Assembly: GCA_027490095.1 (NCBI GenBank) | Contig: JAIXYT010000051.1 | Span: 1-64,000, forward strand | Reading direction: 5' to 3' | DNA: 64,000 nucleotides | Source: Sphingomonadales bacterium | GTDB taxonomy: Bacteria; Pseudomonadota; Alphaproteobacteria; Sphingomonadales; Sphingomonadaceae | Shown: piece after piece, positions 1 to 64,000 of the stretch | Layout: each line of letters starts with the position of its first letter | Numbering within the stretch: the stretch's first letter is position 1 | The notes under the pieces: model-generated | Told to the model about the DNA's origin: nothing | Database searches by the model: none | Seen by the model: only the letters and a program-made list of their open reading frames with translations | Program-made: the position numbers and the translations under genes

Positions 1-485
1 CAGTTGACCCAGGCGTCGCGGCGGTCGACGAGGCCGGCGGCGTAGAGATCGAGGAAGAGGGCCTGTTCATGGCCGTAATAGTCGGGATCGCAGGTGGCGA
101 GCTCGCGGCTCCAGTCGATCGCGAGGCCCAGGCGCTTCAGCTGGGCGCGCATGGCCGCGATGTTGGCGCGGGTCCATTCGCCCGGATGCACCTTGCGCTC
201 CATCGCGGCGTTCTCGGCGGGCATGCCGAAGGCGTCCCAGCCCATGGGGTGGAGGACGGCATGGCCCTGCATCCGGCGGGCGCGGGCGAGCACGTCGCCC
301 ATGGTGTAGTTGCGCACATGGCCCATGTGGATGCGCCCCGAGGGATAGGGGAACATCTCGAGCACCATGGTTCTGGGCTTGTCGCTGTTGCTGTCGGCCC
401 GGAAGGTCTGTTCGGCTTCCCACCGGCCTTGCCAGCGGCCATCTGCCTGTGCCGGATCGAAGCGGCTCTGCTCCTCGGCTGTCAT
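1..485 (-). CDS. leuS: leucyl-tRNA synthetase, N-terminal part (cut by window edge)
   Basis: Class I aminoacyl-tRNA synthetase that charges tRNA-Leu in the cytoplasm. Only the first ~161 residues are in the window; the gene runs off the left edge. The protein starts [12 protein letters not shown]. It shows the class I signature region [16 protein letters not shown] (HIGH-type motif, here HMGH), then the LeuRS-type stretches [14 protein letters not shown] and a Tyr-rich segment near the edge. The start at 485 lies 8 bp after the stop of the upstream DUF3576 gene, an arrangement usual in alphaproteobacteria. Confidence 0.95.
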
Positions 486-493
486 GGCCGGCC

Positions 494-982
494 TCAGCGG
501 TTGGACGAGGCGGCCTGGCGCAGCGTTCGGGCACGCTCCAGGATGATCTCTTCGAGGCGCTGCACGGTGCCGGCGCGGACGGGGGCTGCGACCCAGCGGC
601 CGTTTTCCATCACCTCGCGCTGGGCCGATACCTGGACGGCATCGGCACGGAGCGCGCCGTCGAGGATGGCGACCGTGACCTTGGCCCGTTCGTTCGGCAC
701 GTTCGGGTTCTGGTACCAGTCGCCCACGATGACTCCGCCGGCCGAATCGACCTGGGCAAGCGGCATGAACTGCATGGTTTCGAGGCTGGCGCGCCAGAGG
801 TAGCTGTTGACGCCGATGCTGGTGACGACTGTCGCCTGCGAGGCGGGCTCTGGCCCCTTCTTGCCGCCGCAGCCACCGAGCACCAGAGCGATGCCGAGGA
901 TGGCGGCCGCCAGGGCCTGCGGACCGACGGACTTGGCTTGCGTGGGGCTTTGGGTCGGGTCGGTCAATCGAGGCTCCGTCAT
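494..982 (-). CDS. DUF3576 family lipoprotein
   Basis: Predicted lipoprotein of about 162 residues. A basic/hydrophobic signal sequence ([15 protein letters not shown]) ends in an L-G-G-C lipobox and is followed by a short Gly/Lys spacer. The rest matches the DUF3576 pattern: an [21 protein letters not shown] block, then V.VGDWY and a C-terminal segment rich in charged helix. Family function is unknown to me. It is typically found just upstream of leuS, as here. ATG at 982 was chosen because upstream in-frame sequence is low-complexity and lacks a signal-peptide context; an AGGA sits very close to it. Confidence 0.8.
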
Positions 983-1254
983 TCCTGTGCCCGCGCGTGG
1001 CCGGGCCGATGGAGGGCCATACAGGGGGGAGCGCGCATCGTGCAACTGTCGGCGCGGAACCCGGCCCCGGCGAGCCCTTCCCTTGGCGTACCGGGGCGGA
1101 TCGGAACGGCGGCTGAACGGTTCATGTGCCGGACAGTTGCTGTGGGGCAAAAGCCACACAGGCCTGCAATCGCCGGAAGTGTCTGGTTTTGGGCCGAGCT
1201 GATACAAGACAGGGCGTGCAAATCGCGGCCTGAATGGGGTAACGTCTGGTTGTT

Positions 1255-1995
1255 ATGCGCCACGCCGCCGAGTCTCTGACCCTGCTTGCCGGCACCCTTG
1301 CGGGGCTTGCACTGCTGTGTGCGGCACCGTCGGCGGCTGCGGCATCCAAGTCGAGCCTTCAGCCCCAGGTCACCAATGACGGCGTTTCCGCCGGGTTCCG
1401 ATCGAAATCGCAGGCGCTGGTTTTGCAGCCGATCAACCTGGATGTGAGCCGCTTTGCCTTCACGGCACCGGGGCGGGTGCCCTCGTCGCGGGTGCAGACG
1501 GTGGAGCGTGGCTTCACCTTCACGCCGTCGCGCGGGAGCAAGGGCGTGTCGGTGGGCGCGACGGTGCGCAGTGTCGCCCCGCCGTCGATCGGCGAGCGGA
1601 CCGCTGCTGCGGACAGCGGCCTTGCCCCGGCCGGGTACAATTTCGACCTGTCGGTCGGGTATCGCGGCGTTTCGATTTCGGGCGGCGTCAGCCGGGTGGA
1701 CACGGGCCTTGGCGGCCAGTCCCGCGAGGGCGTCGACGTCGGCCTTGGCTATGGCACCCGCAATTGGCAGGCAGCCATTGCCGCGACCGCCGAGCGGGAG
1801 ACGAATTTCGCGATTCCGCGGTTCGGATCTCCGGATCCGCGCTATTCGGTGGAAGCGCGCGGTGCGCTGGCAGTGTCCCCCAACGTGTCGCTGGGCGGAT
1901 CGTTGCGGTACCGGCCGGCGCTGCAGAACCCGACACCGCTGGATCCGAACAAGGACGACAGGGCGGTTATGCTAGGCGGGGCAGTCGCGTTCTAG
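1255..1995 (+). CDS. secreted outer-membrane-like protein, unknown function
   Basis: 246 residues. The N-terminus has a clear signal peptide: a hydrophobic run from about residue 9 to 24, ending in an Ala-rich cleavage region (SAAAAS). The mature part is Gly/Ser/Val-rich with alternating polar and hydrophobic residues (for example VGYRGVSISGGVSRV and VGLGYGTRNWQAAI). It ends in a phenylalanine (GGAVAF), which is what one expects of a small outer-membrane beta-barrel. No catalytic motif was recognised. It stands alone, divergent from the DUF3576-leuS operon. The 272-bp gap before it holds no other gene that I can support. Confidence 0.6.
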   Translation: MRHAAESLTLLAGTLAGLALLCAAPSAAAASKSSLQPQVTNDGVSAGFRSKSQALVLQPINLDVSRFAFTAPGRVPSSRVQTVERGFTFTPSRGSKGVSVGATVRSVAPPSIGERTAAADSGLAPAGYNFDLSVGYRGVSISGGVSRVDTGLGGQSREGVDVGLGYGTRNWQAAIAATAERETNFAIPRFGSPDPRYSVEARGALAVSPNVSLGGSLRYRPALQNPTPLDPNKDDRAVMLGGAVAF

Positions 1996-2096
1996 CGACT
2001 GAGCGGCTGCCATTTGCGCGCAGCGCAAACTGGCAGACTCGCGATCCCCGCCCGGCCGGCGGAGTCGGCGATCTCTATCGCCGGCCCGTCCGACGA

Positions 2097-2167
2097 GTCG
2101 GGCTTTGCCCGACCCTTTGCTTCCTTTTCTGCCTTTGTCTGAACGGACTCGCGCGGCTTTGCCGCGC
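2097..2167. terminator. two hairpins between convergent genes
   Basis: GTCGGGC-TTT-GCCCGAC at 2097-2113 is followed on the plus strand by a pyrimidine-rich tract with T runs, a plausible rho-independent terminator for the 1255-1995 gene. A second hairpin, GCGCGGC-TTT-GCCGCGC at 2151-2167, lies just past the ptsP stop and could serve that gene, but it has no T tract. Confidence 0.5.
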
Positions 2168-2184
2168 GGCCGTGCCATCGAGGC

Positions 2185-4452
2185 TCAATCCAGCCTGATG
2201 CCCTGTGCCGCCGCCATCGCACTCAACTCCCGCCGCACGTCCACACCCGGCGTCGCCAGCCAGTCCGCCATCGCGGCTCTCAGCGGCTTCAGCTGAGCCG
2301 TGCGCACCATCGCCTTCACCGGCCCGACCGCTGCCGGCGTGATCGACAGCCGCTCCACACCAATCGCCATCAGGGCGAGGGCCTCGAGCGGGCGTCCGCC
2401 CATCTCGCCGCAGATGCTGACCGGCACATCGGCGGCGGCGGCCTGGTCGACGACCAGCTTCAGGAACTTCAGCACGCTGCGCGACAGCCAGTCGTAGCGA
2501 TCGGCGAGGCGGGGGTTGCCGCGGTCGGCTGCCAGCAGGAACTGGGTGAGGTCGTTGGTGCCGACCGACAGGAAGTCGAGCTTGGGCAGCAGCTCGTCGA
2601 GGACCATGGCGAGCGCGGGGACCTCGAGCATGGCACCGTAGCGGACGTCGGCTGCGTGCGGAATTCCGGCGGCGGCGAGGCGAGCGCGGCGGTCCTCGAC
2701 GATGGCGCGGGCTTCCGCATACTCCCAGGGTTCGGCGACCATCGGGAACATGAGGTGGAGCGTGCGGCCGGCTGCGGCCTCGAGGAGGGCGCGGGCCTGG
2801 GCGGCGAGGAGGCCCGAGCGGGCGAGCGCGAGACGGAGCGCGCGCCAGCCCATGGCGGGGTTTTCCTCGCGCTCGCCGCGCTCGTCCATGTAGGGCACGG
2901 CCTTGTCGCCGCCGATGTCGACGGTGCGGAAGATGACGGTGCGGTCGCCGGCGGCCTGCAGCACGTCGCGGTAGAGGGCGACCTGGCGGCCCTTTCGCGG
3001 GAGGGTCGCCGAGACGAGGAACTGGAATTCGGTGCGGAACAGGCCGATGCCGTCGGCGTTCGTCATGTCGAGCGCGGGGAGGTCGGAGCGGAGGCCCGCG
3101 TTCATCATCAGCTTGATGCGGACACCGTCCAGGCTTTCGGCGGGAAGGTCCTTCAGCTTCTCGAACTCGGCCTGCTTGGCGAGCCGGAGCGCGGTGCGCT
3201 CCTCGAAGCTGACGAGCACGGCCTGGGCCGGACGGACGAACAGGGCGCCGGCCGTTGCATCGAGGAGAACGGGGTCCCCCTCGGCCACAGCCATGCGCAG
3301 GTCCTTCACCCGGCCGAGGAGGGGGACGCCCATGGCGCGGGCGAGGATGGTGACGTGGGCGGTGAGCGAGCCGTCCTCGAGGGCGATGCCCTTGAGGTAG
3401 CGGCGATCATATTCCAGCAGCTCGGCGGGGCCCAGGTTGCGGGCGATGAGCACGCTGTCCTGCGTGAGGCCGAGCTTTGCGGCCGTTCCCGACTGGCCGG
3501 AGACGATGCGGATCAGCCGGTTCGACAGATCCTCAAGGTCGTGCATGCGTTCCCTGAGGTACGGGTCGCTGGCCGAGCCCAGCTTGATGCGCTGGGCCTG
3601 GGCGACGGCCTCGATCGCGGCCTCGGCCGTGAGGCCCCCGTCGATGCCGTCGTGGATGCGGCGCGCCCAGCCTTCGTCGAAGGCGAACATCTTGTAGGTT
3701 TCGAGGATGTCGTCGTGATCGCCGGGGCCGGCGAAGTCGGCGCGGGAGACCATCTGGTCGATTTCCTCGCGCATGCGGGCGAAGGCGGACTTCAGGCGGG
3801 CGCGCTCGACGTCGGCATCGTCGGCGACGGTGTTGGTGATGACGATCCGCGGTTCGTGGAAGACGGCGACGCCCCGGCCCATGCCGTCGACCAGCTTGAG
3901 GCCGGGGAGGCGCGCCGGACTTGTCTCGCGCGGGGGCCTGGCGCTGCTGGCTTCGGTATCGACCAGCCCGGCGGCGGCGATCAGCTCGGCGAGGACCATC
4001 GCGACGGTCTGCAGGGCCTCGATCTCCACATCGTCATAATCGCGCGGCTGGACATGCTGGACGGCGAGCACGCCGACGCACTGTTCGCGCCGGATGATGG
4101 GGACGCCGGCAAAGCTGTGGAAGCGTTCCTCGCCGGTTTCGGGCCGATAGGCGAAGCGGGGGTGGGTGCTGGCCTCCGCCAGGTTCAGGGGGCTGCGGGT
4201 TTCGGCGATGGTGCCGACGAGGCCCTGCCCGAAGGCGAGGCGTGTGACATGGACGGCCTGCTGCTTGAGGCCGCGCGTGGCCGACAGCTCCAGCATGCCG
4301 TCGCGCAGCAGGTAGATCGACGCGACTTCGGATTCGAGGGCGCCTGCGATGAGCACCGTCACCTGGTCGAGCTTGGACTGGGTCGACTGGCGGGCCGCCA
4401 TCACGTCGTGCAGGCGGCGCAACAGTTCCCGGGCGCCTCCTGCGGCGGGCAT
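2185..4452 (-). CDS. ptsP: phosphoenolpyruvate-protein phosphotransferase PtsP (EI-Ntr)
   Basis: 755 residues, the usual PtsP length. It is the first enzyme of the nitrogen-related PTS, passing phosphate from PEP to NPr and then EIIA-Ntr. The order is an N-terminal GAF sensor domain (about residues 20-165), the PTS-EI N-terminal helical region, the mobile phosphohistidine domain (GSLTAHVTILARAMGVPLL, phospho-His in TAHV), and the PEP-binding TIM barrel with SVGTNDLTQF and the catalytic-Cys region SICGEMGGRP. The GAF domain distinguishes it from sugar EI. It follows the nitronate monooxygenase gene by 25 bp on the same strand, behind lysC. Confidence 0.93.
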   Translation of the reverse strand: MPAAGGARELLRRLHDVMAARQSTQSKLDQVTVLIAGALESEVASIYLLRDGMLELSATRGLKQQAVHVTRLAFGQGLVGTIAETRSPLNLAEASTHPRFAYRPETGEERFHSFAGVPIIRREQCVGVLAVQHVQPRDYDDVEIEALQTVAMVLAELIAAAGLVDTEASSARPPRETSPARLPGLKLVDGMGRGVAVFHEPRIVITNTVADDADVERARLKSAFARMREEIDQMVSRADFAGPGDHDDILETYKMFAFDEGWARRIHDGIDGGLTAEAAIEAVAQAQRIKLGSASDPYLRERMHDLEDLSNRLIRIVSGQSGTAAKLGLTQDSVLIARNLGPAELLEYDRRYLKGIALEDGSLTAHVTILARAMGVPLLGRVKDLRMAVAEGDPVLLDATAGALFVRPAQAVLVSFEERTALRLAKQAEFEKLKDLPAESLDGVRIKLMMNAGLRSDLPALDMTNADGIGLFRTEFQFLVSATLPRKGRQVALYRDVLQAAGDRTVIFRTVDIGGDKAVPYMDERGEREENPAMGWRALRLALARSGLLAAQARALLEAAAGRTLHLMFPMVAEPWEYAEARAIVEDRRARLAAAGIPHAADVRYGAMLEVPALAMVLDELLPKLDFLSVGTNDLTQFLLAADRGNPRLADRYDWLSRSVLKFLKLVVDQAAAADVPVSICGEMGGRPLEALALMAIGVERLSITPAAVGPVKAMVRTAQLKPLRAAMADWLATPGVDVRRELSAMAAAQGIRLD

Positions 4453-4477
4453 CAGACAGTCTCCGTGCGGGCGGGCA

Positions 4478-5506
4478 TCAGGCGGCCGATTCCAGCGCGC
4501 GGGCGCGGCCGGCGAGGGCTGCCTCGGCTTCGGTCACGAGGCTTTCGATGATGCTGGCGACCGGTTCTTCCGCTGTGACCATGCCGACGGACTGGCCGGC
4601 CATGACCGAGCCTGTTTCGACATCGCCATCGACCACTGCGCGGCGGAGCGCGCCGGCCCAGTAGTGCTCGATCTCGAGCTGGGCCTGGGCGAGTTCCACC
4701 TCGCCGCGGGCGAGGCGTGTCGAGACCTCGCGCTGCTTTTCCATGAAGGCTTCGGTGCCGGCGTTCTTGAGCGCACGCACAGGGATGACGGGGAGGCGGG
4801 GATCGAACTGGACGGAGGCGACCGCATCGCGCGCCGAGGCGCGGAGGAAGGCCTTCTTGAAATTGGGGTGGGCAATGGATTCGGCGGACGCCGCAAAGCG
4901 GGTGCCGAGCTGGACGCCAGACGCGCCCATTTCGACGAGGGCCGCGACCGCGGAGCCGCGGCCGATGCCGCCGGCCGCGAAGATGATCGCATCGGGCAGG
5001 GCGGGGAGGATTTCCTGGGCGAGGACTGCGAGGCTTACGGGCCCGATATGGCCGCCGGCCTCGGAGCCTTCGATCACCAGCGCATCGGCGCCCGAGCGCA
5101 GCAGCTTTTTCGCGAAAGCGAGGTTGGGGGCAAAGGCGATGAGCTTTGCGAAATCGGTGATGGCGGCGATCGCCGGGCCGGGCGGCAGGCCGCCGGCGAG
5201 CACCACATGGCTGACGTTCGCGGCCTTGCAGACGGCGATCAGGTCCATCAGCTGGGGATGCATGGTGATGAGGTTCACGCCGAAGGGCTTGTCCGTGAGC
5301 GCGCGCGTGGCGGCGATTTCGGCTGCGAGCAGTTCGGGCGGCATGCCCCCGCAGGCGAGCACGCCGAAACCGCCGGCGTTGGAAATGGCGGAGACGAGGT
5401 TGCGTTCGGACACCCAGGTCATAGCGCCGGCCATCACGGCGTGGCGGCTGCCGAGGAAGGCGCGGCCCCTGGCAGTGAGGCGGTCGAGGTTGGGGGTTGC
5501 TGTCAT
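4478..5506 (-). CDS. nitronate monooxygenase / FabK-like FMN enzyme
   Basis: 342-residue FMN-dependent TIM-barrel protein of the 2-nitropropane dioxygenase family. Visible family features are an N-terminal PxMAGAMTWVSE-type strand, the SNAGGFGVLA turn, FGVNLIT, the segment GSEAGGHIGP (substrate/FMN loop with the conserved His), FAAGGIGRGSAV and VQLGTRF (phosphate-binding loop). The family includes nitronate-detoxifying enzymes and FabK enoyl-ACP reductases, which I cannot separate by eye. Its ATG overlaps the lysC stop (ATGA at 5503-5506), so the two are co-translated. Confidence 0.85.
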   Translation of the reverse strand: MTATPNLDRLTARGRAFLGSRHAVMAGAMTWVSERNLVSAISNAGGFGVLACGGMPPELLAAEIAATRALTDKPFGVNLITMHPQLMDLIAVCKAANVSHVVLAGGLPPGPAIAAITDFAKLIAFAPNLAFAKKLLRSGADALVIEGSEAGGHIGPVSLAVLAQEILPALPDAIIFAAGGIGRGSAVAALVEMGASGVQLGTRFAASAESIAHPNFKKAFLRASARDAVASVQFDPRLPVIPVRALKNAGTEAFMEKQREVSTRLARGEVELAQAQLEIEHYWAGALRRAVVDGDVETGSVMAGQSVGMVTAEEPVASIIESLVTEAEAALAGRARALESAA

Positions 5507-6723
5507 GCGGCAGCATCCAAGCCATAGGCGGTGTGGAGGACGCGGACGGCGAGTTCGAGATATTCCTCGGCGATGAGGACGGAGATCTTGATTTCGGACG
5601 TGGTGATCGCCTGCACATTGATGCCGCGGTCGGCGAGCGCGCGGAACATGGTGACGGCAACGCCCGCGTGGCTCTTCATGCCGACGCCCACGACCGAGAC
5701 CTTCACGACGCTGTCATCGGTGAGGAGCTGGGCGTAGCCGATGGTGGCGCTGTTGGCTTCGAGCACGGAGCGGGCGCGGATCAGTTCGGTGCGCGGCACC
5801 GTGAAGGTGACATCGGTGGTGCCGTCGTTGGCGACATTCTGCACGATCATGTCGACGTTGATGCCGGCATCCGCCAGCGGGCCGAAGATGGCAGCGACGA
5901 CGCCCGGCTTGTCGGGGACGCCGCGAATCGTGACCTTGGCCTCGTTGCGATCATAGGCGACGCCGGCGATCAGTTCCTGTTCCACGATCTCATCCTCATC
6001 CACAACCAGAGTGCCGGGCGCGTCGGTGAAGCTGGACAGCACCTGGACCCGCACCTTTTCCTTCATTGCAAGCTCGACCGAGCGGGTCTGCAGCACCTTC
6101 GCACCGACGGAGGCGAGCTCCAGCATTTCCTCGTAGGTGATGCGGGCGAGCTTGCGGGCGCGGGGCACGATCCTGGGGTCTGTCGTGAAGACACCTTCGA
6201 CATCGGTGTAGATGTCGCAGCGGTCGGCCTTGAGCGCGGCAGCGACGGCCACGGCCGAGGTGTCGGAGCCGCCGCGGCCGAGCGTGGTGACGCGGCCACT
6301 TTCCGCCATGCCCTGGAAGCCCGGGATCACGGCGACTTCGCCCGCATTCATTGCTGCGAGGAGGGCGTCGGTGCCGACATCGCGGATGCGGGCCTTGCCG
6401 TGGGCGTCGCTGGTGTGAACGGGGAGCTGCCAGCCGAGCCAGGAGCGCGCGGGCACGCCGATCGACTGGAGCACGATCGCAAGCAGGCCCGAGGTGACCT
6501 GTTCGCCCGAGGCGACGACGACGTCATATTCGGCCGGGTCGGCGAGCGGGGACGCTTCGCGGCAGAAGCCGACAAGGCGGTCGGTTTCGCCTGCCATGGC
6601 CGAGACGACGACGGCGACCCTGTTGCCGGCCTCGATCTCGCGTTTGACGCGGGCTGCCACGCCGCGGATCCGTTCGATCCCGGCCATGGAGGTGCCGCCG
6701 AATTTCATCACGATGAGGGCCAT
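5503..6723 (-). CDS. lysC: aspartate kinase
   Basis: 406-residue aspartokinase, the first step of the Lys/Thr/Met pathway. The N-terminus carries the KFGGTS signature (MALIVMKFGGTSMAG). The kinase domain includes PGFQG, the GRGGSDTSAVAVA loop and IYTDVEGVFTTDPR. Two C-terminal ACT domains follow (KVTIRGVPDKPG and KVSVVGVGMKSHAGVA), which would bind the feedback-inhibiting amino acid. The start at 6723 fits family N-termini; the few extra upstream codons would begin with TTG and add nothing conserved. Confidence 0.95.
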   Translation of the reverse strand: MALIVMKFGGTSMAGIERIRGVAARVKREIEAGNRVAVVVSAMAGETDRLVGFCREASPLADPAEYDVVVASGEQVTSGLLAIVLQSIGVPARSWLGWQLPVHTSDAHGKARIRDVGTDALLAAMNAGEVAVIPGFQGMAESGRVTTLGRGGSDTSAVAVAAALKADRCDIYTDVEGVFTTDPRIVPRARKLARITYEEMLELASVGAKVLQTRSVELAMKEKVRVQVLSSFTDAPGTLVVDEDEIVEQELIAGVAYDRNEAKVTIRGVPDKPGVVAAIFGPLADAGINVDMIVQNVANDGTTDVTFTVPRTELIRARSVLEANSATIGYAQLLTDDSVVKVSVVGVGMKSHAGVAVTMFRALADRGINVQAITTSEIKISVLIAEEYLELAVRVLHTAYGLDAAA

Positions 6724-6799
6724 GGCAGTCCGGTCTTGTTGCAATCGGGGCGTCGGGCTTCACCCGCGCCATCCGCGCCTTTAGGAGCGGGGGCGGCGC

Positions 6800-6830
6800 T
6801 TGACAACTTTGGGAAGGCCAATGGCATGAT
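6800..6830 (+). promoter_or_regulatory. candidate promoter of the leu leader/leuA unit
   Basis: A perfect TTGACA lies at 6800-6805. The best -10-like hexamer is CATGAT at 6825-6830, with a long 19-bp spacer, so only the -35 is convincing. It sits about 40 bp upstream of the leucine leader peptide. Confidence 0.45.
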
Positions 6831-6869
6831 GCCTTTACAGGCTTTGCCCGGCGATGATATGCACCGGCC

Positions 6870-6917
6870 ATGTCTGCCGGTTCGGCCCTGCTGCTGCTTC
6901 GACTTACGCGCCCTTAG
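6870..6917 (+). CDS. leuL: leucine-rich leader peptide of leuA (attenuation)
   Basis: A 15-codon reading frame encodes MSAGSALLLLRLTRP, with four consecutive leucine codons plus a fifth. Its stop codon (6915-6917) falls inside a perfect hairpin, CGCGCC-CTTA-GGCGCG (6907-6922). Further GC-rich complementary segments lie before leuA, such as GGGCC and GGCCC around 6970-6990. This layout is that of translation-coupled attenuation: ribosome stalling on Leu codons when charged tRNA-Leu is scarce would let leuA be transcribed. Leader-peptide control of leuA is known in alphaproteobacteria. I did not see a strong Shine-Dalgarno sequence. Confidence 0.7.
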   Translation: MSAGSALLLLRLTRP

Positions 6918-7053
6918 GCGCGAGTGGTCTGGCCGTGCGTCGGCCTTGAGAGCCGCGTCTAAGGGATCCCGGGCCTTCCGCTGAGGCCCCCACCGCTCCC
7001 CAAGAGACCCCTGCCCTGCACTCGAGGGCCCTGTTCCAGACGAGGCAATTTCC

Positions 7054-8586
7054 ATGGCCGACCAGATCCTGATCTTCGACACCACCTTGCGCGACGGCGA
7101 GCAATCGCCCGGCTGTTCCATGAACCTGGAGGAGAAGCTGCGCGTTGCAGCGCAACTCGAGGCGCTGGGCGTGGACATCATCGAGGCGGGCTTCGCCATT
7201 GCCTCGGAAGGCGATTTCGAGGCGGTGCAGGCCGTCGCGAAGCAGTGCAGCCAAGCGATCGTCGCCAGCCTGGCGCGCGCGGCGCGGGCCGACATCGAGC
7301 GGGCGGCGGCAGCCCTGAAGGGGGCGAAGCGGCCGCGCATCCACACCTTCATCGCGACCTCGCCGCTGCACATGAAGGTGAAGCTGTCGAAGTCGCCCGA
7401 GCAGGTGCTGGAATCGATCCGCGAATCCGTGGGGCTGGCGCGCAACCTGGTGGACGATGTGGAATGGTCGGCCGAGGATGCGACGCGGTCGGAGCCCGAT
7501 TTCCTGGCCAAGGCCATCGAGACGGCGATCAATGCCGGCGCGCGGACGATCAACCTGCCCGACACGGTGGGCTATGGCACGCCCGAGACCTATGGGCGGA
7601 TGTTCGCCGACATGATTGCGCGGGTGCCGAACGCCGACCTCGCGGTGTTTTCGACCCATTGCCACAATGACCTGGGGCTTGCGGTCGCCAACACGCTGGC
7701 GGCCGTGATGGCGGGCGCGCGGCAGGTGGAATCGACGATCAACGGGATCGGCGAGCGGGCCGGCAATGCCGCGGTCGAGGAGATCGCGATGGCGCTGAAG
7801 GTGCGGCACGACGTGCTGCCCTATCGCACCGGCATCGTGACGACCGAGATCACCCGGGCCAGCCGGCTGATTTCGGCGGTGACGGGGATGCATGTGCAGC
7901 CGAACAAGGCGATCGTGGGGGCCAATGCCTTTGCGCACGAGAGCGGCATCCACCAGGACGGGATGCTGAAGGATTCCAGCACCTACGAGATCATGACGCC
8001 CGAGAGCGTGGGGCAGTCGCATTCGAGCCTGGTGCTGGGCAAGCATTCGGGGCGTGCCGCCTTCAAGGACAAGCTGGAGACGCTGGGCTACCAACTGTCG
8101 GACAATGAGTTCCAGGACGCCTTCCAGCGCTTCAAGGCGCTGGCGGATGCCAAGAAGCAGGTGTTCGACGAGGATATCGTGGCGCTGGTGGACGACGAGG
8201 TGCTGCGCGGCCACGACCGGATCCAGGTGACCGAGGTCGAGGTCTATTGCGGGTCCAATGGGCCGCAGCGGGCGATCCTGACCTTGTCCGTCGATGGCGA
8301 GGAGGTGACGGCGGCGACCCGGGGCAATGGCCCGGTGGACGCGCTGTTCCATGCGGTGCGGAAGCTGGTGCCGCACGAGGAGGCGACGCTGGAGCTGTAC
8401 GAGGTGTCGGCGGTGACGGCGGGCACGGACGCGCAGGCGGAGGTGAGCGTGGTGCTTGCCGAAAATGGCCGGACCGTTCGCGGCGTCGGCGCCCACACCG
8501 ACACGCTGGTGGCGAGCGCCAGGGCCTATGTGAATGCGCTGAACAAGCTGATGGTGAAACGCGGGCGGTCTGCGCTGGCGGCCTGA
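7054..8586 (+). CDS. leuA: 2-isopropylmalate synthase
   Basis: 510 residues, usual for long-form LeuA. It condenses acetyl-CoA with 2-oxoisovalerate, the first committed step of leucine synthesis. The N-terminal HMGL-like TIM barrel shows FDTTLRDGEQSPG, the INLPDTVGYGTPE strand and the metal-binding HCHND motif, then NGIGERAGNA. A linker with HESGIHQDGMLK follows, and then a C-terminal LeuA regulatory domain (from about residue 390), expected to bind leucine. GAGG precedes the ATG. Control probably also comes from the upstream leader peptide. A GC hairpin (8597-8628) without a T run follows the stop. Confidence 0.96.
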   Translation: MADQILIFDTTLRDGEQSPGCSMNLEEKLRVAAQLEALGVDIIEAGFAIASEGDFEAVQAVAKQCSQAIVASLARAARADIERAAAALKGAKRPRIHTFIATSPLHMKVKLSKSPEQVLESIRESVGLARNLVDDVEWSAEDATRSEPDFLAKAIETAINAGARTINLPDTVGYGTPETYGRMFADMIARVPNADLAVFSTHCHNDLGLAVANTLAAVMAGARQVESTINGIGERAGNAAVEEIAMALKVRHDVLPYRTGIVTTEITRASRLISAVTGMHVQPNKAIVGANAFAHESGIHQDGMLKDSSTYEIMTPESVGQSHSSLVLGKHSGRAAFKDKLETLGYQLSDNEFQDAFQRFKALADAKKQVFDEDIVALVDDEVLRGHDRIQVTEVEVYCGSNGPQRAILTLSVDGEEVTAATRGNGPVDALFHAVRKLVPHEEATLELYEVSAVTAGTDAQAEVSVVLAENGRTVRGVGAHTDTLVASARAYVNALNKLMVKRGRSALAA

Positions 8587-8649
8587 GGGCAGACGGGGCC
8601 GGGTGTGGCAGAAGTGCCGCGCCCGGCCAGGGAATTGGCGCGATACGGG

Positions 8650-8678
8650 TCTTCATTCGGCTGAAACCGAACTGACGC
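8650..8678 (+). promoter_or_regulatory. PHO-box-like 11-bp direct repeats
   Basis: CTGAAAC-CGAA-CTGACGC at 8661-8678 has two CTG-headed heptamers exactly 11 bp apart. A weaker upstream copy, TCTTCAT, is in the same register (8650-8656). This is the architecture of PhoB binding sites. It fits the phytase gene two positions downstream. The match to the CTGTCAT consensus is partial. Confidence 0.45.
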
Positions 8679-8741
8679 AGATCGGAAACATGGCCTGTGC
8701 AGGTGCGGCGGCACACCGCACCTACGAAAAGGCCCTGTCCG

Positions 8742-11537
8742 ATGTTCGCCCGTTCCCTTGCTGCTCTCCTCGTTTCGTCCGCAATCGCGCTTCCGGCCCT
8801 TGCAAGCACCCTGACCGGCACGGTTGCGGATTCGACCGGAACCCGCCCGCTGCAGGGCGCGGAGGTGCGCATTCCGTCGATCGGGCGGGTGACCAACGCG
8901 GACGCGGCGGGGCGCTTCCGCTTTACCGGCCTGCCGGCCGGCACCTACGAAGTGGTGGCAAGCTTTGCGGGCGCAGGCCGCGAGACGCAGTCGGTGACCG
9001 TTGGCGCCGATGGCACCGTGACGCTGTCGTTCGCGCTGGCGCCGGCGGGGACCGACATCGAGACGATCCTGGTGCTCGGCCAGCAGGCGACGCTGCTGTC
9101 GTCGCTGCAGCGGCAACGCGCATCTGACACGGTGACGACGGTGCTGACGCGGGACGCCATCGGCCAGTTCCCGGACCAGAATGTGGCGGAATCGCTGCGT
9201 CGGGCGCCGGGCGTCAACATCCTCAACGACCAGGGCGAAGGCCGGTTCGTTTCGATCCGGGGCCTCGACCCGAACCTGAACGCGGCGTCGATCAACGGGG
9301 CGCGGGTGCCGGCGCCTGAATCCGACGTTCGGTCGGTGGCGCTGGACGTGATCCCGAACGAGCTGATCGAATCCATCGAGGTGAAGAAGTCGCTGACGCC
9401 CGACATGGACGCCGATACCATCGGCGGTTCGATCGAGATCAACACCACCTCGGCCTTCGACCGCGAAAAGGGGTTCGTGACCGCGAGTGTGGAGGGGAGC
9501 TACAACGAGCTTTCGGACAAGACCAGCCCCAAGGCGTCGGTGGACTTTTCGGCGCGCCTTTCGGAGAATTTCGGCATCGCCGGCGGCCTGAGCTACTATC
9601 GCCGCATCTTCGCGACGGACAACATCGAGGCGGACGGCTGGGAGACGGGCGACAACGGCATCGTCTATGCCGAGGATGTCGAGTATCGCGACTATGACGT
9701 GACGCGTGAGCGGGTCGGCGGCTCCTTCTCGTTCGATTTCCGCGCCTCGGACTCGACGACCCTCTATGGCCGGATGCTCTACAGCAAGTTCACCGACCAG
9801 GAGTATCGCCGCCGCCTCGTGTTCGATTTCGGCGATTTCGCGGATGAGGGCGGGCCGACGGCGGGCACCGTCGACACGGCCCAGTTCAGCTCGTCCACCA
9901 CCGAAATCGGGGTGGAGCGGGACCACAAGGACCGCTTCGAGGAGCAGATCATCCAGAGCTATGTGCTGGGCGGCAAGTCGGTGGCCAATGGCTGGACGTT
10001 CACCTACATGGGCAGCTATGCGCAGGCCGAGGAGCAGGAGCGCGGCTCGGTCGATCCCGTGATCTTCGCGCGGGGCTTCGAGGACGACGAGCTCGACGTG
10101 ACATTCGACTATTCCGACATGAAGCGTCCGGCCTTCAACGTGACCAACGGCGCTGCACTGTTCACCGACCCGTCCGAATATGAGTTCGACGCGCTGGAGC
10201 GGACGACGGTTTCCAATGCGCGCGACAAGGAATGGGCGCTGAAGGGGGACGTCGCCAAGGAGATCCCGCTGACGGACGGAACCTTTACGGTGCAGGGCGG
10301 CATGAAGGCCCGGTGGCGCGAAAAGCGCTATGATGGGCAGTTCGACATCTTCGACGGGTTCGACGGCGACCTGACGCTGGCCGATGTGGAAGGCCGCCAG
10401 ACCTATGGTCTGGCCGACATCGAGCCGGTGGTCGGCAAGCGCGAATGGCGCGACTGGCTGGAGGCGAACGGCTACGGGCAGTTCGAGCTGAACGACATCG
10501 ACACCGAGATCGCGTCGAATGCCGAAGATTATCGGGCGAAGGAGGACATTCTGGCGGCCTATGTGCTCGGCCGGTTCGAGAATGAATGGGCGCGGCTGAT
10601 CGGCGGCGTGCGGGTGGAGCGCACGAAGACGCGCACCGACGGCAATCTGGTGACCTATGAGGAAACGACCGACGCGAACGGCGACGATTTGGAGATCGTG
10701 ACCGTCTCGCCGCTGTCCTTCTCGAGGAGCTACACCGACTGGCTGCCCAGCCTGAACCTGAGGGCGGAGGCGGGCAAGGACGTGATTCTACGGGCCGGGG
10801 TCTATCGCTCGGTCGTGCGGCCCAATTTCGCACAGTTTGCGCCGCGGTTCCTGCTGGAGGATGGCGAGGCCCAGTTCGGCAACCCCGAGCTCGATCCCTA
10901 TCGCGCCTGGAACTTCGACCTGGCCGCCGAATGGTATTTCGCGCCCAAGGCCGTGCTGCAGGCGGGCCTTTTCGCCAAGACGATCAACGGGTACATCGTG
11001 AACGCCGAGTTCGATGCCGGGAGCTTCAACGGCGTGGACTATGACGAGGCGGTGATTCCGGTGAACGCCGACCGCGGAAACGTGTTCGGGCTGGAATTCG
11101 CCTACAGCCAGGCCTTTACCCAGCTGCCTGCGCCGTTCGACGGGCTGCTGGTGAACTTCAACTACACCTACACGGATGCGCGGGTGGACGTGCTTGGTCG
11201 CAATGTGCCGCTGCCTGCCTCCAGCCGGCACAATTTCAACGCGGTCGCCGGCTATGAGAAGAACGGCTTCAGCTTCAGGCTCGCCGGCACGTTCCGTGAT
11301 CGGTATCTGGACGAGCTGGGTGGCGATGATGAGACCGACCGCTATGTGCAGCCGCACTTCCAGCTGGACATGTCGGCCCGCTACAAGATCACGAAGAACT
11401 TCCAGATCTTCGCCGATCTGGTGAACATCAACAATGCCAAGTTCACGGCCTATCAGCGGGGGCCGGAAGGTGACCGTCTGCTGCAGTTCGAGGAGTATCA
11501 GACGACCGTGAAGTTCGGCGTTCGGGCAAACTTCTGA
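8742..11537 (+). CDS. TonB-dependent receptor linked to phytase
   Basis: 931-residue outer-membrane receptor. Order: signal peptide (MFARSLAALLVSSAIALPALA), a carboxypeptidase-regulatory-like beta-sandwich (about residues 23-105, with GTYEVVASFAG), a plug domain (SIRGLDPNLNAASINGARV, SVEVKK-type turn, IGGSIEINT) and a long 22-strand barrel ending in a C-terminal Phe (KFGVRANF). The plug pattern is that of the TonB-Xanth-Caul family. The start at 8742 was chosen for the signal peptide; 15 upstream codons are not conserved in character. The stop overlaps the phytase start by one base, so it probably imports phytate products or a related phosphate source. Confidence 0.9.
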   Translation: MFARSLAALLVSSAIALPALASTLTGTVADSTGTRPLQGAEVRIPSIGRVTNADAAGRFRFTGLPAGTYEVVASFAGAGRETQSVTVGADGTVTLSFALAPAGTDIETILVLGQQATLLSSLQRQRASDTVTTVLTRDAIGQFPDQNVAESLRRAPGVNILNDQGEGRFVSIRGLDPNLNAASINGARVPAPESDVRSVALDVIPNELIESIEVKKSLTPDMDADTIGGSIEINTTSAFDREKGFVTASVEGSYNELSDKTSPKASVDFSARLSENFGIAGGLSYYRRIFATDNIEADGWETGDNGIVYAEDVEYRDYDVTRERVGGSFSFDFRASDSTTLYGRMLYSKFTDQEYRRRLVFDFGDFADEGGPTAGTVDTAQFSSSTTEIGVERDHKDRFEEQIIQSYVLGGKSVANGWTFTYMGSYAQAEEQERGSVDPVIFARGFEDDELDVTFDYSDMKRPAFNVTNGAALFTDPSEYEFDALERTTVSNARDKEWALKGDVAKEIPLTDGTFTVQGGMKARWREKRYDGQFDIFDGFDGDLTLADVEGRQTYGLADIEPVVGKREWRDWLEANGYGQFELNDIDTEIASNAEDYRAKEDILAAYVLGRFENEWARLIGGVRVERTKTRTDGNLVTYEETTDANGDDLEIVTVSPLSFSRSYTDWLPSLNLRAEAGKDVILRAGVYRSVVRPNFAQFAPRFLLEDGEAQFGNPELDPYRAWNFDLAAEWYFAPKAVLQAGLFAKTINGYIVNAEFDAGSFNGVDYDEAVIPVNADRGNVFGLEFAYSQAFTQLPAPFDGLLVNFNYTYTDARVDVLGRNVPLPASSRHNFNAVAGYEKNGFSFRLAGTFRDRYLDELGGDDETDRYVQPHFQLDMSARYKITKNFQIFADLVNINNAKFTAYQRGPEGDRLLQFEEYQTTVKFGVRANF

Positions 11538-12637
11538 TGCGTGGTCTGGTTCTGGCAGGGTGTGCCCTGCTTGCGGCCTGCGGGCAGGCGGAACCCGGCA
11601 AGGACGCCGCACAGGTGCCTGCACCTGCTGCCGTCGTCGGGACGGTCGCGATTCCGGCGGCCGCGGAGACGATTGTTCCCGACAATCCGACGGTCGACGC
11701 CGATGATCCCGTGCTGTGGCGGGATCCGGCGGATCCGGCGCGGGCGCTTTGGATCGGGACCGACAAGTCGATCGGGCTCTATGTTCACGGGATGGACGGC
11801 AAGGTGCTGCAGTTCTTCCCCGATGGGCCGATGAACAATGTGGACCAGCGCCCGTTCCCGATGGGCGACCGGAAGACGGTGCTGGTGGCGGCCGCCGAGC
11901 GGGCGCGCTTCGGAGTGATGACCTGGCTGCTGGACCCTGTGACCCTGCGCCTGGAGCGCTGGGGATTCCTGCCCACCGAGAAAGCGTTCGGCGAGCCCTA
12001 TGGCTTCTGCATGGGACAAGTTGGCGGCGAGACCTTCCTGATCCCCAACAACAAGGATGGCGTGGTGCAGGCCTATGCCGTGACGGCGGGCGCCGACGGC
12101 AAGCCGGCGATGGCCCTGAAGCACCAGTGGAAGCTGGCGACCCAGACCGAAGGCTGTGTTGTCGATGATGCGACGGGCGATCTCTACGTCGGGGAAGAGG
12201 ATGCGGGAATCTGGCTGCTCAGCCTTGCCGACCCGACGCGCGCGCCGGTTGCCGTTGCGAAGGTGGATGGGCAGCGCCTGGTGGCGGACACGGAGGGGCT
12301 GACGATCCTGCGCGATGGCGCCACCAGCTATCTGATCGCATCGAGCCAGGGCGACAGCGCCTATCCGGTGTGGGAGCGCACGGACAGGGGCCTGCGCTAT
12401 GTCGGGCGGTTCCGGATCGAGGGCGGCGCAATCGACCCGGTGACCCAGACCGACGGCCTGGATGCCTGGTCGGGGCCGATCGGGCCCTATCCGCAAGGCG
12501 CGATTGCCGTTCACGACCATTGCGACGGCGAGGGGCCCAAGGACCCGCCGGCTGCGATCTGCGACAGCGACACCAAGCAGCAGAACTACAAGATGGTCGG
12601 CTGGCGCGAAGTGAAGGCGGCGCTGGGACTGCGCTGA
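11537..12637 (+). CDS. beta-propeller phytase (3-phytase) lipoprotein
   Basis: 366 residues. A lipoprotein signal ends in LLAAC (Cys15). The body is a beta-propeller phytase: DDPVLWRDP near residue 55 (calcium site), TDKSIGLYVH, FGEPYGFCMG, QTEGCVVDD, GEEDAGIW, ADTEGLTI, the SSQGDSAY block and a final KVGWREV-type strand. Such enzymes release phosphate from Ca-phytate at the cell surface. Translationally coupled to the receptor gene (TGATG). PhoB control is inferred from the repeats upstream of the operon. Confidence 0.92.
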   Translation: MRGLVLAGCALLAACGQAEPGKDAAQVPAPAAVVGTVAIPAAAETIVPDNPTVDADDPVLWRDPADPARALWIGTDKSIGLYVHGMDGKVLQFFPDGPMNNVDQRPFPMGDRKTVLVAAAERARFGVMTWLLDPVTLRLERWGFLPTEKAFGEPYGFCMGQVGGETFLIPNNKDGVVQAYAVTAGADGKPAMALKHQWKLATQTEGCVVDDATGDLYVGEEDAGIWLLSLADPTRAPVAVAKVDGQRLVADTEGLTILRDGATSYLIASSQGDSAYPVWERTDRGLRYVGRFRIEGGAIDPVTQTDGLDAWSGPIGPYPQGAIAVHDHCDGEGPKDPPAAICDSDTKQQNYKMVGWREVKAALGLR

Positions 12638-12749
12638 CCGACAGCGACATCTGCGAACAACGCCGGGCCCGCGCTGTCGCGCGGGCGCCCGGACGCCCCA
12701 TGCGGCCCCAACCGTGCGGGGCGTTCGTGCGGGATTGACAGCGTCAGAA

Positions 12750-12766
12750 GAATAATCTGATTATGT
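12750..12766 (+). promoter_or_regulatory. TetR-type operator, site 1
   Basis: GAATAA-TCTGA-TTATGT, containing a perfect inner dyad ATAATC-T-GATTAT (12752-12764). A TTGACA lies just upstream (12735-12740), so the site overlaps the region where RNA polymerase would sit. It shares half-sites and spacing with the sites at 16924 and 20651. Confidence 0.65.
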
Positions 12767-12819
12767 TATGGCAAACCCAAGCCGGGCAGCAACCGGCCGG
12801 AACAAGGGGACCATGACCG

Positions 12820-14982
12820 ATGACTGCGAGATCGATCCTGCTGGCCGCCTCGGCCACGCTGCTGTTGCCCGCGGCGCCTGCCCTTGCGCAGACCGTGGAC
12901 ACATCGGCGGCGGAAACGGCCGACATCCTGGTCACGGCGCGCAAGCGGGAAGAGCGGCTTGTGGATGTGCCGGCCGCCGTCACGGCCATTTCGCCGTCGC
13001 TGGTCAGCGAAGCCCGCCTGTTCGATGCGCGGGACCTGCTGTTGCAGGCGCCCGGCACCTTCCTGGTGGAGAACAATGCGGGCACAGCGCGCGACATCTC
13101 GATCCGCGGGGTCGGCACGCCGACCTTGTTCGCGGAACCCGGGGTCGCCCTGTATGTCGACGACATCTATTCCTCGGGTTTCATCAGTTATCCGACGCAG
13201 TTCTTCGACCTGGAGCGGGTGGAGGTGCTGCGCGGGCCACAGGGTGCGCTCTATGGGCGCAACGCGGTGGGCGGTGCGGTGAACATCCTGTCGGCGCGCC
13301 CGAAGGACGAGGTGGAGGGGCTGATCCGCGGCACCTATGGGCGGCATGACCGCTTCGAGGTGGAGGGGATGGCGAACGTGCCGCTGGCGACCGGGGTGAG
13401 CCTCAGGCTTTCGGGCCTGGTGCTGAACCAGACCGGGGGCGAGTATTACAACGAGACGCTGGACCGGGTGATCGACGAGACGGCGAGCTTCACGGGGCGG
13501 GTTGCGCTGCGGGTGGCGCCGCCCGAGAGCGGGTTCAGCCTGAACGTCGTCTATGAACACAGCGACGCGAACACGCCGGGCACGTCGCTGTATTTCCCGG
13601 ATGACGGCGAGCTGCCGCGGGAGATGCAGCGGGACACCCATCCGACCAACCGCTATGTGGTGAACCGGCTGGCGGTGACGGCCGAGTATGAGACCGCCTC
13701 GGCCGGCACATTCACGCTGGTCGCCGGTGGGCGCAACTATGGGCTGAGCGGGGTGGAGGACACCGACCTGTCGGCCGACCTTTTCCCGACACCGACCCTG
13801 TCGTCGCTGGGCCAGCAGATCACGACGCGGCGCAACGAGGTGGAGAGCCGCATGGCCGAGCTGCGCTGGTTCGCGCCGAAGCTGGGGCCTGTGTCGCTGC
13901 TGGCCGGCGTCACCTACCTTGACGAAAGCGCGACGGGCGACATCCTGACGGACCTGCGCGGGCTTTCGCTGGCGTTTGCGGGCGGCGCCCTGCCCTTCAC
14001 GCTGGGGATCGCCAACGACCAGGGGCTGGAGAGCTGGGCGGGCTTTGCCGAGGCCGGGATCAGCTTCGCCGAGGATTTCGAGCTGTCGGGGAGCATTCGC
14101 TACACCTCGGACCGGAAGTCGGTCGATTTCCTGTTCACGCCGAGCCCGACGCTGTTCGGCTTCGTCGGCCCGTCGCAGGCGGCGAACCTCGACCGCACCT
14201 TCACCAACTGGTCGCCGGGGGTGACGCTTTCGTGGAGCCCGGACGACTGGACGCTCTATGCCAAGGTGCAGACCGGTTTCCGGGCCGGCGGCTTCAACTT
14301 CAACGTCGCGAATGCGGCCAACCTGCCCTATGAGTCCGAAACGTCGATCAACTACGAAATCGGCGCCAAGGCCAGCCTGATGGAGGGCCGCGCCTTCGTT
14401 GGGCTGTCGGCTTTCATCCTGGAGCAGGATGATGTGCTGGTCGCGCTGTTCGACTTTACTGCGCCCCCGGGCCTGCAAGGCTATCTTTCGAACCTGGGCG
14501 AAGCACGCACCCCCGGCATCGAACTGGAAGGTTCGATCACGCCAGCCGAGGGGATCACGCTTGCCGGCTCGATCGGCTGGATGGACCCCAAGTTCACCAG
14601 CGGAAGCTTCGTGAACCCGCTGGGCCAGACGGTCGACCTGGATGGCCTGCGCATCCCCAACACGCGGGAGTGGAGCTTTGCGGTCAACGGCAGCCTGCGC
14701 CGCCCGATCGGCGACAGCCTGCACATCCTTGCCAATGCGGCCTATTCGAACCGCTCGTCGGGCTTCCAGGATGCGCAGAACAACTTCTCGATCGGCGAGA
14801 TCGAGCTGTTGAACGCGTCGGCCGGCCTGGAGTTCCGCGGCGGGTTCGACGTGCAGGCCTATGTGCAGAATGCGCTGAACTCCCGCTACGTGATTGCGAC
14901 CGGGGGCTTTCGCAACGGCACCTCGGGCGTGACCCGGGCGCCGGGAATCACCTACGGCTTGACGGCGCGTTACCGCTTCTGA
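12820..14982 (+). CDS. TonB-dependent receptor of the peptide/acyl-amino-acid island
   Basis: 720 residues. A signal peptide ends in PALAQ, followed by a TonB-box-like ADILVTARKRE, a plug (SIRGVGTP, VALYVDDIYSSG, VEVLRGPQGALYGRNAVGGAVNI) and a barrel with a terminal aromatic (YGLTARYRF). The PQGxLYGRNA signature is typical of the large sphingomonad receptor group. AAGGGGA lies upstream of the ATG at 12820. An operator-like dyad sits 54 bp before the gene, matching those in front of the enzymes downstream. The ligand is therefore probably the substrate of that regulon, not iron, but this is inference. Confidence 0.88.
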   Translation: MTARSILLAASATLLLPAAPALAQTVDTSAAETADILVTARKREERLVDVPAAVTAISPSLVSEARLFDARDLLLQAPGTFLVENNAGTARDISIRGVGTPTLFAEPGVALYVDDIYSSGFISYPTQFFDLERVEVLRGPQGALYGRNAVGGAVNILSARPKDEVEGLIRGTYGRHDRFEVEGMANVPLATGVSLRLSGLVLNQTGGEYYNETLDRVIDETASFTGRVALRVAPPESGFSLNVVYEHSDANTPGTSLYFPDDGELPREMQRDTHPTNRYVVNRLAVTAEYETASAGTFTLVAGGRNYGLSGVEDTDLSADLFPTPTLSSLGQQITTRRNEVESRMAELRWFAPKLGPVSLLAGVTYLDESATGDILTDLRGLSLAFAGGALPFTLGIANDQGLESWAGFAEAGISFAEDFELSGSIRYTSDRKSVDFLFTPSPTLFGFVGPSQAANLDRTFTNWSPGVTLSWSPDDWTLYAKVQTGFRAGGFNFNVANAANLPYESETSINYEIGAKASLMEGRAFVGLSAFILEQDDVLVALFDFTAPPGLQGYLSNLGEARTPGIELEGSITPAEGITLAGSIGWMDPKFTSGSFVNPLGQTVDLDGLRIPNTREWSFAVNGSLRRPIGDSLHILANAAYSNRSSGFQDAQNNFSIGEIELLNASAGLEFRGGFDVQAYVQNALNSRYVIATGGFRNGTSGVTRAPGITYGLTARYRF

Positions 14983-14998
14983 TCGGACGGGCGGAGCG

Positions 14999-15958
14999 CT
15001 ATCCTGCGATCCGCCCGATTTCCGGCACCAGCACCCGGCCGATCGCCTCGTCGTTCCAGCGGTGGCCGGCGGCTGCCACGATGGAGAGCCGCGCGTCGGG
15101 CCAGGCCATCTTCAGGTCCCAGGCACCCTTTGGCGGCGTGCAGAGATCGTTGCGGCCCGCAATGATAGCGCCCGGGATGCCTGCCAACCGGCCGGCGTTC
15201 CTGAGCAGCTGGTTCGGTTCGAGGAAAAAGTTCGCCTCGTCATAGTGCAGGTGGAGCCGGCTCGACAGCAGGCCGCGCTCGTCTAGCCAGTTCGCCTTGT
15301 CGGGAATCTGGGCTGGCATCAGGTCCAGCGTTTCCGTGCTGGACATGGCAAGGGCCTCGGCCGCGGGCCGCCACACGGCCGGGTCGGGGTTGCGGATTCG
15401 CTGCCGGAACGCGAGGCGCGGGTTGGCCCGTTCGGCCGGCGGAAGGATAGCGTCGCGCACGGCAAGCACATCGGGCAGGATCGGCCCCCAGCCGCCCCAC
15501 CACCAGGCGATATCCCAGTCGCGGGCGAGATAGACCCCGGTGACCACGAGGCCCGAGAGCCGATCAGGGTGCGCCTCGGCATAGGCGAGCGCCAGCGTCG
15601 AGCCCCAGGAGCCACCGACCACCGTCCAGCGCTCGATCCCGCGCGCCTTCCGGAGTTTTTCCATGTCGGCGACTAGCGCCTGGATGGTGTTGGCGGCGAA
15701 GGGATCGGTGTAGGTGGATTTTCCGCAGGCCCGCTGGTCGAAGAAGATGCCCCGGTGCCGGGCCGGATCGAGCAGGCGGCGGTAATAGGTGCGGATGGAG
15801 CCGCCGGGGCCGCCGTGCAGCACGAGGACCGGGCGGCCGGTTGCCGGGCCGGTTTCCTCCCACCAGATGCTGTGCCCGTCGCCGACATCGAGATGGCCGG
15901 AGGCGCGGGGTGCGATGACCGGCGGGAAGAAGCCCGTGTCCTGGCGAAACGGCATCAT
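14999..15958 (-). CDS. pip: prolyl-aminopeptidase-like alpha/beta hydrolase
   Basis: 319 residues, the usual proline iminopeptidase length. Family marks are LHGGPGGS (oxyanion hole), FFDQRACGKST, the nucleophile elbow GGSWGSTLALAYA (Ser), a helical lid with W-rich WWWGGWGP, and the C-terminal acid and His (GRNDLC and AAGHRW). It should cut N-terminal proline or a similar residue from peptides or amides. Most Pip proteins carry DQRGCGRS; here it is DQRACGKS. Its start overlaps the stop of the CPBP gene (ATGATG), so the two form an operon controlled from the operator at 16924. Confidence 0.85.
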   Translation of the reverse strand: MMPFRQDTGFFPPVIAPRASGHLDVGDGHSIWWEETGPATGRPVLVLHGGPGGSIRTYYRRLLDPARHRGIFFDQRACGKSTYTDPFAANTIQALVADMEKLRKARGIERWTVVGGSWGSTLALAYAEAHPDRLSGLVVTGVYLARDWDIAWWWGGWGPILPDVLAVRDAILPPAERANPRLAFRQRIRNPDPAVWRPAAEALAMSSTETLDLMPAQIPDKANWLDERGLLSSRLHLHYDEANFFLEPNQLLRNAGRLAGIPGAIIAGRNDLCTPPKGAWDLKMAWPDARLSIVAAAGHRWNDEAIGRVLVPEIGRIAG

Positions 15959-16878
15959 GGGGGCGAGAGCTTTCCGAGCGAGCGGCCGGCGAGGGCCGCG
16001 ATGACGATGGCGATGACGACCAGCAGGAGGGTGCGGAGGTCGAGCAGGCCGGCCGTCGGCGCGGCATGCACGCCGAGCGCCTTGGACCAGACGTTGGTGC
16101 CGCCGTGCACGAAGATGGCGGGCCAGACCGAGCCGCCGGTGCGGTTCACGGCGAAGCCGCAGACGACGGCCAGGGCGATGCAGAGGATGAGGAAGATGCC
16201 CTGGTAGAGCGCCCAGAGCGGGAGGGCGATTCCGCCCATGATGGAGAGCACCTCGCGCGGGAGGTGCCAGGCCCAGTGCAGCACGCCGAGGATGACGGCT
16301 GCCAGCAGGGGCGCATGGCGCGCCTGCAGGATGGGCCAGGCGAAGCCGCGCCACCCCAACTCCTCGAGGGTTCCGCCCTCGTCGAGGAACAGGGCGATCA
16401 GCGCGCCCATCACGAGGCTTCCGCCCAGCAGGCGGAGGTTGCCGCCGATCGAAACGCCGGGGCCTGCGACGAAATCATAGACGAGGAAGCCAGCCGCATA
16501 GACGGCAAGCAGGCCGAGATAGAGGATGATGGCGGGTCGCAGCTGCCCTTCTGGCCCCACGGGCTTCAGGCGGGCCAGCAGAAGGCGCAGGCCTCCACCG
16601 CCGCCGAGCGCCGCGACGATGAGGGCCGCGATGGAGGGCGCGGCTGCGAAGACGAAGATCCCGAACAGCAGCGGGTTCTTCACCGCTTCGGCGAAGATCG
16701 TGCCGATGTGCATGTGCTGGCCGCTTGCGTCTACGGCGGCGACCAGGGCCGGGAGGGCGCCTGCCGAGGCGGGATCGGTGACGTATAGGAAGACGGTCCA
16801 GGCCATGACGGCGGACGCTATGGCAAGCGCCAGCAGGTAGAAGGCGAGCAGCGGGCGGCGGCGGGCGAAGGCCTTCAT
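15955..16878 (-). CDS. CPBP-family intramembrane metalloprotease
   Basis: 307 residues with about eight hydrophobic segments. The CPBP (type II CAAX prenyl protease-like) motifs are visible: EELGWRGF around residue 170 (Glu-Glu and Arg), the LHWAWHLP segment (His) and a later FVHGGTN helix (His/Asn). Relatives process membrane substrates, confer bacteriocin self-immunity or act in peptide metabolism. Here the partner is a peptidase gene co-translated directly behind it. It is divergent from tetR across an intergenic region holding a perfect 17-bp operator. Confidence 0.85.
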   Translation of the reverse strand: MKAFARRRPLLAFYLLALAIASAVMAWTVFLYVTDPASAGALPALVAAVDASGQHMHIGTIFAEAVKNPLLFGIFVFAAAPSIAALIVAALGGGGGLRLLLARLKPVGPEGQLRPAIILYLGLLAVYAAGFLVYDFVAGPGVSIGGNLRLLGGSLVMGALIALFLDEGGTLEELGWRGFAWPILQARHAPLLAAVILGVLHWAWHLPREVLSIMGGIALPLWALYQGIFLILCIALAVVCGFAVNRTGGSVWPAIFVHGGTNVWSKALGVHAAPTAGLLDLRTLLLVVIAIVIAALAGRSLGKLSPP

Positions 16879-16923
16879 GGGCGAGCCGGCTTGCGATGGA
16901 TCAAGGATGTCCCCATGTGCTGC

Positions 16924-16940
16924 ACATAATCAGATTATGT
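16924..16940. promoter_or_regulatory. TetR-type operator, site 2 (perfect palindrome)
   Basis: ACATAATCAGATTATGT, a 17-bp dyad with half-sites ACATAA and TTATGT separated by five bases. It lies between the divergent CPBP-pip operon (46 bp from its start) and tetR (96 bp from its start). It is therefore well placed for repression of both and autoregulation. Confidence 0.75.
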
Positions 16941-17035
16941 TTCGGAGGAAAAGAGGAGTCTGCATGCCAGGGGCAGGGCTTGAGGCAAGGCCTGCCAGCG
17001 CATAGGACGGGCAGAGGGAAAGGATTGGTCTGGAC

Positions 17036-17689
17036 ATGACAACGGCAAAGGGCGGACGGGCAGTGGCCGACGCGCAGGACAGCCGCGGCGACCGCACCCG
17101 CCGCCAGATCAAGGCTGCGATCGCGAAGCTGCTGTCGAAGCGTGATGTCGCCGACATCACGCTGGCCGACATCTGCAAGGCGACCAACCTGACCACGGGC
17201 GCGGTTTATTTCCATTTCACCGGCAAGGACGAGGCCGTCGAGGAGATGGTGATCGACGAGGTGGAGGGCATCTATTCTGCGCTGCTGAAGGGGCCACCCG
17301 ATCCGGACTTCGAGACGTGCGTGCGCCGGCTGATCGCGTCCTGCGCCCAGTATGAACTTGCCAATGGCCGGCGTTCGCGCGCGATCCAGCAGGTGATCAA
17401 CGCGCGGCCCCGGGCCTATGCGGCCTGGCTTGCCGCACGGGAGCCGGTGGTCGAGCGGCTGACGCGTCTGATTGCCGACACGCGCCAGGCGCATGGGCTG
17501 GAGACCGGGTCGGCCGGCTTTCTGGGCCTCTTCATCCTGAACTCGATCGAGGATCTGGGGATGGACGTCTATCAGTGGAAGAACCCGACGCTGCAGCCCT
17601 ATGCGGTGACGGCAGACGAATGGGTGGACCGCCAGGCGCGGCTGTGGAGCTGGGCGATCCGCGCGCCGATGGACTCCGCCCCGGCCTAG
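17036..17689 (+). CDS. TetR/AcrR family regulator
   Basis: 217 residues. The N-terminal TetR DNA-binding domain spans about residues 20-70 (RTRRQIKAAIAKLLSK, then the helix-turn-helix ITLADICKATNLTTGAVYFHFTGKDE). The C-terminal ligand-binding part is helical and not recognisable in detail. It lies in the middle of the island whose three intergenic regions carry the same palindrome, so it is the natural candidate to bind them. The ligand is probably a breakdown product of the island's substrate. The gene overlaps the convergent serine hydrolase gene by 4 bp. Confidence 0.88.
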   Translation: MTTAKGGRAVADAQDSRGDRTRRQIKAAIAKLLSKRDVADITLADICKATNLTTGAVYFHFTGKDEAVEEMVIDEVEGIYSALLKGPPDPDFETCVRRLIASCAQYELANGRRSRAIQQVINARPRAYAAWLAAREPVVERLTRLIADTRQAHGLETGSAGFLGLFILNSIEDLGMDVYQWKNPTLQPYAVTADEWVDRQARLWSWAIRAPMDSAPA

Positions 17690-18864
17690 AGCGCGGCGAT
17701 TGCTGCCTTTGCGATGGCGCGAAGCGCGTCGTTCACGTCGGGCCCGGAATCGGTGTTGAACTGCACGGCCACCGTCAGCCCATGGTCGAGGAAATGGGCG
17801 ACGTTTGACGTGTAGCCCGGGAAGAAGCCGCTGTGGCCGATGTAGCGACCGAACTCCGGCCGGTCGGTGATGAAGGTGCCGAGCCCGTAGCGGGTGGTGA
17901 CACCGGGTCCTGTGGGCAGGGGCATGGACGAGCTCTGCATCAGCGCGACGGTTTCGGGCTTCAGGATTCGCCCTTGCGCAAGCGCCCGGTAGAAGCGGGC
18001 CAGCGCCCTTGGCGTCAGGGCAAGGCCGCCGCCCGTCCATTCGAGGGACGGGTCGTTCCGGAGCGCCCCGGCCTCGTCAAGCGTGCGGCCGGTCTGGCTT
18101 GCGATTGCGGCCAGGATATCGCCCCTGGCGTAGCCGGCCGCCAGGCCCGGGAGCGCACGTCTGTCGGACGGGATGACATCGGAGAGGCCGAGCGGGGCGA
18201 GGATCTTTTCCTGCAGAAGATCATAGTAGGTGCGGCCTGTGGCACGCTCCATCACCAGCCCTGCCAGGTGGTAGTGAAGGTCTGAATAGTGATGCGCCTT
18301 GCCCGGGGCGTTGAGCGGCGCATGGTCCAGGATGAGGGCGAGCATCTCCTCGGGTGAATAGGCGGTGCTGCGCCCGCGCATTGAATCCCACAGGTAGCGC
18401 GCCATGAAGCCCGGCACGTCGAGGAACTGGGGGAAGCCGCCCGTGTGCATCAGCAGCATCCTGAGGGTCAGCGCCTCGGCATTGGGGAGGCGCGCGTACC
18501 AGGCGGTGTCGGCGAACAGGGGCGCGACAGGCGCATCGAGCGACAGGCGTCCTTCCTCCACCAGCTTCAGCGCGGTCGCGGCCGCAAAGGTCTTGCCGGT
18601 GCTGCCGCTCATCAGGCGTGTTTCGGGGGCCATGCGCAGCCCGCGCTCCGGATCGGCCTTGCCGGCGACCCCGGTCAGCAGCGTGTCGCCGTGGATCACG
18701 GCGGCCGACACGCCGGGGGTCTTGCCGGTGCGCATGAGCGCTGTGACGGCGTCCTGCACTGCCTTTTCGAGCGCCGGCGTGCTGCCGGCGAGCGCGGCCG
18801 GCGCCAGCGACGCGGCAAGGCCGGAGCCGATAAGCCCGCGCCGCGAAAGGGAAAGTCGGCTCAT
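17686..18864 (-). CDS. class C beta-lactamase-like serine hydrolase (D-peptidase/esterase type)
   Basis: 392 residues. The N-terminus looks like a Tat-type signal (SRRGLIGSGLAASLAPAALA). The beta-lactamase/transpeptidase fold shows the SxxK nucleophile motif S88-T-G-K91, a YSD motif in the YxN position (HHYSDLHYHLAGLVME), and HSGFFPG in place of KTG near the C-terminus. HSG-type enzymes are often D-aminopeptidases, D-esterases or amidases, not true beta-lactamases. Its start overlaps the stop of the D-aminoacylase gene (ATGA), so both act in one pathway. Periplasmic location is inferred. Confidence 0.82.
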   Translation of the reverse strand: MSRLSLSRRGLIGSGLAASLAPAALAGSTPALEKAVQDAVTALMRTGKTPGVSAAVIHGDTLLTGVAGKADPERGLRMAPETRLMSGSTGKTFAAATALKLVEEGRLSLDAPVAPLFADTAWYARLPNAEALTLRMLLMHTGGFPQFLDVPGFMARYLWDSMRGRSTAYSPEEMLALILDHAPLNAPGKAHHYSDLHYHLAGLVMERATGRTYYDLLQEKILAPLGLSDVIPSDRRALPGLAAGYARGDILAAIASQTGRTLDEAGALRNDPSLEWTGGGLALTPRALARFYRALAQGRILKPETVALMQSSSMPLPTGPGVTTRYGLGTFITDRPEFGRYIGHSGFFPGYTSNVAHFLDHGLTVAVQFNTDSGPDVNDALRAIAKAAIAAL

Positions 18865-20609
18865 GCGGACTTCGCCCCGCGCACCAGGCGGCCCGGCCGT
18901 GCGCCGGTCGGCCGGTCTGCCTCGCGCACGGTGATGCCTGCCACGACGGTGGCGATGTAGCCCGTCGCGCCCTGCAGGAAGCGCGTTCCGCCGGCCGGGA
19001 GGTCGTGGTGGAGGGTCGGCCGTCCGACCTTCAGCCGGTGATGGTCGATGATGTTGAGGTCGGCCCGAAGGCCCGGGGCGATCCGGCCGCGATCGGCGAG
19101 CCCCATCTGCTCTGCCGGCCGCGTCGTCTGCAGCCGCACCGCCTCTTCGATGCGAAGTTTCGGGCCGCGGCTGCGGTCGCGCGTCCAGTGGCTGAGCAGA
19201 TAGGTGGGGAAGCTGCCATCGCAGATGTAGCCCACATGGGCGCCGCCGTCGGACAGGCCGAGGATCGCGTGCGGGCTTTCCATCATCCGGCGCACAGCCT
19301 CATAGTTGCTCTCCACATAGTTCATCACCGGCACGAACACCTGGCCCCGGCCGCCTTCGGAGAGCAGATGGTCGTAGAGGATCTCCTCGCCGGACCGTCC
19401 GCTGGCCTGCACCAGCCCGAACAGCGATTGTTCGATCGGTTGTTCATAGTCCGGTTCGGGGCCCATCAGGAAGGTGCGCTGCGCCATGCGGATCGGGTCC
19501 TTGCCCCATTCGGCGGCGCGCGGGGTGACCGACATCACGAGGTCGGAGATGGGGATGTCGGGTTCGGAGAGGATCCGCGCGCGCAAAGCCGGATCGGCCA
19601 TTGCTGCGACGCGATCGGCGTGCGGCAGGTGGGCGATGGCGCGATAGCTGGGCCGGGTCATGAAGGGGTTGATCGAGCCTTCGAGGCTGTGGAGGCCGCC
19701 GATGGCCCGCGGCGCGACCTGGGCCTTCAACCGGGTGCCGGCTGCATTTTCACGGTCGAGGGCCGTGAGCACGGTGTCGAGGAAGCCTTCCGGCCAGGCC
19801 TCGTCCTGCTCGAAGGTGAAGCTCAAGGGGCGACCGCTGCGGCGGGCAAGTTCCACGATGGTCGGGAAGTCGCCGGCGTTTTCCTGGTAGAAGTCGTTGA
19901 AGATCTGGATGACGCCGAGGCCTGCGCGCCCCATCGCCTCGCCCAGCGCGTATAGTTCGGCGGCCGCGACCCGGCGGGCATAGGTCGGATTGCCGTTGGC
20001 ATCGCGATGGCCGACCGTGTCGGCTGTCGAGAAGCCCAATGCGCCCGCCTGCAGCGCCCCCACCAACAAGGCCTGCATCGCGGCGATGTCGTCCGGAGTT
20101 GCGGCCTCGCGACGGACGGCGCGTTCGCCCATGACATGAAGACGGATCGGATTGTGCGGCGCGAGCACGCCGATATCCATCGCGCGCGGCCCGTCGGCCA
20201 GCGCGTCGAGATACTCGGGGAAGCTCTCCCATCGCCAGTCGATCCCCTCGTGCAGCGCGGTGCCGGGGATGTCCTCCACCCCTTCCATCAGGGCGATCAG
20301 CGTGTCCCGATGCGCAGGGCTGCAGGGGGCAAAGCCCACGCCGCAATTGCCCATTACCGCCGTCGTGACGCCATGGCTTGCCGAGGGCTCCATGGCTGCG
20401 TCCCAGCTGACCTGGCCATCATAGTGGGTGTGGATGTCGAGGAATCCCGGGGTCACGAGTGCGCCGTCGGCGTCGATCGTGCGCCTTGCAGGCGAGGCGA
20501 CCCGCCCGACCTCGACGATGCGGCCATCCCGAACGGCCACATCGCCGCTGAAGGCCTCTGCGCCGGTGCCGTCGACGATCCGGCCGCCCCGTATCAACAG
20601 GTCATGCAT
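18861..20609 (-). CDS. N-acyl-D-amino-acid deacylase-type amidohydrolase
   Basis: 582 residues. The D-aminoacylase branch of the amidohydrolase superfamily is recognisable: a small N-terminal beta domain (LLIRGGRIVDGTG), the metal motif DIHTHYDGQ, the conserved Cys strand MGNCGVGFAP, the GALGFSTADT strand, GLSDGGAHVGYICDG near the end, and the C-terminal beta domain (GLRADLNIIDH). Such enzymes release D-amino acids from N-acyl-D-amino acids or open related amides. ATG at 20609 follows GAGGGA; upstream codons would run through the operator. First gene of a two-gene operon with the serine hydrolase. Confidence 0.87.
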   Translation of the reverse strand: MHDLLIRGGRIVDGTGAEAFSGDVAVRDGRIVEVGRVASPARRTIDADGALVTPGFLDIHTHYDGQVSWDAAMEPSASHGVTTAVMGNCGVGFAPCSPAHRDTLIALMEGVEDIPGTALHEGIDWRWESFPEYLDALADGPRAMDIGVLAPHNPIRLHVMGERAVRREAATPDDIAAMQALLVGALQAGALGFSTADTVGHRDANGNPTYARRVAAAELYALGEAMGRAGLGVIQIFNDFYQENAGDFPTIVELARRSGRPLSFTFEQDEAWPEGFLDTVLTALDRENAAGTRLKAQVAPRAIGGLHSLEGSINPFMTRPSYRAIAHLPHADRVAAMADPALRARILSEPDIPISDLVMSVTPRAAEWGKDPIRMAQRTFLMGPEPDYEQPIEQSLFGLVQASGRSGEEILYDHLLSEGGRGQVFVPVMNYVESNYEAVRRMMESPHAILGLSDGGAHVGYICDGSFPTYLLSHWTRDRSRGPKLRIEEAVRLQTTRPAEQMGLADRGRIAPGLRADLNIIDHHRLKVGRPTLHHDLPAGGTRFLQGATGYIATVVAGITVREADRPTGARPGRLVRGAKSA

Positions 20610-20650
20610 GCCGCCAGTTCCCTCTTCCCGATCCCGTGGAGTCGAACGAT

Positions 20651-20669
20651 AACATAATTCATTTATGTT
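20651..20669. promoter_or_regulatory. TetR-type operator, site 3
   Basis: AACATAATTCATTTATGTT: half-sites ACATAA and TTATGT at the same 5-bp spacing as site 2. It lies in the short gap between the divergent D-aminoacylase operon (41 bp away) and the aminotransferase gene (49 bp away). Confidence 0.7.
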
Positions 20670-20718
20670 GGCGGGCAACAGCATTGTCGGCACGCCCCTG
20701 CCATGCGAAACCTCGCCC

Positions 20719-21858
20719 ATGATCCTCGCCCCGCAGCGCCACCTGTTCGACATTCCGGATGACGTCGCCTGGTTCAACACGGCCTACATGTCGGCCCAGC
20801 TGAAGGCCGCCACGGCAGCGGGAATCGAAGGGGTGGCCCGCAAGGCGCACCCCTGGCGGATTGCACCGGGCGACTTCTTTTCGATCACGGAGCAGGCCCG
20901 GGCGGCGTTCGCCGCGCTGATCGGTGCCACCGCCGATGACATCGCCATCGTGCCCTCAGCGAGCTATGGGCTGGAGGTCGCGGCCCGGAGCCTGCCGCTC
21001 GCCCCGGGCAAGCGCATCCTTCTTCTGGAGCAGGAGTTTCCCAGCAATGTCTATCCGTGGCGTCGCGCAGCAGCGGCGGCCGGAGCAGATGTGGAAATCG
21101 TGCCGGCGCCTGCCGACGGGGACTGGACGCGGGCTGTCCTGGAACGGCTGGGGCCCGGGCATGCGGTGCTGGCGGCACCCAATTGCCATTGGGCGGACGG
21201 CGGCCTTCTGGATCTCGTCGCGCTGGGGGCTGCCTGCCGGGCGGTGGGCACGGCGCTCGCGCTCGACCTGACGCAATCTGCCGGGGCCCTTCCGATCTCG
21301 GTTGCCGAGGTGGCGCCCGACTTCCTGGTGACGGCCTGCTACAAGTGGCTGCTCGGGCCCTACAGCCTGGGCTTCCTGTATGTGGCGCCGCGCTGGCAGG
21401 ATTGCGCTCCGATCGAGGAGGGGTGGGCCTCACGCGAGGGGGCAGAGGATTTCGCCGGCCTGACCCGGTATCGCGACGGCTACCAGCCGGGCGCCCGGCG
21501 CTTCGACGTTGGCGAACGTTCGAACTTCGCGCTGATCCCTGTGGCGCTGGCCGCCCTTGCGCAAATCGCGGCGTGGCGACCTGAAGCGGTGGCAGAAACC
21601 CTTGCGGTCACGAACGCGCGGCTGGTGGCGGAGCTGGCGCCACTGGGGCTCCGGGCCGCGCCGGAGCACGTCCGCAGCCCGCATCTGCTGGGGCTTGTGC
21701 TTCCCGAACGGACCCTTCCGGACCTGCTGCCGCGGCTGGCCGCCGAGCACGTCCATGTGAGCCAGCGCGGAAACCGCCTGCGGATTGCCCCGCACCTGCA
21801 CATCACGGAGGCGGATATCGACCGCCTTGCCGGAGCGTTGCGCGCCATATTGGGCTGA
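20719..21858 (+). CDS. class V aminotransferase / kynureninase-like PLP enzyme
   Basis: 379 residues, fold type I PLP enzyme. Visible marks are NTAYMSAQL near the N-terminus, VPSASYGLEVAARSL, APNCHWADGGLLDL, the Asp strand LALDLTQSAGALP, and the PLP lysine in ACYKWLLGPYSLGFLYV. The family spans cysteine desulfurases, kynureninases and aminotransferases, so the substrate is open. It is divergent from the D-aminoacylase operon and shares its operator, which suggests it acts on an amino acid freed by those enzymes. The start at 20719 fits family N-termini; an earlier in-frame ATG at 20665 lies inside the operator. Confidence 0.8.
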   Translation: MILAPQRHLFDIPDDVAWFNTAYMSAQLKAATAAGIEGVARKAHPWRIAPGDFFSITEQARAAFAALIGATADDIAIVPSASYGLEVAARSLPLAPGKRILLLEQEFPSNVYPWRRAAAAAGADVEIVPAPADGDWTRAVLERLGPGHAVLAAPNCHWADGGLLDLVALGAACRAVGTALALDLTQSAGALPISVAEVAPDFLVTACYKWLLGPYSLGFLYVAPRWQDCAPIEEGWASREGAEDFAGLTRYRDGYQPGARRFDVGERSNFALIPVALAALAQIAAWRPEAVAETLAVTNARLVAELAPLGLRAAPEHVRSPHLLGLVLPERTLPDLLPRLAAEHVHVSQRGNRLRIAPHLHITEADIDRLAGALRAILG

Positions 21859-21951
21859 GGCCGACACGGCTGTCACCGGAGCTGGATGCACCGTTCCGGC
21901 GGCAGGCTGCGCTTGCTGCCGGGGGTGCGTCCGTTTCGCCGGTTCGACTTG

Positions 21952-23073
21952 CTACACAGCCCAGCGGAGCAGGGCGGCTAGCGGGGCGTCTGCGGGAAGG
22001 TCGCTGCTGCGCACGGCAAGCACCCGGCCGCCTGACAGGAGCGTCCGCCGGGCGATCTCGTCCACCACGCCGTAATTGGCCGCGGTCGCGGTGTCCGCGA
22101 ACGAGACGGCGCCGCTGTCCTCGTCGACCGATCCCGGAACCTGGCCCTCGATATCGACCAGCAGGGTGTCGATCGCACCCATGGTTGCAGCCCGTGCGGC
22201 CTGCGCGATGTCGGCCGTCGCGCGACCGCTTCCGGCGCGGTCGGCGAACAGGGCGCGGGTGTCGGCGATGTCCTTCGCATAGAGCCGGTCCAGCAAGGGC
22301 CGGGCTGCGGCTGCCAAGTCCCCGTCACTCAGGTCGTCCGGGGAGCTGTCGATCCCGAAGGGCACGAGGCCGCGATGGCTGTTCACCGACCGGTAGATGG
22401 CGCCGAGGCGTTCGTCGGCAGCCAGGAACAGCGGCACCGCTTCGCCAGCCAGAAACCCGCGCAGCGCGCCGTCCACCATGCGGCAGAACTGCACGAGGCT
22501 GGCCCGCTGACCGGCCGCGCTGTCGGACCGACGGCTTTCCGTGCGGACGCCGAGCGACGACACGCCCAGGGCAGAGTTCGCGTCGGCCGGGAGCCCGGGC
22601 ACCTTCACCCGCGAGACCGGCAGATCGGCCGAGACGTCCAGCAGCCGGACTCCGCCGAGCGCAAGCGCAAGCACATAGGCCGCGTTCGGGAAGTTCGCGG
22701 CCCGGAATAGCGGCTTCAGAAAGAAGCGATCGGCCACCTCCACGGTCGCCCCGAGCGCGTTCGGCACCCGGAAGGTGCGCACGAATGTCGGGGTCACGAA
22801 AACGGCGAGGCTGTGCGCCTGGTAGCGCCAGTAGGCGTCGTCATCGGCGAGGTCCTCGAGATGCGCCTCGATTGCGGCGATGTCCCGCTTGGGATGACCG
22901 GCCGCTTCCAGCTGCGCTGCTGCTTCGCGGCCCAGATTGCGCAGCACGGTGCGGTCGCCCGAAATCTCGCCCGAAACCGGTGTGGTCGGCAGATAGATGG
23001 AGACCGAGGCGGGCGCCCGGGCCTCTGCCAGCGAGACGAGATCGGCAGTGGACGGAACATCGACGTGAAGCAT
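21952..23073 (-). CDS. baeRF-family protein, Balon-like ribosome hibernation factor candidate
   Basis: 373 residues. It resembles bacterial relatives of archaeal/eukaryotic release factor 1 (baeRF families). The N-terminus has VSIYLPTTPVSGE followed by a D-R-x-x-L-x-N-L helix (DRTVLRNLGREAAAQL). The middle has FVTPTFVRTFRVPN and a CALALGG-like strand (VLALALGGVRLLDVS). The C-terminal third reads like an eL30-type domain (LLSGGRVLAVRSSDLP). The Psychrobacter protein Balon, which binds the ribosomal A site during dormancy, belongs to this group. AGGGGG lies 7 nt before the ATG at 23073. The role in hibernation is an inference from family membership. Confidence 0.65.
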   Translation of the reverse strand: MLHVDVPSTADLVSLAEARAPASVSIYLPTTPVSGEISGDRTVLRNLGREAAAQLEAAGHPKRDIAAIEAHLEDLADDDAYWRYQAHSLAVFVTPTFVRTFRVPNALGATVEVADRFFLKPLFRAANFPNAAYVLALALGGVRLLDVSADLPVSRVKVPGLPADANSALGVSSLGVRTESRRSDSAAGQRASLVQFCRMVDGALRGFLAGEAVPLFLAADERLGAIYRSVNSHRGLVPFGIDSSPDDLSDGDLAAAARPLLDRLYAKDIADTRALFADRAGSGRATADIAQAARAATMGAIDTLLVDIEGQVPGSVDEDSGAVSFADTATAANYGVVDEIARRTLLSGGRVLAVRSSDLPADAPLAALLRWAV

Positions 23074-23277
23074 GTGCAATCCCCCTGGAACAATTGAAAC
23101 TCATCACAAGACAAGGGAAGACGCAGATGCCGTCCGACCGTCTCGCGCATGCTCCTGCCGCACCGCATCGACCCGGACAAGGCCACCCACCCGAAAAAGG
23201 GGCTGTCGACACTTTTGGGGCCACCAAGGTCACGACTGCCGATCTTGTGTGGGACCTTCGGCTGCATCATCGTCGCC

Positions 23278-23862
23278 TCAGCTGTCCGGGAGCAGAGCGA
23301 CCTTGAGCTGGCGGATCTTCTGTATTTGCTGCAGATGGAACCGGTGGGGCCACCAGGCGTAGAGCGTGAGGTCCAGCGGGTGCCAGACCCCGACCCAGCC
23401 GGCGATGATGATCGTTTCCGAAATGAGGGTGCCGCCAAGACCCGACAGCGCCGGGATCGTTTCCAGTGCAGCTGCAATCGCATAGCAGACCGCGAAGAAC
23501 AGGCCGCCGACCTGCCAGGCGCGCCGACGCTCCTTGGCCATCACGCTGAGCAGGTTCCGGATGACGGCCGCCTGTGCGTCGCACCAGCCTGCAATGGCCC
23601 GGTGCGTTTCGTCCTGGCGGCTTGCGGTGGCATCGGCAGCCGGCACGATCAGCCTGAGCAGGGTCACATCCGGCGTGTCCCGGCTCCAGTGGCGTTTCAG
23701 GGCCAGTTTCAGATGATCCATGCCGGACAGCCCGTCGTGGCTGCCGGCGAACGGGTCGACTTCGGGATTCCGGAACAACAGATCGAGCGACTGCAGCCGG
23801 ATGCTGACGACCCCGGGGGCCGGATCGGCGAGGGCTTCGACTGGAGCACGCGGCGCGTTCAC
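23278..23862 (-). CDS. two-span membrane protein, unknown function
   Basis: 194 residues from a GTG start. A soluble N-terminal half (about residues 1-110) carries charged helices (DHLKLALKRHW, MAKERRRAW). Two hydrophobic segments follow (VGGLFFAVCYAIAAALE and ISETIIIAGWVGVWHPLDLTLYAWW), then a short basic tail (HLQQIQKIRQLK). No known family was recognised. It is upstream of the baeRF gene on the same strand, separated by about 200 bp, and divergent from glutaminase. A stress-related link to these neighbours is possible but not shown. Confidence 0.6.
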   Translation of the reverse strand: MNAPRAPVEALADPAPGVVSIRLQSLDLLFRNPEVDPFAGSHDGLSGMDHLKLALKRHWSRDTPDVTLLRLIVPAADATASRQDETHRAIAGWCDAQAAVIRNLLSVMAKERRRAWQVGGLFFAVCYAIAAALETIPALSGLGGTLISETIIIAGWVGVWHPLDLTLYAWWPHRFHLQQIQKIRQLKVALLPDS

Positions 23863-24051
23863 CCGGGCAGCCTATGACGGGGCCGGGATGGGGGCAATGT
23901 TTCGGGTGGACGCGCTGCCATCGATGCCCCACTCTTCCGGAGACGAAGCCCGGCGGGGCGGAAGGCGGGGGCTCGTGATGGCAGTGTCTGGCCGGCGGAC
24001 GAAGACTGGCGCCCATGGCTGCTGTGTGCGCCCCGTACCGGGCGCCTGCCG

Positions 24052-25125
24052 ATGACGGCCGGGAGCCTGCATCACCCCGGGCAGGAGCCTGCCGGCCCCT
24101 GGGTTCATGTGTCGACAGGGGCGCTGCCGCCGGCGGAGGATGTGCAGGCGAACCTGGCCGCTGCCTGGGCCCGCTATGCAGGGGTTGCCGACGGCGCGAA
24201 TTCCCACGTCTATCCCGCCCTTTCGGCCAAGGATCCCGGCCTGTTCGGGCTGGCGATCGCCAGTTGCGCAGGGACGGTTCAATCCGTCGGCGACGCCCAT
24301 CATTGCTTCACGATCATGAGCGTCTCGAAGCCGTTCGTCTTCGCCCTGGTTGCCGAGGCCATCGGGACGGAGAGGGCCCGCGCGCTGGTCGGTGCGAACG
24401 CGACGGGGCTGCCGTTCGATTCGATCGAGGCGATCGAGCGCAGCGCCGACGGGCGCACCAACCCGATGGTGAACGCAGGCGCGATCCTTGCCACCAGCCT
24501 GGTTCCCGGGGAAACCGACGCCGAACGATGGGCTTTCATCGAGAGCGGGCTCTCCGCCTTCGCCGGGCGGCGCCTGGCGCTCGACATGGAAGTGCTGCAA
24601 TCGGCCCGGGCGACCAACTTCCGCAACCGCGCCATTGCCAACATGCTGTCGGGGCTCGGCCGGTTGCGCATCGGGGCGGACGAGGCAGTCGACCTCTATA
24701 CCCGGCAATGCGCGCTCGCGGTGAGTGCCGTCGACCTGGCAGTGATGGGGGCAACGCTTGCAGCAGGTGGGGTGAACCCGCTGACGGGGCTGCAAGTCGT
24801 CAGCCCGGAAGTGTGCCGTCTGACACTGGCGATGATGGCGACAGCGGGCCTGTACGAGACGTCCGGCGACTGGCTCTGCCAGGTGGGCCTGCCCGGCAAG
24901 AGCGGGATCGGCGGGGGAATCGTTGTCGTTTCGCCCGGCAAGGGCGGCGCCGGAAGCTTTTCGCCGCCGCTCGACGCAGCCGGAAACAGCGTGCGCGGCC
25001 AGCTTGCAGCACGCTACCTAGCGTGTCGGCTGGGGCTGGACCTGTTCGTTGCGCGCCCGACCCGGATGCCGGACGACCTGGATGCCGCCGGAGAGCCGAC
25101 AGCACCGTCGACGGACGCGCGCTGA
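24052..25125 (+). CDS. glsA: glutaminase A
   Basis: 357 residues, serine-dependent beta-lactamase-fold glutaminase that hydrolyses glutamine to glutamate and ammonia. Motifs: GKVAxYIP-like opening replaced here by DGANSHVYPALS, the SxxK nucleophile in MSVSKPFVFAL, GRTNPMVNAGAI, ATNFRNRAIANML, the Tyr region VDLYTRQCAL, and VGLPGKSGIGGGI near the end. It carries about 40 extra C-terminal residues compared with the common ~310-residue enzyme. Glutaminases can contribute to acid resistance through ammonia release. No close operon partner is seen. Confidence 0.92.
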   Translation: MTAGSLHHPGQEPAGPWVHVSTGALPPAEDVQANLAAAWARYAGVADGANSHVYPALSAKDPGLFGLAIASCAGTVQSVGDAHHCFTIMSVSKPFVFALVAEAIGTERARALVGANATGLPFDSIEAIERSADGRTNPMVNAGAILATSLVPGETDAERWAFIESGLSAFAGRRLALDMEVLQSARATNFRNRAIANMLSGLGRLRIGADEAVDLYTRQCALAVSAVDLAVMGATLAAGGVNPLTGLQVVSPEVCRLTLAMMATAGLYETSGDWLCQVGLPGKSGIGGGIVVVSPGKGGAGSFSPPLDAAGNSVRGQLAARYLACRLGLDLFVARPTRMPDDLDAAGEPTAPSTDAR

Positions 25126-25303
25126 GGGCAGAGGTGCGGGCATCCTCGATCGAACGGGGCATGGCCGCAGCGCCGGCGATCCCCGGCACGCTGGCTGAGC
25201 GGGTGAACCTCGACGGCACAGTGGCCCGTACACGGACGGGGCAAGGTGCGGCCGGGCGGATTCGAGCCCAGGCCCATGCGGAAAATGCGCTGGAGGTGGC
25301 TGG

Positions 25304-25380
25304 TGGTGATCCCGACTGGATTCGAACCAGTGGCCTACAGTTTAGGAAACTGCCGCTCTATCCTGCTGAGCTACGGGACC
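25304..25380 (-). tRNA. tRNA-Arg (anticodon CCU)
   Basis: A 77-nt cloverleaf on the minus strand. The acceptor arm GGTCCCG pairs with CGGGATC (one G-T), followed by discriminator A and an encoded CCA. The D arm is AGCTC..GAGC, the anticodon arm GCAGT-TTCCTAA-ACTGT has anticodon CCT, and the T arm has GGTTCGAATCC. It reads AGG codons, rare in this GC-rich genome. No phage integrase or duplicated 3' end is seen next to it. Confidence 0.93.
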
Positions 25381-25436
25381 ACGGACCCTGCCTTTGCCCA
25401 AGACCGCGGGAATCGCAACCCTCCGGCGGTCTGGAT

Positions 25437-25871
25437 TCAGGCGTCTGCCAGCCGGCGGGGGCGGAAGGGCAATGGGGCAACCGGGATTCCGTCTGCCACA
25501 AGCTCGGCGGCCTCGGAGAGGCTTGCCTCTCCGTAGATGCCCTTCGGAGGCGAATCCGGGTCGGCAGGGGCTTCGGCGAAGCGGGCGCGGGCTTCGCTCG
25601 CGAAGTTGGCGCCGACATAATCGCAGTTCGCCTCGACTTCGGCGCGCAGGGCCTTCAGCCGCTCTGCATGGGCCTTGTGCTCGGCATCGGTGATGAGGCG
25701 GTTTCCCTTGGCAGGCACGGCAGGGGCCATCACGGCCTTGTCCACCTCGACCGAGCCGCACATCGGGCAGGCGACGAGGCCGCGGTCCCTCTGGGCTGCA
25801 TAGTCGTCACTGCTGCCGAACCAGGCCTCGAACACATGGGCCTCGGCGCACTTCAGGTCGAACACGATCAT
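25437..25871 (-). CDS. DUF1178 family protein
   Basis: 144 residues. The N-terminal half matches DUF1178: MIVFDLKCAEAHVFEAWFGS, then a zinc-ribbon-like ACPMCGS that together with Cys8 could bind a metal. A helical middle with LKALRAEVEANCDYVGANFASEAR follows, then a C-terminal GIYGEAS and LPFRPRR. Function is unknown. Its start overlaps the nitrilase stop (ATGA), making it the last gene of the comF-grx-nitrilase-DUF1178 operon, a common alphaproteobacterial order. Confidence 0.85.
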   Translation of the reverse strand: MIVFDLKCAEAHVFEAWFGSSDDYAAQRDRGLVACPMCGSVEVDKAVMAPAVPAKGNRLITDAEHKAHAERLKALRAEVEANCDYVGANFASEARARFAEAPADPDSPPKGIYGEASLSEAAELVADGIPVAPLPFRPRRLADA

Positions 25872-26716
25872 CGGGCGTCCGCCACCTCCGGCGCTGCCAG
25901 CGGGCGCGCGTGGCGCAGGTTGGGGATCCGGGCGCGGGTGTCCGCCACCTGTTCGAGGTCCAGATCGACCAGCGCGATACCGGGTTCGGTGCCCATGTCG
26001 AGTTGTACCCGGCCCCAGGGGTCGACCACGAGCGAATGGCCGAAGGTCTCGCGGCCGTCCTCGTGGACGCCGGTCTGCGCGGCGGCGACGACGAAGGCGC
26101 CGGTCTCGATGGCGCGGGCGCGCATCAGCACATGCCAGTGGGCCTCGCCGGTGGGGCGGGTGAAGGCGGCGGGCTGGGCGATGACGTCGGCGCCGGCAAG
26201 GGCGAGCGCGTTGTGGAGCTGCGGAAAGCGCAGATCGTAGCAGATGGTGAGGCCGAGCCGACCCCAGGCGAGATCCGCCAGTTGGACACTGCCACCCGAC
26301 AGGAAGCTCGCCGACTCCCGGTAGCGATCGCCGTTGGGAAGATCGACATCGAACAGGTGCATCTTGTCGTACCGGGCGGCGATGCGGCCGTCCGGGGCGA
26401 TCAGGATGCTGCGATTTGCCAGCAGGTTTCCGCCCACGGCGGGATCGCGGATGGCGAGGGAGCCGATGGCGATGGCAACGCCGCGGCGGCGGGCGACATC
26501 GGAAAGGGCCTTGATCGCCGGGTCGTCCGCCTCGGCCTTCGCGGCGGCAGACAGCCGCGCGGTGTTTCGGTCGAGAAGGCCGCACATTTCGGGTGTGAAC
26601 ACGATCTGCGCACCATCGGCTGCGAGCCGATCTGCAGCGTCCGCCAGTTCGGCAGCGTTGCGATCGGGGTCAAGCCCGGTGTTGGTCTGGACCAGCCCGG
26701 CCCTCAGCATCGGCAT
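25868..26716 (-). CDS. carbon-nitrogen hydrolase (Nit1/nitrilase superfamily)
   Basis: 282 residues. The catalytic triad regions are all present: Glu43 in VFTPEMCG, Lys in RYDKMHLFDVD and Cys in LTICYDLRFP. Further family strands are ALAGADVIAQPAAF and HWHVLMRARAIE. The HLFDVDLP variant is that of the Nit1 branch, which includes deaminated-glutathione amidases; that activity is a family-based guess. The start at 26716 follows the grx stop by 4 bp. Confidence 0.88.
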   Translation of the reverse strand: MPMLRAGLVQTNTGLDPDRNAAELADAADRLAADGAQIVFTPEMCGLLDRNTARLSAAAKAEADDPAIKALSDVARRRGVAIAIGSLAIRDPAVGGNLLANRSILIAPDGRIAARYDKMHLFDVDLPNGDRYRESASFLSGGSVQLADLAWGRLGLTICYDLRFPQLHNALALAGADVIAQPAAFTRPTGEAHWHVLMRARAIETGAFVVAAAQTGVHEDGRETFGHSLVVDPWGRVQLDMGTEPGIALVDLDLEQVADTRARIPNLRHARPLAAPEVADAR

Positions 26717-26720
26717 GCCG

Positions 26721-26978
26721 TCATGCAGCGAGGAGGGGATCGAGCCCGCCGGCACGGTCGAGCGCGGCGAGATCGTCGGACCCTCCGATATGCCGGCCGT
26801 CGATGAAGATCTGCGGAACGGTGGTTCTGCCGCCCGAGCGCTCCAGCATCTCGGTGCGCTTCGGCCCGCCCATGGTGATGTCATACTCCTCGGCCGTGAC
26901 GCCCTTGTCCTTCAGCAGCGCCTTGGCGCGCGTGCAGTAGGGGCACAGGAACTTGGTGTAGATTTCAACCTTGGCCAT
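26721..26978 (-). CDS. grxC: glutaredoxin 3
   Basis: 85 residues, the typical small dithiol glutaredoxin. The redox motif is C12-P-Y-C15. The cis-Pro loop TTVPQIFIDGRHIGGSDDL binds glutathione. It reduces disulfides and glutathionylated proteins in the cytoplasm. It overlaps the end of comF by 14 bp and is followed closely by the nitrilase gene. Confidence 0.95.
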   Translation of the reverse strand: MAKVEIYTKFLCPYCTRAKALLKDKGVTAEEYDITMGGPKRTEMLERSGGRTTVPQIFIDGRHIGGSDDLAALDRAGGLDPLLAA

Positions 26979-27780
26979 GATCATCCTGACTGACGGATGC
27001 CGCAACATATGAGTGCGAGTCGGTGGCTGCAACCCGCGCATAGACGAGGACCGTCACGCGGGAGGCGCCACCTCGCCTGAGGACCCCGGCAGCGGCTGAC
27101 GCGGTTGCGCCGCTGGTCATGACGTCATCGACAAGGATCACTTCGCGCCCCGCGATCCGCGCCTTGCCGTTGTCGGCCAGGCGAAAGGCGCCTTCGGCGT
27201 TGCGCTTGCGGGCGGTACGGCTGAGGCCCTTTGTGCGGGGCGTCGCCTTCACACGGCGGAGGAGGTCGGGATCGAGTGCCGCACCCGACTGGTCCGCGAT
27301 CGCGCGCGCGAGCAGCAGCGCCTGGTTGTATCCGCGCGTCGCCAGCCGCCAGCGATGGAGCGGGACGGCGCAGACCAGCACATCCGGCGTGAGCCAGCCA
27401 GGTGCGGCCTGGCGCATGGCCATGGCCATCTGGCTGGCGTAGGCTTCCCGCCCGTTCTTGAAGGCAAGCACGGTCTGCCGGGCGGGGCCTGCATAGAGGA
27501 AGGGCGCGGCCGCGCGATCGAAGCGGGGTGGGTCCTTGAGGCAGCCGAGGCAGTGGCTTTCGGCTGCCCATTCGATCGGCAGCGGGATGCTGCACTGGAT
27601 GCAGCGCGCGCCCTGGATCACCGGGAGCGCCGACCAGCAATCGGCGCAGAAGCCGAGCGGGGTTGCCACAGGGGCCTTGCAGGCGATGCAGGTGGGCGGC
27701 ATCAGCAGGTCGACGAGGGTCTGGACGGCGCCTTGCACCGCATCGCGCGCCCCAAGGGCGAGAGTCCGGGTGACCGTCAT
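26965..27780 (-). CDS. comF: ComF family amidophosphoribosyltransferase-like protein
   Basis: 271 residues. An N-terminal double zinc-ribbon (C-x2-C pairs in PPTCIACKAP, GFCADCWSA, ARCIQCSIP and HCLGCLKDP) precedes a phosphoribosyltransferase-type domain: VPLHRWRLATRGYNQALLLARAI, LSRTARKRNAEGAF, and the PRPP-loop-like EVILVDDVMTSGATA. ComF proteins are linked to natural transformation. That is worth noting because GTA recipients use the same competence machinery. The start at 27780 is set by family N-termini. Confidence 0.92.
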   Translation of the reverse strand: MTVTRTLALGARDAVQGAVQTLVDLLMPPTCIACKAPVATPLGFCADCWSALPVIQGARCIQCSIPLPIEWAAESHCLGCLKDPPRFDRAAAPFLYAGPARQTVLAFKNGREAYASQMAMAMRQAAPGWLTPDVLVCAVPLHRWRLATRGYNQALLLARAIADQSGAALDPDLLRRVKATPRTKGLSRTARKRNAEGAFRLADNGKARIAGREVILVDDVMTSGATASAAAGVLRRGGASRVTVLVYARVAATDSHSYVAASVSQDDHGQG

Positions 27781-27794
27781 GGCCTGGAGATAGC

Positions 27795-28598
27795 ATGGAA
27801 AGCCCGAAGCACGGCATGGCCAGCGAGGAACCATTTGACCGGGCGGCGCGGCGCCGGGCGCGCGATCGCGCAAGCCGGCTGATCGGCGGGCGCGGCCAAC
27901 TGCTGGCCCATGTGGCCGCAGAGCTTGCGGAACGGCAAGCCCTTCTGGGGCCATGCCCCAATGGCGAGGCGCTGTGGATCGGGCTGATGGGCGGGCTGCC
28001 GGCCGGGCATGTCGGCATGGACCCGTCGCCGGTGTTGGCAGGCCGCCATGGCGGCGTGGCGGGCGACGAGGATCGGCGGCATTTCGGGGACGGGCGGTTT
28101 GCGCGCGTGACGGCCTTCATGACCCTGCACGGGGTGAACGACCTGCCCGGCGCGCTGATCCTGTGCCGACGTGCACTGATGCCCGGGGGCCGGTTCCAGG
28201 CAGCCTTTCCCGCCGGGCTGTCGCTGGCAGGGGTGCGAGGTGCCTTCCTGGAAGCCGATGTGGCGGCGGGGCGCGGGGTTGCCCCACGCGTGGGGCCGAC
28301 CGTGGACCCTGCCGAGGCGGCCGGCCTGTTGCAGCGCGCGGGCTTTGTGGAGCCTGTGGCCGAAGTGGACACGCTGAAGCTGCGCTATCGCAGCTTGAGG
28401 GACCTTGCGCTGGATGTTCGTGCCCATGGCGACAGCGGCTGGCTTGCCGCACGCGAGGGGGGCCTGACGACTCCTTCGCGCTGGGCGGCTGCCGAGGCGC
28501 AATTTGCGCAGGCGGCGGATGCCGACGGCCGGGTCACGACCGAGGTGCAGATCCTCTACTTGTCGGGAAAGGTGCCCGACCCGAGCAGCGCCAGATAG
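27795..28598 (+). CDS. SAM-dependent methyltransferase-like protein (NDUFAF5/BioC type)
   Basis: 267 residues, divergent from comF by 14 bp. It has the opening F-D-R-x-x-R-R-R-R-A and a Rossmann-like core with a glycine strand (ALWIGLMGGLP) weaker than the usual E/DxGxGxG. LHGVNDLPGALILCRRALMPGGRFQAAF is the post-motif region typical of NDUFAF5/BioC relatives. The family's SAM loop is degenerate, as often in this alphaproteobacterial branch, so catalytic activity is not certain. The 3' end overlaps the convergent hydrolase gene by 43 bp. Confidence 0.75.
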   Translation: MESPKHGMASEEPFDRAARRRARDRASRLIGGRGQLLAHVAAELAERQALLGPCPNGEALWIGLMGGLPAGHVGMDPSPVLAGRHGGVAGDEDRRHFGDGRFARVTAFMTLHGVNDLPGALILCRRALMPGGRFQAAFPAGLSLAGVRGAFLEADVAAGRGVAPRVGPTVDPAEAAGLLQRAGFVEPVAEVDTLKLRYRSLRDLALDVRAHGDSGWLAAREGGLTTPSRWAAAEAQFAQAADADGRVTTEVQILYLSGKVPDPSSAR

Positions 28599-29431
28599 GG
28601 GCGCACGAGGTCGGGATGGGTGACGGCCAGGAAATGGCCGGTCCCGGGCAGGCGGCGAAGATGCGCCCGGGGGTTGGCCCGGATGCGCGGCTCCTCGGTT
28701 TCGGGAACCGTGCTGCCTTCGCCGGCTGCCAGCACGGTGAAGGGGAAGGGGGCTCGCGCGAGACTGTCCATGAAAGTGGTGGAGGCGCCGCGGAAGCTCG
28801 TTGCCTCCCAGCCGGGCGTGCAGGCGAGGCGAACGCCGTCGCCGTCGGGCAGCAGCCCGCCCTCGAGATAGTCGTCGAGGGCAGAATCCGGCCAGTCGCG
28901 GAAGACGCCCCGCCCGTGATAGCTGTGACGGGCGGCGGCCGCGCTGTCGAACCGGCCGCGCCGGCGCTCTGCCGTGTCGGCCATGGGGTTGGGCGGGTGC
29001 CCGGCTTCGCGCGCGGCGCGGTATGCGGCGACATGGTCGGGCGGGATGAAGGGCGGGTCGATCAGGCAGACGGCCCGCGCGAGGCCCGGCGTGTCGACGG
29101 CAGCCTCGAGCGATGCGGTTGCGCCGAAGCTGTGGCCGGCCAGCAGGACAGGGCCGCCGCCAAGTGCCTCGACAAGGGCGACGAGATCCTGGCGGTAGAG
29201 TGTCCAGTCGACCGGGATGTGGCCGGGCACCGCCTCGAGCTCGGTGCGGCCATGGCCGCGCGCATCGGGTGCGACGATGCGGAAGCGATCGGAAAGGGGG
29301 GCAAGCAGCTGGGTGTAGACCCTTGCACACATGCCGGTCGCATGGGTGAAGACGAGCAGCGGCCCCTCCCCCCATTGCAGGGTGAAGATGCGCCCGCCGG
29401 GCACGGGAACGAACCGCTCGATGGGCCTCAT
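28556..29431 (-). CDS. alpha/beta hydrolase
   Basis: 291 residues. Alpha/beta-hydrolase marks: FTHATGMCARVY (oxyanion loop), VAPDARGHGRTE, the nucleophile elbow AGHSFGATASLEAA (Ser), VCLIDPPF, and a C-terminal LPGTGHFLAVTHPD (His). The substrate is unknown. Its start overlaps the stop of the Pot ATPase gene (ATGA), so it is the last gene of the transporter operon, which is unusual for polyamine uptake operons. Confidence 0.82.
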   Translation of the reverse strand: MRPIERFVPVPGGRIFTLQWGEGPLLVFTHATGMCARVYTQLLAPLSDRFRIVAPDARGHGRTELEAVPGHIPVDWTLYRQDLVALVEALGGGPVLLAGHSFGATASLEAAVDTPGLARAVCLIDPPFIPPDHVAAYRAAREAGHPPNPMADTAERRRGRFDSAAAARHSYHGRGVFRDWPDSALDDYLEGGLLPDGDGVRLACTPGWEATSFRGASTTFMDSLARAPFPFTVLAAGEGSTVPETEEPRIRANPRAHLRRLPGTGHFLAVTHPDLVRPYLALLGSGTFPDK

Positions 29432-30564
29432 GTCAGCAGGACATGCGCGCCTTCGGCATGCCAGCCGAGCCAGACCTCCTCGTCCCAGCTGAAGTCCTCC
29501 TGGTCCCAGCGGGTGAGGTTCGGGCGGATCACGCGGACCCGTTTTCCGCCGTCGAGCCGGACGTCGTAGACGGATTCGGAGCCGAGATAGGCGATGTCCA
29601 TGATCGTGCCCTTGACCACATTGTAGCCGGGCGGTGTCCCCTCCATGTCGGGAGGGCCGTACGCGGCACCACGCTTGTGCAGTTCCACCTTCTCAGGCCT
29701 GAGCGCCAGCCAAAGCTGCAGTGTTCCAGACGCGCCCGTTCCCCGGGCAAGCCAGGCCCTGGCGCCGAGCTCGGGCAGATCGATGATCGCATGGTCACCT
29801 GCATCCTCGACCACCCGGCCCTCGAACAGGTTCACTGATCCGATGAAGTCCGCGACCAGCCGCGAGGCCGGGAATTCGTAGAGGTCGGCTGGCGTCGCGA
29901 CCTGCATCAGCGAGCCCTTGTTCATGACGGCGCAGCGCGTGGCGAGCGCGAGCGCCTCGTCCTGGTCGTGGGTGACCATGACGAAGGTGATTCCCAGCCG
30001 GTCCTGCAGCGCCGACATCTCGAAGCGCAGCTCCTCGCGCAGCTTGGCATCGAGGGCTGAGAGCGGCTCGTCGAGCAGAAGGACCCGGGGCTTCTTCACG
30101 ATGGCCCGGGCAAGGGCGACGCGCTGGCGCTGGCCGCCGGACAGCTGGTCGGGCATGCGGTCGCCGAAGCCTTCCAGCTGGACCAGCGCGAGCGCGTCTT
30201 CGGCGCGGGCGCGGCGCTCCCCAGCGGCGACCCCCTCCATCCTGAGGCCGTATTCGATGTTCCGCATCACCGAGAGGTGGGGGAAGACGGCATAGCTCTG
30301 GAAGACCATGTTGACGGGGCGCTTGTTGGGCGCGACGCGCGTGACGTCGTGCCCGTCGATCAGGATCTGCCCGCTGGTCGGTGTCTCGAACCCGGCGAGC
30401 ATCCTGAGAAGGGTCGTCTTGCCACAGCCCGAGGGGCCGAGCAGGGCGAAGAACTCGCCCTCGACGATGGAAAGGCTGACGTCGTCGACCGCCGTCACGG
30501 GCCCGAAGCGCTTGGTGATGTTGCGAAATTCGATGATGGTGCGCGGCGGCCGCGGATCGGGCAT
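29428..30564 (-). CDS. potA: polyamine ABC transporter ATPase
   Basis: 378 residues. Walker A is GPSGCGKTTLL, the Q-loop VFQSYAVFPHLSV, the ABC signature LSGGQRQRVALARAI, Walker B VLLLDEPLSALD and the switch His VMVTHDQDEA. A C-terminal TOBE domain follows (LALRPEKVEL, IMDIAYLGSESVYDVRL). The PotA/PotG arrangement with two permeases and a binding protein upstream supports spermidine/putrescine import. The start overlaps the previous stop by one base. Confidence 0.92.
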   Translation of the reverse strand: MPDPRPPRTIIEFRNITKRFGPVTAVDDVSLSIVEGEFFALLGPSGCGKTTLLRMLAGFETPTSGQILIDGHDVTRVAPNKRPVNMVFQSYAVFPHLSVMRNIEYGLRMEGVAAGERRARAEDALALVQLEGFGDRMPDQLSGGQRQRVALARAIVKKPRVLLLDEPLSALDAKLREELRFEMSALQDRLGITFVMVTHDQDEALALATRCAVMNKGSLMQVATPADLYEFPASRLVADFIGSVNLFEGRVVEDAGDHAIIDLPELGARAWLARGTGASGTLQLWLALRPEKVELHKRGAAYGPPDMEGTPPGYNVVKGTIMDIAYLGSESVYDVRLDGGKRVRVIRPNLTRWDQEDFSWDEEVWLGWHAEGAHVLLT

Positions 30565-31397
30565 CAGGACAGCCTTTCGGCGGCGGCCCGGGCCTGGAGA
30601 CGCAGGGCCAGGAAGGTGAGGAGCACCGTGACTGCCAGCAGCAGGGTGGAGATGGCGTTGACCTTGGGGGTCACCGAGAAGCGGACCATCGAATAGACCT
30701 TCACCGGGAAGGTCACGGTATCCGGCCCGGCCGTGAAGAAGGTGATGACGAAATCGTCGAGGCTGAGCGTGAAGGCCAGAAGCGCGCCGGCAAGGAGCGC
30801 CGGGCGGATGTGCGGCACGACCACGTCCCACAGGGCCCGCCAGTTGCCTGCCCCGAGATCGCGGGCTGCTTCCTCCTGGGCGCGATCGAAGCTCTGCAGC
30901 CTTGCCCTGACCACCACGGCGACGAAAGGGAAGCTGAAGGACACATGCGCGATCACGATGGGGCCGAGCGAGAGCGGCCAGGGAAGGCCGGCCGGCCAGG
31001 GCATCACGCGGGCGAAGAAGATCAGCATGGCGACGCCCATGCAGATTTCGGGCACGACGATCGGGAGCGCGAAGGCGCCGTCCACGAGCATGCGGCCCGG
31101 GAAGCGGAAGCGCCAGAGCGCGATGGCTGCCAGCGTGCCAAGGAGGAGGCTGATGGCGGTTGAGAAAGCCGCGATGGAAAGCGAATTGACGAGTGACTGG
31201 ACCAGCTCCGCGTCCTCGAAGACCTTGGCATACCAATCCATGGTGAAGCCGCGCCAGTGCGTGGTGCGGCGGCTGTCGTTGAAGCTCATGGCGACCAGCA
31301 CAAGCAGGGGGGCGTAGAGGAACAGCCCGACGAGCAGCATCCAGAGCTTGAGCGGCCAGCGGCGCGCATAATCGAGCAGGCCCGGCGGTTCCCTCAT
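30564..31397 (-). CDS. potI: polyamine ABC transporter permease PotI/PotC
   Basis: 277 residues with six predicted membrane spans, beginning LWMLLVGLFLYAPLLVLVAMSFND. The EAA loop reads EEAARDLGAGNWRALWDVVVPHIRP, followed by the LDDFVITFFTAGPDTVTFPVKVYS stretch typical of PotC/PotI. It partners with the upstream permease to form the channel. The start overlaps the potH stop (ATGA). Confidence 0.92.
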   Translation of the reverse strand: MREPPGLLDYARRWPLKLWMLLVGLFLYAPLLVLVAMSFNDSRRTTHWRGFTMDWYAKVFEDAELVQSLVNSLSIAAFSTAISLLLGTLAAIALWRFRFPGRMLVDGAFALPIVVPEICMGVAMLIFFARVMPWPAGLPWPLSLGPIVIAHVSFSFPFVAVVVRARLQSFDRAQEEAARDLGAGNWRALWDVVVPHIRPALLAGALLAFTLSLDDFVITFFTAGPDTVTFPVKVYSMVRFSVTPKVNAISTLLLAVTVLLTFLALRLQARAAAERLS

Positions 31398-32263
31398 TCG
31401 GCGTCGATTCGCCTGCGGTGGGCCGACTGCAAGGCGATCCCGATGAAGGTGACATACATCAAGAGGAAGGCAAGCGCTGCGCCGAAAGGCCAGTCGTTCG
31501 CGCGCTTGAACTGGCGCTCGATCACGTTGGCGATCATCTGGCTGTCGGGGCCACCCAGAAGGTCAGGTGCGAGGTAGCTGCCGAGAACGGGAATGAAGGT
31601 GAGAAGGACGGCAGAGGCGATGCCGGCGGAGGCAAGTGGCAGAACAACGTACCAGATCGTCCTCAGGTGGCCGGCTCCGAGGTCGAGACTGGCCTCGAGG
31701 AGCGATCTGTCGAGCCGGTCCAGCGCCGCATAGAGAGGGAGCACGGTAAACGGAAGGTGGACATAGACGAGGCCGACCATGACCGCGAAGTTGCTGTTCA
31801 TCATCGGCAGGGGCTCGAACCCGGCCCAGCCGAACGCCCAGAGGAGGCCCTGGTTGATCAGCCCCTCGTCCCTGAGCAGGGCAATGAGGGCATAGGTTCG
31901 GATGAGCAGATTGGTCCAGAAGGGGAGCATGATCCCGACGAGCAGGACGGCCTTGAGCCGTGGCGCTGCGAAACTGATTGCAAGCGCCACGGGAAAACCG
32001 ACCAGCAGGCAGATGAGGGTCGCCAGCGCGGCAAAGGCGAGCGACTTGGCGAGGATGCGCAGGTAGAGCGGCTCGAGCGCCCGGGCATAATTGGCGAAGG
32101 TGCCGGAGATCTCGATTCCGGCGACACCGACATTGGTCCCGAAGCTGTAGGCCCAGACGACCGCGATCGGCACCGCGAAGAACAGGAGGAACCAGGCGAG
32201 CGGTGGGCCGAGAAGACCTGCCAGCCCGGGCCTCGCAGTTCGCCAGTCAAGCCCGTCGCGCAT
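31394..32263 (-). CDS. potH: polyamine ABC transporter permease PotH/PotB
   Basis: 289 residues, six membrane spans. The EAA loop is LLEASLDLGAGHLRTIWYVVLPLASAGI. Family-specific segments are MLPFWTNLLIRTYALIALLRDEGLINQ and GSYLAPDLLGGPDSQMIANVI. It lies 24 bp after the binding-protein gene and overlaps the next permease gene. Confidence 0.92.
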   Translation of the reverse strand: MRDGLDWRTARPGLAGLLGPPLAWFLLFFAVPIAVVWAYSFGTNVGVAGIEISGTFANYARALEPLYLRILAKSLAFAALATLICLLVGFPVALAISFAAPRLKAVLLVGIMLPFWTNLLIRTYALIALLRDEGLINQGLLWAFGWAGFEPLPMMNSNFAVMVGLVYVHLPFTVLPLYAALDRLDRSLLEASLDLGAGHLRTIWYVVLPLASAGIASAVLLTFIPVLGSYLAPDLLGGPDSQMIANVIERQFKRANDWPFGAALAFLLMYVTFIGIALQSAHRRRIDAE

Positions 32264-32287
32264 CCCCCCTGCCCCGGCCCCTCCGAC

Positions 32288-33400
32288 TCAGGCTGCGCGC
32301 ACGCGGGTGAAGGCCTCTTCGAAGGCGCGGGCCTGTTCGGGGCCCTCGTACTTGCCCCACTCGCTGGCCTCCATGCCGGGCCCTGTCGGGAAGATGATCG
32401 GGTTGTTGGCGTAGCTTGCCGGCATCAGCGCCTTCGCGGCCGCGTTGGGTGTCGGATAGAGAATCGTCTCGATGATGTGCTTCCCGGCTTGGGCATCGAG
32501 CAGGTAGTTGATGAACTTGTGCGCCTGTTCCGGGCGCGGCGCGCCCTTCGGGATTGCAAGCGTGTCGGCATTGAGGAGCGAGCCTTCCCGCGGGACGACG
32601 AAGCCGATGTCGTTATCCTCCAGCGCGATCTGGGCAATGTCTCCGTTTGGCTCGAGCACCAGGTCGACATCGCCGGCGAGAAGCAGGTCCTGCCCATTGT
32701 CCTCGTGGAAGGTCTTGATGTTCGGCTTCTGCCGGATGAGCATTTCCTCGACGGCCTTGATCGTGGCCTCGTCGACGCCATTGATCGACTTGCCGAGATA
32801 GCGCGCGCCGAGGCGCATGAGATCGGCGGATTCCGCATTCAACGCGATCCGGCCCTTGTAGAGGTCGCTGTCGAACAGCCATTTCCAGCTGTCGGGAACG
32901 CCGTTCACACGGCTCTTGCGATAGCCGATGCCGAGCACCAGCCATGTGTAGGGCACGCTGTGCTTGGGAGCGGGATCGTAATCCTGCCCCAGGAACTCGG
33001 GCGCGATGTTCTTGAGGTTCGGCAGAGCGGCCGTGTCGAGTGGAAGCAGCATGTCGGCCTGCCGCATGCGGGTCACGAACTCGTTCGTCGGGACGATGAC
33101 GTCATAGCCTGGATTGCCGGCCTTCAGCTTGGCGAACAGCTCGTCATTCGTGGCGAAGTAGCTCGTCTGGACCCGGATGCCGGTGGCCTCTGCAAAGCTG
33201 CTGAGGGTGTTCTCGCCGATGTAGGTGTCCCAGGTGTAGAAATTCAGCTTGTCGGTCGCGTTGGCGCGGGAGCCGCCCTCCCTGCCGCACCCCTCAAGCG
33301 TGAAACCGACGGCCGCCACCCCGAGTCCGGCGAGCAGTCCGCGACGGGACAGTCGGCCCTGCGAAAGCTCCATCCAGCCGCTTCTCGCAATCTCCGCCAT
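32288..33400 (-). CDS. potF: polyamine-binding periplasmic protein
   Basis: 370 residues. A twin-arginine-like signal (LSRRGLLAGLGVAAVGFT) ends in an EGCG lipobox-like Cys, so it may be a lipoprotein. The mature protein shows the PotD/PotF pattern: NFYTWDTYIGENTLSSFAEATGI, GYDVIVPTNEFV, NGDIAQIAL, and a C-terminal AHKFINYLLDAQ. First gene of the five-gene pot operon; the 88-bp upstream gap follows the carboxypeptidase gene on the same strand. Confidence 0.92.
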   Translation of the reverse strand: MAEIARSGWMELSQGRLSRRGLLAGLGVAAVGFTLEGCGREGGSRANATDKLNFYTWDTYIGENTLSSFAEATGIRVQTSYFATNDELFAKLKAGNPGYDVIVPTNEFVTRMRQADMLLPLDTAALPNLKNIAPEFLGQDYDPAPKHSVPYTWLVLGIGYRKSRVNGVPDSWKWLFDSDLYKGRIALNAESADLMRLGARYLGKSINGVDEATIKAVEEMLIRQKPNIKTFHEDNGQDLLLAGDVDLVLEPNGDIAQIALEDNDIGFVVPREGSLLNADTLAIPKGAPRPEQAHKFINYLLDAQAGKHIIETILYPTPNAAAKALMPASYANNPIIFPTGPGMEASEWGKYEGPEQARAFEEAFTRVRAA

Positions 33401-33488
33401 CTGAGCCCTCCTCGACTGCTCGGAACCGAAATGTGGTAGAGCAGCCGGCGTCCGACGTTAAGCCTCATTGTGCGGCGCGGCAGGATCT

Positions 33489-34451
33489 TCAGCGGGGTCG
33501 TGGTGTCGGGCCGTCCCCGCTTCCCTGTTCGACCAGCTGGCGCAGCAGGGCATCGTTGAGATCGCCTGGTTCGGCGAGCAGATCGGCGACCTGGATGTTC
33601 TGCCCGCGGTCGCGCGCAGACAGGACAGCGAACCCAGCTGCGAGAAGGCTCTCGACATTGCTGTCGCGCGCAACGCGCGTCGGCCCACCAAGCACGACAG
33701 CAATCAGTCGGCGGCCATCACGGACGGCCGAGGCAGCAAGGGTAAATCCGGCAGCATTGGTAAAACCGGTCTTTATGCCGTCGACCCCCGGCATCGTCCG
33801 AAGCAAGTGGTTGTGGTTCGGCAGGACCTGGTTGCCGAACACGAACTGCTGCTGCTGATAATAGCCGTAATACTGAGGGAAATCGCGAATGGTCGCCTGT
33901 GAGAGGATGAAGATATCGCGCGCCGTGGTCACCTGGCGGGAGTCCGGCAGCCCATTGGGGTTCACGAAACGGCTGTTCGACATGCCGAGCGCCTTTGCAC
34001 GCAGCGTCATCCGGCGGGCAAACTCCTCAGAACTTCCGGCAACATGCTCGGCCAGAGCGACAGATACGTCATTGGCTGACTTTGTCGCGAGACTGCGGAT
34101 TGCCTGATCGACCGTCAGGCTTTCTCCGGGCTTCAGCCCCAGCTTGGAGGGTCGCTGGCTGGCTGCGTCCCGGCTCATGACGACCCGATCCGTCAATTGC
34201 AGCTGGCCGGCCGCCAACTGCTCGAACACTATGTATAGCGTAATCACCTTGGTGATCGAAGCAGGGAAGCGCTGTGTGTCGGCCCGCCGGGAATACAGCA
34301 CCTCGCCTGTGCTCGCATCGGCGACGAAGGCTGCATACTTCTGCTGGTCGAACAGGCTGAGCGCTTCGGCGGTCGCGGAGTGGCCGACGCACAGCAAGGC
34401 AATAGCGGACCGCAAGACGGTGCGACGAGAAGGCATTCTGCTGATTAACAC
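33489..34451 (-). CDS. D-alanyl-D-alanine carboxypeptidase (PBP5/6-like or DacF type)
   Basis: 320 residues from a GTG at 34451, or 315 from ATG at 34436. The GTG has an AGGA about 9 nt upstream; the ATG gives the tidier signal peptide (MPSRRTVLRSAIALL). The penicillin-binding motifs are SITK (SxxK), SAN (SxN) and KTG in GIKTGFTNAAG. It trims terminal D-Ala from peptidoglycan stem peptides in the periplasm. The C-terminal domain of classical PBP5 is short here. It is divergent from lipB. Confidence 0.9.
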   Translation of the reverse strand: MLISRMPSRRTVLRSAIALLCVGHSATAEALSLFDQQKYAAFVADASTGEVLYSRRADTQRFPASITKVITLYIVFEQLAAGQLQLTDRVVMSRDAASQRPSKLGLKPGESLTVDQAIRSLATKSANDVSVALAEHVAGSSEEFARRMTLRAKALGMSNSRFVNPNGLPDSRQVTTARDIFILSQATIRDFPQYYGYYQQQQFVFGNQVLPNHNHLLRTMPGVDGIKTGFTNAAGFTLAASAVRDGRRLIAVVLGGPTRVARDSNVESLLAAGFAVLSARDRGQNIQVADLLAEPGDLNDALLRQLVEQGSGDGPTPRPR

Positions 34452-34528
34452 AGAGCGGAGTCCTGAGGCCAGAGCCGGATCATCCGGAAGCAGTGGCGTG
34501 GTCCTGGGTCCGGGGCTATCTGGCCTAC

Positions 34529-35245
34529 ATGTCAGCAGAACCCGACCACCTTGCGCTCCCCCGATGGCGCGTCATGCCCGGCCTGTCGGATTACAGGGAG
34601 ACGCTTGTCGCCATGGAGGCCCATGTCGACCGCATGGCCCAGGGTGCCGCCGGCGAGGAAATCTGGCTGCTGGAACACCCACCCGTGGTGACGGCCGGCA
34701 CAAGCACATCCATGACGGACCTGCTGGAACCGGACCGTTTTCCTGTTATCCAGACGGGGCGGGGCGGGCAGTTCACCTACCATGGCCCCGGCCAGCGCGT
34801 GATTTATCCGATGCTCGATCTCGGCAAGCGCGGGCGCGACGTGCGGCGCTATGTGGCGGCGTTGGAGGCATGGGCGATCGATGCGCTTGGTGCGTTGAAC
34901 GTGGAGGCTGGAACCAGTCCCGTGGGAACCGGCATCTGGGTTGTCGATCCAGTGCAGCCCGGGCGACTTCTGAAGATCGGCGCGATCGGTGTTCGCGTGC
35001 GTCGCTGGATAAGCTTCCATGGCATGGCAGTGAATGTCAGTACCAACCTCGGCCACTTCGATGCGATCGTGCCGTGCGGTCTGCCTGATCAAGGGGTGAC
35101 ACGACTGGTCGATCTTCGTCCGGACAGCGGCATGGAACTCTTGGACAGGGCGCTCTTCTGCGGTCTGCCGACGTTGCTGCACTCTTTGTCGAGCGAACCA
35201 TCGCATCGCATCAAGACGCTTGAGGGCGGTCAGGATTGCAGCTAG
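34529..35245 (+). CDS. lipB: octanoyl-[ACP]:protein N-octanoyltransferase
   Basis: 238 residues. It transfers octanoate from ACP to lipoyl domains. The family block RGGQFTYHGPGQRVIYPMLDL is intact, as are the catalytic Lys in KIGAIGVRVRRW and the acyl-accepting Cys in IVPCGLPDQGVTRL. The start at 34529 (MSAEPDHL) was preferred over 34493 because the first 12 upstream codons add no conserved sequence; neither has a strong Shine-Dalgarno. Confidence 0.93.
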   Translation: MSAEPDHLALPRWRVMPGLSDYRETLVAMEAHVDRMAQGAAGEEIWLLEHPPVVTAGTSTSMTDLLEPDRFPVIQTGRGGQFTYHGPGQRVIYPMLDLGKRGRDVRRYVAALEAWAIDALGALNVEAGTSPVGTGIWVVDPVQPGRLLKIGAIGVRVRRWISFHGMAVNVSTNLGHFDAIVPCGLPDQGVTRLVDLRPDSGMELLDRALFCGLPTLLHSLSSEPSHRIKTLEGGQDCS

Positions 35246-35318
35246 GTTCCGCGGCGGTTCGGGGTCGGTAGGGACCGAAAGCTCCAGAACTTCCGCAAAA
35301 AGACCAAGGAGTCATAAG

Positions 35319-35621
35319 ATGGGTGACGTTCTTCAAAAGGCAAAGGCTGCCGCACTGGTGACTGCTGCTGCCCTGTTCGTTGTTGCTTGCGGTGGCGCCA
35401 AGCCGGCCGAGGAAGCCGCTGCTCCGACTGATACCGCGGCTGTCGAAGCTGCCCCGGCAGACGCTGCTGCTATGGACGCAGCGGCCGCTCCGGCTGCCGA
35501 CGCTGCCGCCCCGGCTGTTGATGCAGCAGCTGCGGCCACCGATGCCGCTGCCGCTGCCACGGACGCTGCTGCTGCTGCCACGGACGCTGCTGCAGCCCCG
35601 GCACAAGCGCCGGCCCAGTAA
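35319..35621 (+). CDS. small Ala-rich repeat lipoprotein
   Basis: 100 residues with an excellent AAGGAG Shine-Dalgarno before the ATG. A signal segment (AAALVTAAALFVVAC) ends in a lipobox Cys. The mature part is almost entirely Ala, Asp, Thr and Pro, with three near-perfect TDAAAAA heptads (about residues 70-92), encoded by GCT/GCC-rich triplet repeats. It may be a flexible, acidic envelope spacer. A strong terminator follows. No family recognised; repeat number is likely to vary between strains. Confidence 0.75.
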   Translation: MGDVLQKAKAAALVTAAALFVVACGGAKPAEEAAAPTDTAAVEAAPADAAAMDAAAAPAADAAAPAVDAAAAATDAAAAATDAAAAATDAAAAPAQAPAQ

Positions 35622-35660
35622 GTCGGTTAGCCGACCGGCCTGCTAGGCCAGCTGGATATG

Positions 35661-35693
35661 GAAAGGCCGCCCCCGAAAGGCGGCCTTTCTTCT
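35661..35693 (+). terminator. rho-independent terminator
   Basis: Perfect 11-bp stem GAAAGGCCGCC / GGCGGCCTTTC with a 7-nt loop, followed by TTCTT. It ends the small lipoprotein transcript just before the SCP2-like gene. Confidence 0.85.
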
Positions 35694-35710
35694 AGATGGG
35701 AGGACGAAGC

Positions 35711-36013
35711 ATGAGTCTCGCAGAAGTTACCCAAGGGATGGCCGAGCGCGTTGCGAAGAACGGCGGACTTTCCGGGAAGGTTGTCACGTTCGATTTCGGC
35801 GACGAAGGTTGCGTGCGCATTGACGGCACGTCTGATCCTGCCGTTGTCGACAATGATGCCGGAGCTGCCGATTGCCGCGTTAAGTTGTCGATGTCCGACT
35901 TCCAGGATATTGCCGCTGGCAAGCAAAACGCGCAAATGGCTTTCATGATGGGGAAGCTAAAGGTCGAAGGCGACATGGGTATCGCGATGCAGCTCGGGAA
36001 AATCCTGGGCTGA
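35711..36013 (+). CDS. SCP2 sterol-binding-domain protein
   Basis: 100 residues forming a single SCP2-like domain: VVTFDFGDEGCVRIDG, DAGAADCRVKLSMSDFQDIAAGKQNAQMAFMMGKLKVEGDM-type core (read in pieces), ending MQLGKILG. The KLSMSDF..GK..AQMAFMxGKLKxxGD pattern is diagnostic. It probably binds a lipid or acyl-CoA ligand in the cytoplasm. GGGAGGA precedes the ATG. The stop overlaps the next start by one base. Confidence 0.9.
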   Translation: MSLAEVTQGMAERVAKNGGLSGKVVTFDFGDEGCVRIDGTSDPAVVDNDAGAADCRVKLSMSDFQDIAAGKQNAQMAFMMGKLKVEGDMGIAMQLGKILG

Positions 36014-36609
36014 TGGCTTGGCAGCAGGGTCTTGTCGTAGGCCGCCGACGGCCACATCTGCGCACGGCTCTGCTGCCGCTTGCCCTTGCGATCGCAGCAG
36101 GGGCTGCGCAGGCCGCTGCACCGGCCCCGCTTCCAAACCTGACGGCGAAGGAAGCGCGTGCAGACAACATCTGGGCACTCCGTGCGGGCCTGAACGTCGC
36201 AGCCCTGCAATGCCAGTTCTCGCCGTTTCTGGCGACTGTTCCTACCTACAATGCGCTCTTGCGACAGCATTCCGACGAGATGAGTGACGCGTTCAAGACA
36301 ATGACGGGTTACTTTGTCCGCACCAAGGGCAAGGCTGGCCAAAGAGCATTCGATTCCTACGCGACCCGTGCAAACCAGAGCTGGGCGTCTTTCGACGGTC
36401 AGATCAGCTTCTGCAACACGGCCGCGATGGTTGGGCGGAAAGCGCTTGCCGTTCCAAAGGGTCAACTCGGTGACTTTGCGGCAGTCGAGCTTCCTGCCAT
36501 GCGTCAAAGTGTCGACATGAAACAGGAGCAGTTGCTGGCGCCACGGCTTGACTGGGCCATCGTTCCCCAGTTGACCGATCCGTGCCCCGGAAAGCGCCGC
36601 TGCCGCTAA
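36013..36609 (+). CDS. exported protein of unknown function
   Basis: 198 residues, translationally coupled to the SCP2 gene (TGATG). A basic N-terminus plus LLPLALAIAAGAAQAAA forms a signal peptide. The mature part is helical, with ALQCQFSPFLATVPTYNALLRQHS, DEMSDAFKTMTGYF and ISFCNTAAMV; two Cys could pair. No catalytic motif or known family recognised. Confidence 0.7.
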   Translation: MAWQQGLVVGRRRPHLRTALLPLALAIAAGAAQAAAPAPLPNLTAKEARADNIWALRAGLNVAALQCQFSPFLATVPTYNALLRQHSDEMSDAFKTMTGYFVRTKGKAGQRAFDSYATRANQSWASFDGQISFCNTAAMVGRKALAVPKGQLGDFAAVELPAMRQSVDMKQEQLLAPRLDWAIVPQLTDPCPGKRRCR

Positions 36610-36700
36610 GCGGGCGGAGCCCGAGCTCCTCCAGACAGTCTGCGTAGCCCAGGGTCGGTAATTGCCGCAAATCTGGCCTGCTGTGCGCAGCCAACGCCAA

Positions 36701-36735
36701 AACGAAAAGGGCTCGCGCCAAAACGGCGCGAGCCC
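36701..36735 (-). terminator. rho-independent terminator of ompA-like gene
   Basis: Perfect 11-bp stem GGGCTCGCGCC / GGCGCGAGCCC (36709-36735). On the minus strand it is followed by CCCTTTTCGTTTTGG-type T runs, 39 bp past the OmpA stop. Confidence 0.85.
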
Positions 36736-36773
36736 CAGTTTCGCAGTTCGGGGGACTAGCCCCCGAACCTGGA

Positions 36774-37901
36774 TCAGTTGGTTGGCTGACCGAAGATGAC
36801 CTCGGCGCGCCGGTTCTGCGGTTCGCGCACGCCAAGCGGCGTGTCGACAAGCAGACGATTGAAGCCGAAGCCCCGCGTCGTCATCTGGCTTTCTGCAATG
36901 CCCTTGCCGGCCATGTAGGCCTTCACAGCATTTGCACGCCGTTCGGACAGGCCCTGGTTGTACTTGGCCGAACCCGAGGTGTCGGTGTGACCGTCGATGA
37001 CCACCGAAGACTGACCGGTCTGCATGTACGCTTCAGCAGCGCGATCGAGGATCGCTGCAGCTTCCGGCGTAATGTCATACTTGTCCCAGTCGAAGAAGAC
37101 GAGGAACGGTCCAGGCGTCACCTGCGCCGGAGGCGGCGGAGGCGGCGGAGGCGGCGGAGGCGGCGGCGGCGGCGGAGGCGGCGGTGCAACCTCTTCCTCA
37201 AACAGGTTGAAGCTCACACCCAGCAGAAGGCTGTGGCTGCGCCAGTTGCCCGACAGATCGTTGCCGTTCGTCGTCTGCAGATCAATACCGTTCATGTTAA
37301 AGAAGCGGTACTTGAGCGACAGATCAACTTTCTCGGACAGCGCATAGCGGATGCCAGCAAGGGCCTGCCATGCAAAGCCGGTGTCGCTGTCATCCGAAAA
37401 TGCCGGACCATTGAACTTTTCGAGCTGCCAGATGTGCGACTTGAAGCGCGCGATACCAACGCCGCCGCCCACGAAGCCGCCGAACGGCGAGCCTTCCTCG
37501 GCCCCGAAATCGAACATGCCGTTCAGCATGAACGACAGGATCTGGGCGTTGCCGTCAGCCGCTTCGTTGCGACCGGCCGCCGGCCGGTTGGGCCCAGGCA
37601 CATTAACGCCGTTGGCCACCGTCACCACGTCAAGGTTCGCATCCTTGTAGGCCACTTCGAATTCAGCCCGGAATGCGCCGAAATCGTAGCCAAGCACGCC
37701 GCCCAGCTCCCAGCCCGGCTCATACTTGTTGCGAACCGCGTCACTGGTACCAACGCCAGCCGGAGTCTCCAGATCCCAGCCCTTGGTCTCAGCAATAAAG
37801 CCGCCCGCATCAAGGCCAATGTACCAGGAGTTATCGCGCGCTTGCGCGGCTCCTGCCAGCACCGTGGTCGCAAGTGCGACCGCAACGGCGAACTTCCCCA
37901 T
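36774..37901 (-). CDS. OmpA-family outer membrane protein with proline linker
   Basis: 375 residues. Order: signal peptide (about residues 1-21), an eight-strand-type barrel (residues ~25-235, ending in the repeated LLLGVSFNLFEEE), a linker of 19 consecutive prolines, and an OmpA-C peptidoglycan-binding domain with FFDWDKYDIT, VVIDGHTDTSGS, YNQGLSERRANAVKAYM and the final NRRAEVIF. It anchors the outer membrane to peptidoglycan. The polyproline is coded by a CCG/CCT triplet repeat that could slip. A hairpin (37932-37954) lies in its upstream region. Confidence 0.93.
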   Translation of the reverse strand: MGKFAVAVALATTVLAGAAQARDNSWYIGLDAGGFIAETKGWDLETPAGVGTSDAVRNKYEPGWELGGVLGYDFGAFRAEFEVAYKDANLDVVTVANGVNVPGPNRPAAGRNEAADGNAQILSFMLNGMFDFGAEEGSPFGGFVGGGVGIARFKSHIWQLEKFNGPAFSDDSDTGFAWQALAGIRYALSEKVDLSLKYRFFNMNGIDLQTTNGNDLSGNWRSHSLLLGVSFNLFEEEVAPPPPPPPPPPPPPPPPPPPAQVTPGPFLVFFDWDKYDITPEAAAILDRAAEAYMQTGQSSVVIDGHTDTSGSAKYNQGLSERRANAVKAYMAGKGIAESQMTTRGFGFNRLLVDTPLGVREPQNRRAEVIFGQPTN

Positions 37902-37931
37902 AACTATCCCCTTCTACGTATGACGCACTAA

Positions 37932-37954
37932 GGCCTCGCCATCTAACCGAGGCC
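37932..37954 (-). promoter_or_regulatory. hairpin between GTA cluster end and ompA
   Basis: GGCCTCG and CGAGGCC arms around a 9-nt loop, 30 bp upstream of the OmpA start. It may end transcripts from the GTA-like cluster, which is on the same strand, or shape the ompA 5' leader. There is no T tract, so either reading is open. Confidence 0.4.
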
Positions 37955-38038
37955 GGTGCGCCATAGCAAGGGGGCGGAACACCAAAACTGTGTTTTCAGA
38001 GCAACATGTTGGCCCGCAAACGGGTCACAACCTCCATT

Positions 38039-38500
38039 TCAGCTTTGTATCAGCCCAAGTGTGCGCATCCTTTCCAGAATGGCATTCACCACAGCCCGCA
38101 CTTCCGAATCGACCGTTACACCGCCCGACGGACTGGAAATCTGAGCCAAGGGCGCGCCCGACAGACCATCCGCCTGCCAACTTTCGCCCATCCGCCGCAA
38201 TCGTTGGCCGCCCGCCTTATCATACAATGTCGCCCCTTCAGGCAGTGACAGGTATCGCCATCCCCCCTCTGTCCACGTGGCAATCTGGCCAGCCTTTCCG
38301 TCCCAGTCCAGCCCGGCGCCCGAAGGAACGAGCCAGCACTGGCCAGCGATCGGCGAATTCGGCGGCTGCACCAAATCCCGGCGCTCCACGACACAGCCGA
38401 CCGCCGCATCAAGCAGCAGAAGCGCTTCGTTGTGCGTAACCTCTTTCTGCCCCTGCCCTGCAACCAACAGGGGCAGACCATATCGCGCTGTCAGTTCCAT
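38039..38500 (-). CDS. DUF2793 protein, end of GTA cluster
   Basis: 153 residues. It matches DUF2793: RYGLPLLVAGQGQKEVTHNEALLLLDAAVG, then CWLVPSGAGLDWDGKAGQIATWTEGGW-type blocks, and a C-terminal helix VRAVVNAILERMRTLGLI. The domain is found at the ends of alphaproteobacterial phage and GTA tail modules and may decorate the tail tip. Only 13 bp separate it from the baseplate gene. Confidence 0.85.
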   Translation of the reverse strand: MELTARYGLPLLVAGQGQKEVTHNEALLLLDAAVGCVVERRDLVQPPNSPIAGQCWLVPSGAGLDWDGKAGQIATWTEGGWRYLSLPEGATLYDKAGGQRLRRMGESWQADGLSGAPLAQISSPSGGVTVDSEVRAVVNAILERMRTLGLIQS

Positions 38501-38513
38501 TGCCTTGCCACTC

Positions 38514-40643
38514 CTACACCTCGACCCAATTGGAGAACCTCAGCCTCTCGGGCCCATCCCCCAGTGCCTCCACCCGCCATGTCCCGCCGGGCATGGGTCC
38601 ACCAAATCTCGCAATTTGGGCTGACAATTCGATACGGACACCAGTCGATGAAGCTGGAACGGTCCATTCCAGGCCGGACCCCGGCCGGAAATGCCACGTG
38701 TAAGCACCAGCGCCCGATCCTGCGATCGTTGGCTGCGCGTCTGCAAAGCTCCAGTTCCACCGATCCCGCCAAATCCAGTTGAAGCGGACCTCGCCATCCT
38801 TCAGGCGATGCGCACGCAGGTGCACAGGGGCCAAGGGGCTGACCCCGGCCGCCTGAACCGTGTAAGCTGTGAATTGCCCGCCAGACGGATCGCCGGCGCC
38901 GTCGACAAGAATGTCCAGAACTCGCCCGCGCATTTCCGGGCTGATGGGCAGCGACGCCCCGCCCGACCGGGGAATCGACATCACCAGTGTGCCCGCAGAA
39001 TGGTCGGCAGGACCGGTGCCAAAACGCCCCCTCAGCAGACCCGAAAGTCGCACCAATCCCGCATCGACGGCCTCTGCCTGCCGATACTGCAGAATTTCGC
39101 TCCCAATGCTGAGCAGGCCCCCACCATTCAGGACATCTGCAATTGTGCGGGTCAGGAAAAGGCCATGGCCAGACGATACATCGATCAGCACATGATTGCG
39201 CTCGTCCCACAGCGTCCCGGGAGACCCAGAAAGACCATGCGCGAGAACCCCGAAGGGAAGCTGCTCACTGGCTCGCCCGATGTCGATCTCGTCTCCGCCC
39301 ACCAGCAGCCCGACACCGGCCCCCTGCCAACCTGCGCCCCCACTTGCCAAAACCAGCAATTCGGCACTCGATGATTGGTGCAGCGAAACCGGAGGCTCGA
39401 CCAACGCCACAACCGAGGAAGGCGGCGACACATCCGGCGCAGGCAGTATTCGCCCCGCATCTGTTGCAACAAGCACCCGGGAAAATCTCGGAGGCAACCT
39501 GCGGCCCTCGAGTTGCACCAAGAGCCCCCGCACTTCCCGTCGGGTAACCTGCCATGTGGTGCCCTCTGGCAAGCAAAAGACATCTCCGACCGAAATGCAG
39601 AGGAATCGATGTGGCAATGTGATGCTCATGGTCTCGGAACCGGCATCCGATTCCTGCAACAGCCGCTGCACAATCGCGCGGGCCGCAGAAGCTGTCGCAG
39701 CAAGCGGCCAACTCAAGGCGATCGCCGGCCCCTTCGCGCTCCGGATTTCCTGCTGCCACCCAAGCTGGAAGTCTCGGGCTCTATCCTGGAAGGACAGGCT
39801 CAGGCCCGCTGGCTTGCCATCCTGCCTGACCTTTCCAACCGTTTCGGGATCTGCCCGATCAGCCACCAAGTCGTCCATCATGATTGCAAAGGCACGTGGC
39901 TCCAGACGTATCCTGAGTTCACCTTCCTGAATTGCAATCGTGCACCCCGAAGCACGTAGCAGGTCCTCGACGTCGGCCTCCAGGGGATCGAGGCTTGCCG
40001 TGAAGCCGTCCACTTCGACCATCGAAGATGGGGCCTCGAGCTTGGCTCCCAACTGCGACATCAGCGTTGCAAGCCATTCAGGCGCGGTCTCGCCTTCTGC
40101 CAGCACTTCGAAGCTCAACGATGGAATGCGATTTCCATAAGGCGCAAGGTCGAAATTCTCGAAGACCGCATATGAGAGATGCGAAAAGGCTGGCGCGTTC
40201 TCGATGCCCTCCATTGCGACAATCAGCGGGTCAGCTTCCGCCTTGCCCTGGGAATGAACTCTCAACGTAGCGGGCGTGAGAAATCGCCCGTCCTGCGTTC
40301 GCAACAGGCTGCCATCAGCCCAGATACGGCCAATTCCGCCGATCGGCCCCCGTGACACGGCCATGGCAAAGCCTGCAGCCTGCGCCGTTCGGCCCTGCCC
40401 CTTCGCGCCTCGTGAGGTGGGCGCTGTCGCCCAGATCAGCAGACCGCCCACCCGCGTTCGACCGAAGACATGGGGCACAATCTCGCCATAGGCGGATCGG
40501 CTCGCAAACCCATCTTCGGCACCGCCTCGCCGCGTGCGGAACAGGGCCCGGTCCACATTGGAACCCAAGGCGGCGCCGATACCCGCACCCAAGGGCCCGC
40601 CAAGCGCCTGGCCTACGGTCGAAAACAGCACAGACGCCATCAT
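38514..40643 (-). CDS. GTA baseplate/tail-hub protein (gp15-like), short form
   Basis: 709 residues. The N-terminus is a hydrophobic Gly-rich stretch (FSTVGQALGGPLGAGIGAALGSNVDRALF) typical of this family. It is followed by VFGRTRVGGLLIWAT, GPIGGIGRIWADGSLL and a phage-tail-hub region (FENFDLAPYGNRIPSLSFEV). The C-terminal part is a set of beta domains. RcGTA gp15 is about 1300 residues with an internal TIM-barrel-like domain; that domain appears missing here. The start overlaps the peptidase stop (ATGATG). Confidence 0.82.
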   Translation of the reverse strand: MMASVLFSTVGQALGGPLGAGIGAALGSNVDRALFRTRRGGAEDGFASRSAYGEIVPHVFGRTRVGGLLIWATAPTSRGAKGQGRTAQAAGFAMAVSRGPIGGIGRIWADGSLLRTQDGRFLTPATLRVHSQGKAEADPLIVAMEGIENAPAFSHLSYAVFENFDLAPYGNRIPSLSFEVLAEGETAPEWLATLMSQLGAKLEAPSSMVEVDGFTASLDPLEADVEDLLRASGCTIAIQEGELRIRLEPRAFAIMMDDLVADRADPETVGKVRQDGKPAGLSLSFQDRARDFQLGWQQEIRSAKGPAIALSWPLAATASAARAIVQRLLQESDAGSETMSITLPHRFLCISVGDVFCLPEGTTWQVTRREVRGLLVQLEGRRLPPRFSRVLVATDAGRILPAPDVSPPSSVVALVEPPVSLHQSSSAELLVLASGGAGWQGAGVGLLVGGDEIDIGRASEQLPFGVLAHGLSGSPGTLWDERNHVLIDVSSGHGLFLTRTIADVLNGGGLLSIGSEILQYRQAEAVDAGLVRLSGLLRGRFGTGPADHSAGTLVMSIPRSGGASLPISPEMRGRVLDILVDGAGDPSGGQFTAYTVQAAGVSPLAPVHLRAHRLKDGEVRFNWIWRDRWNWSFADAQPTIAGSGAGAYTWHFRPGSGLEWTVPASSTGVRIELSAQIARFGGPMPGGTWRVEALGDGPERLRFSNWVEV

Positions 40644-41062
40644 TTGCCTCCCAACGGCAGTCGCCAGGCAGAATGCCAGATTTCTTCCCGATGAACGGGG
40701 CGAAAAACGACACGCCGCAGTCCCGCATGCGCCTCGACCAGCCCACCAGTCACCTTCATCGCAAGATGGACCTGGAGCGTGGCCGGCGCCTGAAACAGGA
40801 TGTCGCCCGTTTCGGCAGCCGGCACGCGGTGGCATCCTGCCAGCTCGAGAAGTGACGTCGCAGCAGGAACGGCCAATCCCCTCAGCGGGAAGTGCGCGAC
40901 ATCGATCCGCAGCCCCGCCCGCAAGGCCGCGAAATGGATCAGCCCGACACAGTCGCATCCTGCCGCATCTCGACCCTGCGGCCTGAAGCGAGTTCCAATC
41001 AATGCCATCGCCGACTGCTCGAGGCGTTCCGCAAGGGGATGCGTCGCGTCAACTGCGCGCAT
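40640..41062 (-). CDS. NlpC/P60-type cell-wall peptidase (GTA gp14)
   Basis: 140 residues. The catalytic Cys is in GCDCVGLIHFA and the His in the VHLAMKV strand, in the usual spacing for GTA/phage NlpC-P60 tail peptidases. It is expected to nick the recipient's peptidoglycan during DNA entry. It overlaps the DUF2163 gene by 14 bp. ATG at 41062 gives the family N-terminus (MRAVDATHPLAERL). Confidence 0.85.
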   Translation of the reverse strand: MRAVDATHPLAERLEQSAMALIGTRFRPQGRDAAGCDCVGLIHFAALRAGLRIDVAHFPLRGLAVPAATSLLELAGCHRVPAAETGDILFQAPATLQVHLAMKVTGGLVEAHAGLRRVVFRPVHREEIWHSAWRLPLGGK

Positions 41063-41885
41063 AGCGCAGCAACGCATCCGTGCCGGGCACGTAAGGCTCT
41101 CCACCGAACATGCGGGCATTTCCGAAGCGCAACTGGCAGGTCGAATGACGCTTGTCGCAGCCAGGTGTCAGTCGCACCTGGACCACATCTTCCACCCCTG
41201 CAGGTAGCGCCGAATCAAGCACCAGCTCAGTCCCATCCAGGCCAATGATCTGCCTGTCGATCCCACAGCAGCGGCCGCCCAGAATGCGGGCCCATCCCAA
41301 AGCGAAGACCGAAAGATCACCCAACCCCTCCAGAGGCTTGAGCCGCCCCTCGCCCACACGGCTGACCTCCCAGTCGACCCGACGGCCGTCCAGGTTGAAC
41401 CCGCAGCCGCCATCCCCCAATTCGTGCCGGCAGGTCGGGCTCAGGCGCAAGGGCATCAATGCAGTCGACAGATCGACATCGGTCAGCAGCTCCACCCGAA
41501 AGGCGCCCCCAGCCTGGGCCGGTTGGCGAGACACATCGCCGATGCGACCGCGCGAAAGGCGCAGATGCCCAGCCTCCGGCTCCGTCCAGTCGCAGACGAT
41601 CACATCAACAAACGCCCCACGCCAACGCCCACTCGCAAGATCGAATGCCGTCACGGTCGAGGCCTCAAGGACCCCCTCGATCGACATGCTGTCCCCTTTC
41701 AGCCCCTCGGTCTGGACCGAGGCGGAAGGGGTCATCCCAGGTCCCGCTCTGTAGGTCACACCTTCGAGACGAAGGTCGCGGTCATGGCTGGTGAAGCCAA
41801 GCACCACCCCGTCTGCTCTCGCCAGTCGCCAGCACACGGCGAGATGTCCGACAGGCTTGTCGAGGATTGCCTGCACGACGCTCAT
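41049..41885 (-). CDS. DUF2163 tail hub protein (GTA gp13)
   Basis: 278 residues. It matches the DUF2163/phage BR0599 family: HLAVCWRLARADGVVLGFTSHDRDL near the N-terminus, LRLSRGRIGDVSR, CRHELGDGGCGFN (cluster-binding type Cys) and a C-terminal CDKRHSTCQLRFGNARMFGGEP with paired cysteines. In RcGTA the equivalent hub protein carries an Fe-S cluster; the spaced Cys here are compatible. The start overlaps the DUF2460 stop (ATGA). Confidence 0.88.
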   Translation of the reverse strand: MSVVQAILDKPVGHLAVCWRLARADGVVLGFTSHDRDLRLEGVTYRAGPGMTPSASVQTEGLKGDSMSIEGVLEASTVTAFDLASGRWRGAFVDVIVCDWTEPEAGHLRLSRGRIGDVSRQPAQAGGAFRVELLTDVDLSTALMPLRLSPTCRHELGDGGCGFNLDGRRVDWEVSRVGEGRLKPLEGLGDLSVFALGWARILGGRCCGIDRQIIGLDGTELVLDSALPAGVEDVVQVRLTPGCDKRHSTCQLRFGNARMFGGEPYVPGTDALLRYARS

Positions 41886-44230
41886 TCGCGCACCTCGATC
41901 AACGGAACCGATGGCGCCTCACCAGACCGCACACCGGACAGCGAAACCTCCAGCCGATCGACAGCGAAACGAACTGGGACATCAAACAAATAGCCGGCTC
42001 GAACCTCTGAACCCTCTGAGGGGGGATCTTCGAACAGGATTGTACCGAACGGCCCCAGGCTCCACCCGGCCACCACTTGCCCATCAACTGCAATCTCGAC
42101 GCTCTGGGCATCAGGACGCGTTATGCGCCGGACTTCTTCCGCTCCGGCAAAGCCGTAGCGCTTCACAAGCTGGAAGGTCAGTGACGTTCCATCGCCGATC
42201 CCGATCAGCTGGTCGGTCGGCACCGGAGCTTCACCTGTCGGGCTGCTGCTGTGGTCCAACGGATCCCTTAGCCGGAACCCGAAACCGCGGCCGCGACGGG
42301 CCCTGAAAAAGGCCAGCAAAGACATCAGGTCAGCCTCCGACCGTATGCCCAGACCTGCGTCATAGGTCAGCCGCGCCTGCGCCCATTGGACGTTGCGCTG
42401 CTCGTGGCCCGACGCCAACTGCGCCACCTGGGTTGAAAACTCCGGGCCCCCAACGGCGTCGAAACCAAGCTCAAGCGGAAACCTCACATCATGGACGGCC
42501 TGCATAGTGTCGCCTCTTTCATCGTCTGACCCGTCGACCTGTATCCAGACGAACCCGTCTCGGGCGACCTGTGGCCAGGCCCAGACGAATGTCTCCGGAA
42601 CGCCGCGCTTCATCGCCGCCGATGCGGCACTTGCCACCAGGGGCCATTCCGTCAGGGCATGTCGCGGATCGAGGACAAAGCCTGCCAGATACTGCTGCTT
42701 GGAAAGCGGATATCCCAGCACGCTCAACACGGCCTCCCGCGCACGCGCCATACCCGCTTCGTCCGAACTGGTGACGAAGCTGTAATCTTCCAACTGCAGC
42801 ACATCCCATGCGGGGTTGGACCAGGCGGGCGGCATGTTCGCCCGGCGCAGCTCGGGCGCACCGGAATCGAGGACCTGTGGCGCATAGAACAGCAGATGAG
42901 ACACGGTTTCGGCCGCCTGCCCCTGCTCTACAGCGGTTATCAGTGCCCCAGTGGCCTCAGCCAGCCGGGCCCCAAGCCAATCGAGCCAAGACAGTTCGGC
43001 GACTGTGCGTGTCCCGCGCACATCGCTCATGGCCGGCGGCTCGGTACCTGTCTCGACCAGCCAGCGTCCCACAGTGGCAGCATCGTAGAAACAGGGCCGA
43101 CCAGTCGGCCCGACCCACCACCACGGTTCGCCCACCTGAAACAGAACGCGTCCGCTCTCGCTTGCGGCGATCTGGCCGAATTCCGACGCAACCCCCCGCA
43201 GCCAGGCCATAGCCTCCGGATTGCAGGACGACAGCAGCGTCGATGGCGGCACCCATCCGGTCAGCGCGCGATTGCCGTCCAGATCGCGCTGAGCCCAGGC
43301 AGAGGGTGCATTCTCGTCGAACAGCTCGAATGACAGGGACAGGATCACTTCGAACCCGGCGCGCGCGGCAGCCCGCAGCAGGCCGCGATGCCAGGCCACC
43401 GCTGACGCGCACAGACCGGACGACACTTCGAACCGACCCCCGCTGACGGCGGCCAGCGCGTAGAAGTGGCTCATGCCGACATAGTGGTTTGCAAGAGCCC
43501 GGTAGCCGAGCGCCTCCCACTGCTCCACCAACCGCTCGGGGACGAGATTGTAGCTATCGTCATACCCGGAACAGATGCGCAGGGCGTGTTCCGGCAGAAA
43601 AGCATCTCCGACCGCAAGCATCGATCGTGGGCCGCTCACTGTCCACGCCCTGAACTCGACATAGGTCGAGGCAGCGATCGGCAGCGGATCCGGCGTTCCG
43701 TCAAAGCCAGCCGGCACAACCGAAATGAACAGTCGATCTACATCTCCGGCGAACACCAGCTCTCCGCCTTCGCCAAATCCGGCGCGCAACTGGTCCATGT
43801 CGAGCACAATGCGCGGTGCTTCCGGTGAACCGGTCGCGTAATTCCACAACCGCACATACCAGACACGGGGCGCCCCATCCGCATTCCGCCCCTCGATGGT
43901 CAGCACTGCTCCGTTGACCGCATCGATGGGCATGACGCCCGGTCCGGCGACATACTCGAACGCGAGGGTGCACCCTCGAAGATCGCGGTCGGTCGCATAG
44001 GCAAGCAACGGGTGAGACGCCCGATCTTCGCAAGCCCAGATCAGCCCGACGAGATCGCCTCTCGTCAAAAAGTCGAGGTCAAGGCGCAGCACGCCCGTCT
44101 CGGGCACAGTTGCAGCTGCCATCATCGGCCGCGGGAAGTCGACCGTCCACAGGCTAGGGCGAAATCGCTTGACCCAAGCAGTCCGCACCTGGTCCGACCG
44201 CTGCGCGAGATAGGACGGCACGTCAGCCAC
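41882..44230 (-). CDS. DUF2460 distal-tail protein with large N-terminal extension (GTA gp12)
   Basis: 782 residues from a GTG at 44230, with GGAG upstream and an 8-bp overlap with the tape measure gene. The last ~205 residues are a complete DUF2460 domain (VRFPLELGFDAVGGPEFSTQV, FFRARRGRGFGFRLRDPLDH, DGTSLTFQLVKRYG). Stand-alone DUF2460 proteins are about 210 residues. The N-terminal ~575 residues read as beta domains followed by a TIM-barrel-like hydrolase-type region (LVEQWEALGYRALANHYVG, FEVILSLSFELFDENAP, VLFQVGEPWWWVGPTGRPC). It resembles non-contractile tail sheath-type proteins or glycoside hydrolase folds; this part is inference. Confidence 0.8.
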   Translation of the reverse strand: MADVPSYLAQRSDQVRTAWVKRFRPSLWTVDFPRPMMAAATVPETGVLRLDLDFLTRGDLVGLIWACEDRASHPLLAYATDRDLRGCTLAFEYVAGPGVMPIDAVNGAVLTIEGRNADGAPRVWYVRLWNYATGSPEAPRIVLDMDQLRAGFGEGGELVFAGDVDRLFISVVPAGFDGTPDPLPIAASTYVEFRAWTVSGPRSMLAVGDAFLPEHALRICSGYDDSYNLVPERLVEQWEALGYRALANHYVGMSHFYALAAVSGGRFEVSSGLCASAVAWHRGLLRAAARAGFEVILSLSFELFDENAPSAWAQRDLDGNRALTGWVPPSTLLSSCNPEAMAWLRGVASEFGQIAASESGRVLFQVGEPWWWVGPTGRPCFYDAATVGRWLVETGTEPPAMSDVRGTRTVAELSWLDWLGARLAEATGALITAVEQGQAAETVSHLLFYAPQVLDSGAPELRRANMPPAWSNPAWDVLQLEDYSFVTSSDEAGMARAREAVLSVLGYPLSKQQYLAGFVLDPRHALTEWPLVASAASAAMKRGVPETFVWAWPQVARDGFVWIQVDGSDDERGDTMQAVHDVRFPLELGFDAVGGPEFSTQVAQLASGHEQRNVQWAQARLTYDAGLGIRSEADLMSLLAFFRARRGRGFGFRLRDPLDHSSSPTGEAPVPTDQLIGIGDGTSLTFQLVKRYGFAGAEEVRRITRPDAQSVEIAVDGQVVAGWSLGPFGTILFEDPPSEGSEVRAGYLFDVPVRFAVDRLEVSLSGVRSGEAPSVPLIEVRE

Positions 44231-44762
44231 CGGTGCGCTCCAGCGCCCGCCGAATGCCCTGCGCGATCTGCCGGCCTGACCGGGCCATGAAAGCAACTTC
44301 GCCCGAAGGCGCCGCCATGTTGACAGTCACCCGCACAGGTCCGCGCCCAGGAGCGGCCGCTTCAACCCGACCACTGGATGTGGGAACGAACAGTTCAGGG
44401 CCTCTCTCGCCGACCATGTAAGCCCGCCCTGGGCCGACGGCGCCCCCCGTCGCCCGCCCAGGAAGTCCAAGCAACCCGGTGGAAATCCCGCCCAGAAATC
44501 CGCCGGCGCCGCCCCCGTCCAGCTTAAGCGCTGCCGCGGCGATCTCGCCCAACGCCTTGGCGGCAACCCGGCCGAGATCTTCGAACTCCAGCTTTCCGCT
44601 TCGGGCCGCCTGGCGCAGCGCAGCCTCGATCCCCCGCCCCGCCGACTGCGCCGGCTCTCCGAGACCAATCAGCAACGCCGACCGCATCTCGTCCACATCG
44701 CGCCGAAACGCCTCCGTATCTGCCCTCACCGACACGGCGAGGCCATCGATCTCATCGTCCAT
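44223..44762 (-). CDS. tail tape measure protein (GTA gp11)
   Basis: 179 residues. A helical N-terminal half (DTEAFRRDVDEMRSALLIGLGE, LRQAARSGKLEFEDLGRVAAKAL) runs into Gly-rich FLGGISTGLLG, RATGGAVGPGRAYMVGERGPELFVPTSSG (the conserved tape-measure tail block) and a C-terminal MARSGRQIAQGIRRAL. Very short for a tape measure, in keeping with GTA short tails. Confidence 0.82.
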   Translation of the reverse strand: MDDEIDGLAVSVRADTEAFRRDVDEMRSALLIGLGEPAQSAGRGIEAALRQAARSGKLEFEDLGRVAAKALGEIAAAALKLDGGGAGGFLGGISTGLLGLPGRATGGAVGPGRAYMVGERGPELFVPTSSGRVEAAAPGRGPVRVTVNMAAPSGEVAFMARSGRQIAQGIRRALERTGG

Positions 44763-44955
44763 CGGTGTTCACCTTCATCTCCAGGTCTGCGAGTTCGGCG
44801 CGTCCGAGCGGCGCGGACGTGCTCGATCCGGTCCAACCGATCAGCGCATCCTCAAACTCTGCAACGGTCGACTCCCAGAAAGCCCCAGGCACCCAGCCCA
44901 GCTGGCCGGTCGCAACGGCTGCGGCAGACCGCGCAAGGTCTGCGAACCGCTTCAT
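44752..44955 (-). CDS. small tail assembly chaperone (GTA gp10-extension type)
   Basis: 67 residues, beginning MKRFADLARSAAAVATGQLGWVPGAFWESTV in outline (read in parts), with an acidic C-terminal half (FEDALIGWTGSS, ELADLEMKVNTDGR). The WxPxxFW(..)T motif is that of the small TIGR02216-type tail proteins found just before GTA tape measures. ATGA overlap with the gene before, 11-bp overlap with the tape measure gene. Confidence 0.75.
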   Translation of the reverse strand: MKRFADLARSAAAVATGQLGWVPGAFWESTVAEFEDALIGWTGSSTSAPLGRAELADLEMKVNTDGR

Positions 44956-45266
44956 CGGCGGCCTCCGAAAACGGAGGCCAGCAGCTGCCGATAGGCAGGA
45001 ATCAGAGCCTTGAGGCCAACGTCCACCAGCTCCGCCTCGAACAGCCCCCGGTCCACCCACGGGACGGGACGGCGCAAGGCGTGCCAGAACAGCGGGCCAA
45101 TATCCCCGAGCCGGACATCGCCACATCCAGCCCGGTCAAGAAGCGCAAGCAGGCTTCCAACCTCCTCCTCTGCCGCAACCAGCGACGAGAAGGTCGGGCG
45201 AAGAACGCATGCACCCGACGGGAGCGACAGCCCGACCTCTCCGCGCACGATGTTTGCGTCCCTCAC
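44952..45266 (-). CDS. GTA gp10-like tail assembly chaperone
   Basis: 104 residues from a GTG that overlaps the major tail gene stop (GTGA). Marks: NIVRGEVGLSLPSGACVLRPTFSSL-type opening (the E-V-x-L-x-x-x-G...LRPTF pattern of GTA gp10), then LLALLDRAG and LKALIPAYRQLLASVF near the end. It sits between major tail protein and tape measure, where tail chaperones occur. Confidence 0.78.
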   Translation of the reverse strand: MRDANIVRGEVGLSLPSGACVLRPTFSSLVAAEEEVGSLLALLDRAGCGDVRLGDIGPLFWHALRRPVPWVDRGLFEAELVDVGLKALIPAYRQLLASVFGGRR

Positions 45267-45670
45267 AAAGCCTCCACCGGGCCGGAACTCTCCAGTGACA
45301 AGGCAAAACTTCTTTCCCCATTGAAGTCGCCCGAATAGTCCAGCCGGGTCACCTGGAACGCTCCGCGTAGGCGTTCTCCACTTTCGAAGCTGACCTCGAA
45401 GCGGTCCACTGCCCCGTTCATCACCAGCGACTTCAGCCGCAGCTCGGCAACCGAGCCAGTAAAGACGCCGGCACCGCTGATGGAAACCGACCGCACGCCA
45501 CCTGCAGGAAGCAGCTGGCGCCATCCACCCGAACCCTTGTTGGTGACAACCACGGGCTCCGTTGCCAATGTCATCTGGGTCGTTCGCAGCCCGGCCACGG
45601 TCTGGAACCCCTCCGGCGTGCCCCCATCCCCGATCTTCAACAGGAACGCGGCGCCACTCTCGATCGACAT
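45263..45670 (-). CDS. major tail tube protein (GTA gp9)
   Basis: 135 residues of the TP901-1-like major tail family: FLLKIGDGGTPEGFQTVAGLRT, ATEPVVVTNKGSGGWRQLLPAGGVRSVSISG-type core and a last strand SFALSLESSG. It forms the tail tube. One base separates it from the upstream DUF3168 gene's stop. Confidence 0.88.
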   Translation of the reverse strand: MSIESGAAFLLKIGDGGTPEGFQTVAGLRTTQMTLATEPVVVTNKGSGGWRQLLPAGGVRSVSISGAGVFTGSVAELRLKSLVMNGAVDRFEVSFESGERLRGAFQVTRLDYSGDFNGERSFALSLESSGPVEAL

Positions 45671-45671
45671 G

Positions 45672-46073
45672 TCAGTTCTCCCTTACGGAAAGGACGCGAA
45701 ACTCCAGCTGGCCAAGCGTCCAGCCGCGTGGCGTTCGCCGGACGCTGGCCCTGACGATCCGCAGCCCGATCAGCCGTAACCCGGACGCTCGGGTCGGCAT
45801 CCCCAGAACAACCCGTTCGATTTCCGCGAGGATGGACTTCGCAGCAGCCATGCCCTCGCGATTGTCCCACAGGCTCACCGTGAAGCGATGCTCCTCACCT
45901 GCACCGCCCTGCCATCGGCGCGGCGACACAAGGTCGCTTCCAATCGAGATATAGGGCGGCCGCGTATCGACAGGCGGCCCATCATACACCGGCAGGCCCA
46001 TCGCCTGCAGCGCTGGATCATCCGCCAGGGCGAGGTTTAGCGCCCGCTGAAGGTCAAGGCTGTTCCGCATCAT
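45672..46073 (-). CDS. DUF3168 tail terminator/completion protein (GTA gp8)
   Basis: 133 residues from ATG 46073, which has GGAGG just upstream; ATG 46088 would add five residues. The DUF3168 pattern is seen in LQRALNLALADDPAL, VYDGPPVDTRPPYISIGSD and HRFTVSLWDNREG. It caps the tail tube at the head side. It overlaps the stopper gene by 20 bp. Confidence 0.85.
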   Translation of the reverse strand: MMRNSLDLQRALNLALADDPALQAMGLPVYDGPPVDTRPPYISIGSDLVSPRRWQGGAGEEHRFTVSLWDNREGMAAAKSILAEIERVVLGMPTRASGLRLIGLRIVRASVRRTPRGWTLGQLEFRVLSVREN

Positions 46074-46410
46074 CACCTCCGCGGCCATCGTCTTCCGCGA
46101 GGATCAGAATGCGGCCCCGAATAGCCGGATCGATCTCGATTCCGATTGGCCGCAACGTCAAGCCGCGCCAACGAAGCCGCATATCCAGCGTCGGCTGCAC
46201 GCCGTCGCGAACAATCACCTGCCACCGTCGCATCGATTGCAGCGTGTCTCCGCGAACCACGGTCGGGTCACTCCGCCGGACAGGCTCGACCGATGCCCAC
46301 CGTTCGAACAGAAGCGTCCATCCCGAAACGCGATCGCCTGCAAGGCCACGAAGGCTGCTGCGACCCTCGAAGCGCACCCGCTCCGAAAGTCGGCCGGAAA
46401 ACTCGCCCAT
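46054..46410 (-). CDS. head-tail stopper / adaptor protein (GTA gp7)
   Basis: 118 residues. Head-closure family pattern: GRLSERVRFEGRSSLRG, WTLLFERWASVEP, the RRWQVIVRDGV strand and LTLRPIGIEID. It is placed between the connector and the tail terminator gene, as in other GTAs. Confidence 0.82.
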   Translation of the reverse strand: MGEFSGRLSERVRFEGRSSLRGLAGDRVSGWTLLFERWASVEPVRRSDPTVVRGDTLQSMRRWQVIVRDGVQPTLDMRLRWRGLTLRPIGIEIDPAIRGRILILAEDDGRGGDDAEQP

Positions 46411-46422
46411 CGGCGCCTCCCA

Positions 46423-46956
46423 TCACATGCGGCGCGTGCGCCAGGGGCTGATCATCCGCCGAACGGATGGGGGAATGCCCGGGTCATCAGGGGCATCCCG
46501 ATGGCTGAAGAAATGCGAGGCGACACGAATGACCGCCAGCCGCAAAGACTCCGGCACCCAGTTCCAGTCGCTCGCCATCCCGGCTCGATACCTGACGACA
46601 ACATCCGTGCCGTCCAGGACCCCCTGAAGCGAAACCTGTCCGCAACCGTGCCCATCCGTGCGCAGGCTGGCTTCCGATAGGCCGAGGGTACGCTGCGTGC
46701 CATCTGCCAGCTCCAACGTGGCCGCCACCAGCGTCCGCGCCGGTTCGGCCGTCAGAGCCAGCAGCCCGGCGCGCACGGTGCCACGTTCCTCGACCTCCCG
46801 CTCGAACAGCAAGAGGCCCAGCATCGCTTCGACGGTTTCTGTCGCAGCGCGGAGCAGCCCTGCCAGAAGAGCATCCTCGCGGCTGTCCTCGATGCGCAAG
46901 AACAGCTTCAGCTCCCCCAGCGCAGCGGCCGGAGGCGCCTTGTCGATCGTCAGCAT
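46423..46956 (-). CDS. head-tail connector (GTA gp6)
   Basis: 177 residues. The gp6-like helical opening is GELKLFLRIEDSREDALLAGLLRAATETVEAMLG. A beta-rich middle follows, then the second helical part (PESLRLAVIRVASHFFSHRD). It attaches below the portal. Its start overlaps by one base the stop of the inserted 91-residue gene. Confidence 0.85.
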   Translation of the reverse strand: MLTIDKAPPAAALGELKLFLRIEDSREDALLAGLLRAATETVEAMLGLLLFEREVEERGTVRAGLLALTAEPARTLVAATLELADGTQRTLGLSEASLRTDGHGCGQVSLQGVLDGTDVVVRYRAGMASDWNWVPESLRLAVIRVASHFFSHRDAPDDPGIPPSVRRMISPWRTRRM

Positions 46957-47231
46957 CAGCGGTTCTCCACGCGGATCGTAAGGCTCCGCTCGTCGGAGGT
47001 CGCATCCGAAAGCGAGACGCGATTGCCGACGACATACACATGGCCGGGTACGCCTCCGCCCAGCCGAACCGAGGCAATCGCACCAGCCAGCCCCGTGCCG
47101 GCAACGGCCACGCCCCCCGCCTCACTTGGAACCACTTGCCAGCTGCTCGACACGATCTGGGTGCCGCTCGCGACCGTCGCACCCCAATCGACCCGATAGT
47201 CGAGAAGGGAGTCAGGATCCTTCAGAAACAT
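46956..47231 (-). CDS. small beta protein resembling phage fibre-tail adaptors
   Basis: 91 residues: MFLKDPDSLLDYRVDW, IVSSSWQVVPS, SVRLGGGVPGHVYVVGNRVSLSD and a last strand RSLTIRVENR. The D-P-x-x-x-L-D-Y-x-V-D-W opening and SW-x-V core resemble a family found beside phage fibre genes and thought to join the fibre to the particle. RcGTA has nothing in this position. Third member of the inserted cassette. Confidence 0.6.
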   Translation of the reverse strand: MFLKDPDSLLDYRVDWGATVASGTQIVSSSWQVVPSEAGGVAVAGTGLAGAIASVRLGGGVPGHVYVVGNRVSLSDATSDERSLTIRVENR

Positions 47232-47242
47232 AGCCCTCTCCT

Positions 47243-47611
47243 TCAGACCGGAGCACCGATCTCGACAGACCAGGATTCGAAATTCACGGTCCCGCCCATC
47301 GCGAGGGGCTGGTCCGGACAGGTTGTCACATAGAGGAGCCGCCCCCCGGTCGTGTCGAGCAGGGCCACATGCGTGGCTGAGCCTGGGACCAGCACATCGG
47401 CGCCCGCCTTCGCCGCAATCGTGACCTTCCGTCCCGAGCTGTCACCCGGCCCCACGCTGAAATCGCCTGCAGTCAGGGTCGCTTCTGCAAGCCGACCGCT
47501 CCACGCTGCCGCAAACGTCGTCGGCTGCGACCCAAGCGCAACAGCCCTGTTGGCGCCCACAACAATGGCCAGCGCGCCATCGAGCACCTCTTCCGCCACC
47601 CATTTGCCCAT
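47243..47611 (-). CDS. small protein of the capsid-proximal cassette, unknown
   Basis: 122 residues, with GGGAG before the ATG at 47611. It is Ala/Gly/Thr-rich and probably all-beta (VLDGALAIVVGANRAVALG, ATLTAGDFSVGPGDSSGRKVTI in part, HVALLDTTGGRLLYVTTCP). It could be a head decoration or fibre-base protein, judging from composition and position; no family was firmly recognised. Confidence 0.55.
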   Translation of the reverse strand: MGKWVAEEVLDGALAIVVGANRAVALGSQPTTFAAAWSGRLAEATLTAGDFSVGPGDSSGRKVTIAAKAGADVLVPGSATHVALLDTTGGRLLYVTTCPDQPLAMGGTVNFESWSVEIGAPV

Positions 47612-47648
47612 TCTCACTCTCCCACATGCGATCCATTCGCGAGGATGA

Positions 47649-50591
47649 TCATTCAGACCCCACAACGAGGTTGCGGTCTTCCGAGCCGACCAGGAGCCGC
47701 CTGCCAGGGGGCGAACTGCCAACCACCTCCGCCGAAAGGCCTGCTGCGCCTGCAGTCAGCAGGCTCCGGGCCCCTTCCACCACAAGGGCGGTGCGCCATC
47801 TGACCCGGGCATCCGCCGCGCGATGGGGCTGAAGCCCGGCTACCGCCTGCAAACGTCCAGGCGCTATCTCGCCGGCGGTCCGCCCCAGCGCGCCGCTGTC
47901 GAACGTCAAGCCTCGCGTCTGGCCCCGCGCATTCCGATCCGTGGTGGCGACACCAGTGGCCCGGTTTAGCAACCGGCTTGGCTTGAACGGGGCAACCGCT
48001 GCCGTGTCGGCCCGATAGTCCCCGCCATAGGCAGCACTGGGCGTCGTCGGGCCACTGTTGCTGCGGTCGTCGACATAGCCGAACCAGTTCACGGCGAACG
48101 CAGGCGACGATGCGAGGTCGGTCGCCGAGCCCAGATTGAGTTCCATTTCACTGGCGATGCCATAGTAGGCCGGAAGGAAATCGCGCGGTGTGCTGACGCC
48201 CCGGTTGGCATTCACATTGCCACGATAGCCGACGCCATAGAGCACCTCCCACGAACCCGTGAGGGCCGGGTCACCCCTGTACATGTCGTGCTTCGTCGCG
48301 TTCCGATCGAAGGCACAATAGCGGATGATGTTGTTTTCCTGGCGAAGGTTCGCATTCAGGATGAAACGGTTCGGCTGCCCGGCCTGCGCGCCGGTCACGA
48401 ACGCGATCTGTGGCGACCCGGACGGTGCGCTCGAAACCGCCGACGAGGCGAGATAGGTGAAGCGGTTCGCATCCAGCACCGTCACCGCGACCCCAGTGCG
48501 GTTCATGGCCGAATTGCCGAAGCCGCTGACGTTGATCGTGTCGCCCGTCGCCATGCCGTGGTTAAGCAGGCCGATGGTGATCGTCGCGGTGCCGTTCACC
48601 CGCACCGGGGACGTGGCACTGGACGATGAGGCAAAATCCACATCGTTGTGGAAGTTCAGCCGCCCACCGATGAAGGTGCAGCCTTCGAAGATGCTGTCGC
48701 GCAGCACGCTTCCGGTCGTCTCGCCGATTTGCATCACGCGCGAAGATCCGGGCACCCCTGCGCATTCGATCAACAGGTTGATCAGCGCCCAGCGGAAGCT
48801 TGCGCTCACCGTCGATCCGAACGCGGGCGTTCCGACGCTCAGGACATTGTCGGTCGTTCCATAGACCTCGACGTTCCACAACATCAGGTCGTCCATGTTC
48901 TGCGAGCCGGTGTTGAAGGCTGCGCCGCGCGAGGGCGCAAACTCCCCGGCTTCCGGCATGACGATCCTGGTATTGATCAGCGTGGACACCCGCGACGAGG
49001 ACGCCATCATCGCCGTTCGGGTCTGGTTGCGGCTGATGAAGCCGAAGTCCTGAAGGCCGCAGTCCCGCTGCGTCACGTTGAAGCCGCTGAACCACTCGCT
49101 GTTCGCGCCGCCCACGAACATGATCCGGTTGGATCCGTCGTTGGCAAAGCCTGCCTTGCCGCGCACGTCCACGTTTTCCAGTGTCAGCCAGCGGTTCGTG
49201 TCGGTCGTGGTGAAGATGCTGACTTCGCCGATCTCGGCGCTCAGGTCGCGCAGCTTGATCCGCGTCATCCCACCAAGGCGCGGGGTCGCACTGGACAGCG
49301 AACGAATGATGCAGTTCGCGCGCGGGTCAGACGAAGCAGGCGTGCCGCGAATGACGATATAGCCTGGCCCCGAATTGGCGTGCGAACTGGCAGGCGTCAG
49401 GTCAATGCTGTGCTGGTTCACACCCTCGGGCAGCAGCATTTCCCACCAGGCCGCGCATGACGTGACGGACGAGAACCCATTGCGCGCGGGCAGCGTGCGG
49501 TTGCCGTTCACGCCGTTGCGGAACGCCGACGCCGCCACCGAAATCGACCGCGCCTTGGTCGTGGCAGACGCCGCCTGTGCCGCCGCAAGGCTGGTGTGCA
49601 GCGTCACAGCGCTGCCCGTCGTCGCCCCGTTCACCAGGTCGATATCGACGTAATAGCGCGGCCAAATCGCGCCTGTCGGGTCGTACCACAGGTGGAACGG
49701 CTTATCGAAGTTCGTGCCCAGCGCCGCCGTGGTCGACGTGCTGTGCGCCGTCCCCGTGGAACGCTCTGCCCCCACCCACGGAAACACCGTCGCGTGAACC
49801 GTGATCGGGCCGGGGTTCAAGCCCGAAAGGTCAATGTCCCCGCCCCAGCAGCGCAAGGAGTCGGCATACAGCGGCGAAGTCTGCGGCGCGGTGAAGAAGA
49901 AGTCCTTGGTCGTGGTGCCATCGAACGCCCGCAGCCGCACCGCCGCACAGGCTTGGTGCAGATTGGCCCCGTCGTGCTCGGGGTGATGCGTCGCCACCAG
50001 CACTTCGACGCGGCCAATGTGGGAAGGCGAGCCCGCCGTGCCGCCGACATAGGGCCAGGGCTCATTCGCCCACTTGAACAGCGGGGGCGGGGCCGTGCGG
50101 GTCGAGTTGTTGGTGACCGTGTTGACCGTGCCGCCGCCCTGCCCGACCTTCCATCCCGACAGGAACGAAGCCGAGACAATGGTCGACCCGGCATAGATGC
50201 GATCCGACAGCGCAAAGCGGATCGTGCGCGTGCCGTCGCCGTGATCCGTCTCGTCCAACGGGGGCTGGGAGGTGCTGTTGATGTAAGGCAGCCGCAGTGG
50301 GCGGGTCGCAACTACGGTGCGCGGACGATTGGCATTGGCAACCGGCAGCCCACCAACCCGGCCAAAGCCCACGTCCTGCACGTTGAGCGCAAGGCGGGGC
50401 GTGCCGCCCGGATCAAGCGGGAACTGGTTGATGCCGGCGACACGCCACTCCGCATCGGGCCGATCGTCAAGCGCATTGATCGACGCTCCGTTCGACCGGA
50501 ACCAGGCCCCACCCGTCACGGTGCTACCCCATGTACCGCGCACCGCCAGCACCCAGCCGTTGCTCTCAACGGCTGCCGATATCACTGCCAT
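47649..50591 (-). CDS. large beta-helix-like fibre/spike protein in the GTA cluster
   Basis: 980 residues, by far the longest gene of the cluster, with AGGAGA before its ATG. Residues ~1-330 are beta-sandwich-like (DGTRTIRFALSDRIYAGS, HIGRVEVLVATHHPEHDG, KPFHLWYDPTGAIWPRYYVDIDL). Residues ~390-800 show short recurring strands rich in Asn, Ile, Gly and Ser (NCIIRSLSS, LTLENVDVRGKAGF, LMLWNVEVYGTTDN, SIFEGCTFIGGRLNF, NNIIRYCAFDRNA), the look of a right-handed parallel beta-helix. The C-terminal ~100 residues are Ala/Arg/Gly-rich. Likely binds a surface polysaccharide; function analogous to RcGTA head spikes is inferred from position. Confidence 0.65.
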   Translation of the reverse strand: MAVISAAVESNGWVLAVRGTWGSTVTGGAWFRSNGASINALDDRPDAEWRVAGINQFPLDPGGTPRLALNVQDVGFGRVGGLPVANANRPRTVVATRPLRLPYINSTSQPPLDETDHGDGTRTIRFALSDRIYAGSTIVSASFLSGWKVGQGGGTVNTVTNNSTRTAPPPLFKWANEPWPYVGGTAGSPSHIGRVEVLVATHHPEHDGANLHQACAAVRLRAFDGTTTKDFFFTAPQTSPLYADSLRCWGGDIDLSGLNPGPITVHATVFPWVGAERSTGTAHSTSTTAALGTNFDKPFHLWYDPTGAIWPRYYVDIDLVNGATTGSAVTLHTSLAAAQAASATTKARSISVAASAFRNGVNGNRTLPARNGFSSVTSCAAWWEMLLPEGVNQHSIDLTPASSHANSGPGYIVIRGTPASSDPRANCIIRSLSSATPRLGGMTRIKLRDLSAEIGEVSIFTTTDTNRWLTLENVDVRGKAGFANDGSNRIMFVGGANSEWFSGFNVTQRDCGLQDFGFISRNQTRTAMMASSSRVSTLINTRIVMPEAGEFAPSRGAAFNTGSQNMDDLMLWNVEVYGTTDNVLSVGTPAFGSTVSASFRWALINLLIECAGVPGSSRVMQIGETTGSVLRDSIFEGCTFIGGRLNFHNDVDFASSSSATSPVRVNGTATITIGLLNHGMATGDTINVSGFGNSAMNRTGVAVTVLDANRFTYLASSAVSSAPSGSPQIAFVTGAQAGQPNRFILNANLRQENNIIRYCAFDRNATKHDMYRGDPALTGSWEVLYGVGYRGNVNANRGVSTPRDFLPAYYGIASEMELNLGSATDLASSPAFAVNWFGYVDDRSNSGPTTPSAAYGGDYRADTAAVAPFKPSRLLNRATGVATTDRNARGQTRGLTFDSGALGRTAGEIAPGRLQAVAGLQPHRAADARVRWRTALVVEGARSLLTAGAAGLSAEVVGSSPPGRRLLVGSEDRNLVVGSE

Positions 50592-50615
50592 CCCGGCTCT
50601 CCTGACCCAGGTGTC

Positions 50616-50641
50616 GGGCCGGGGACCTGCGTCCCCGGCCC
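50616..50641 (-). terminator. strong hairpin just after the capsid gene
   Basis: 11-bp arms GGGCCGGGGAC and GTCCCCGGCCC with a 4-nt loop, 19 bp past the capsid stop and before the fibre gene. No T run follows. It may act as a partial terminator or 3' mRNA stabiliser that raises capsid relative to downstream gene expression. Confidence 0.5.
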
Positions 50642-50659
50642 CTCTCCCTCATCGCGCGA

Positions 50660-51817
50660 TCAGGTCGCAGAGAAGCGCATCAGCTTCAGGGCCTCGCTGT
50701 TCACCAGGGCTCCGCCAACGCGACGGGTCGCATAGAAGTGCACGAAGGGCTTGTTCGAGTAGGGGTCCCGCAGCACGGCCGTTTCACCCCGCTCGGCGAC
50801 GACATAGGCGCTGCGGAACTGGCCAAACCCGATCGACAGGCTGTTTGCGCCGATATCCGGCATCGCATCCACCTCGATCACGGGATATCCCAGAAGAGTA
50901 GAGGCCTGTCCGTCAAGCAGCCCGGGCTTCCAGATGAAGTCCCCGGTCGTGTCCTTGAACTTCCGGATCGCCGAAATCGTGTTCGAGTTCATCACCCACA
51001 CGGCGCCCTGCCGATAGGGGGCCCGCAGGGCGTGCACCATGTCGACCAATCGGTCCTGGGGGTTCGTGCCAATGAATGCGCCGGCAGCACCGGACGGAAC
51101 ATATTGCAGCGTTCCGAACGGCCGCGTCGCATCCCCGGTGGTTGCCACCGGATAGGTCAGGAAGCCCTTCGGCTGTGCCGTGCCCGTGCCCGACACGAAG
51201 GCCACGCCTTCGGCCCGCGCAAACTCGATCGCAATTTCCCGTGCAAGCCAGCCCTCGACGTCGAACAGGGCATCGTCCAGCATCGCCTGGGTCGCCGCGG
51301 GGTTGGCATAGAGCTCACCCATGGGCGTCAGCACCTCAGAGAACACCGGCGTCGCAGTCTCCGGCCGCCCGGCCGCCTCACCGACCCAGCCGGAAGCAAC
51401 CCCGCCGGCTGCCACAAGCTTTCGGTAGTTGGCCGATCCCACCTTCACCACATCCGCAATCGCCCGGATCGGCGAAATCAGCTTCAGCGTCGTCTCGATC
51501 CGCTGGTCGATCTCAAGCGGAACGGCAAGTCCACCTTCGCCGGCAATCCCGACCGAAAGCCGCTTCGTCTCGAACCCGGCCTCGACTCCCTTGCGCAGAT
51601 AGCTGTCGGCAAAGTCGGTTGCCGACCGGCCTGCCCGACCAGCGGCAGCAAGCGGCCCGGCCGAAACAACCCGACGCGCCAGCTGGTCCAGATCCTGCTT
51701 CATCTCCAGGCGCAGCGCATCCAGATCCGCCCGAACCGGATCGGTCGCTGGCGGGGTTGCGACGTGCGGAACATCCGCCGCGGTCACCACCGCGTCGGCC
51801 TTGGTCTCATAGGTCAT
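50660..51817 (-). CDS. HK97-type major capsid protein (GTA gp5)
   Basis: 385 residues, AAGGAGA before the ATG. An N-terminal helical scaffold/delta region (DPVRADLDALRLEMKQDLDQLA, residues ~27-60) precedes the HK97 fold: SVGIAGEGGLAVPLEIDQRIE, SGWVGEAAGRPETATPVFSE, AFVSGTGTAQPKGFLTYP, AVWVMNSNTISAIRKFKD and LLGYPVIEVDAMPDIG. It forms the particle shell after cleavage by the neighbouring protease. Confidence 0.93.
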   Translation of the reverse strand: MTYETKADAVVTAADVPHVATPPATDPVRADLDALRLEMKQDLDQLARRVVSAGPLAAAGRAGRSATDFADSYLRKGVEAGFETKRLSVGIAGEGGLAVPLEIDQRIETTLKLISPIRAIADVVKVGSANYRKLVAAGGVASGWVGEAAGRPETATPVFSEVLTPMGELYANPAATQAMLDDALFDVEGWLAREIAIEFARAEGVAFVSGTGTAQPKGFLTYPVATTGDATRPFGTLQYVPSGAAGAFIGTNPQDRLVDMVHALRAPYRQGAVWVMNSNTISAIRKFKDTTGDFIWKPGLLDGQASTLLGYPVIEVDAMPDIGANSLSIGFGQFRSAYVVAERGETAVLRDPYSNKPFVHFYATRRVGGALVNSEALKLMRFSAT

Positions 51818-51886
51818 GATCGTTCGTCTCCTTGCTGGAACCACATTGGTTCCGCCTTCGCCGGCCCGCCCGGCACACGTCTTGCG

Positions 51887-52288
51887 TCAGGCGACAGAGT
51901 CCACCCGCGCATCCGAATGCATCGGCAATGTCACCACCGAGCATTCGACCAGATCGAGCTTCAGCAGCTCGCGTCCGCCCCCCGGTCTCGGTCTCGACGA
52001 CTTCACCCGGTATCCGAAGGACAGCCCATCGATCGCGCCACTGCGCAGAAGGGCAAGGGCATCCAGCCCGTCCCGGCAGTCGGCACTCACGCCCGCCACC
52101 ATCTTAAGTCCGATCCGATCCTCCTGCAGGCTCAACACACGGCCGATCGGCCGGGCCGGATCATGCTGCCACAACAGCGGAACGTCCGCCGGCGCCCCCA
52201 GAAAGGCCGCCGGCCGCACGACATCCCCGCACCGATCCGGGCTGTCGAACCGGCTCACATATCCCGTCACCCGCACAAGCCCGTCCAT
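51887..52288 (-). CDS. HK97-type prohead protease (GTA gp4)
   Basis: 133 residues, short for the family. Opening VTGYVSRFDSPDRCGDVVRPAAF is typical (with D for the usual D/N), then VPLLWQHDPARPIG (catalytic His), and GAIDGLSFGYRVKSS (catalytic Ser in LSFGY). It matures the capsid shell. Its ATG overlaps the portal stop by one base. Confidence 0.9.
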   Translation of the reverse strand: MDGLVRVTGYVSRFDSPDRCGDVVRPAAFLGAPADVPLLWQHDPARPIGRVLSLQEDRIGLKMVAGVSADCRDGLDALALLRSGAIDGLSFGYRVKSSRPRPGGGRELLKLDLVECSVVTLPMHSDARVDSVA

Positions 52289-53409
52289 CACGCGCCTCCC
52301 TTCGAACGCGGAGCCCAACCCAGCATCTCCCGCTTCTCGTCATCGCTCAGGAACGTGGCATCCCCGACATGGCGCCACAGACGCTCCCGGTCGGCCCACA
52401 GGGCCGGAACAAGGTCGAGGTCCGGCTCCAGCCGAAGCCCGGGCCACCAGAGCGACAGATGGCGGGAAACCCCGTCGAGGATCCGGTTCAGAAGCGGCAG
52501 GATCGTGATCCGCCAAAGCGCAACATTGGCCTCGGCATAGTTGGCATGGGTCGAATCCCCCGGCAGCCCCAGCAGCATCGGCGGAACCCCGAAGGCAAGC
52601 GCCACCTCCCGCGCTGCCGCCTCGCGTGCCCGTTGGAAGTCCATCTCCGCCGGGGTCAGGGCCAGGGGCTGCCACTTCAGCCCCCCTTCCAGCAGCATTG
52701 GCCGCCCAGCATTCTGCGACCCCTGGAATCCAGCCTCGATCTCGTCCCGCAATCGGCCGAATTGTTCAGGCGACAGCGGGCCTTCCTCGGGATCCAGCAC
52801 AAGCGCGCCAGACGGCCGCGCCGCGTTCGCAACCAGAGACCGATTCCACCGTCCTGCCGCCTGCAACAGAGCGATCGCTTCGCTCGCCGCCTCGACACAG
52901 CCGGCGCCCAGATGATCGTCCAGGGGGTCGAATGCCTTCAGGTGCAGAAGGCCCGGCGCCTGCCGGTCCCCCTGCGCAGCATGCCGTTGAACGCGACCAC
53001 CGACCTGATGGACCCAGCTCAGCGGCCAACCATTGGCATCGGTCTCCAGGCGCATCCGCTCGGGCCGCAGGGCCCACAGCTCCGCCGGCAATCCCCCAAG
53101 GTCAAGCCCGGTCTCCACAAAGGCATTGCCGTGCATCAGCAGATGTGTGGCAAGGGCCTCCAGCAGAGCCGGCGACAGCAGCCGCTGTGCCACATGGGTT
53201 CCACCATCGGCCAGCAAGGTCACGCTCGAAAGACCTTCAGCCACGATCCTGACAGCTCTCAGCGCAACAGGGTTTCGCCACGCCGCGCGGACCTGCCCCT
53301 CATAGGAAGCGGGCGGCTCCGACCCGGCCGGTTGCGACAACGCCCAAGAGCGTCCCTGTCCCAACGCCTTGCGCTCGGGGCGGGGAAGGAAGCGAGCCGC
53401 CCAGCTCAC
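52288..53409 (-). CDS. phage/GTA portal protein (gp3)
   Basis: 373 residues of the HK97-type portal family: AWRNPVALRAVRIVAEGLSSV near the N-terminus, LLMHGNAFVE, PSGALVLDPEEGPLSPEQFGRLRDEIEAGF in part, REVALAFGVPPMLLGLPGDSTHANY and a late helix RLWRHVGDATFLSDDEKREMLG. It forms the DNA-entry vertex with the terminase. Confidence 0.93.
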   Translation of the reverse strand: MSWAARFLPRPERKALGQGRSWALSQPAGSEPPASYEGQVRAAWRNPVALRAVRIVAEGLSSVTLLADGGTHVAQRLLSPALLEALATHLLMHGNAFVETGLDLGGLPAELWALRPERMRLETDANGWPLSWVHQVGGRVQRHAAQGDRQAPGLLHLKAFDPLDDHLGAGCVEAASEAIALLQAAGRWNRSLVANAARPSGALVLDPEEGPLSPEQFGRLRDEIEAGFQGSQNAGRPMLLEGGLKWQPLALTPAEMDFQRAREAAAREVALAFGVPPMLLGLPGDSTHANYAEANVALWRITILPLLNRILDGVSRHLSLWWPGLRLEPDLDLVPALWADRERLWRHVGDATFLSDDEKREMLGWAPRSKGGA

Positions 53410-53624
53410 TGGTCACGTCCCGTGCCGGGAAGCGGCCCGACGGCAAAAAGCCCCCCGCCAATGATCAAGGAGACTGCCTGCGCAAGGCCATGTGCCTGCA
53501 TCGGATCGGATCCGAGGACGACAGCAACCATCGCAAGCCCAGCCCAGGTCGAGCTCTCGGCAAGGCGCAGACGCAGCCATGCCAGCACTGCCCCAAGGGG
53601 CAGCCCATCCAGAAACGCCTTCAT
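53406..53624 (-). CDS. small membrane protein between terminase and portal
   Basis: 72 residues with two hydrophobic segments (TWAGLAMVAVVLG and AVSLIIGGGLFAVGPLPG) and an N-terminal amphipathic stretch. It has the size and topology of a holin-like or membrane-anchored protein but no diagnostic motif. It overlaps the portal gene by 4 bp, so it is expressed with the cluster. No endolysin other than the tail peptidase is nearby. Confidence 0.65.
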   Translation of the reverse strand: MKAFLDGLPLGAVLAWLRLRLAESSTWAGLAMVAVVLGSDPMQAHGLAQAVSLIIGGGLFAVGPLPGTGRDQ

Positions 53625-53637
53625 CGGTTTCTCCTGT

Positions 53638-54948
53638 TCAGCCGCCCAGCAGGCGGACCTGCGGGCCGGGCCCGCGTCCTCCCAGCATCAGTTCAGTCAG
53701 CGCCCAGACAAGTGCGTCCGCCCGATCGGGCGAGGTGCCCGGCCCGACATAGCCGCCGCCAAGAACAAGCCCGCACAACTCGTCCTCCAGCTGCGGGAAA
53801 TGCCCGACATGGCGCACCCGGCCGGCGGAATAGAGCGCCGAGACCGGCTCGGCCCGCGCGGCTTTCCCGCGACTGGCGCGAACCTGCTTGACCGGCAGGT
53901 TGATGGAGGCCGCCCGCAGGATGCTTTCCACCATGTCCCCGCCATTGTTGGTCTCCACCACCACCCGATCGGCCTGGTGGCGCTCGAAGGCGGCCGCCAC
54001 TGCTGCAGCCCAGGCTTCGGGTGTCGTGCCTTGAACGCTGGCGTCCGCCAGAACATGTCCCACGCCCCGCGCATCGATACCCGCAATCACGACGCCGCAC
54101 CCCCCGGGCCCGGCCGGGGGATCGACACCAACAACCACCCGTACAAGGTCGGGGGCGGCTGCCGCCCGGCAGGCCGCCAGTCCGTCAAGGGTCCACAACG
54201 CGCCTTCCTGGGCCTCGAGCAACTCGCCCAGCAATTCCTGTCGCCCCAGGCTCGTGCCCGCGTAACTGCTGGCGAGATCGTCGAGATAGTCCCGAGGAAG
54301 ATTGGCACGATTGTCGAATGTCGTTCCCCGCGTGACGACCGTACCCGGCATGTCCAGCAGCGCCCTCAGCAGGGGCAGGGCGCGCGGCGTCGTGGTCACG
54401 ACCACCTGCGGGTGGCGCCCCAACCTCAGGCCCATCCGCAGATTGTCCCATGCCTCCCGTGGCTTGGGCCAGGCCGCCAGCTCGTCACACCAGGCGAAAT
54501 GAAACTGGGGCCCGCGAAGCTGGTTGGGTTCCGCCGCCGACAGCACGAATGCCTGCGCCCCGTTCGGCCAGGCCAGCAGGCGCCGGGATGGCAACCATTC
54601 CGGTTCGAAGTCAGAGCCTGAAACAGCCAACAGGCCCGACTCCCCTTCCACCATCACCGACATCACGTCATGGGCCGACACCCCGACAAGGGCAAACCTC
54701 GCATCCGGGACACGCCGGGCCTGTTCCGTCACCCACTCCGCACCGGCCCGGGTCTTTCCGAATCCACGGCCGGCCAGGATCAACCATTGGGACCAGGCAC
54801 CGGCCGGAGCCAGTTGCGAAGGCCGCGCAGTCCAACCCCAGCTCTGCGCCATGTCCGCCAGAAGCTCCGCCGGCACATCGCCAATCACCCGGTCAAGATC
54901 GGCTGGCGCCAGCAGGGCAAGGCGCTCAAGCACCGACTGCTCCGCCAC
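53638..54948 (-). CDS. large terminase subunit (GTA gp2)
   Basis: 436 residues from a GTG with GGAGGAGG upstream. ATPase: Walker A LAGRGFGKTRAG, Walker B FAWCDELAAW, coupling VVVTTTPRALPLL. Nuclease: the acidic residues in VGVDPPAGPGG, VVETNNGGDMV and SPDRADALVWALTEL. It drives DNA packaging. GTA terminases package host DNA by headfuls; no small terminase or cos-type site is seen beside it. Confidence 0.93.
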   Translation of the reverse strand: MAEQSVLERLALLAPADLDRVIGDVPAELLADMAQSWGWTARPSQLAPAGAWSQWLILAGRGFGKTRAGAEWVTEQARRVPDARFALVGVSAHDVMSVMVEGESGLLAVSGSDFEPEWLPSRRLLAWPNGAQAFVLSAAEPNQLRGPQFHFAWCDELAAWPKPREAWDNLRMGLRLGRHPQVVVTTTPRALPLLRALLDMPGTVVTRGTTFDNRANLPRDYLDDLASSYAGTSLGRQELLGELLEAQEGALWTLDGLAACRAAAAPDLVRVVVGVDPPAGPGGCGVVIAGIDARGVGHVLADASVQGTTPEAWAAAVAAAFERHQADRVVVETNNGGDMVESILRAASINLPVKQVRASRGKAARAEPVSALYSAGRVRHVGHFPQLEDELCGLVLGGGYVGPGTSPDRADALVWALTELMLGGRGPGPQVRLLGG

Positions 54949-55011
54949 GCGCCCCTCCTCCGATCCGGAACCCGCCCCGCGTCAGCCGCAACTCCGGAGC
55001 ATGCCCAATCT

Positions 55012-55533
55012 CTATACCGGAGCGTCACGATTGTCAAGGCTTATTTTACCATATTGGTTTTCGTAGTGACGCACGAGACGATCGAGGGCCAGCTGCAGGA
55101 CCAGCTTGGCCGCTCGTGTGGGCCACCCAAGGGCGCGCTCCGCGTTCGCAAGCCCCTCCCCTTCGCATGCAACGCGCCAAAGCACGTCCGAAAGGCCCGG
55201 GCCGACGAACTCCAGGGCCCGATCGAAGCGGCGCTTCGCATCGATCGATCGCAGAGACTGCTCCTGAGCGCCCGCTCCGCCTCGTTCATTCCGGCCGACC
55301 AGCGCAGGCTCCCATCGCATCGTCACCCGCGCACCCAGTCCCGCAAGCGCATGATCAGCCCGCAACCGCTCGGCTGCAGCCAGCTGAAGCGGGGTCAGAT
55401 GCCCCCGGCGTGCCAGCCACGCGAGCGGCGACTCGACCAGGTTCACCGACACCAGCTGCCGATCCACGCGATCGCACGGGGCAAGCATGCGCTGCCCGAT
55501 TTCCCGATTCGGATAATCTGTCGCATCCAACAT
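55012..55533 (-). CDS. DUF6456 protein, candidate GTA activator (GafZ-like)
   Basis: 173 residues, with AGGAGAG upstream of ATG 55533. The DUF6456 core is clear: ESPLAWLARRGHLTPLQLAAAERLRADHALAGLGARVTMRW, read in parts, then AKRRFDRALEFVGPGLSDVLWRVACEGEGL and a helix-turn-helix-like C-terminus (GWPTRAAKLVLQLALDRLVRHY). DUF6456 domains occur in the C-terminal part of GTA activators (GafA of Rhodobacter, GafZ of Caulobacter), where they contact RNA polymerase. It ends 63 bp before the terminase start on the same strand, so it could be the first gene of the cluster's transcript. Confidence 0.75.
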   Translation of the reverse strand: MLDATDYPNREIGQRMLAPCDRVDRQLVSVNLVESPLAWLARRGHLTPLQLAAAERLRADHALAGLGARVTMRWEPALVGRNERGGAGAQEQSLRSIDAKRRFDRALEFVGPGLSDVLWRVACEGEGLANAERALGWPTRAAKLVLQLALDRLVRHYENQYGKISLDNRDAPV

Positions 55534-55568
55534 ATTGATCTCTCCTCTCGACATCGCCCGACACCTGC

Positions 55569-55591
55569 CATACTGGTATGTCTGTAGGACA
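55569..55591. promoter_or_regulatory. overlapping dyads between DUF6456 and XRE genes
   Basis: CATAC-TG-GTATG (55569-55580) and TGTC-TGTAG-GACA (55579-55591) overlap in the 78-bp divergent gap. They are in the right place to be the operator of the XRE regulator, controlling itself and the DUF6456 gene. Confidence 0.5.
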
Positions 55592-55611
55592 GGGCATCTC
55601 GGGAGAAGGCG

Positions 55612-56175
55612 ATGCGCAACAGGCTGCGGGAGATTCGCAAGGCGCAAGGATTGACCCTCGCCGACGTGGCCGCGAAATGCATGCCGCCGACGACTGCGGT
55701 CACCATCGGCCGGCTGGAGACAGGCACGAGGCAACTCACGGTGCCGTGGATCGAGAAGCTATCCCACGCCCTCGGCGTGGAGCCGCGCCAGCTGATTGCA
55801 CAGGAAAGCGACGCCACGCTGCCGGTCGCAGCCCAATTGGCAGCGGATGGCGCGCAGGCGCTGACGACCCCCCTGCAGATCTCGCCACCCGCACCGTTCC
55901 CGAACGCGATCGCACTGCTGGTCAGGGATTCGCAGGGCGACTACCGCGCAGGCGACCAGCTCTGGCTCGAGCAACTGCCGCCCGACCGCTATGCCGAGGC
56001 CGTCAACACCGACATCCTCGCACCCCGTCCCGTCGGCAGGTTTGTCTTCGGGCGCCTGGTCGCCACCGAAGGGGCTCGGCTGCACATTCTGCCCACAAAG
56101 GCCGGCAGCCGGCAGACGGTTGTCGCAGACACGCCATGGATTGCCCGAATCCGGACCTTGGTCCGGACCTTCTGA
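55612..56175 (+). CDS. XRE-family regulator, candidate GTA repressor
   Basis: 187 residues, GGGAGAAGG before the ATG. The N-terminal helix-turn-helix spans residues ~1-62 (LREIRKAQGLTLADVAAKC, VTIGRLETGTRQLTVPWIEKLSHALGV). The C-terminal part (about 95-187) resembles a LexA/S24-type fold (LLVRDSQGDYRAGDQLWLEQL, GRFVFGRLVATEG), but the SM pair is SQ and no clear catalytic Lys follows, so self-cleavage is unlikely. Divergent from the DUF6456 gene with dyads between. Caulobacter GTA production is held down by a repressor acting on its activator genes; a similar circuit is suggested. Confidence 0.75.
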   Translation: MRNRLREIRKAQGLTLADVAAKCMPPTTAVTIGRLETGTRQLTVPWIEKLSHALGVEPRQLIAQESDATLPVAAQLAADGAQALTTPLQISPPAPFPNAIALLVRDSQGDYRAGDQLWLEQLPPDRYAEAVNTDILAPRPVGRFVFGRLVATEGARLHILPTKAGSRQTVVADTPWIARIRTLVRTF

Positions 56176-56178
56176 GGG

Positions 56179-56733
56179 CTACAGACGGGGGAGCGTCACA
56201 CCCCTTTGCCCCATGTATTTGCCGGCCCTGTCGGCATAGCTGGTCTCACAGACCCCGTCGCCCTTCAGAAACAGGAACTGGCAGGCTCCCTCATTCGCGT
56301 AGATCCTCGCCGGAAGCGGCGTCGTGTTGGAAAACTCCAGCGTGACATGCCCCTCCCACTCGGGTTCCAGGGGAGTCACATTCACGATGATCCCGCAGCG
56401 CGCATAGGTGCTCTTGCCAAGGCAGATGACCAGCACGTCGCGCGGTACGCGGAAATACTCGACCGTCCTTGCGAGCGCAAAGCTGTTCGGCGGGATCACG
56501 CAGACATCCGTCTTCCGATCCACGAAGCTCTGGTCCGAAAAGGCCTTCGGATCCACAATCGCGCTGTCCACATTGGTAAAGATCTTGAACTCGTCCGACA
56601 CGCGCGCGTCATAGCCATAGCTGGACAGGCCATAGGAAATGCAGCCATCCCGCTTCTGCGCTTCCACGAACGGCTCAATCATGCCGTCGCGCAGCGCCCG
56701 CTCCCGGATCCATCTGTCCGGCATCACGCCCAT
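56179..56733 (-). CDS. dcd: dCTP deaminase
   Basis: 184 residues. It deaminates dCTP to dUTP for thymidylate synthesis. Family marks: [84 protein letters not shown] (catalytic Glu in the LEPEWEG block), and [15 protein letters not shown]. It is tail-to-tail with the XRE gene. ATG at 56733 gives the usual MGVMPDRWI start. Confidence 0.96.
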
Positions 56734-56743
56734 CGAAATCCTC

Positions 56744-57229
56744 CTATTGCCGGATGTGAAGCACACAGATCAGCGTGAACAGCCGCCGTGCCGTGTCGAA
56801 GTCGGTTTCCACCTTGCCGTCAAGCCGCTCCAGCAACAGCTCGGCCGCCGAATTGTGGATGCCCCTGCGGGCCATGTCGATCGTCTCGATCGCGCTCGGC
56901 GAGCTGTTCCGGATCGCCTTGTAATAGCTGTCGCAGATCGCGAAATACTCGCGCACCACCCGGCGGAACGGGGCCAGCCCCAGCAGGACCGTCCCCGCTG
57001 CGACCCCACCCTCCTCGCTGAGGTCCATCGCCAGCCGACCGTCCTCCACGCGCAGCGTCAGGCGCCAGGGCCCGGTGCCGCCCAGCTCGACCGGCCGAAA
57101 GACATTCCCCTCCAGCAGGTCGAAGATGGCGACGCGACGCTCCTGTTCCACATCGGCATTGCGCCAGATGACCGTCCGCTCGTCGAGCTCGACCGCAACG
57201 ATCCTGTGACTGTCCGCGCCGTCCGCCAT
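56744..57229 (-). CDS. UPF0262 family protein
   Basis: 161 residues. UPF0262 blocks: [70 protein letters not shown] and [26 protein letters not shown], read in parts. Widespread in alphaproteobacteria and of unknown function. It is 10 bp upstream of dcd on the same strand. Confidence 0.9.
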
Positions 57230-57280
57230 GGCAGCAGACCCTAAAGCCCGCGCCCGCTATGGCAAGTCACGACTGCCGGC

Positions 57281-58801
57281 TCAGGCCAGTGCCGACAGGA
57301 ACCGTGCAGCGTCGGATCGGATCTCGGCCTGCCGCTCGGGCGCAAACCGGCGCCACCCGTCATAGACGGTCCACATCCGCTGGTTCTTCGACAGCAGGGC
57401 CTCATGCCGGGCCAGGAAATCCCAGTAGAGATAGGAAAAGGGGCAGGCATCAGGCCCGGACTTCACCTTCAGGCTGTACCGGCACTTGCCGCAGTGATTG
57501 CCCATCCGATTGATGTAGGCGCCGCCGGCCGCATAGGGCTTCGAGCCCAGCAACCCGCCGTCGGCAAACTGGCTCATGCCGATCACGTTGGGCGCTTCCA
57601 CCCACTCATAGGCATCCGCATAGACCACAAGGAACCACTCGTGCAGTTCGAACGGGTCCACGCCGGCGAGCAGCGCGAAATTGCCCAGCACCATCAGCCG
57701 CTGGATGTGATGCGCATAGGCGAGGTCCCGCGTCTGTTCGAAAGCCGCATCGAAACAGCGCATGCCGCTGCCGCCCTGCCAGTAGATGGCCGGGAGCCGT
57801 CTGTCGGCCCCCAGTGCATTGCGCTGCACATAGTCCGGCCCTTCCAGCAGATAAATGCCGCGCACATACTCCCGCCAACCCAGGATCTGCCGGACGAAAC
57901 CCTCCACCGCGTTCAGGGGCGCACCCGCCTCGATCGCGGCCACGGCCGCATCGATGCATTCGCGCGGGTCCAGAAGGCCAAGATTGATCGAAGTCGACAG
58001 CAGCGCGTGGAACAAGGTTGCCTCGCCCTCCACCAGCGCATCCTGGTAATCCCCGAAATGCACCAGCCGCTCGCGCACGAAGCAGCTCAGCGCCTCCAAT
58101 GCCCCGGCGCGGGTGACAGGCCAGTTGAACCGGTCCAGCGTCCCGAAATGGACGGGAAACTGCGCCTCGACCATCGCTATGACCTCGCGGGTCACGGCAT
58201 CCGGAGCAAACCGTGGAGCTTCGGGCACCTTCATGCCGCCGGGAAGCGCCTTCCGGTTCTCCTTGTCGAAGTTCCACTGGCCGCCGACAGGCACCCCGTC
58301 CACCATCAATATGCCGGTCGTCTCCCGCTGCCAGCGATAGAAATCCTCCATCCGCAGCCGCTTGCGCGTCCCGGCCCAGGCCCGGAATGCGTCTGCCGAA
58401 ACCAGGAAGCGGTCATCCTCGATCAGCTCCACCGGCACGCCTGCCGCATCGGCCCAGCGCGCCTGCATCTCCATCACCCGATGTTCCGCTGCCTGAACCG
58501 CCACAACCCGCTGCGCACCATGGCGCCCGACGGCCGCGACCAGCTCGGCCGTCAGCCCTCCCAGGTTCCCGGGCTCATCAAGGCGCCGATAGTCGACCGT
58601 CCATCCCGCGCTCCGCAAGGTGGCTGCAAAATGCCGCATCGCCGAAAACACCAAAACAAGCTTCTGCTTGTGATGCGGCACATAGCCAGCCTCTTCACCG
58701 ACTTCTGCCATCAGCACCACGGCGTCGGCGCGCGAAACCGACCGCAGGCTCGCAAGCCCTTCGGAAAGCTGATCACCCAGAATGGGAACGATGATCGTCA
58801 T
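57281..58801 (-). CDS. FeS-type cryptochrome/photolyase (FeS-BCP, PhrB-like)
   Basis: 506 residues. The N-terminal antenna domain opens IIVPILGDQL. The FAD-binding helical domain includes RLRMEDFYRWQRE, FGTLDRFNWPVTR, GFVRQILGWREYVRG, and HHIQRLMVLGNFALLAGVDP. Cys437, Cys440 and Cys453 (HCGKCRYS..DACPFSY) plus one Cys in MRCFDAAFE make the four ligands of a 4Fe-4S cluster. This is the signature of (6-4) photolyases such as Agrobacterium PhrB. GGGAGGG precedes the ATG. Confidence 0.93.
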   Translation of the reverse strand: MTIIVPILGDQLSEGLASLRSVSRADAVVLMAEVGEEAGYVPHHKQKLVLVFSAMRHFAATLRSAGWTVDYRRLDEPGNLGGLTAELVAAVGRHGAQRVVAVQAAEHRVMEMQARWADAAGVPVELIEDDRFLVSADAFRAWAGTRKRLRMEDFYRWQRETTGILMVDGVPVGGQWNFDKENRKALPGGMKVPEAPRFAPDAVTREVIAMVEAQFPVHFGTLDRFNWPVTRAGALEALSCFVRERLVHFGDYQDALVEGEATLFHALLSTSINLGLLDPRECIDAAVAAIEAGAPLNAVEGFVRQILGWREYVRGIYLLEGPDYVQRNALGADRRLPAIYWQGGSGMRCFDAAFEQTRDLAYAHHIQRLMVLGNFALLAGVDPFELHEWFLVVYADAYEWVEAPNVIGMSQFADGGLLGSKPYAAGGAYINRMGNHCGKCRYSLKVKSGPDACPFSYLYWDFLARHEALLSKNQRMWTVYDGWRRFAPERQAEIRSDAARFLSALA

Positions 58802-58899
58802 GGACCGGCCCTCCCATGCCTTGCCAAGCCCGCCAAGCCGCCGCATCGTCGCGGGGGAAAGCGGGTCCCGGCCCCGTACCGACAGCTGAGGAGATCAAC

Positions 58900-59163
58900 A
58901 TGACTGTCCGCCACTTCGTCCTTCTGCCCCTGGTTGCGCTGGCCCTGCCGGCAACGGCCCAGCAGCCGCAGCCCGGCAAATTCTTCGATGCAACCGACAC
59001 CAACAAGGATGGCGTCCTCAGCAAGGCCGAGTGGGAAGCCGCAGGCCGCCGGCCAGAGGGATTTGCCATGATGGACAGCAACAAGGACGGAAAGGTGACC
59101 AAGGCCGAAGGCCAGGCCGCCATGCAGAAGATGATGGAGATGCGCTCCCAGCAGGCCCAGTGA
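58900..59163 (+). CDS. small secreted EF-hand protein
   Basis: 87 residues. A signal peptide (LLPLVALALPATAQ) is followed by two EF-hand loops, DTNKDGVLSKAE and DSNKDGKVTKAE, each with the full set of acidic ligands, and a helical Met/Gln-rich tail. It probably binds calcium in the periplasm. GAGGAG precedes the ATG. It is divergent from the photolyase gene. Confidence 0.85.
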   Translation: MTVRHFVLLPLVALALPATAQQPQPGKFFDATDTNKDGVLSKAEWEAAGRRPEGFAMMDSNKDGKVTKAEGQAAMQKMMEMRSQQAQ

Positions 59164-59176
59164 TGGGCCGCGGGCG

Positions 59177-59686
59177 CTAGGCCGGCTCGAAGTCGACCAT
59201 CAGATCCCCCGACAGTTCCTCCAGAGCCGCCTGCAGGGCGGCGTGTGACAGCCCTTCCGGCAGCGTCAGCCGGGTCCGGGCGTGGAACATCTCCGCGCCC
59301 GACCAGGCGCTGGGGTCCGTCCGGGTTTCGAGCTCGACGATATTGGCCCCGAGCCGGGCCAGTACCGCGCTGATTTCATGAACGATTCCAGGCCGGTCCT
59401 GGCCCGTCAGGCTCAGTTCGACCACCTCGCCGGGGTCGAGTTCCTCATCGGCGGGGACGATCTCGACCCTGAGCTCCGAGGCGACTGACTGCTGCAGGTT
59501 CGCGCGCAGGCGCTCGACGCCGCTCGGCGACAGGTCGACAAGTGCGGAGCCGACGAATTTTCCGCCGAGTCGAGACAGATAGCTTTCCAGCCAGTTGCCG
59601 CCGGCGTCGAGAACGGCGGCTGCAAGCGCCTGTGTCAGCCCCGGCCGGTCGGCACCCATCACAGTCAGCAGGATTCTGGTCTGCAC
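59177..59686 (-). CDS. ACT-domain protein, GcvR-like
   Basis: 169 residues with two ACT domains: ILLTVMGADRPGLTQALAAAVLDAGGNWLES (about 4-75) and VELSLTGQDRPGIVHEISAVLARLGANIVEL (about 89-165), read in parts. Tandem ACT of this size is the GcvR (glycine cleavage repressor accessory) type. Ligand binding is inferred. It is downstream of the FAD oxidoreductase gene on the same strand. Confidence 0.85.
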   Translation of the reverse strand: MQTRILLTVMGADRPGLTQALAAAVLDAGGNWLESYLSRLGGKFVGSALVDLSPSGVERLRANLQQSVASELRVEIVPADEELDPGEVVELSLTGQDRPGIVHEISAVLARLGANIVELETRTDPSAWSGAEMFHARTRLTLPEGLSHAALQAALEELSGDLMVDFEPA

Positions 59687-59773
59687 CCGAAATCTCCCCA
59701 GATCTTGTTGGAGCAGAGGCTAGCGGCTGGGCTGGTCCATGCAACCCCGGCTCTGCATCACATACATGACATG

Positions 59774-61351
59774 TCAGCTGTATTTGAGCAGTTCCCGCGC
59801 CGCATTGTGGCCCGGTGCGCCCGTCACACCGCCGCCGGGATGCGTGCCCGCGCCGCACATCCACAGATTGGCGACAGGCCCGGCGTAGGCCGCATGGCCA
59901 ACCACGGGACGCGCGGACCAGAGCTGGTCCAGCCCCATCGCGCCATGAAAGATGTCGCCGCCTGCAAGGCCGAAGCGCTCCTCGAGATCGGTCGGGCTCA
60001 GGACCAGCCGGCCGAGGACCGACGCACGGAAGCCTGGCGCCAGCGCTTCGATGGTGTCGATCACCAGATCGGCAGCCTCTTCCCGCGCATCGGCCCAGTC
60101 TCGGCCATCGGGGAGGACTGGGGCGAACTGCTGGCAGAACAGGCTGGCGACGTGGGCGCGCGCGGGCGCGAGGCTGTCGTCGAGCGTGGAGGGAATCAGC
60201 ATCTCGACGATCGGTTGCCGCGACCAGCCATGGGCCCGGGCGTCGCTGAAGGCGCGGTCCATGTAATCGAGCGACGGGGCGATCACGATCCCGCTGGCAA
60301 GGTGGGGGCCGGGCTCGGGCAGGCAGGTGAAGCGCGGTAGCTCGCTGAGCGCAACATTCATGCGGAAGGTGCCGGAGCCGACCCGGTAGCCCTTCATCCG
60401 GCGCGCGAAATCGGCCGGAAGATCGGCCTCGTCGATAAGGCGACCGTAGAGCAGCTTGGGCCCGACATTTGCGACGATGTGGCGCGCGAACAGCTCGCGG
60501 CCGTCTTCCAGCCGGGCGCCGACCGCTCGGCCGCCGTCGACCAGCACTTTCGCGACGGGGGCATCGGTGAGGATGGTCACGCCGGCAGCTTCGCAGGCCT
60601 TTCGCATGGCCTGGGTGATCGCACCCATGCCGCCGACCGCATGGGCCCAGGCGCCCTTCACATTGTCGACCTCGCCGAAGACGTGGTGGAGGAGGACATA
60701 GGCGCTGCCGGGCGTGTCGGGGCTGGCATAGTTTCCAACCACCGCATCGAAACCGAAGGCCGCCTTCAGTTCCGCGCTCTCGAACCAGCTGTCGAGGACG
60801 TCGCGCGCGCTCTTGGTGAAGAGCTCGACGACATCGCGCTGGGCCTCGACGGAGAGATGCCTGAGCGCCCACCCCTGGGTTGCAGCAGCCAGCAGGCTGC
60901 GCAGGCCCCCGCCGGCGTTCGGTGGCGTCTGGAGTGCAAGCGCACGCAGCACATCGGCGACTCGTTCGAGCGCGTGGTGATAGGCGGGAAGAACTTCGGC
61001 ATCGCGTGCCGAGAACTTCGCGACCTCGGCCTGCGTTGCCGCAAGGCTGCCGCCCATCTTCAGGTAGCGCCGGTCGTCCAAGGGCAGGAAGTTCGCGAGC
61101 GGCCTCTGGACGAAGCTGAGGCCGTGGCGCTTCAGCCCCATGTCGGCGATGATCCTGGGCTGCAGCAGGCTGACGGTGTAGCTGGCGGTCGAGTTGCGGA
61201 AGCCCGGGTGAAATTCCTCGGTGACGGCGGCGCCGCCGACGACCGAACGGCGCTCGGCGATGACGACCTTCCAGCCGGCGCGCGCCAGATACCAGGCGCA
61301 CACGAGGCCGTTGTGGCCACCGCCGATGATGAGCGCGTCGGGTTTCGACAT
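59774..61351 (-). CDS. FAD-dependent oxidoreductase (phytoene-desaturase/PYROXD2-like)
   Basis: 525 residues. The N-terminal dinucleotide motif is DALIIGGGHNGLVCAWYLARAGWKVVIAE. Next are the GGAAVTEEFHPGF segment, GGMGAITQAM in the middle, and the C-terminal FAD motif LWMCGAGTHPGGGVTGAPGHNAA. This arrangement is that of the NAD(P)/FAD oxidoreductase group that includes PYROXD2 and CrtI relatives. No carotenoid genes are nearby, so the substrate is open. Confidence 0.87.
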   Translation of the reverse strand: MSKPDALIIGGGHNGLVCAWYLARAGWKVVIAERRSVVGGAAVTEEFHPGFRNSTASYTVSLLQPRIIADMGLKRHGLSFVQRPLANFLPLDDRRYLKMGGSLAATQAEVAKFSARDAEVLPAYHHALERVADVLRALALQTPPNAGGGLRSLLAAATQGWALRHLSVEAQRDVVELFTKSARDVLDSWFESAELKAAFGFDAVVGNYASPDTPGSAYVLLHHVFGEVDNVKGAWAHAVGGMGAITQAMRKACEAAGVTILTDAPVAKVLVDGGRAVGARLEDGRELFARHIVANVGPKLLYGRLIDEADLPADFARRMKGYRVGSGTFRMNVALSELPRFTCLPEPGPHLASGIVIAPSLDYMDRAFSDARAHGWSRQPIVEMLIPSTLDDSLAPARAHVASLFCQQFAPVLPDGRDWADAREEAADLVIDTIEALAPGFRASVLGRLVLSPTDLEERFGLAGGDIFHGAMGLDQLWSARPVVGHAAYAGPVANLWMCGAGTHPGGGVTGAPGHNAARELLKYS

Positions 61352-61537
61352 CCTCGGGCCTTAGCAGGGCGACCCGGCGGGGCAAATCGAGCGGCCAAGG
61401 TTCAGGCCCGCAAGGGCCCGCAAGCGAGACCGCGCGCCGCGGCCAGTGCCGCGCCCCGTCCGGAGGGCTTCGCCCGTGAGGACAAAGAACAGCTGGTGGT
61501 GGAAGAAGTCAGTCGCGAACGAGGCTCGGCTTTCCCG

Positions 61538-61696
61538 CAGCCTGTTATCGGGCCATTTAACAGGCTGAGGCTGAGTTTCAGCGTGTGCCATGCCAGCTGT
61601 AGCGACCACAACCTGCTGATTTAGCGTCGAATTCTGAAGCCCTCAAAGGACGGCAAACAGGCAGTTAACAGTCTGATAACAGGCAAAGATCAGGCT
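61538..61696. repeat. cluster of 11-bp-spaced AACAGGC-type repeats in a gene-free gap
   Basis: The 421-bp gap 61352-61772 has no supported gene. It holds an inverted repeat CAGCCTGTTA / TAACAGGCTG (61538-61567, 10-nt loop). It also holds direct repeats at exact 11-bp steps: GCAAACAGGCA (61653), GTTAACAGTCT (61664), GATAACAGGCA (61675) and AAGATCAGGCT (61686). On the minus strand they read CTGTTAT-N4-CTGTTAA-N4-CTGTTTG, close in form to a PHO box. Confidence 0.55.
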
Positions 61697-61772
61697 GCAG
61701 CCGGCCATTCCTGTTCCCGTGTGAGCTGTGCTCGCCATGGCAGAGCCTCCTGTGCGGGGCTAAGGAAGCCAA

Positions 61773-62151
61773 ATGTCACGGCCTCATGTAATCGTGCTCA
61801 ACGGTGCAAGCAGCGTTGGGAAGAGCTCGACTGCACAAGCGCTGCAGCAGGTTGCTGTGGCACCTTTCCTTAATGTTTCCTTGGACGACTTTCTGAGCAT
61901 GCTTCAGCAACGCCTTCTGGGCGATCCGCGCGGTATAAACCTTCCAGTACTTTGAGGACGGCGGACGTGCTTGTGCCGCCGTGAAGACAGGCATTGTCGT
62001 CGACCGCGTGCCTAGCGGCATGCGCCGGGCCCTTGCGGCACTGGCAGCCACGGTAAACAGTCTGATCGTCGATGATGTTCGGTGGTTCGGCGGCGAATCC
62101 GAGTACCGGGAACTCCGCTGCCGGCCCACGCGCTCTCTCTTGAGGGCATGA
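61773..62151 (+). pseudogene. chloramphenicol-phosphotransferase-like gene, frameshifted and truncated
   Basis: The first frame gives about 60 residues with a P-loop, VIVLNGASSVGKSSTAQALQ, and VSLDDFLSML, the N-terminus of the chloramphenicol phosphotransferase (CPT)-like kinase family. It stops at 61953-61955. A neighbouring frame starting near 61948 continues the family pattern: YFEDGGRACAAV, VPSGMRRALAALAA, and SLIVDDVRWFGGES (the V-D-D-V strand). It runs to a stop at 62149-62151. Length is short of the ~180 residues of CPT, so the C-terminus is lost too. A frameshift plus truncation makes it almost certainly inactive. Confidence 0.75.
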
Positions 62152-62211
62152 CCTATCGGCTGTGAGAACCTGATCTGCCCATGCATGAATATCGCGCAGG
62201 CAGCTGGAGTT

Positions 62212-62232
62212 CTATTGATTTTTGATCAATAG
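62212..62232. promoter_or_regulatory. 21-bp palindrome upstream of DUF819 gene
   Basis: Arms CTATTGAT and ATCAATAG around TTTTG. It contains TTGAT and ATCAA half-sites like an FNR/Crp-type box, but the spacer is 5 bp instead of 4. It lies 102 bp before the DUF819 start. Operator for an unlinked regulator is possible. Confidence 0.45.
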
Positions 62233-62334
62233 CGGCTACAGACTTCCGCCAAGGCAGCGACGAACACCGATGAAGCTGGGCATTGAAGCTGCGGCGGCTG
62301 ATCGGCATTCGCGCAAGATAGCGGACGTAGAGCA

Positions 62335-63477
62335 TTGACGCTGATACCTGCTGCGCAGCCGCTGGCGGTCCTTGCCGGCCTCGCCACAATCGTAGCCTTG
62401 GCCACGATGATCGCCCGCACACGCATTGGTTCACGTCTTTCGCCGGCGCCGATCCTGGTAATCCTGTCGGCCTGCGCGACGTCTCTTGGTCTCATGCCGG
62501 CGGATAGCGAGGTTCATAAGTTCATTGGCAGCGCGCTGGCCCCTGTAGCTGTTGCTCTTTTGCTGCTCCCCGCAAATCTGCGCACCATCCTGTCTACAGC
62601 AAGCCCGGTTCTGATGGCCTTTGCTCTTGGCGTTGTGTTTTCACTCGCAGGCGCCGCTTTGGCGATGGTGCTGCTTCCGCTCGGTGCGGACGGACCGGCC
62701 CTAGCCGGACTTTATGCGGCGGTTGTTTCGGGCGGCATGGTCAACCTCATTTCGGTTGGGGACGCTGCGGGAATATTCACCCGGTCTCCTACCCTCCTTG
62801 CGGCTATCATCAGTGGCAGCGTCCTGGTTGACGTCGTCTATCTGGCGGTTGTCGGATGGCTGGGTCGCCATCCTATGCTTTCAGGCGCGTTTGCGCCTTT
62901 GCCCGTAGAGCATTCCACGGCCTTGAACGTGGCCGCGCCGCTTGAAGAGGCGGACCTGCTGCCGCCCCTGCCAGCTCTGGCTATTGCTCTGGCGACAGCA
63001 TTGGGGATCGTCGCAGCCTCAACAGCCATTGCCGGCTGGATTAGCCAGCCTTCTCTTTCAATCGTGATCGTTGGAACGATCGCTTTGCTGGTCGCCAACG
63101 TCTTTCCACTGCAGATTCGCCGGCTGGGCAATCAGCAGCCTGTGGCCATGCTGCTGTTGTTCCTGTTCCTCGCTTCGATCACGGGCGGAGCAGCGATCGG
63201 CGACTTGGGGCGAATGGCGTTGCTGGTGGCGTGCTTCGCAACCATCGTTTACGCCGTGCACCTTACACTCCTGCTTTCCGTCGGTCGAAAGATGGGGCTT
63301 CCACTGCCTACGCTGCTCACCGGGTCGATTGCCGGGATTGGCGGGCCTTCCATCACGGCCGCCATGTCGGGCGCGATGGGATGGACCAGTTTGGTGCTGC
63401 CCGGAACGCTTGCGGCCACTTTGGGCCTCGGGATTGGAACCTATCTGGGACTGGCCGTCTACGGTCTGCTGCGCTGA
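62335..63477 (+). CDS. DUF819 family integral membrane protein
   Basis: 380 residues with about ten membrane spans. DUF819 (YjcL-like) marks: ILVILSACATSLGLMP, VAVALLLLPANL, the GLYAAVVSGGMVNLISVGDAAG region, and a C-terminal repeat-like half GSIAGIGGPSITAAMSGAMGW. This family is transporter-like with unknown substrate. The start is TTG at 62335, chosen because no ATG or GTG lies upstream before an in-frame stop at 62299; an internal ATG at codon 25 is also possible. Base composition looks less GC-rich than the left part of the window, possibly a sign of transfer. Confidence 0.8.
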   Translation: MTLIPAAQPLAVLAGLATIVALATMIARTRIGSRLSPAPILVILSACATSLGLMPADSEVHKFIGSALAPVAVALLLLPANLRTILSTASPVLMAFALGVVFSLAGAALAMVLLPLGADGPALAGLYAAVVSGGMVNLISVGDAAGIFTRSPTLLAAIISGSVLVDVVYLAVVGWLGRHPMLSGAFAPLPVEHSTALNVAAPLEEADLLPPLPALAIALATALGIVAASTAIAGWISQPSLSIVIVGTIALLVANVFPLQIRRLGNQQPVAMLLLFLFLASITGGAAIGDLGRMALLVACFATIVYAVHLTLLLSVGRKMGLPLPTLLTGSIAGIGGPSITAAMSGAMGWTSLVLPGTLAATLGLGIGTYLGLAVYGLLR

Positions 63478-64000
63478 CTGTGGTACCTCAAATGCTGTTC
63501 GCGCTCCCCCGATCGGAAAAGCTGCATCCCGGCCCCGGATTCCACAAAAACAAGCAGCAGGTCGTTCAGGTGAGGGGTGCCGGCAAATCTCCACCCACCC
63601 GGAACTGCCAAATAGGGCCCGCGCCCATCGACGATCAGCCTGCCGTTCTTCGCCTCGACAATTGTCGTGCGCAACCGGCCCGGCGCAACCTCACGTGTGC
63701 CCGTATAGACCCCGGCCAGCTCATTCGCCCGATCGGATGGCATGTCGACTGGTGGTGAGAGGTCCGTCCAGGCCGCGGCGAGAGCTCCCCAGCACAACGG
63801 CGCGTTAAACGGGTTTTTCACCGGCCAACGAGCAGAAGCCACAAGCAGCTTGTTGTGCTGGGGCGCAAGCAAAAGGAGTGTCGCACAACCGGGAAGGGAA
63901 CCGGTATGCCCGGCCAAGGCAACGCGTCCTGCCTGCAGGAAGGTAAAGCCCAACCCCTGTCCCAGCCTTTGGGCAGGATCCATGACCACCGGCCGGAACA
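63459..64000 (-). CDS. serine hydrolase (class C beta-lactamase-like), C-terminal part, cut by window edge
   Basis: The frame stays open to the right edge; about 180 residues are visible. GHTGSLPGCATLLLLAP contains the HTG motif that stands for KTG in class C beta-lactamase-like esterases/peptidases. The final ~100 residues (ELAGVYTG..., LIVDGRGPYLAVPGG...) look like the C-terminal lipocalin-like domain attached to such enzymes. Catalytic SxxK must lie beyond the window. It overlaps the convergent DUF819 gene by 19 bp. Confidence 0.7.
   Translation of the reverse strand, partial: FRPVVMDPAQRLGQGLGFTFLQAGRVALAGHTGSLPGCATLLLLAPQHNKLLVASARWPVKNPFNAPLCWGALAAAWTDLSPPVDMPSDRANELAGVYTGTREVAPGRLRTTIVEAKNGRLIVDGRGPYLAVPGGWRFAGTPHLNDLLLVFVESGAGMQLFRSGEREQHLRYHSQRSRP

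Follow-up and report, generated by a model that had tools for sequence, protein, structure and literature searches.

A putative two-gene switch at the head of an RcGTA-type cluster in a Sphingomonadales bacterium

An RcGTA-type head-tail cluster in a Sphingomonadales bacterium appears to carry a minimal CI/Q-like switch of two genes, in which an XRE protein would repress and a GafZ-type DUF6456 protein would load at the promoter. We hold this reading with moderate confidence. It is built on gene content, protein families, predicted folds, conserved linkage, conserved DNA elements, and a gene-presence association. The window analyzed is a stretch of 64,000 nucleotides (contig JAIXYT010000051.1). 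The cluster occupies positions 38039-55533, lies on the minus strand and is a domesticated phage cluster that probably makes gene-transfer particles. GTA control is known in detail from Rhodobacter and Caulobacter, in both of which the regulator genes are located away from the cluster and control involves GafY or a fused form. With the locus described here, a specific circuit whose sites are named and open to testing becomes available for a third order, and the locus suggests a route by which a prophage-style switch later dispersed.

Gene content of the cluster and its head

The genes are listed from the switch into the cluster.

55612..56175, plus strand: repressor-like XRE gene, 187 aa, with HTH and a LexA/CI-like C-terminal domain (Pfam HTH_3, fold prediction)
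55534..55611, no strand: XRE/DUF6456 divergent intergenic region, 78 bp
55012..55533, minus strand: DUF6456 gene, 173 aa, for a short candidate antiterminator/activator of GafZ type (PF20057)
53638..54948, minus strand: large terminase (PF03237/PF17289)
53406..53624, minus strand: small ORF in the terminase-portal gap (conserved in g29, no PHROG match)
52288..53409, minus strand: portal, HK97 type (PF04860, TIGR01537)
51887..52318, minus strand: prohead protease, S78 (PF04586, TIGR01543)
50660..51844, minus strand: HK97-type major capsid protein (PF05065, TIGR01554)
47649..50591, minus strand: 980-aa fibre-like protein in the capsid-connector gap (g29 partial matches)
46956..47231, minus strand: gp77-type fibre-tail adaptor (PF23148)
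45263..46956, minus strand: head-tail connector, head completion, tail completion gp17-like, and tail tube genes (PF05135, PF05521, PF11367, PF06199)
44223..45266, minus strand: gp10-like, gp10.1-like, and short (179 aa) tape-measure-like genes (PF11836, phrog_30701, tape-measure phrogs)
41882..44230, minus strand: distal tail protein, Rcc01695 family (PF23844, PF23845, PF09343, TIGR02217)
38039..41885, minus strand: baseplate hub (phage/GTA), gp14-like, megatron-like, and DUF2793 genes (Pfam/NCBIfam)

The initial annotation had recognized a GTA gene order with no integration, replication, or lysis genes. Pfam and NCBIfam assignments bear out the order from terminase through DUF2793, and family scans found none of the three gene classes among the 20 products scanned and 10 flanking products, three cluster ORFs (40640-41119, 44752-44955, and 53406-53624) lying outside the Pfam scan. 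The layout of the head that it had described is also correct: exactly 63 bp separate the DUF6456 gene from the terminase GTG at 54948 on the same strand, and the XRE gene is divergent, 78 bp away. The cluster description was corrected in its strand (minus), in the lack of a small terminase gene ahead of the large one, and in the capsid-connector interval, which holds the 980-aa fibre-like gene. Its product has a sub-threshold match in Pfam and none in PHROG.

In the distal tail protein, a tail sheath module of the non-contractile type is joined to DUF2460, and the megatron-like gene matches part of the "megatron" model. The gp10.1-like and gp14-like genes are named from position, the latter having no family match. 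The main structural genes, terminase included, are open. No small terminase gene was found between DUF6456 and the large terminase, and a search of the rest of the genome returned just weaker TerS-like matches. The cluster is neighbored by a UPF0262 gene and by a gene that was judged by eye to be dcd-like, both of which recur in both g29 genomes.

The two regulatory proteins and their linkage

The DUF6456 protein matched PF20057 with an E value of 7.6e-40 and 136.6 bits (cut-off, 26.3), and it is the single DUF6456 match in the genome. Translation probably begins at ATG 55533, preceded by GGAGAG, which gives 173 aa. The structure model (pLDDT, 79) has a sigma-region-4-like predicted fold, the best sigma match reaching a Z of 8.9 and an rmsd of 2.0 over 78 residues. 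Profile match and predicted fold uphold the earlier identification of a GafA/GafZ-kind activator domain and place it with the GafZ type. We class the protein as GafZ-type, and not as a GafYZ/GafA system, because no adjoining or fused GafY partner was found. A GafY model of 5 sequences, which found a match in 9/11 further loci of other orders, gave none beside DUF6456 in the window or in the other Sphingomonadales loci searched. The 12 strong matches of the whole-genome search came from rows of the model itself, another two were just weakly found, and weak extra matches appeared in two g29 genomes; a divergent GafY could escape this search. The best 80 of 572 relatives in a GafZ-seeded scan all carried Rhodobacterales-type titles. 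PHROGs contain two function-unknown families with weak to moderate DUF6456 similarity. The single match in a phage collection sits among bacterial-type genes, so we do not take it for a phage with DUF6456.

The XRE protein has an HTH_3 domain (Pfam, E 1.1e-9). In the AF2 model (pLDDT, 91.8), its C-terminal domain matched LexA 3k2z (Z of 10.8 over 107 residues) and lambda CI 2ho0 (Z of 10.4 over 115 residues). The cleavage dyad is not conserved: at positions 105 and 147, matched by eye to the LexA Ser and Lys, Ser was present in just 2/21 and Gly or Ala in 21/21, respectively. As modeled, the protein follows the RogA plan of an HTH and a LexA/CI-like domain without the dyad. We call it RogA-like rather than RogA because the RogA site GGAA-N4-TTCC was found in 0/56 XRE upstream regions.

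The two genes are divergent in 30/31 loci picked by DUF6456 and in 25/29 picked by XRE, the latter including three repeat genomes of the 31-locus set. This arrangement is more than chance and is widespread in Sphingomonadales. The position of the regulators at the cluster head, which the initial annotation had singled out as unusual, is real but not peculiar to this genome: a comparison of synteny across Sphingomonadales, which it had proposed, found the linkage conserved in the same genus, in a sister genus, and in all the genomes examined from outside the family. DUF6456 lies at most 2 kb upstream of terminase in 11/11 of these non-family genomes, compared with 4/54 family genomes with a terminase match. 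Because of this difference, the attachment looks ancestral; it is probably the original condition in Sphingomonadales, which most of the family has lost and this locus retains. In a tree computed without four genomes (G003, G018, G045, and G222), the attached clade to which this locus belongs is sister to all 33 other family sequences of the tree, with a support of 0.93.

Terminase is still present in 13/22 genomes without DUF6456. Therefore, DUF6456 is not needed to keep the cluster, and strict co-occurrence of the two was rejected. XRE remains in 14/17 DUF6456-negative family genomes.

DNA elements at the two promoters

55583..55591, minus strand: conserved TGTCCTACA box (recurrence upstream of XRE)
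55566..55578, minus strand: candidate XRE operator TACCAGTATGGCA, ACC-N5-GG type (recurrence upstream of XRE)
55047..55059, minus strand: second ACC-N5-GGT element AACCAATATGGTA, upstream of the -35 and still within the DUF6456 ORF (3' end)
55032..55037, minus strand: TTGACA, -35 of the putative structural promoter
55023..55029, minus strand: CGTGACG, candidate GafZ-binding element in the -35/-10 spacer
55009..55016, minus strand: putative -10 region, TATAGA/TAGAGA, which overlaps the stop codon of DUF6456
54987..55006, minus strand: leader GGGCATGCTCCGGAGTTGCG, similar in most of eight g1/g29 loci

Elements upstream of XRE were counted in 56 regions, one locus per genome, with five loci that lack one of the two genes left out. 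ACC-N5-GG was present in 52/56 genomes (shuffle mean, 9.9) and AACC-N5-GGTT in 30/56 (shuffle mean, 0.1); the candidate operator in the window is of the weaker form, ACC-N5-GGC. The [TG]TCCTACA box occurred in 44/56 regions (shuffle mean, 0.09), and CGTnACG was found in 8/56 as well (shuffle mean, 2.3; maximum, 7).

The palindrome AACC-N5-GG(T/C) is common to the XRE upstream region and the structural promoter, an observation new here. At the latter it precedes a consensus -35 by about 20 bp, even where switch and cluster are far apart. The elements common to the gene pair and the structural promoter corroborate the tie between switch and cluster that had been proposed. When the box was followed by TTGACA at N10, 33 matches were found in 29/44 genomes, as opposed to 6 for the reversed pattern; 27 of them were within 5 kb upstream of terminase and 25 within 1 kb. 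With N11, this genome has one match, at the structural promoter. It is location that supports the N11 matches, because the reversed control scored 5 against 6.

Downstream of the box, TTGAC-N2-5-GTNAC was present in 38/48 promoter regions (shuffle mean, 0.18), and the CGTnACG block was found in 17/20 unlinked DUF6456-positive genomes versus 0/13 DUF6456-negative genomes with terminase. CGTnACG sits between the -35 and -10, is associated with DUF6456, and is a candidate GafZ site whose sequence is unlike that of Caulobacter. A sigma-70 consensus scan missed the -10 region.

Covariation of the XRE recognition helix (AQTIG, replaced by AVTIG in g1/g29) with the operator was rejected, since, at the structural promoter, genomes with AVTIG retain ACC-N5-GGT and those with AQTIG often have GGC. 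Terminators as antitermination targets were likewise rejected: the window shows no excess (7 versus 13.6 in shuffles), and the scan found none in the g29 leader, yet a long hairpin folds there.

The proposed circuit and its alternatives

In the circuit that we favor, the XRE protein would bind the intergenic ACC-N5-GG and repress the DUF6456 gene, and probably itself too. It would also bind the second copy of the palindrome, just upstream of the structural promoter, so that both promoters are off. Should repression fail, the DUF6456 protein, a GafZ without GafY, would bind CGTnACG in the -35/-10 spacer of the structural promoter, within the 3' end of its own gene, and would load onto RNA polymerase, with transcription proceeding through the 17-kb cluster. 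We infer here who binds what, the direction of regulation, antitermination, and particle production. The "self-contained GTA with its own switch" of the initial annotation is well supported as anatomy and putative as function.

In Caulobacter crescentus, rogA (CCNA_00080), gafYZ (CCNA_01111-01112), and the cluster (CCNA_02861-02880) occupy separate loci, and CcGTA control needs GafY and IHF. The two systems share a LexA/CI-like repressor without cleavage residues and a GafZ with a sigma-like HTH and a site, here a candidate one, between -10 and -35 (PMC9632790, PMC11150451). In contrast to Caulobacter, everything here is in one place, GafY was not found beside GafZ, the -35 matches the consensus, and the candidate elements for repressor and GafZ have other sequences. 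The Caulobacter -35 is degenerate, and a near-consensus -35 is described as making the promoter GafYZ-independent though weaker (PMC11150451). The consensus -35 of the structural promoter fits loss of GafY, and the locus offers a simple system for separating GafZ loading from GafY activation. RcGTA of Rhodobacter capsulatus has a homologous structural cluster and a DUF6456-type activator, but there the activator is GafA, one protein with fused GafY-like and GafZ-like parts, encoded outside the cluster (PMC9765227, PMC9632790). The resemblance to lambda CI/Q lies in the CI-like repressor fold and in the candidate loading site, which lies between -35 and -10 as has been described for Q (PMC11150451); unlike in lambda, the repressor lacks the cleavage dyad and no terminator was found by scan.

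The repressor may act directly at the structural promoter too, and a box that precedes the -35 by about 20 bp could be used for activation or repression alike. The activator-like position of that box suits an alternative that we regard as rather unlikely, in which XRE, following strict RogA logic, is confined to the XRE/DUF6456 promoter and the structural-promoter box serves another regulator, XRE as an activator, or an unseen GafY. So do four family genomes with XRE and terminase and without DUF6456 (G110, G211, G227, and G261), whose terminase has neither box nor block. However, GafY was not found beside GafZ in the Sphingomonadales loci searched, ACC-N5-GGT is kept upstream of XRE in 8/14 XRE-positive, DUF6456-negative family genomes (shuffle mean, 0.23), and both box and block are missing from four f5/f8 genomes that have terminase and lack XRE and DUF6456.

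It is improbable that the locus is a decaying GTA remnant, conserved by descent, with particles no longer made and a vestigial switch. The linkage is lost in most of the family, the cluster has no small terminase gene, and in one genus-mate (G437) the terminase start after the promoter runs into portal C-terminal sequence (read by eye); against this, the main structural genes here are open, terminase among them, and most of the genus has kept the promoter elements. A defective or satellite prophage, suggested by the phage-type fibre-like and tail-sheath modules, is very hard to reconcile with the GTA order, the GTA hub family, the partial megatron match, the two neighbor genes shared by both g29 genomes, and the lack of an integrase among the scanned products.

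Extending the two-gene circuit to Sphingomonadales GTAs in general is, in our judgment, an even bet. These GTAs would use a GafY-free CI-like repressor and a Q-like GafZ that directly control the structural promoter, acting on it from both sides, and the switch would outlive separation from the cluster. In the present clade it would still be joined to the head of the cluster as the ancestral phage-like unit; upon loss of GafZ, its binding element would be lost, whereas the repressor and often the operator would stay. The box, TTGACA, and CGTnACG together provide a DNA signature for locating GTA promoters in Sphingomonadales. One genome carries three more box-TTGACA sites away from GTA gene fronts, two of them with the block.

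The GTA cluster and its proposed switch genes

The source genome of the window spans 3.15 Mb in 51 contigs. Gene families in the cluster match the RcGTA order, as the initial annotation had proposed, and its description of the cluster head held as well: the DUF6456 gene ends 63 bp from the GTG of the terminase gene, both on the minus strand, and the XRE gene diverges from DUF6456. The features are as follows.

55533 down to 38039, minus strand: GTA cluster from DUF6456 to DUF2793, by family matches
55012-55533, minus strand: DUF6456 gene
55612-56175, plus strand: XRE gene, starting 78 bp from DUF6456
following the XRE gene: a dcd-like gene (named by eye), then a UPF0262 gene

The same two genes follow XRE in the two sister-genus genomes as well.

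Two structural genes stood out. A 980-aa fibre-like protein (47649-50591, minus strand), with no PHROG match and only a sub-threshold Pfam match, is encoded between the capsid and head-tail connector genes, with a conserved small ORF and a gp77-type fibre adaptor gene after it; matching neighbors occur in the sister genus and some other families. The distal tail gene at 41882-44230 (minus strand) encodes a fusion with a non-contractile tail sheath module, relatives of which were found in 342 phage records. Full-length proteins resembling the fusion are present in other Sphingomonadales clusters, and a literature search on such modules in GTAs found no paper.

Linkage of the XRE/DUF6456 pair to the cluster

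PF20057 was present in 234 of 297 Sphingomonadales genomes, usually in one copy. From these 234 we hand-picked 80 for listed places and genus spread; a terminase was detected at an E value of 1e-30 or better in 65, partly as fragments. Comparison of synteny across the order, suggested in the initial annotation as a check, recovered the linkage in the window's own and sister genera, where the XRE/DUF6456 pair was attached to the cluster in 7 of 8 loci, and outside Sphingomonadaceae, where all 11 genomes with a terminase (drawn from 15 DUF6456-positive ones) had DUF6456 no more than 2 kb upstream of it and in the same orientation. A small-terminase-like gene separated the two in the six such loci mapped. 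Within Sphingomonadaceae (n = 54), DUF6456 was found within 2 kb upstream in 4 genomes, at 2-15 kb in 8, far away on the same contig in 24, and on another contig in 18. In a further Sphingomonadaceae genome outside the 80 (G452), terminase sequence was 671 bp away. At the eighth locus of the two genera (L188, genome G437), the terminase start continues after the DUF6456 gene into portal C-terminal sequence, a junction that apparently arose by deletion; the switch and promoter elements are still there.

In a FastTree phylogeny of 58 joined XRE and DUF6456 sequences, the window's genus and its sister genus formed a clade (support, 1.0) sister to 33 other Sphingomonadaceae sequences (0.93). An attached genome of another family branched next outside (0.998), and deeper nodes were weak. 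By parsimony on this gene tree, attachment would be ancestral in Sphingomonadales and retained in the window's clade.

According to the accessible part of Kogay and Zhaxybayeva (PMC9765227), gafA homologs occur in 196 of 208 genomes across all GTA orders, and RcGTA gafA is located outside the cluster; no statement on the place of gafA in Sphingomonadales was found in that part. The word gafA is absent from the main text of PMC10883770, PMC9836097, and PMC11409702. Titles and abstracts on GTA regulation, GafA/GafY/GafZ, RogA, and DUF6456 yielded no description of the linkage in this order, nor were the linkage and the two DNA elements treated below found described in the literature covered, mostly open-access papers without supplements.

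Promoter elements

Two elements recur at these loci: a palindromic box, AACC-N5-GG(T/C), which is a candidate XRE operator, and a block, TTGAC-N2-5-GTNAC, in which a -35 is followed by CGTnACG, a candidate GafZ-binding element. A second element of box form lies upstream of the TTGACA of the predicted structural promoter:

55047-55059: box-form element, inside the DUF6456 ORF

In the 200 nt upstream of XRE, with each of 56 genomes represented by a single locus, AACC-N5-GGTT occurred in 30 (mean of first-order Markov shuffles, 0.1; maximum, 2), ACC-N5-GGT in 42 (1.6), ACC-N5-GG in 52 (9.9), [TG]TCCTACA in 44 (0.09), and CGTnACG in 8 (2.3; maximum, 7); since these regions are related, the comparisons are not readable as probabilities. 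Of 48 regions preceding structural genes, two of these regions being stretches of one genome, 38 contained the block, a pattern composed from loci already inspected (shuffle mean, 0.18; maximum, 2). Box and block occurred together in strict form in 17 of the 48 (shuffle, 0). Genome-wide, box plus TTGACA at N11 gave 6 matches, in 6 of the 28 genomes searched, against 5 for the reversed control, with the single match in the window's own genome at the structural promoter. At N10 there were 33 matches in 29 of 44 genomes (reversed control, 6), 27 of them in the 5 kb preceding the terminase; the others were in G051, G045, G012, and G238 (three). Two of the three G238 sites (L272, L274) are extra promoters that combine box and TTGACA with CGTnACG and a leader like that of the GTA promoter, yet do not precede GTA genes. 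Of 20 unlinked genomes (L216-L235), 14 share a conserved leader, CATCGC[GA]A...GAnTCG, on the downstream side of the structural promoter.

We searched 22 of the 63 DUF6456-negative genomes, with G015 and G017 scored negative because they were missing among the matches listed; 13 kept a terminase. The block expression was fixed before either set was seen. It was found upstream in 0 of these 13 versus 17 of 20 unlinked DUF6456-positive genomes (Fisher p = 1e-6), in 0 of 9 versus 17 of 20 within Sphingomonadaceae (p = 2e-5), and in 0 of 4 versus 3 of 3 within one genus, g16 (p = 0.03), shared ancestry making the independent events fewer (four g16 genomes, a trio from genus g2, three from family f5). 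The box with TTGAC was found in 5 of 13 versus 17 of 20 (p = 0.009). The five DUF6456-negative genomes that have this box lack the spacer element alone, and all of them keep XRE. XRE was present in 14 of 17 DUF6456-negative Sphingomonadaceae genomes, with the box upstream in 8 of the 14. In these sequence comparisons, CGTnACG thus tracks DUF6456, and the box fits XRE.

Putative switch proteins and a proposed mechanism

The AlphaFold model of XRE (pLDDT, 91.8; pTM, 0.63) predicts an HTH of CI type and, C-terminal to it, a LexA/CI-like domain whose serine/lysine pair is not conserved. Caulobacter RogA has the same plan by its published description in the accessible part of PMC9632790; its published site occurred in 0 of 56 XRE upstream regions. 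The XRE sequence model also matched beside gafYZ in 6 of 16 genomes of other orders, so the XRE/DUF6456 pairing may be older than Sphingomonadales. G220 has DUF6456 without XRE, and in G211 (L302), which lacks DUF6456, XRE is directly divergent from the terminase.

The DUF6456 protein keeps an extra N-terminal part outside Sphingomonadaceae and in the window is cut down to about the DUF6456 domain. Its residues 85-173 are predicted to resemble sigma region 4, a likeness also reported for Caulobacter GafZ (PMC11150451, accessible part). In a class-wide draw, PF20057 was found in 29 of 143 genomes, 3 of the 29 being Sphingomonadales; in other alphaproteobacteria the gene adjoins a DnaA-domain-IV-like GafY. 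Named records with a GafZ similar to that of one other-order genome carried Rhodobacterales titles (best 80 of 572), which agrees with published GafA. MW462191.1 (L320), labelled phage, has DUF6456 among bacterial-type genes and is probably a mislabelled bacterial contig.

A model of five GafY sequences from other-order loci matched 9 of 11 further such loci (two weakly) and found no GafY in the window or any Sphingomonadales locus searched. With a 12-row model, whole genomes of other orders (n = 16) gave 12 strong matches, all the model's own rows, and two more had weak matches beside GafZ (1e-7 and 5e-6). The best match was a DnaA-sized ORF in 28 of 28 Sphingomonadales genomes, and both sister-genus genomes had one additional weak match (1.3e-6 and 0.0019). 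By sequence search, GafY is absent from its usual place beside GafZ; a divergent GafY may lie elsewhere in the genome.

We propose that XRE would act as an off-switch on both promoters, that GafZ would load at CGTnACG of the structural promoter, and that transcription would then run through the cluster. Antitermination by the DUF6456 protein would be carried over by analogy with Caulobacter; our terminator scans found no terminator supporting it. In the Caulobacter work, according to the accessible part of PMC11150451, a near-consensus -35 made a promoter independent of GafYZ. The -35 of the sphingomonad structural promoters is TTGACA, and this would account for how GafY could be lost.
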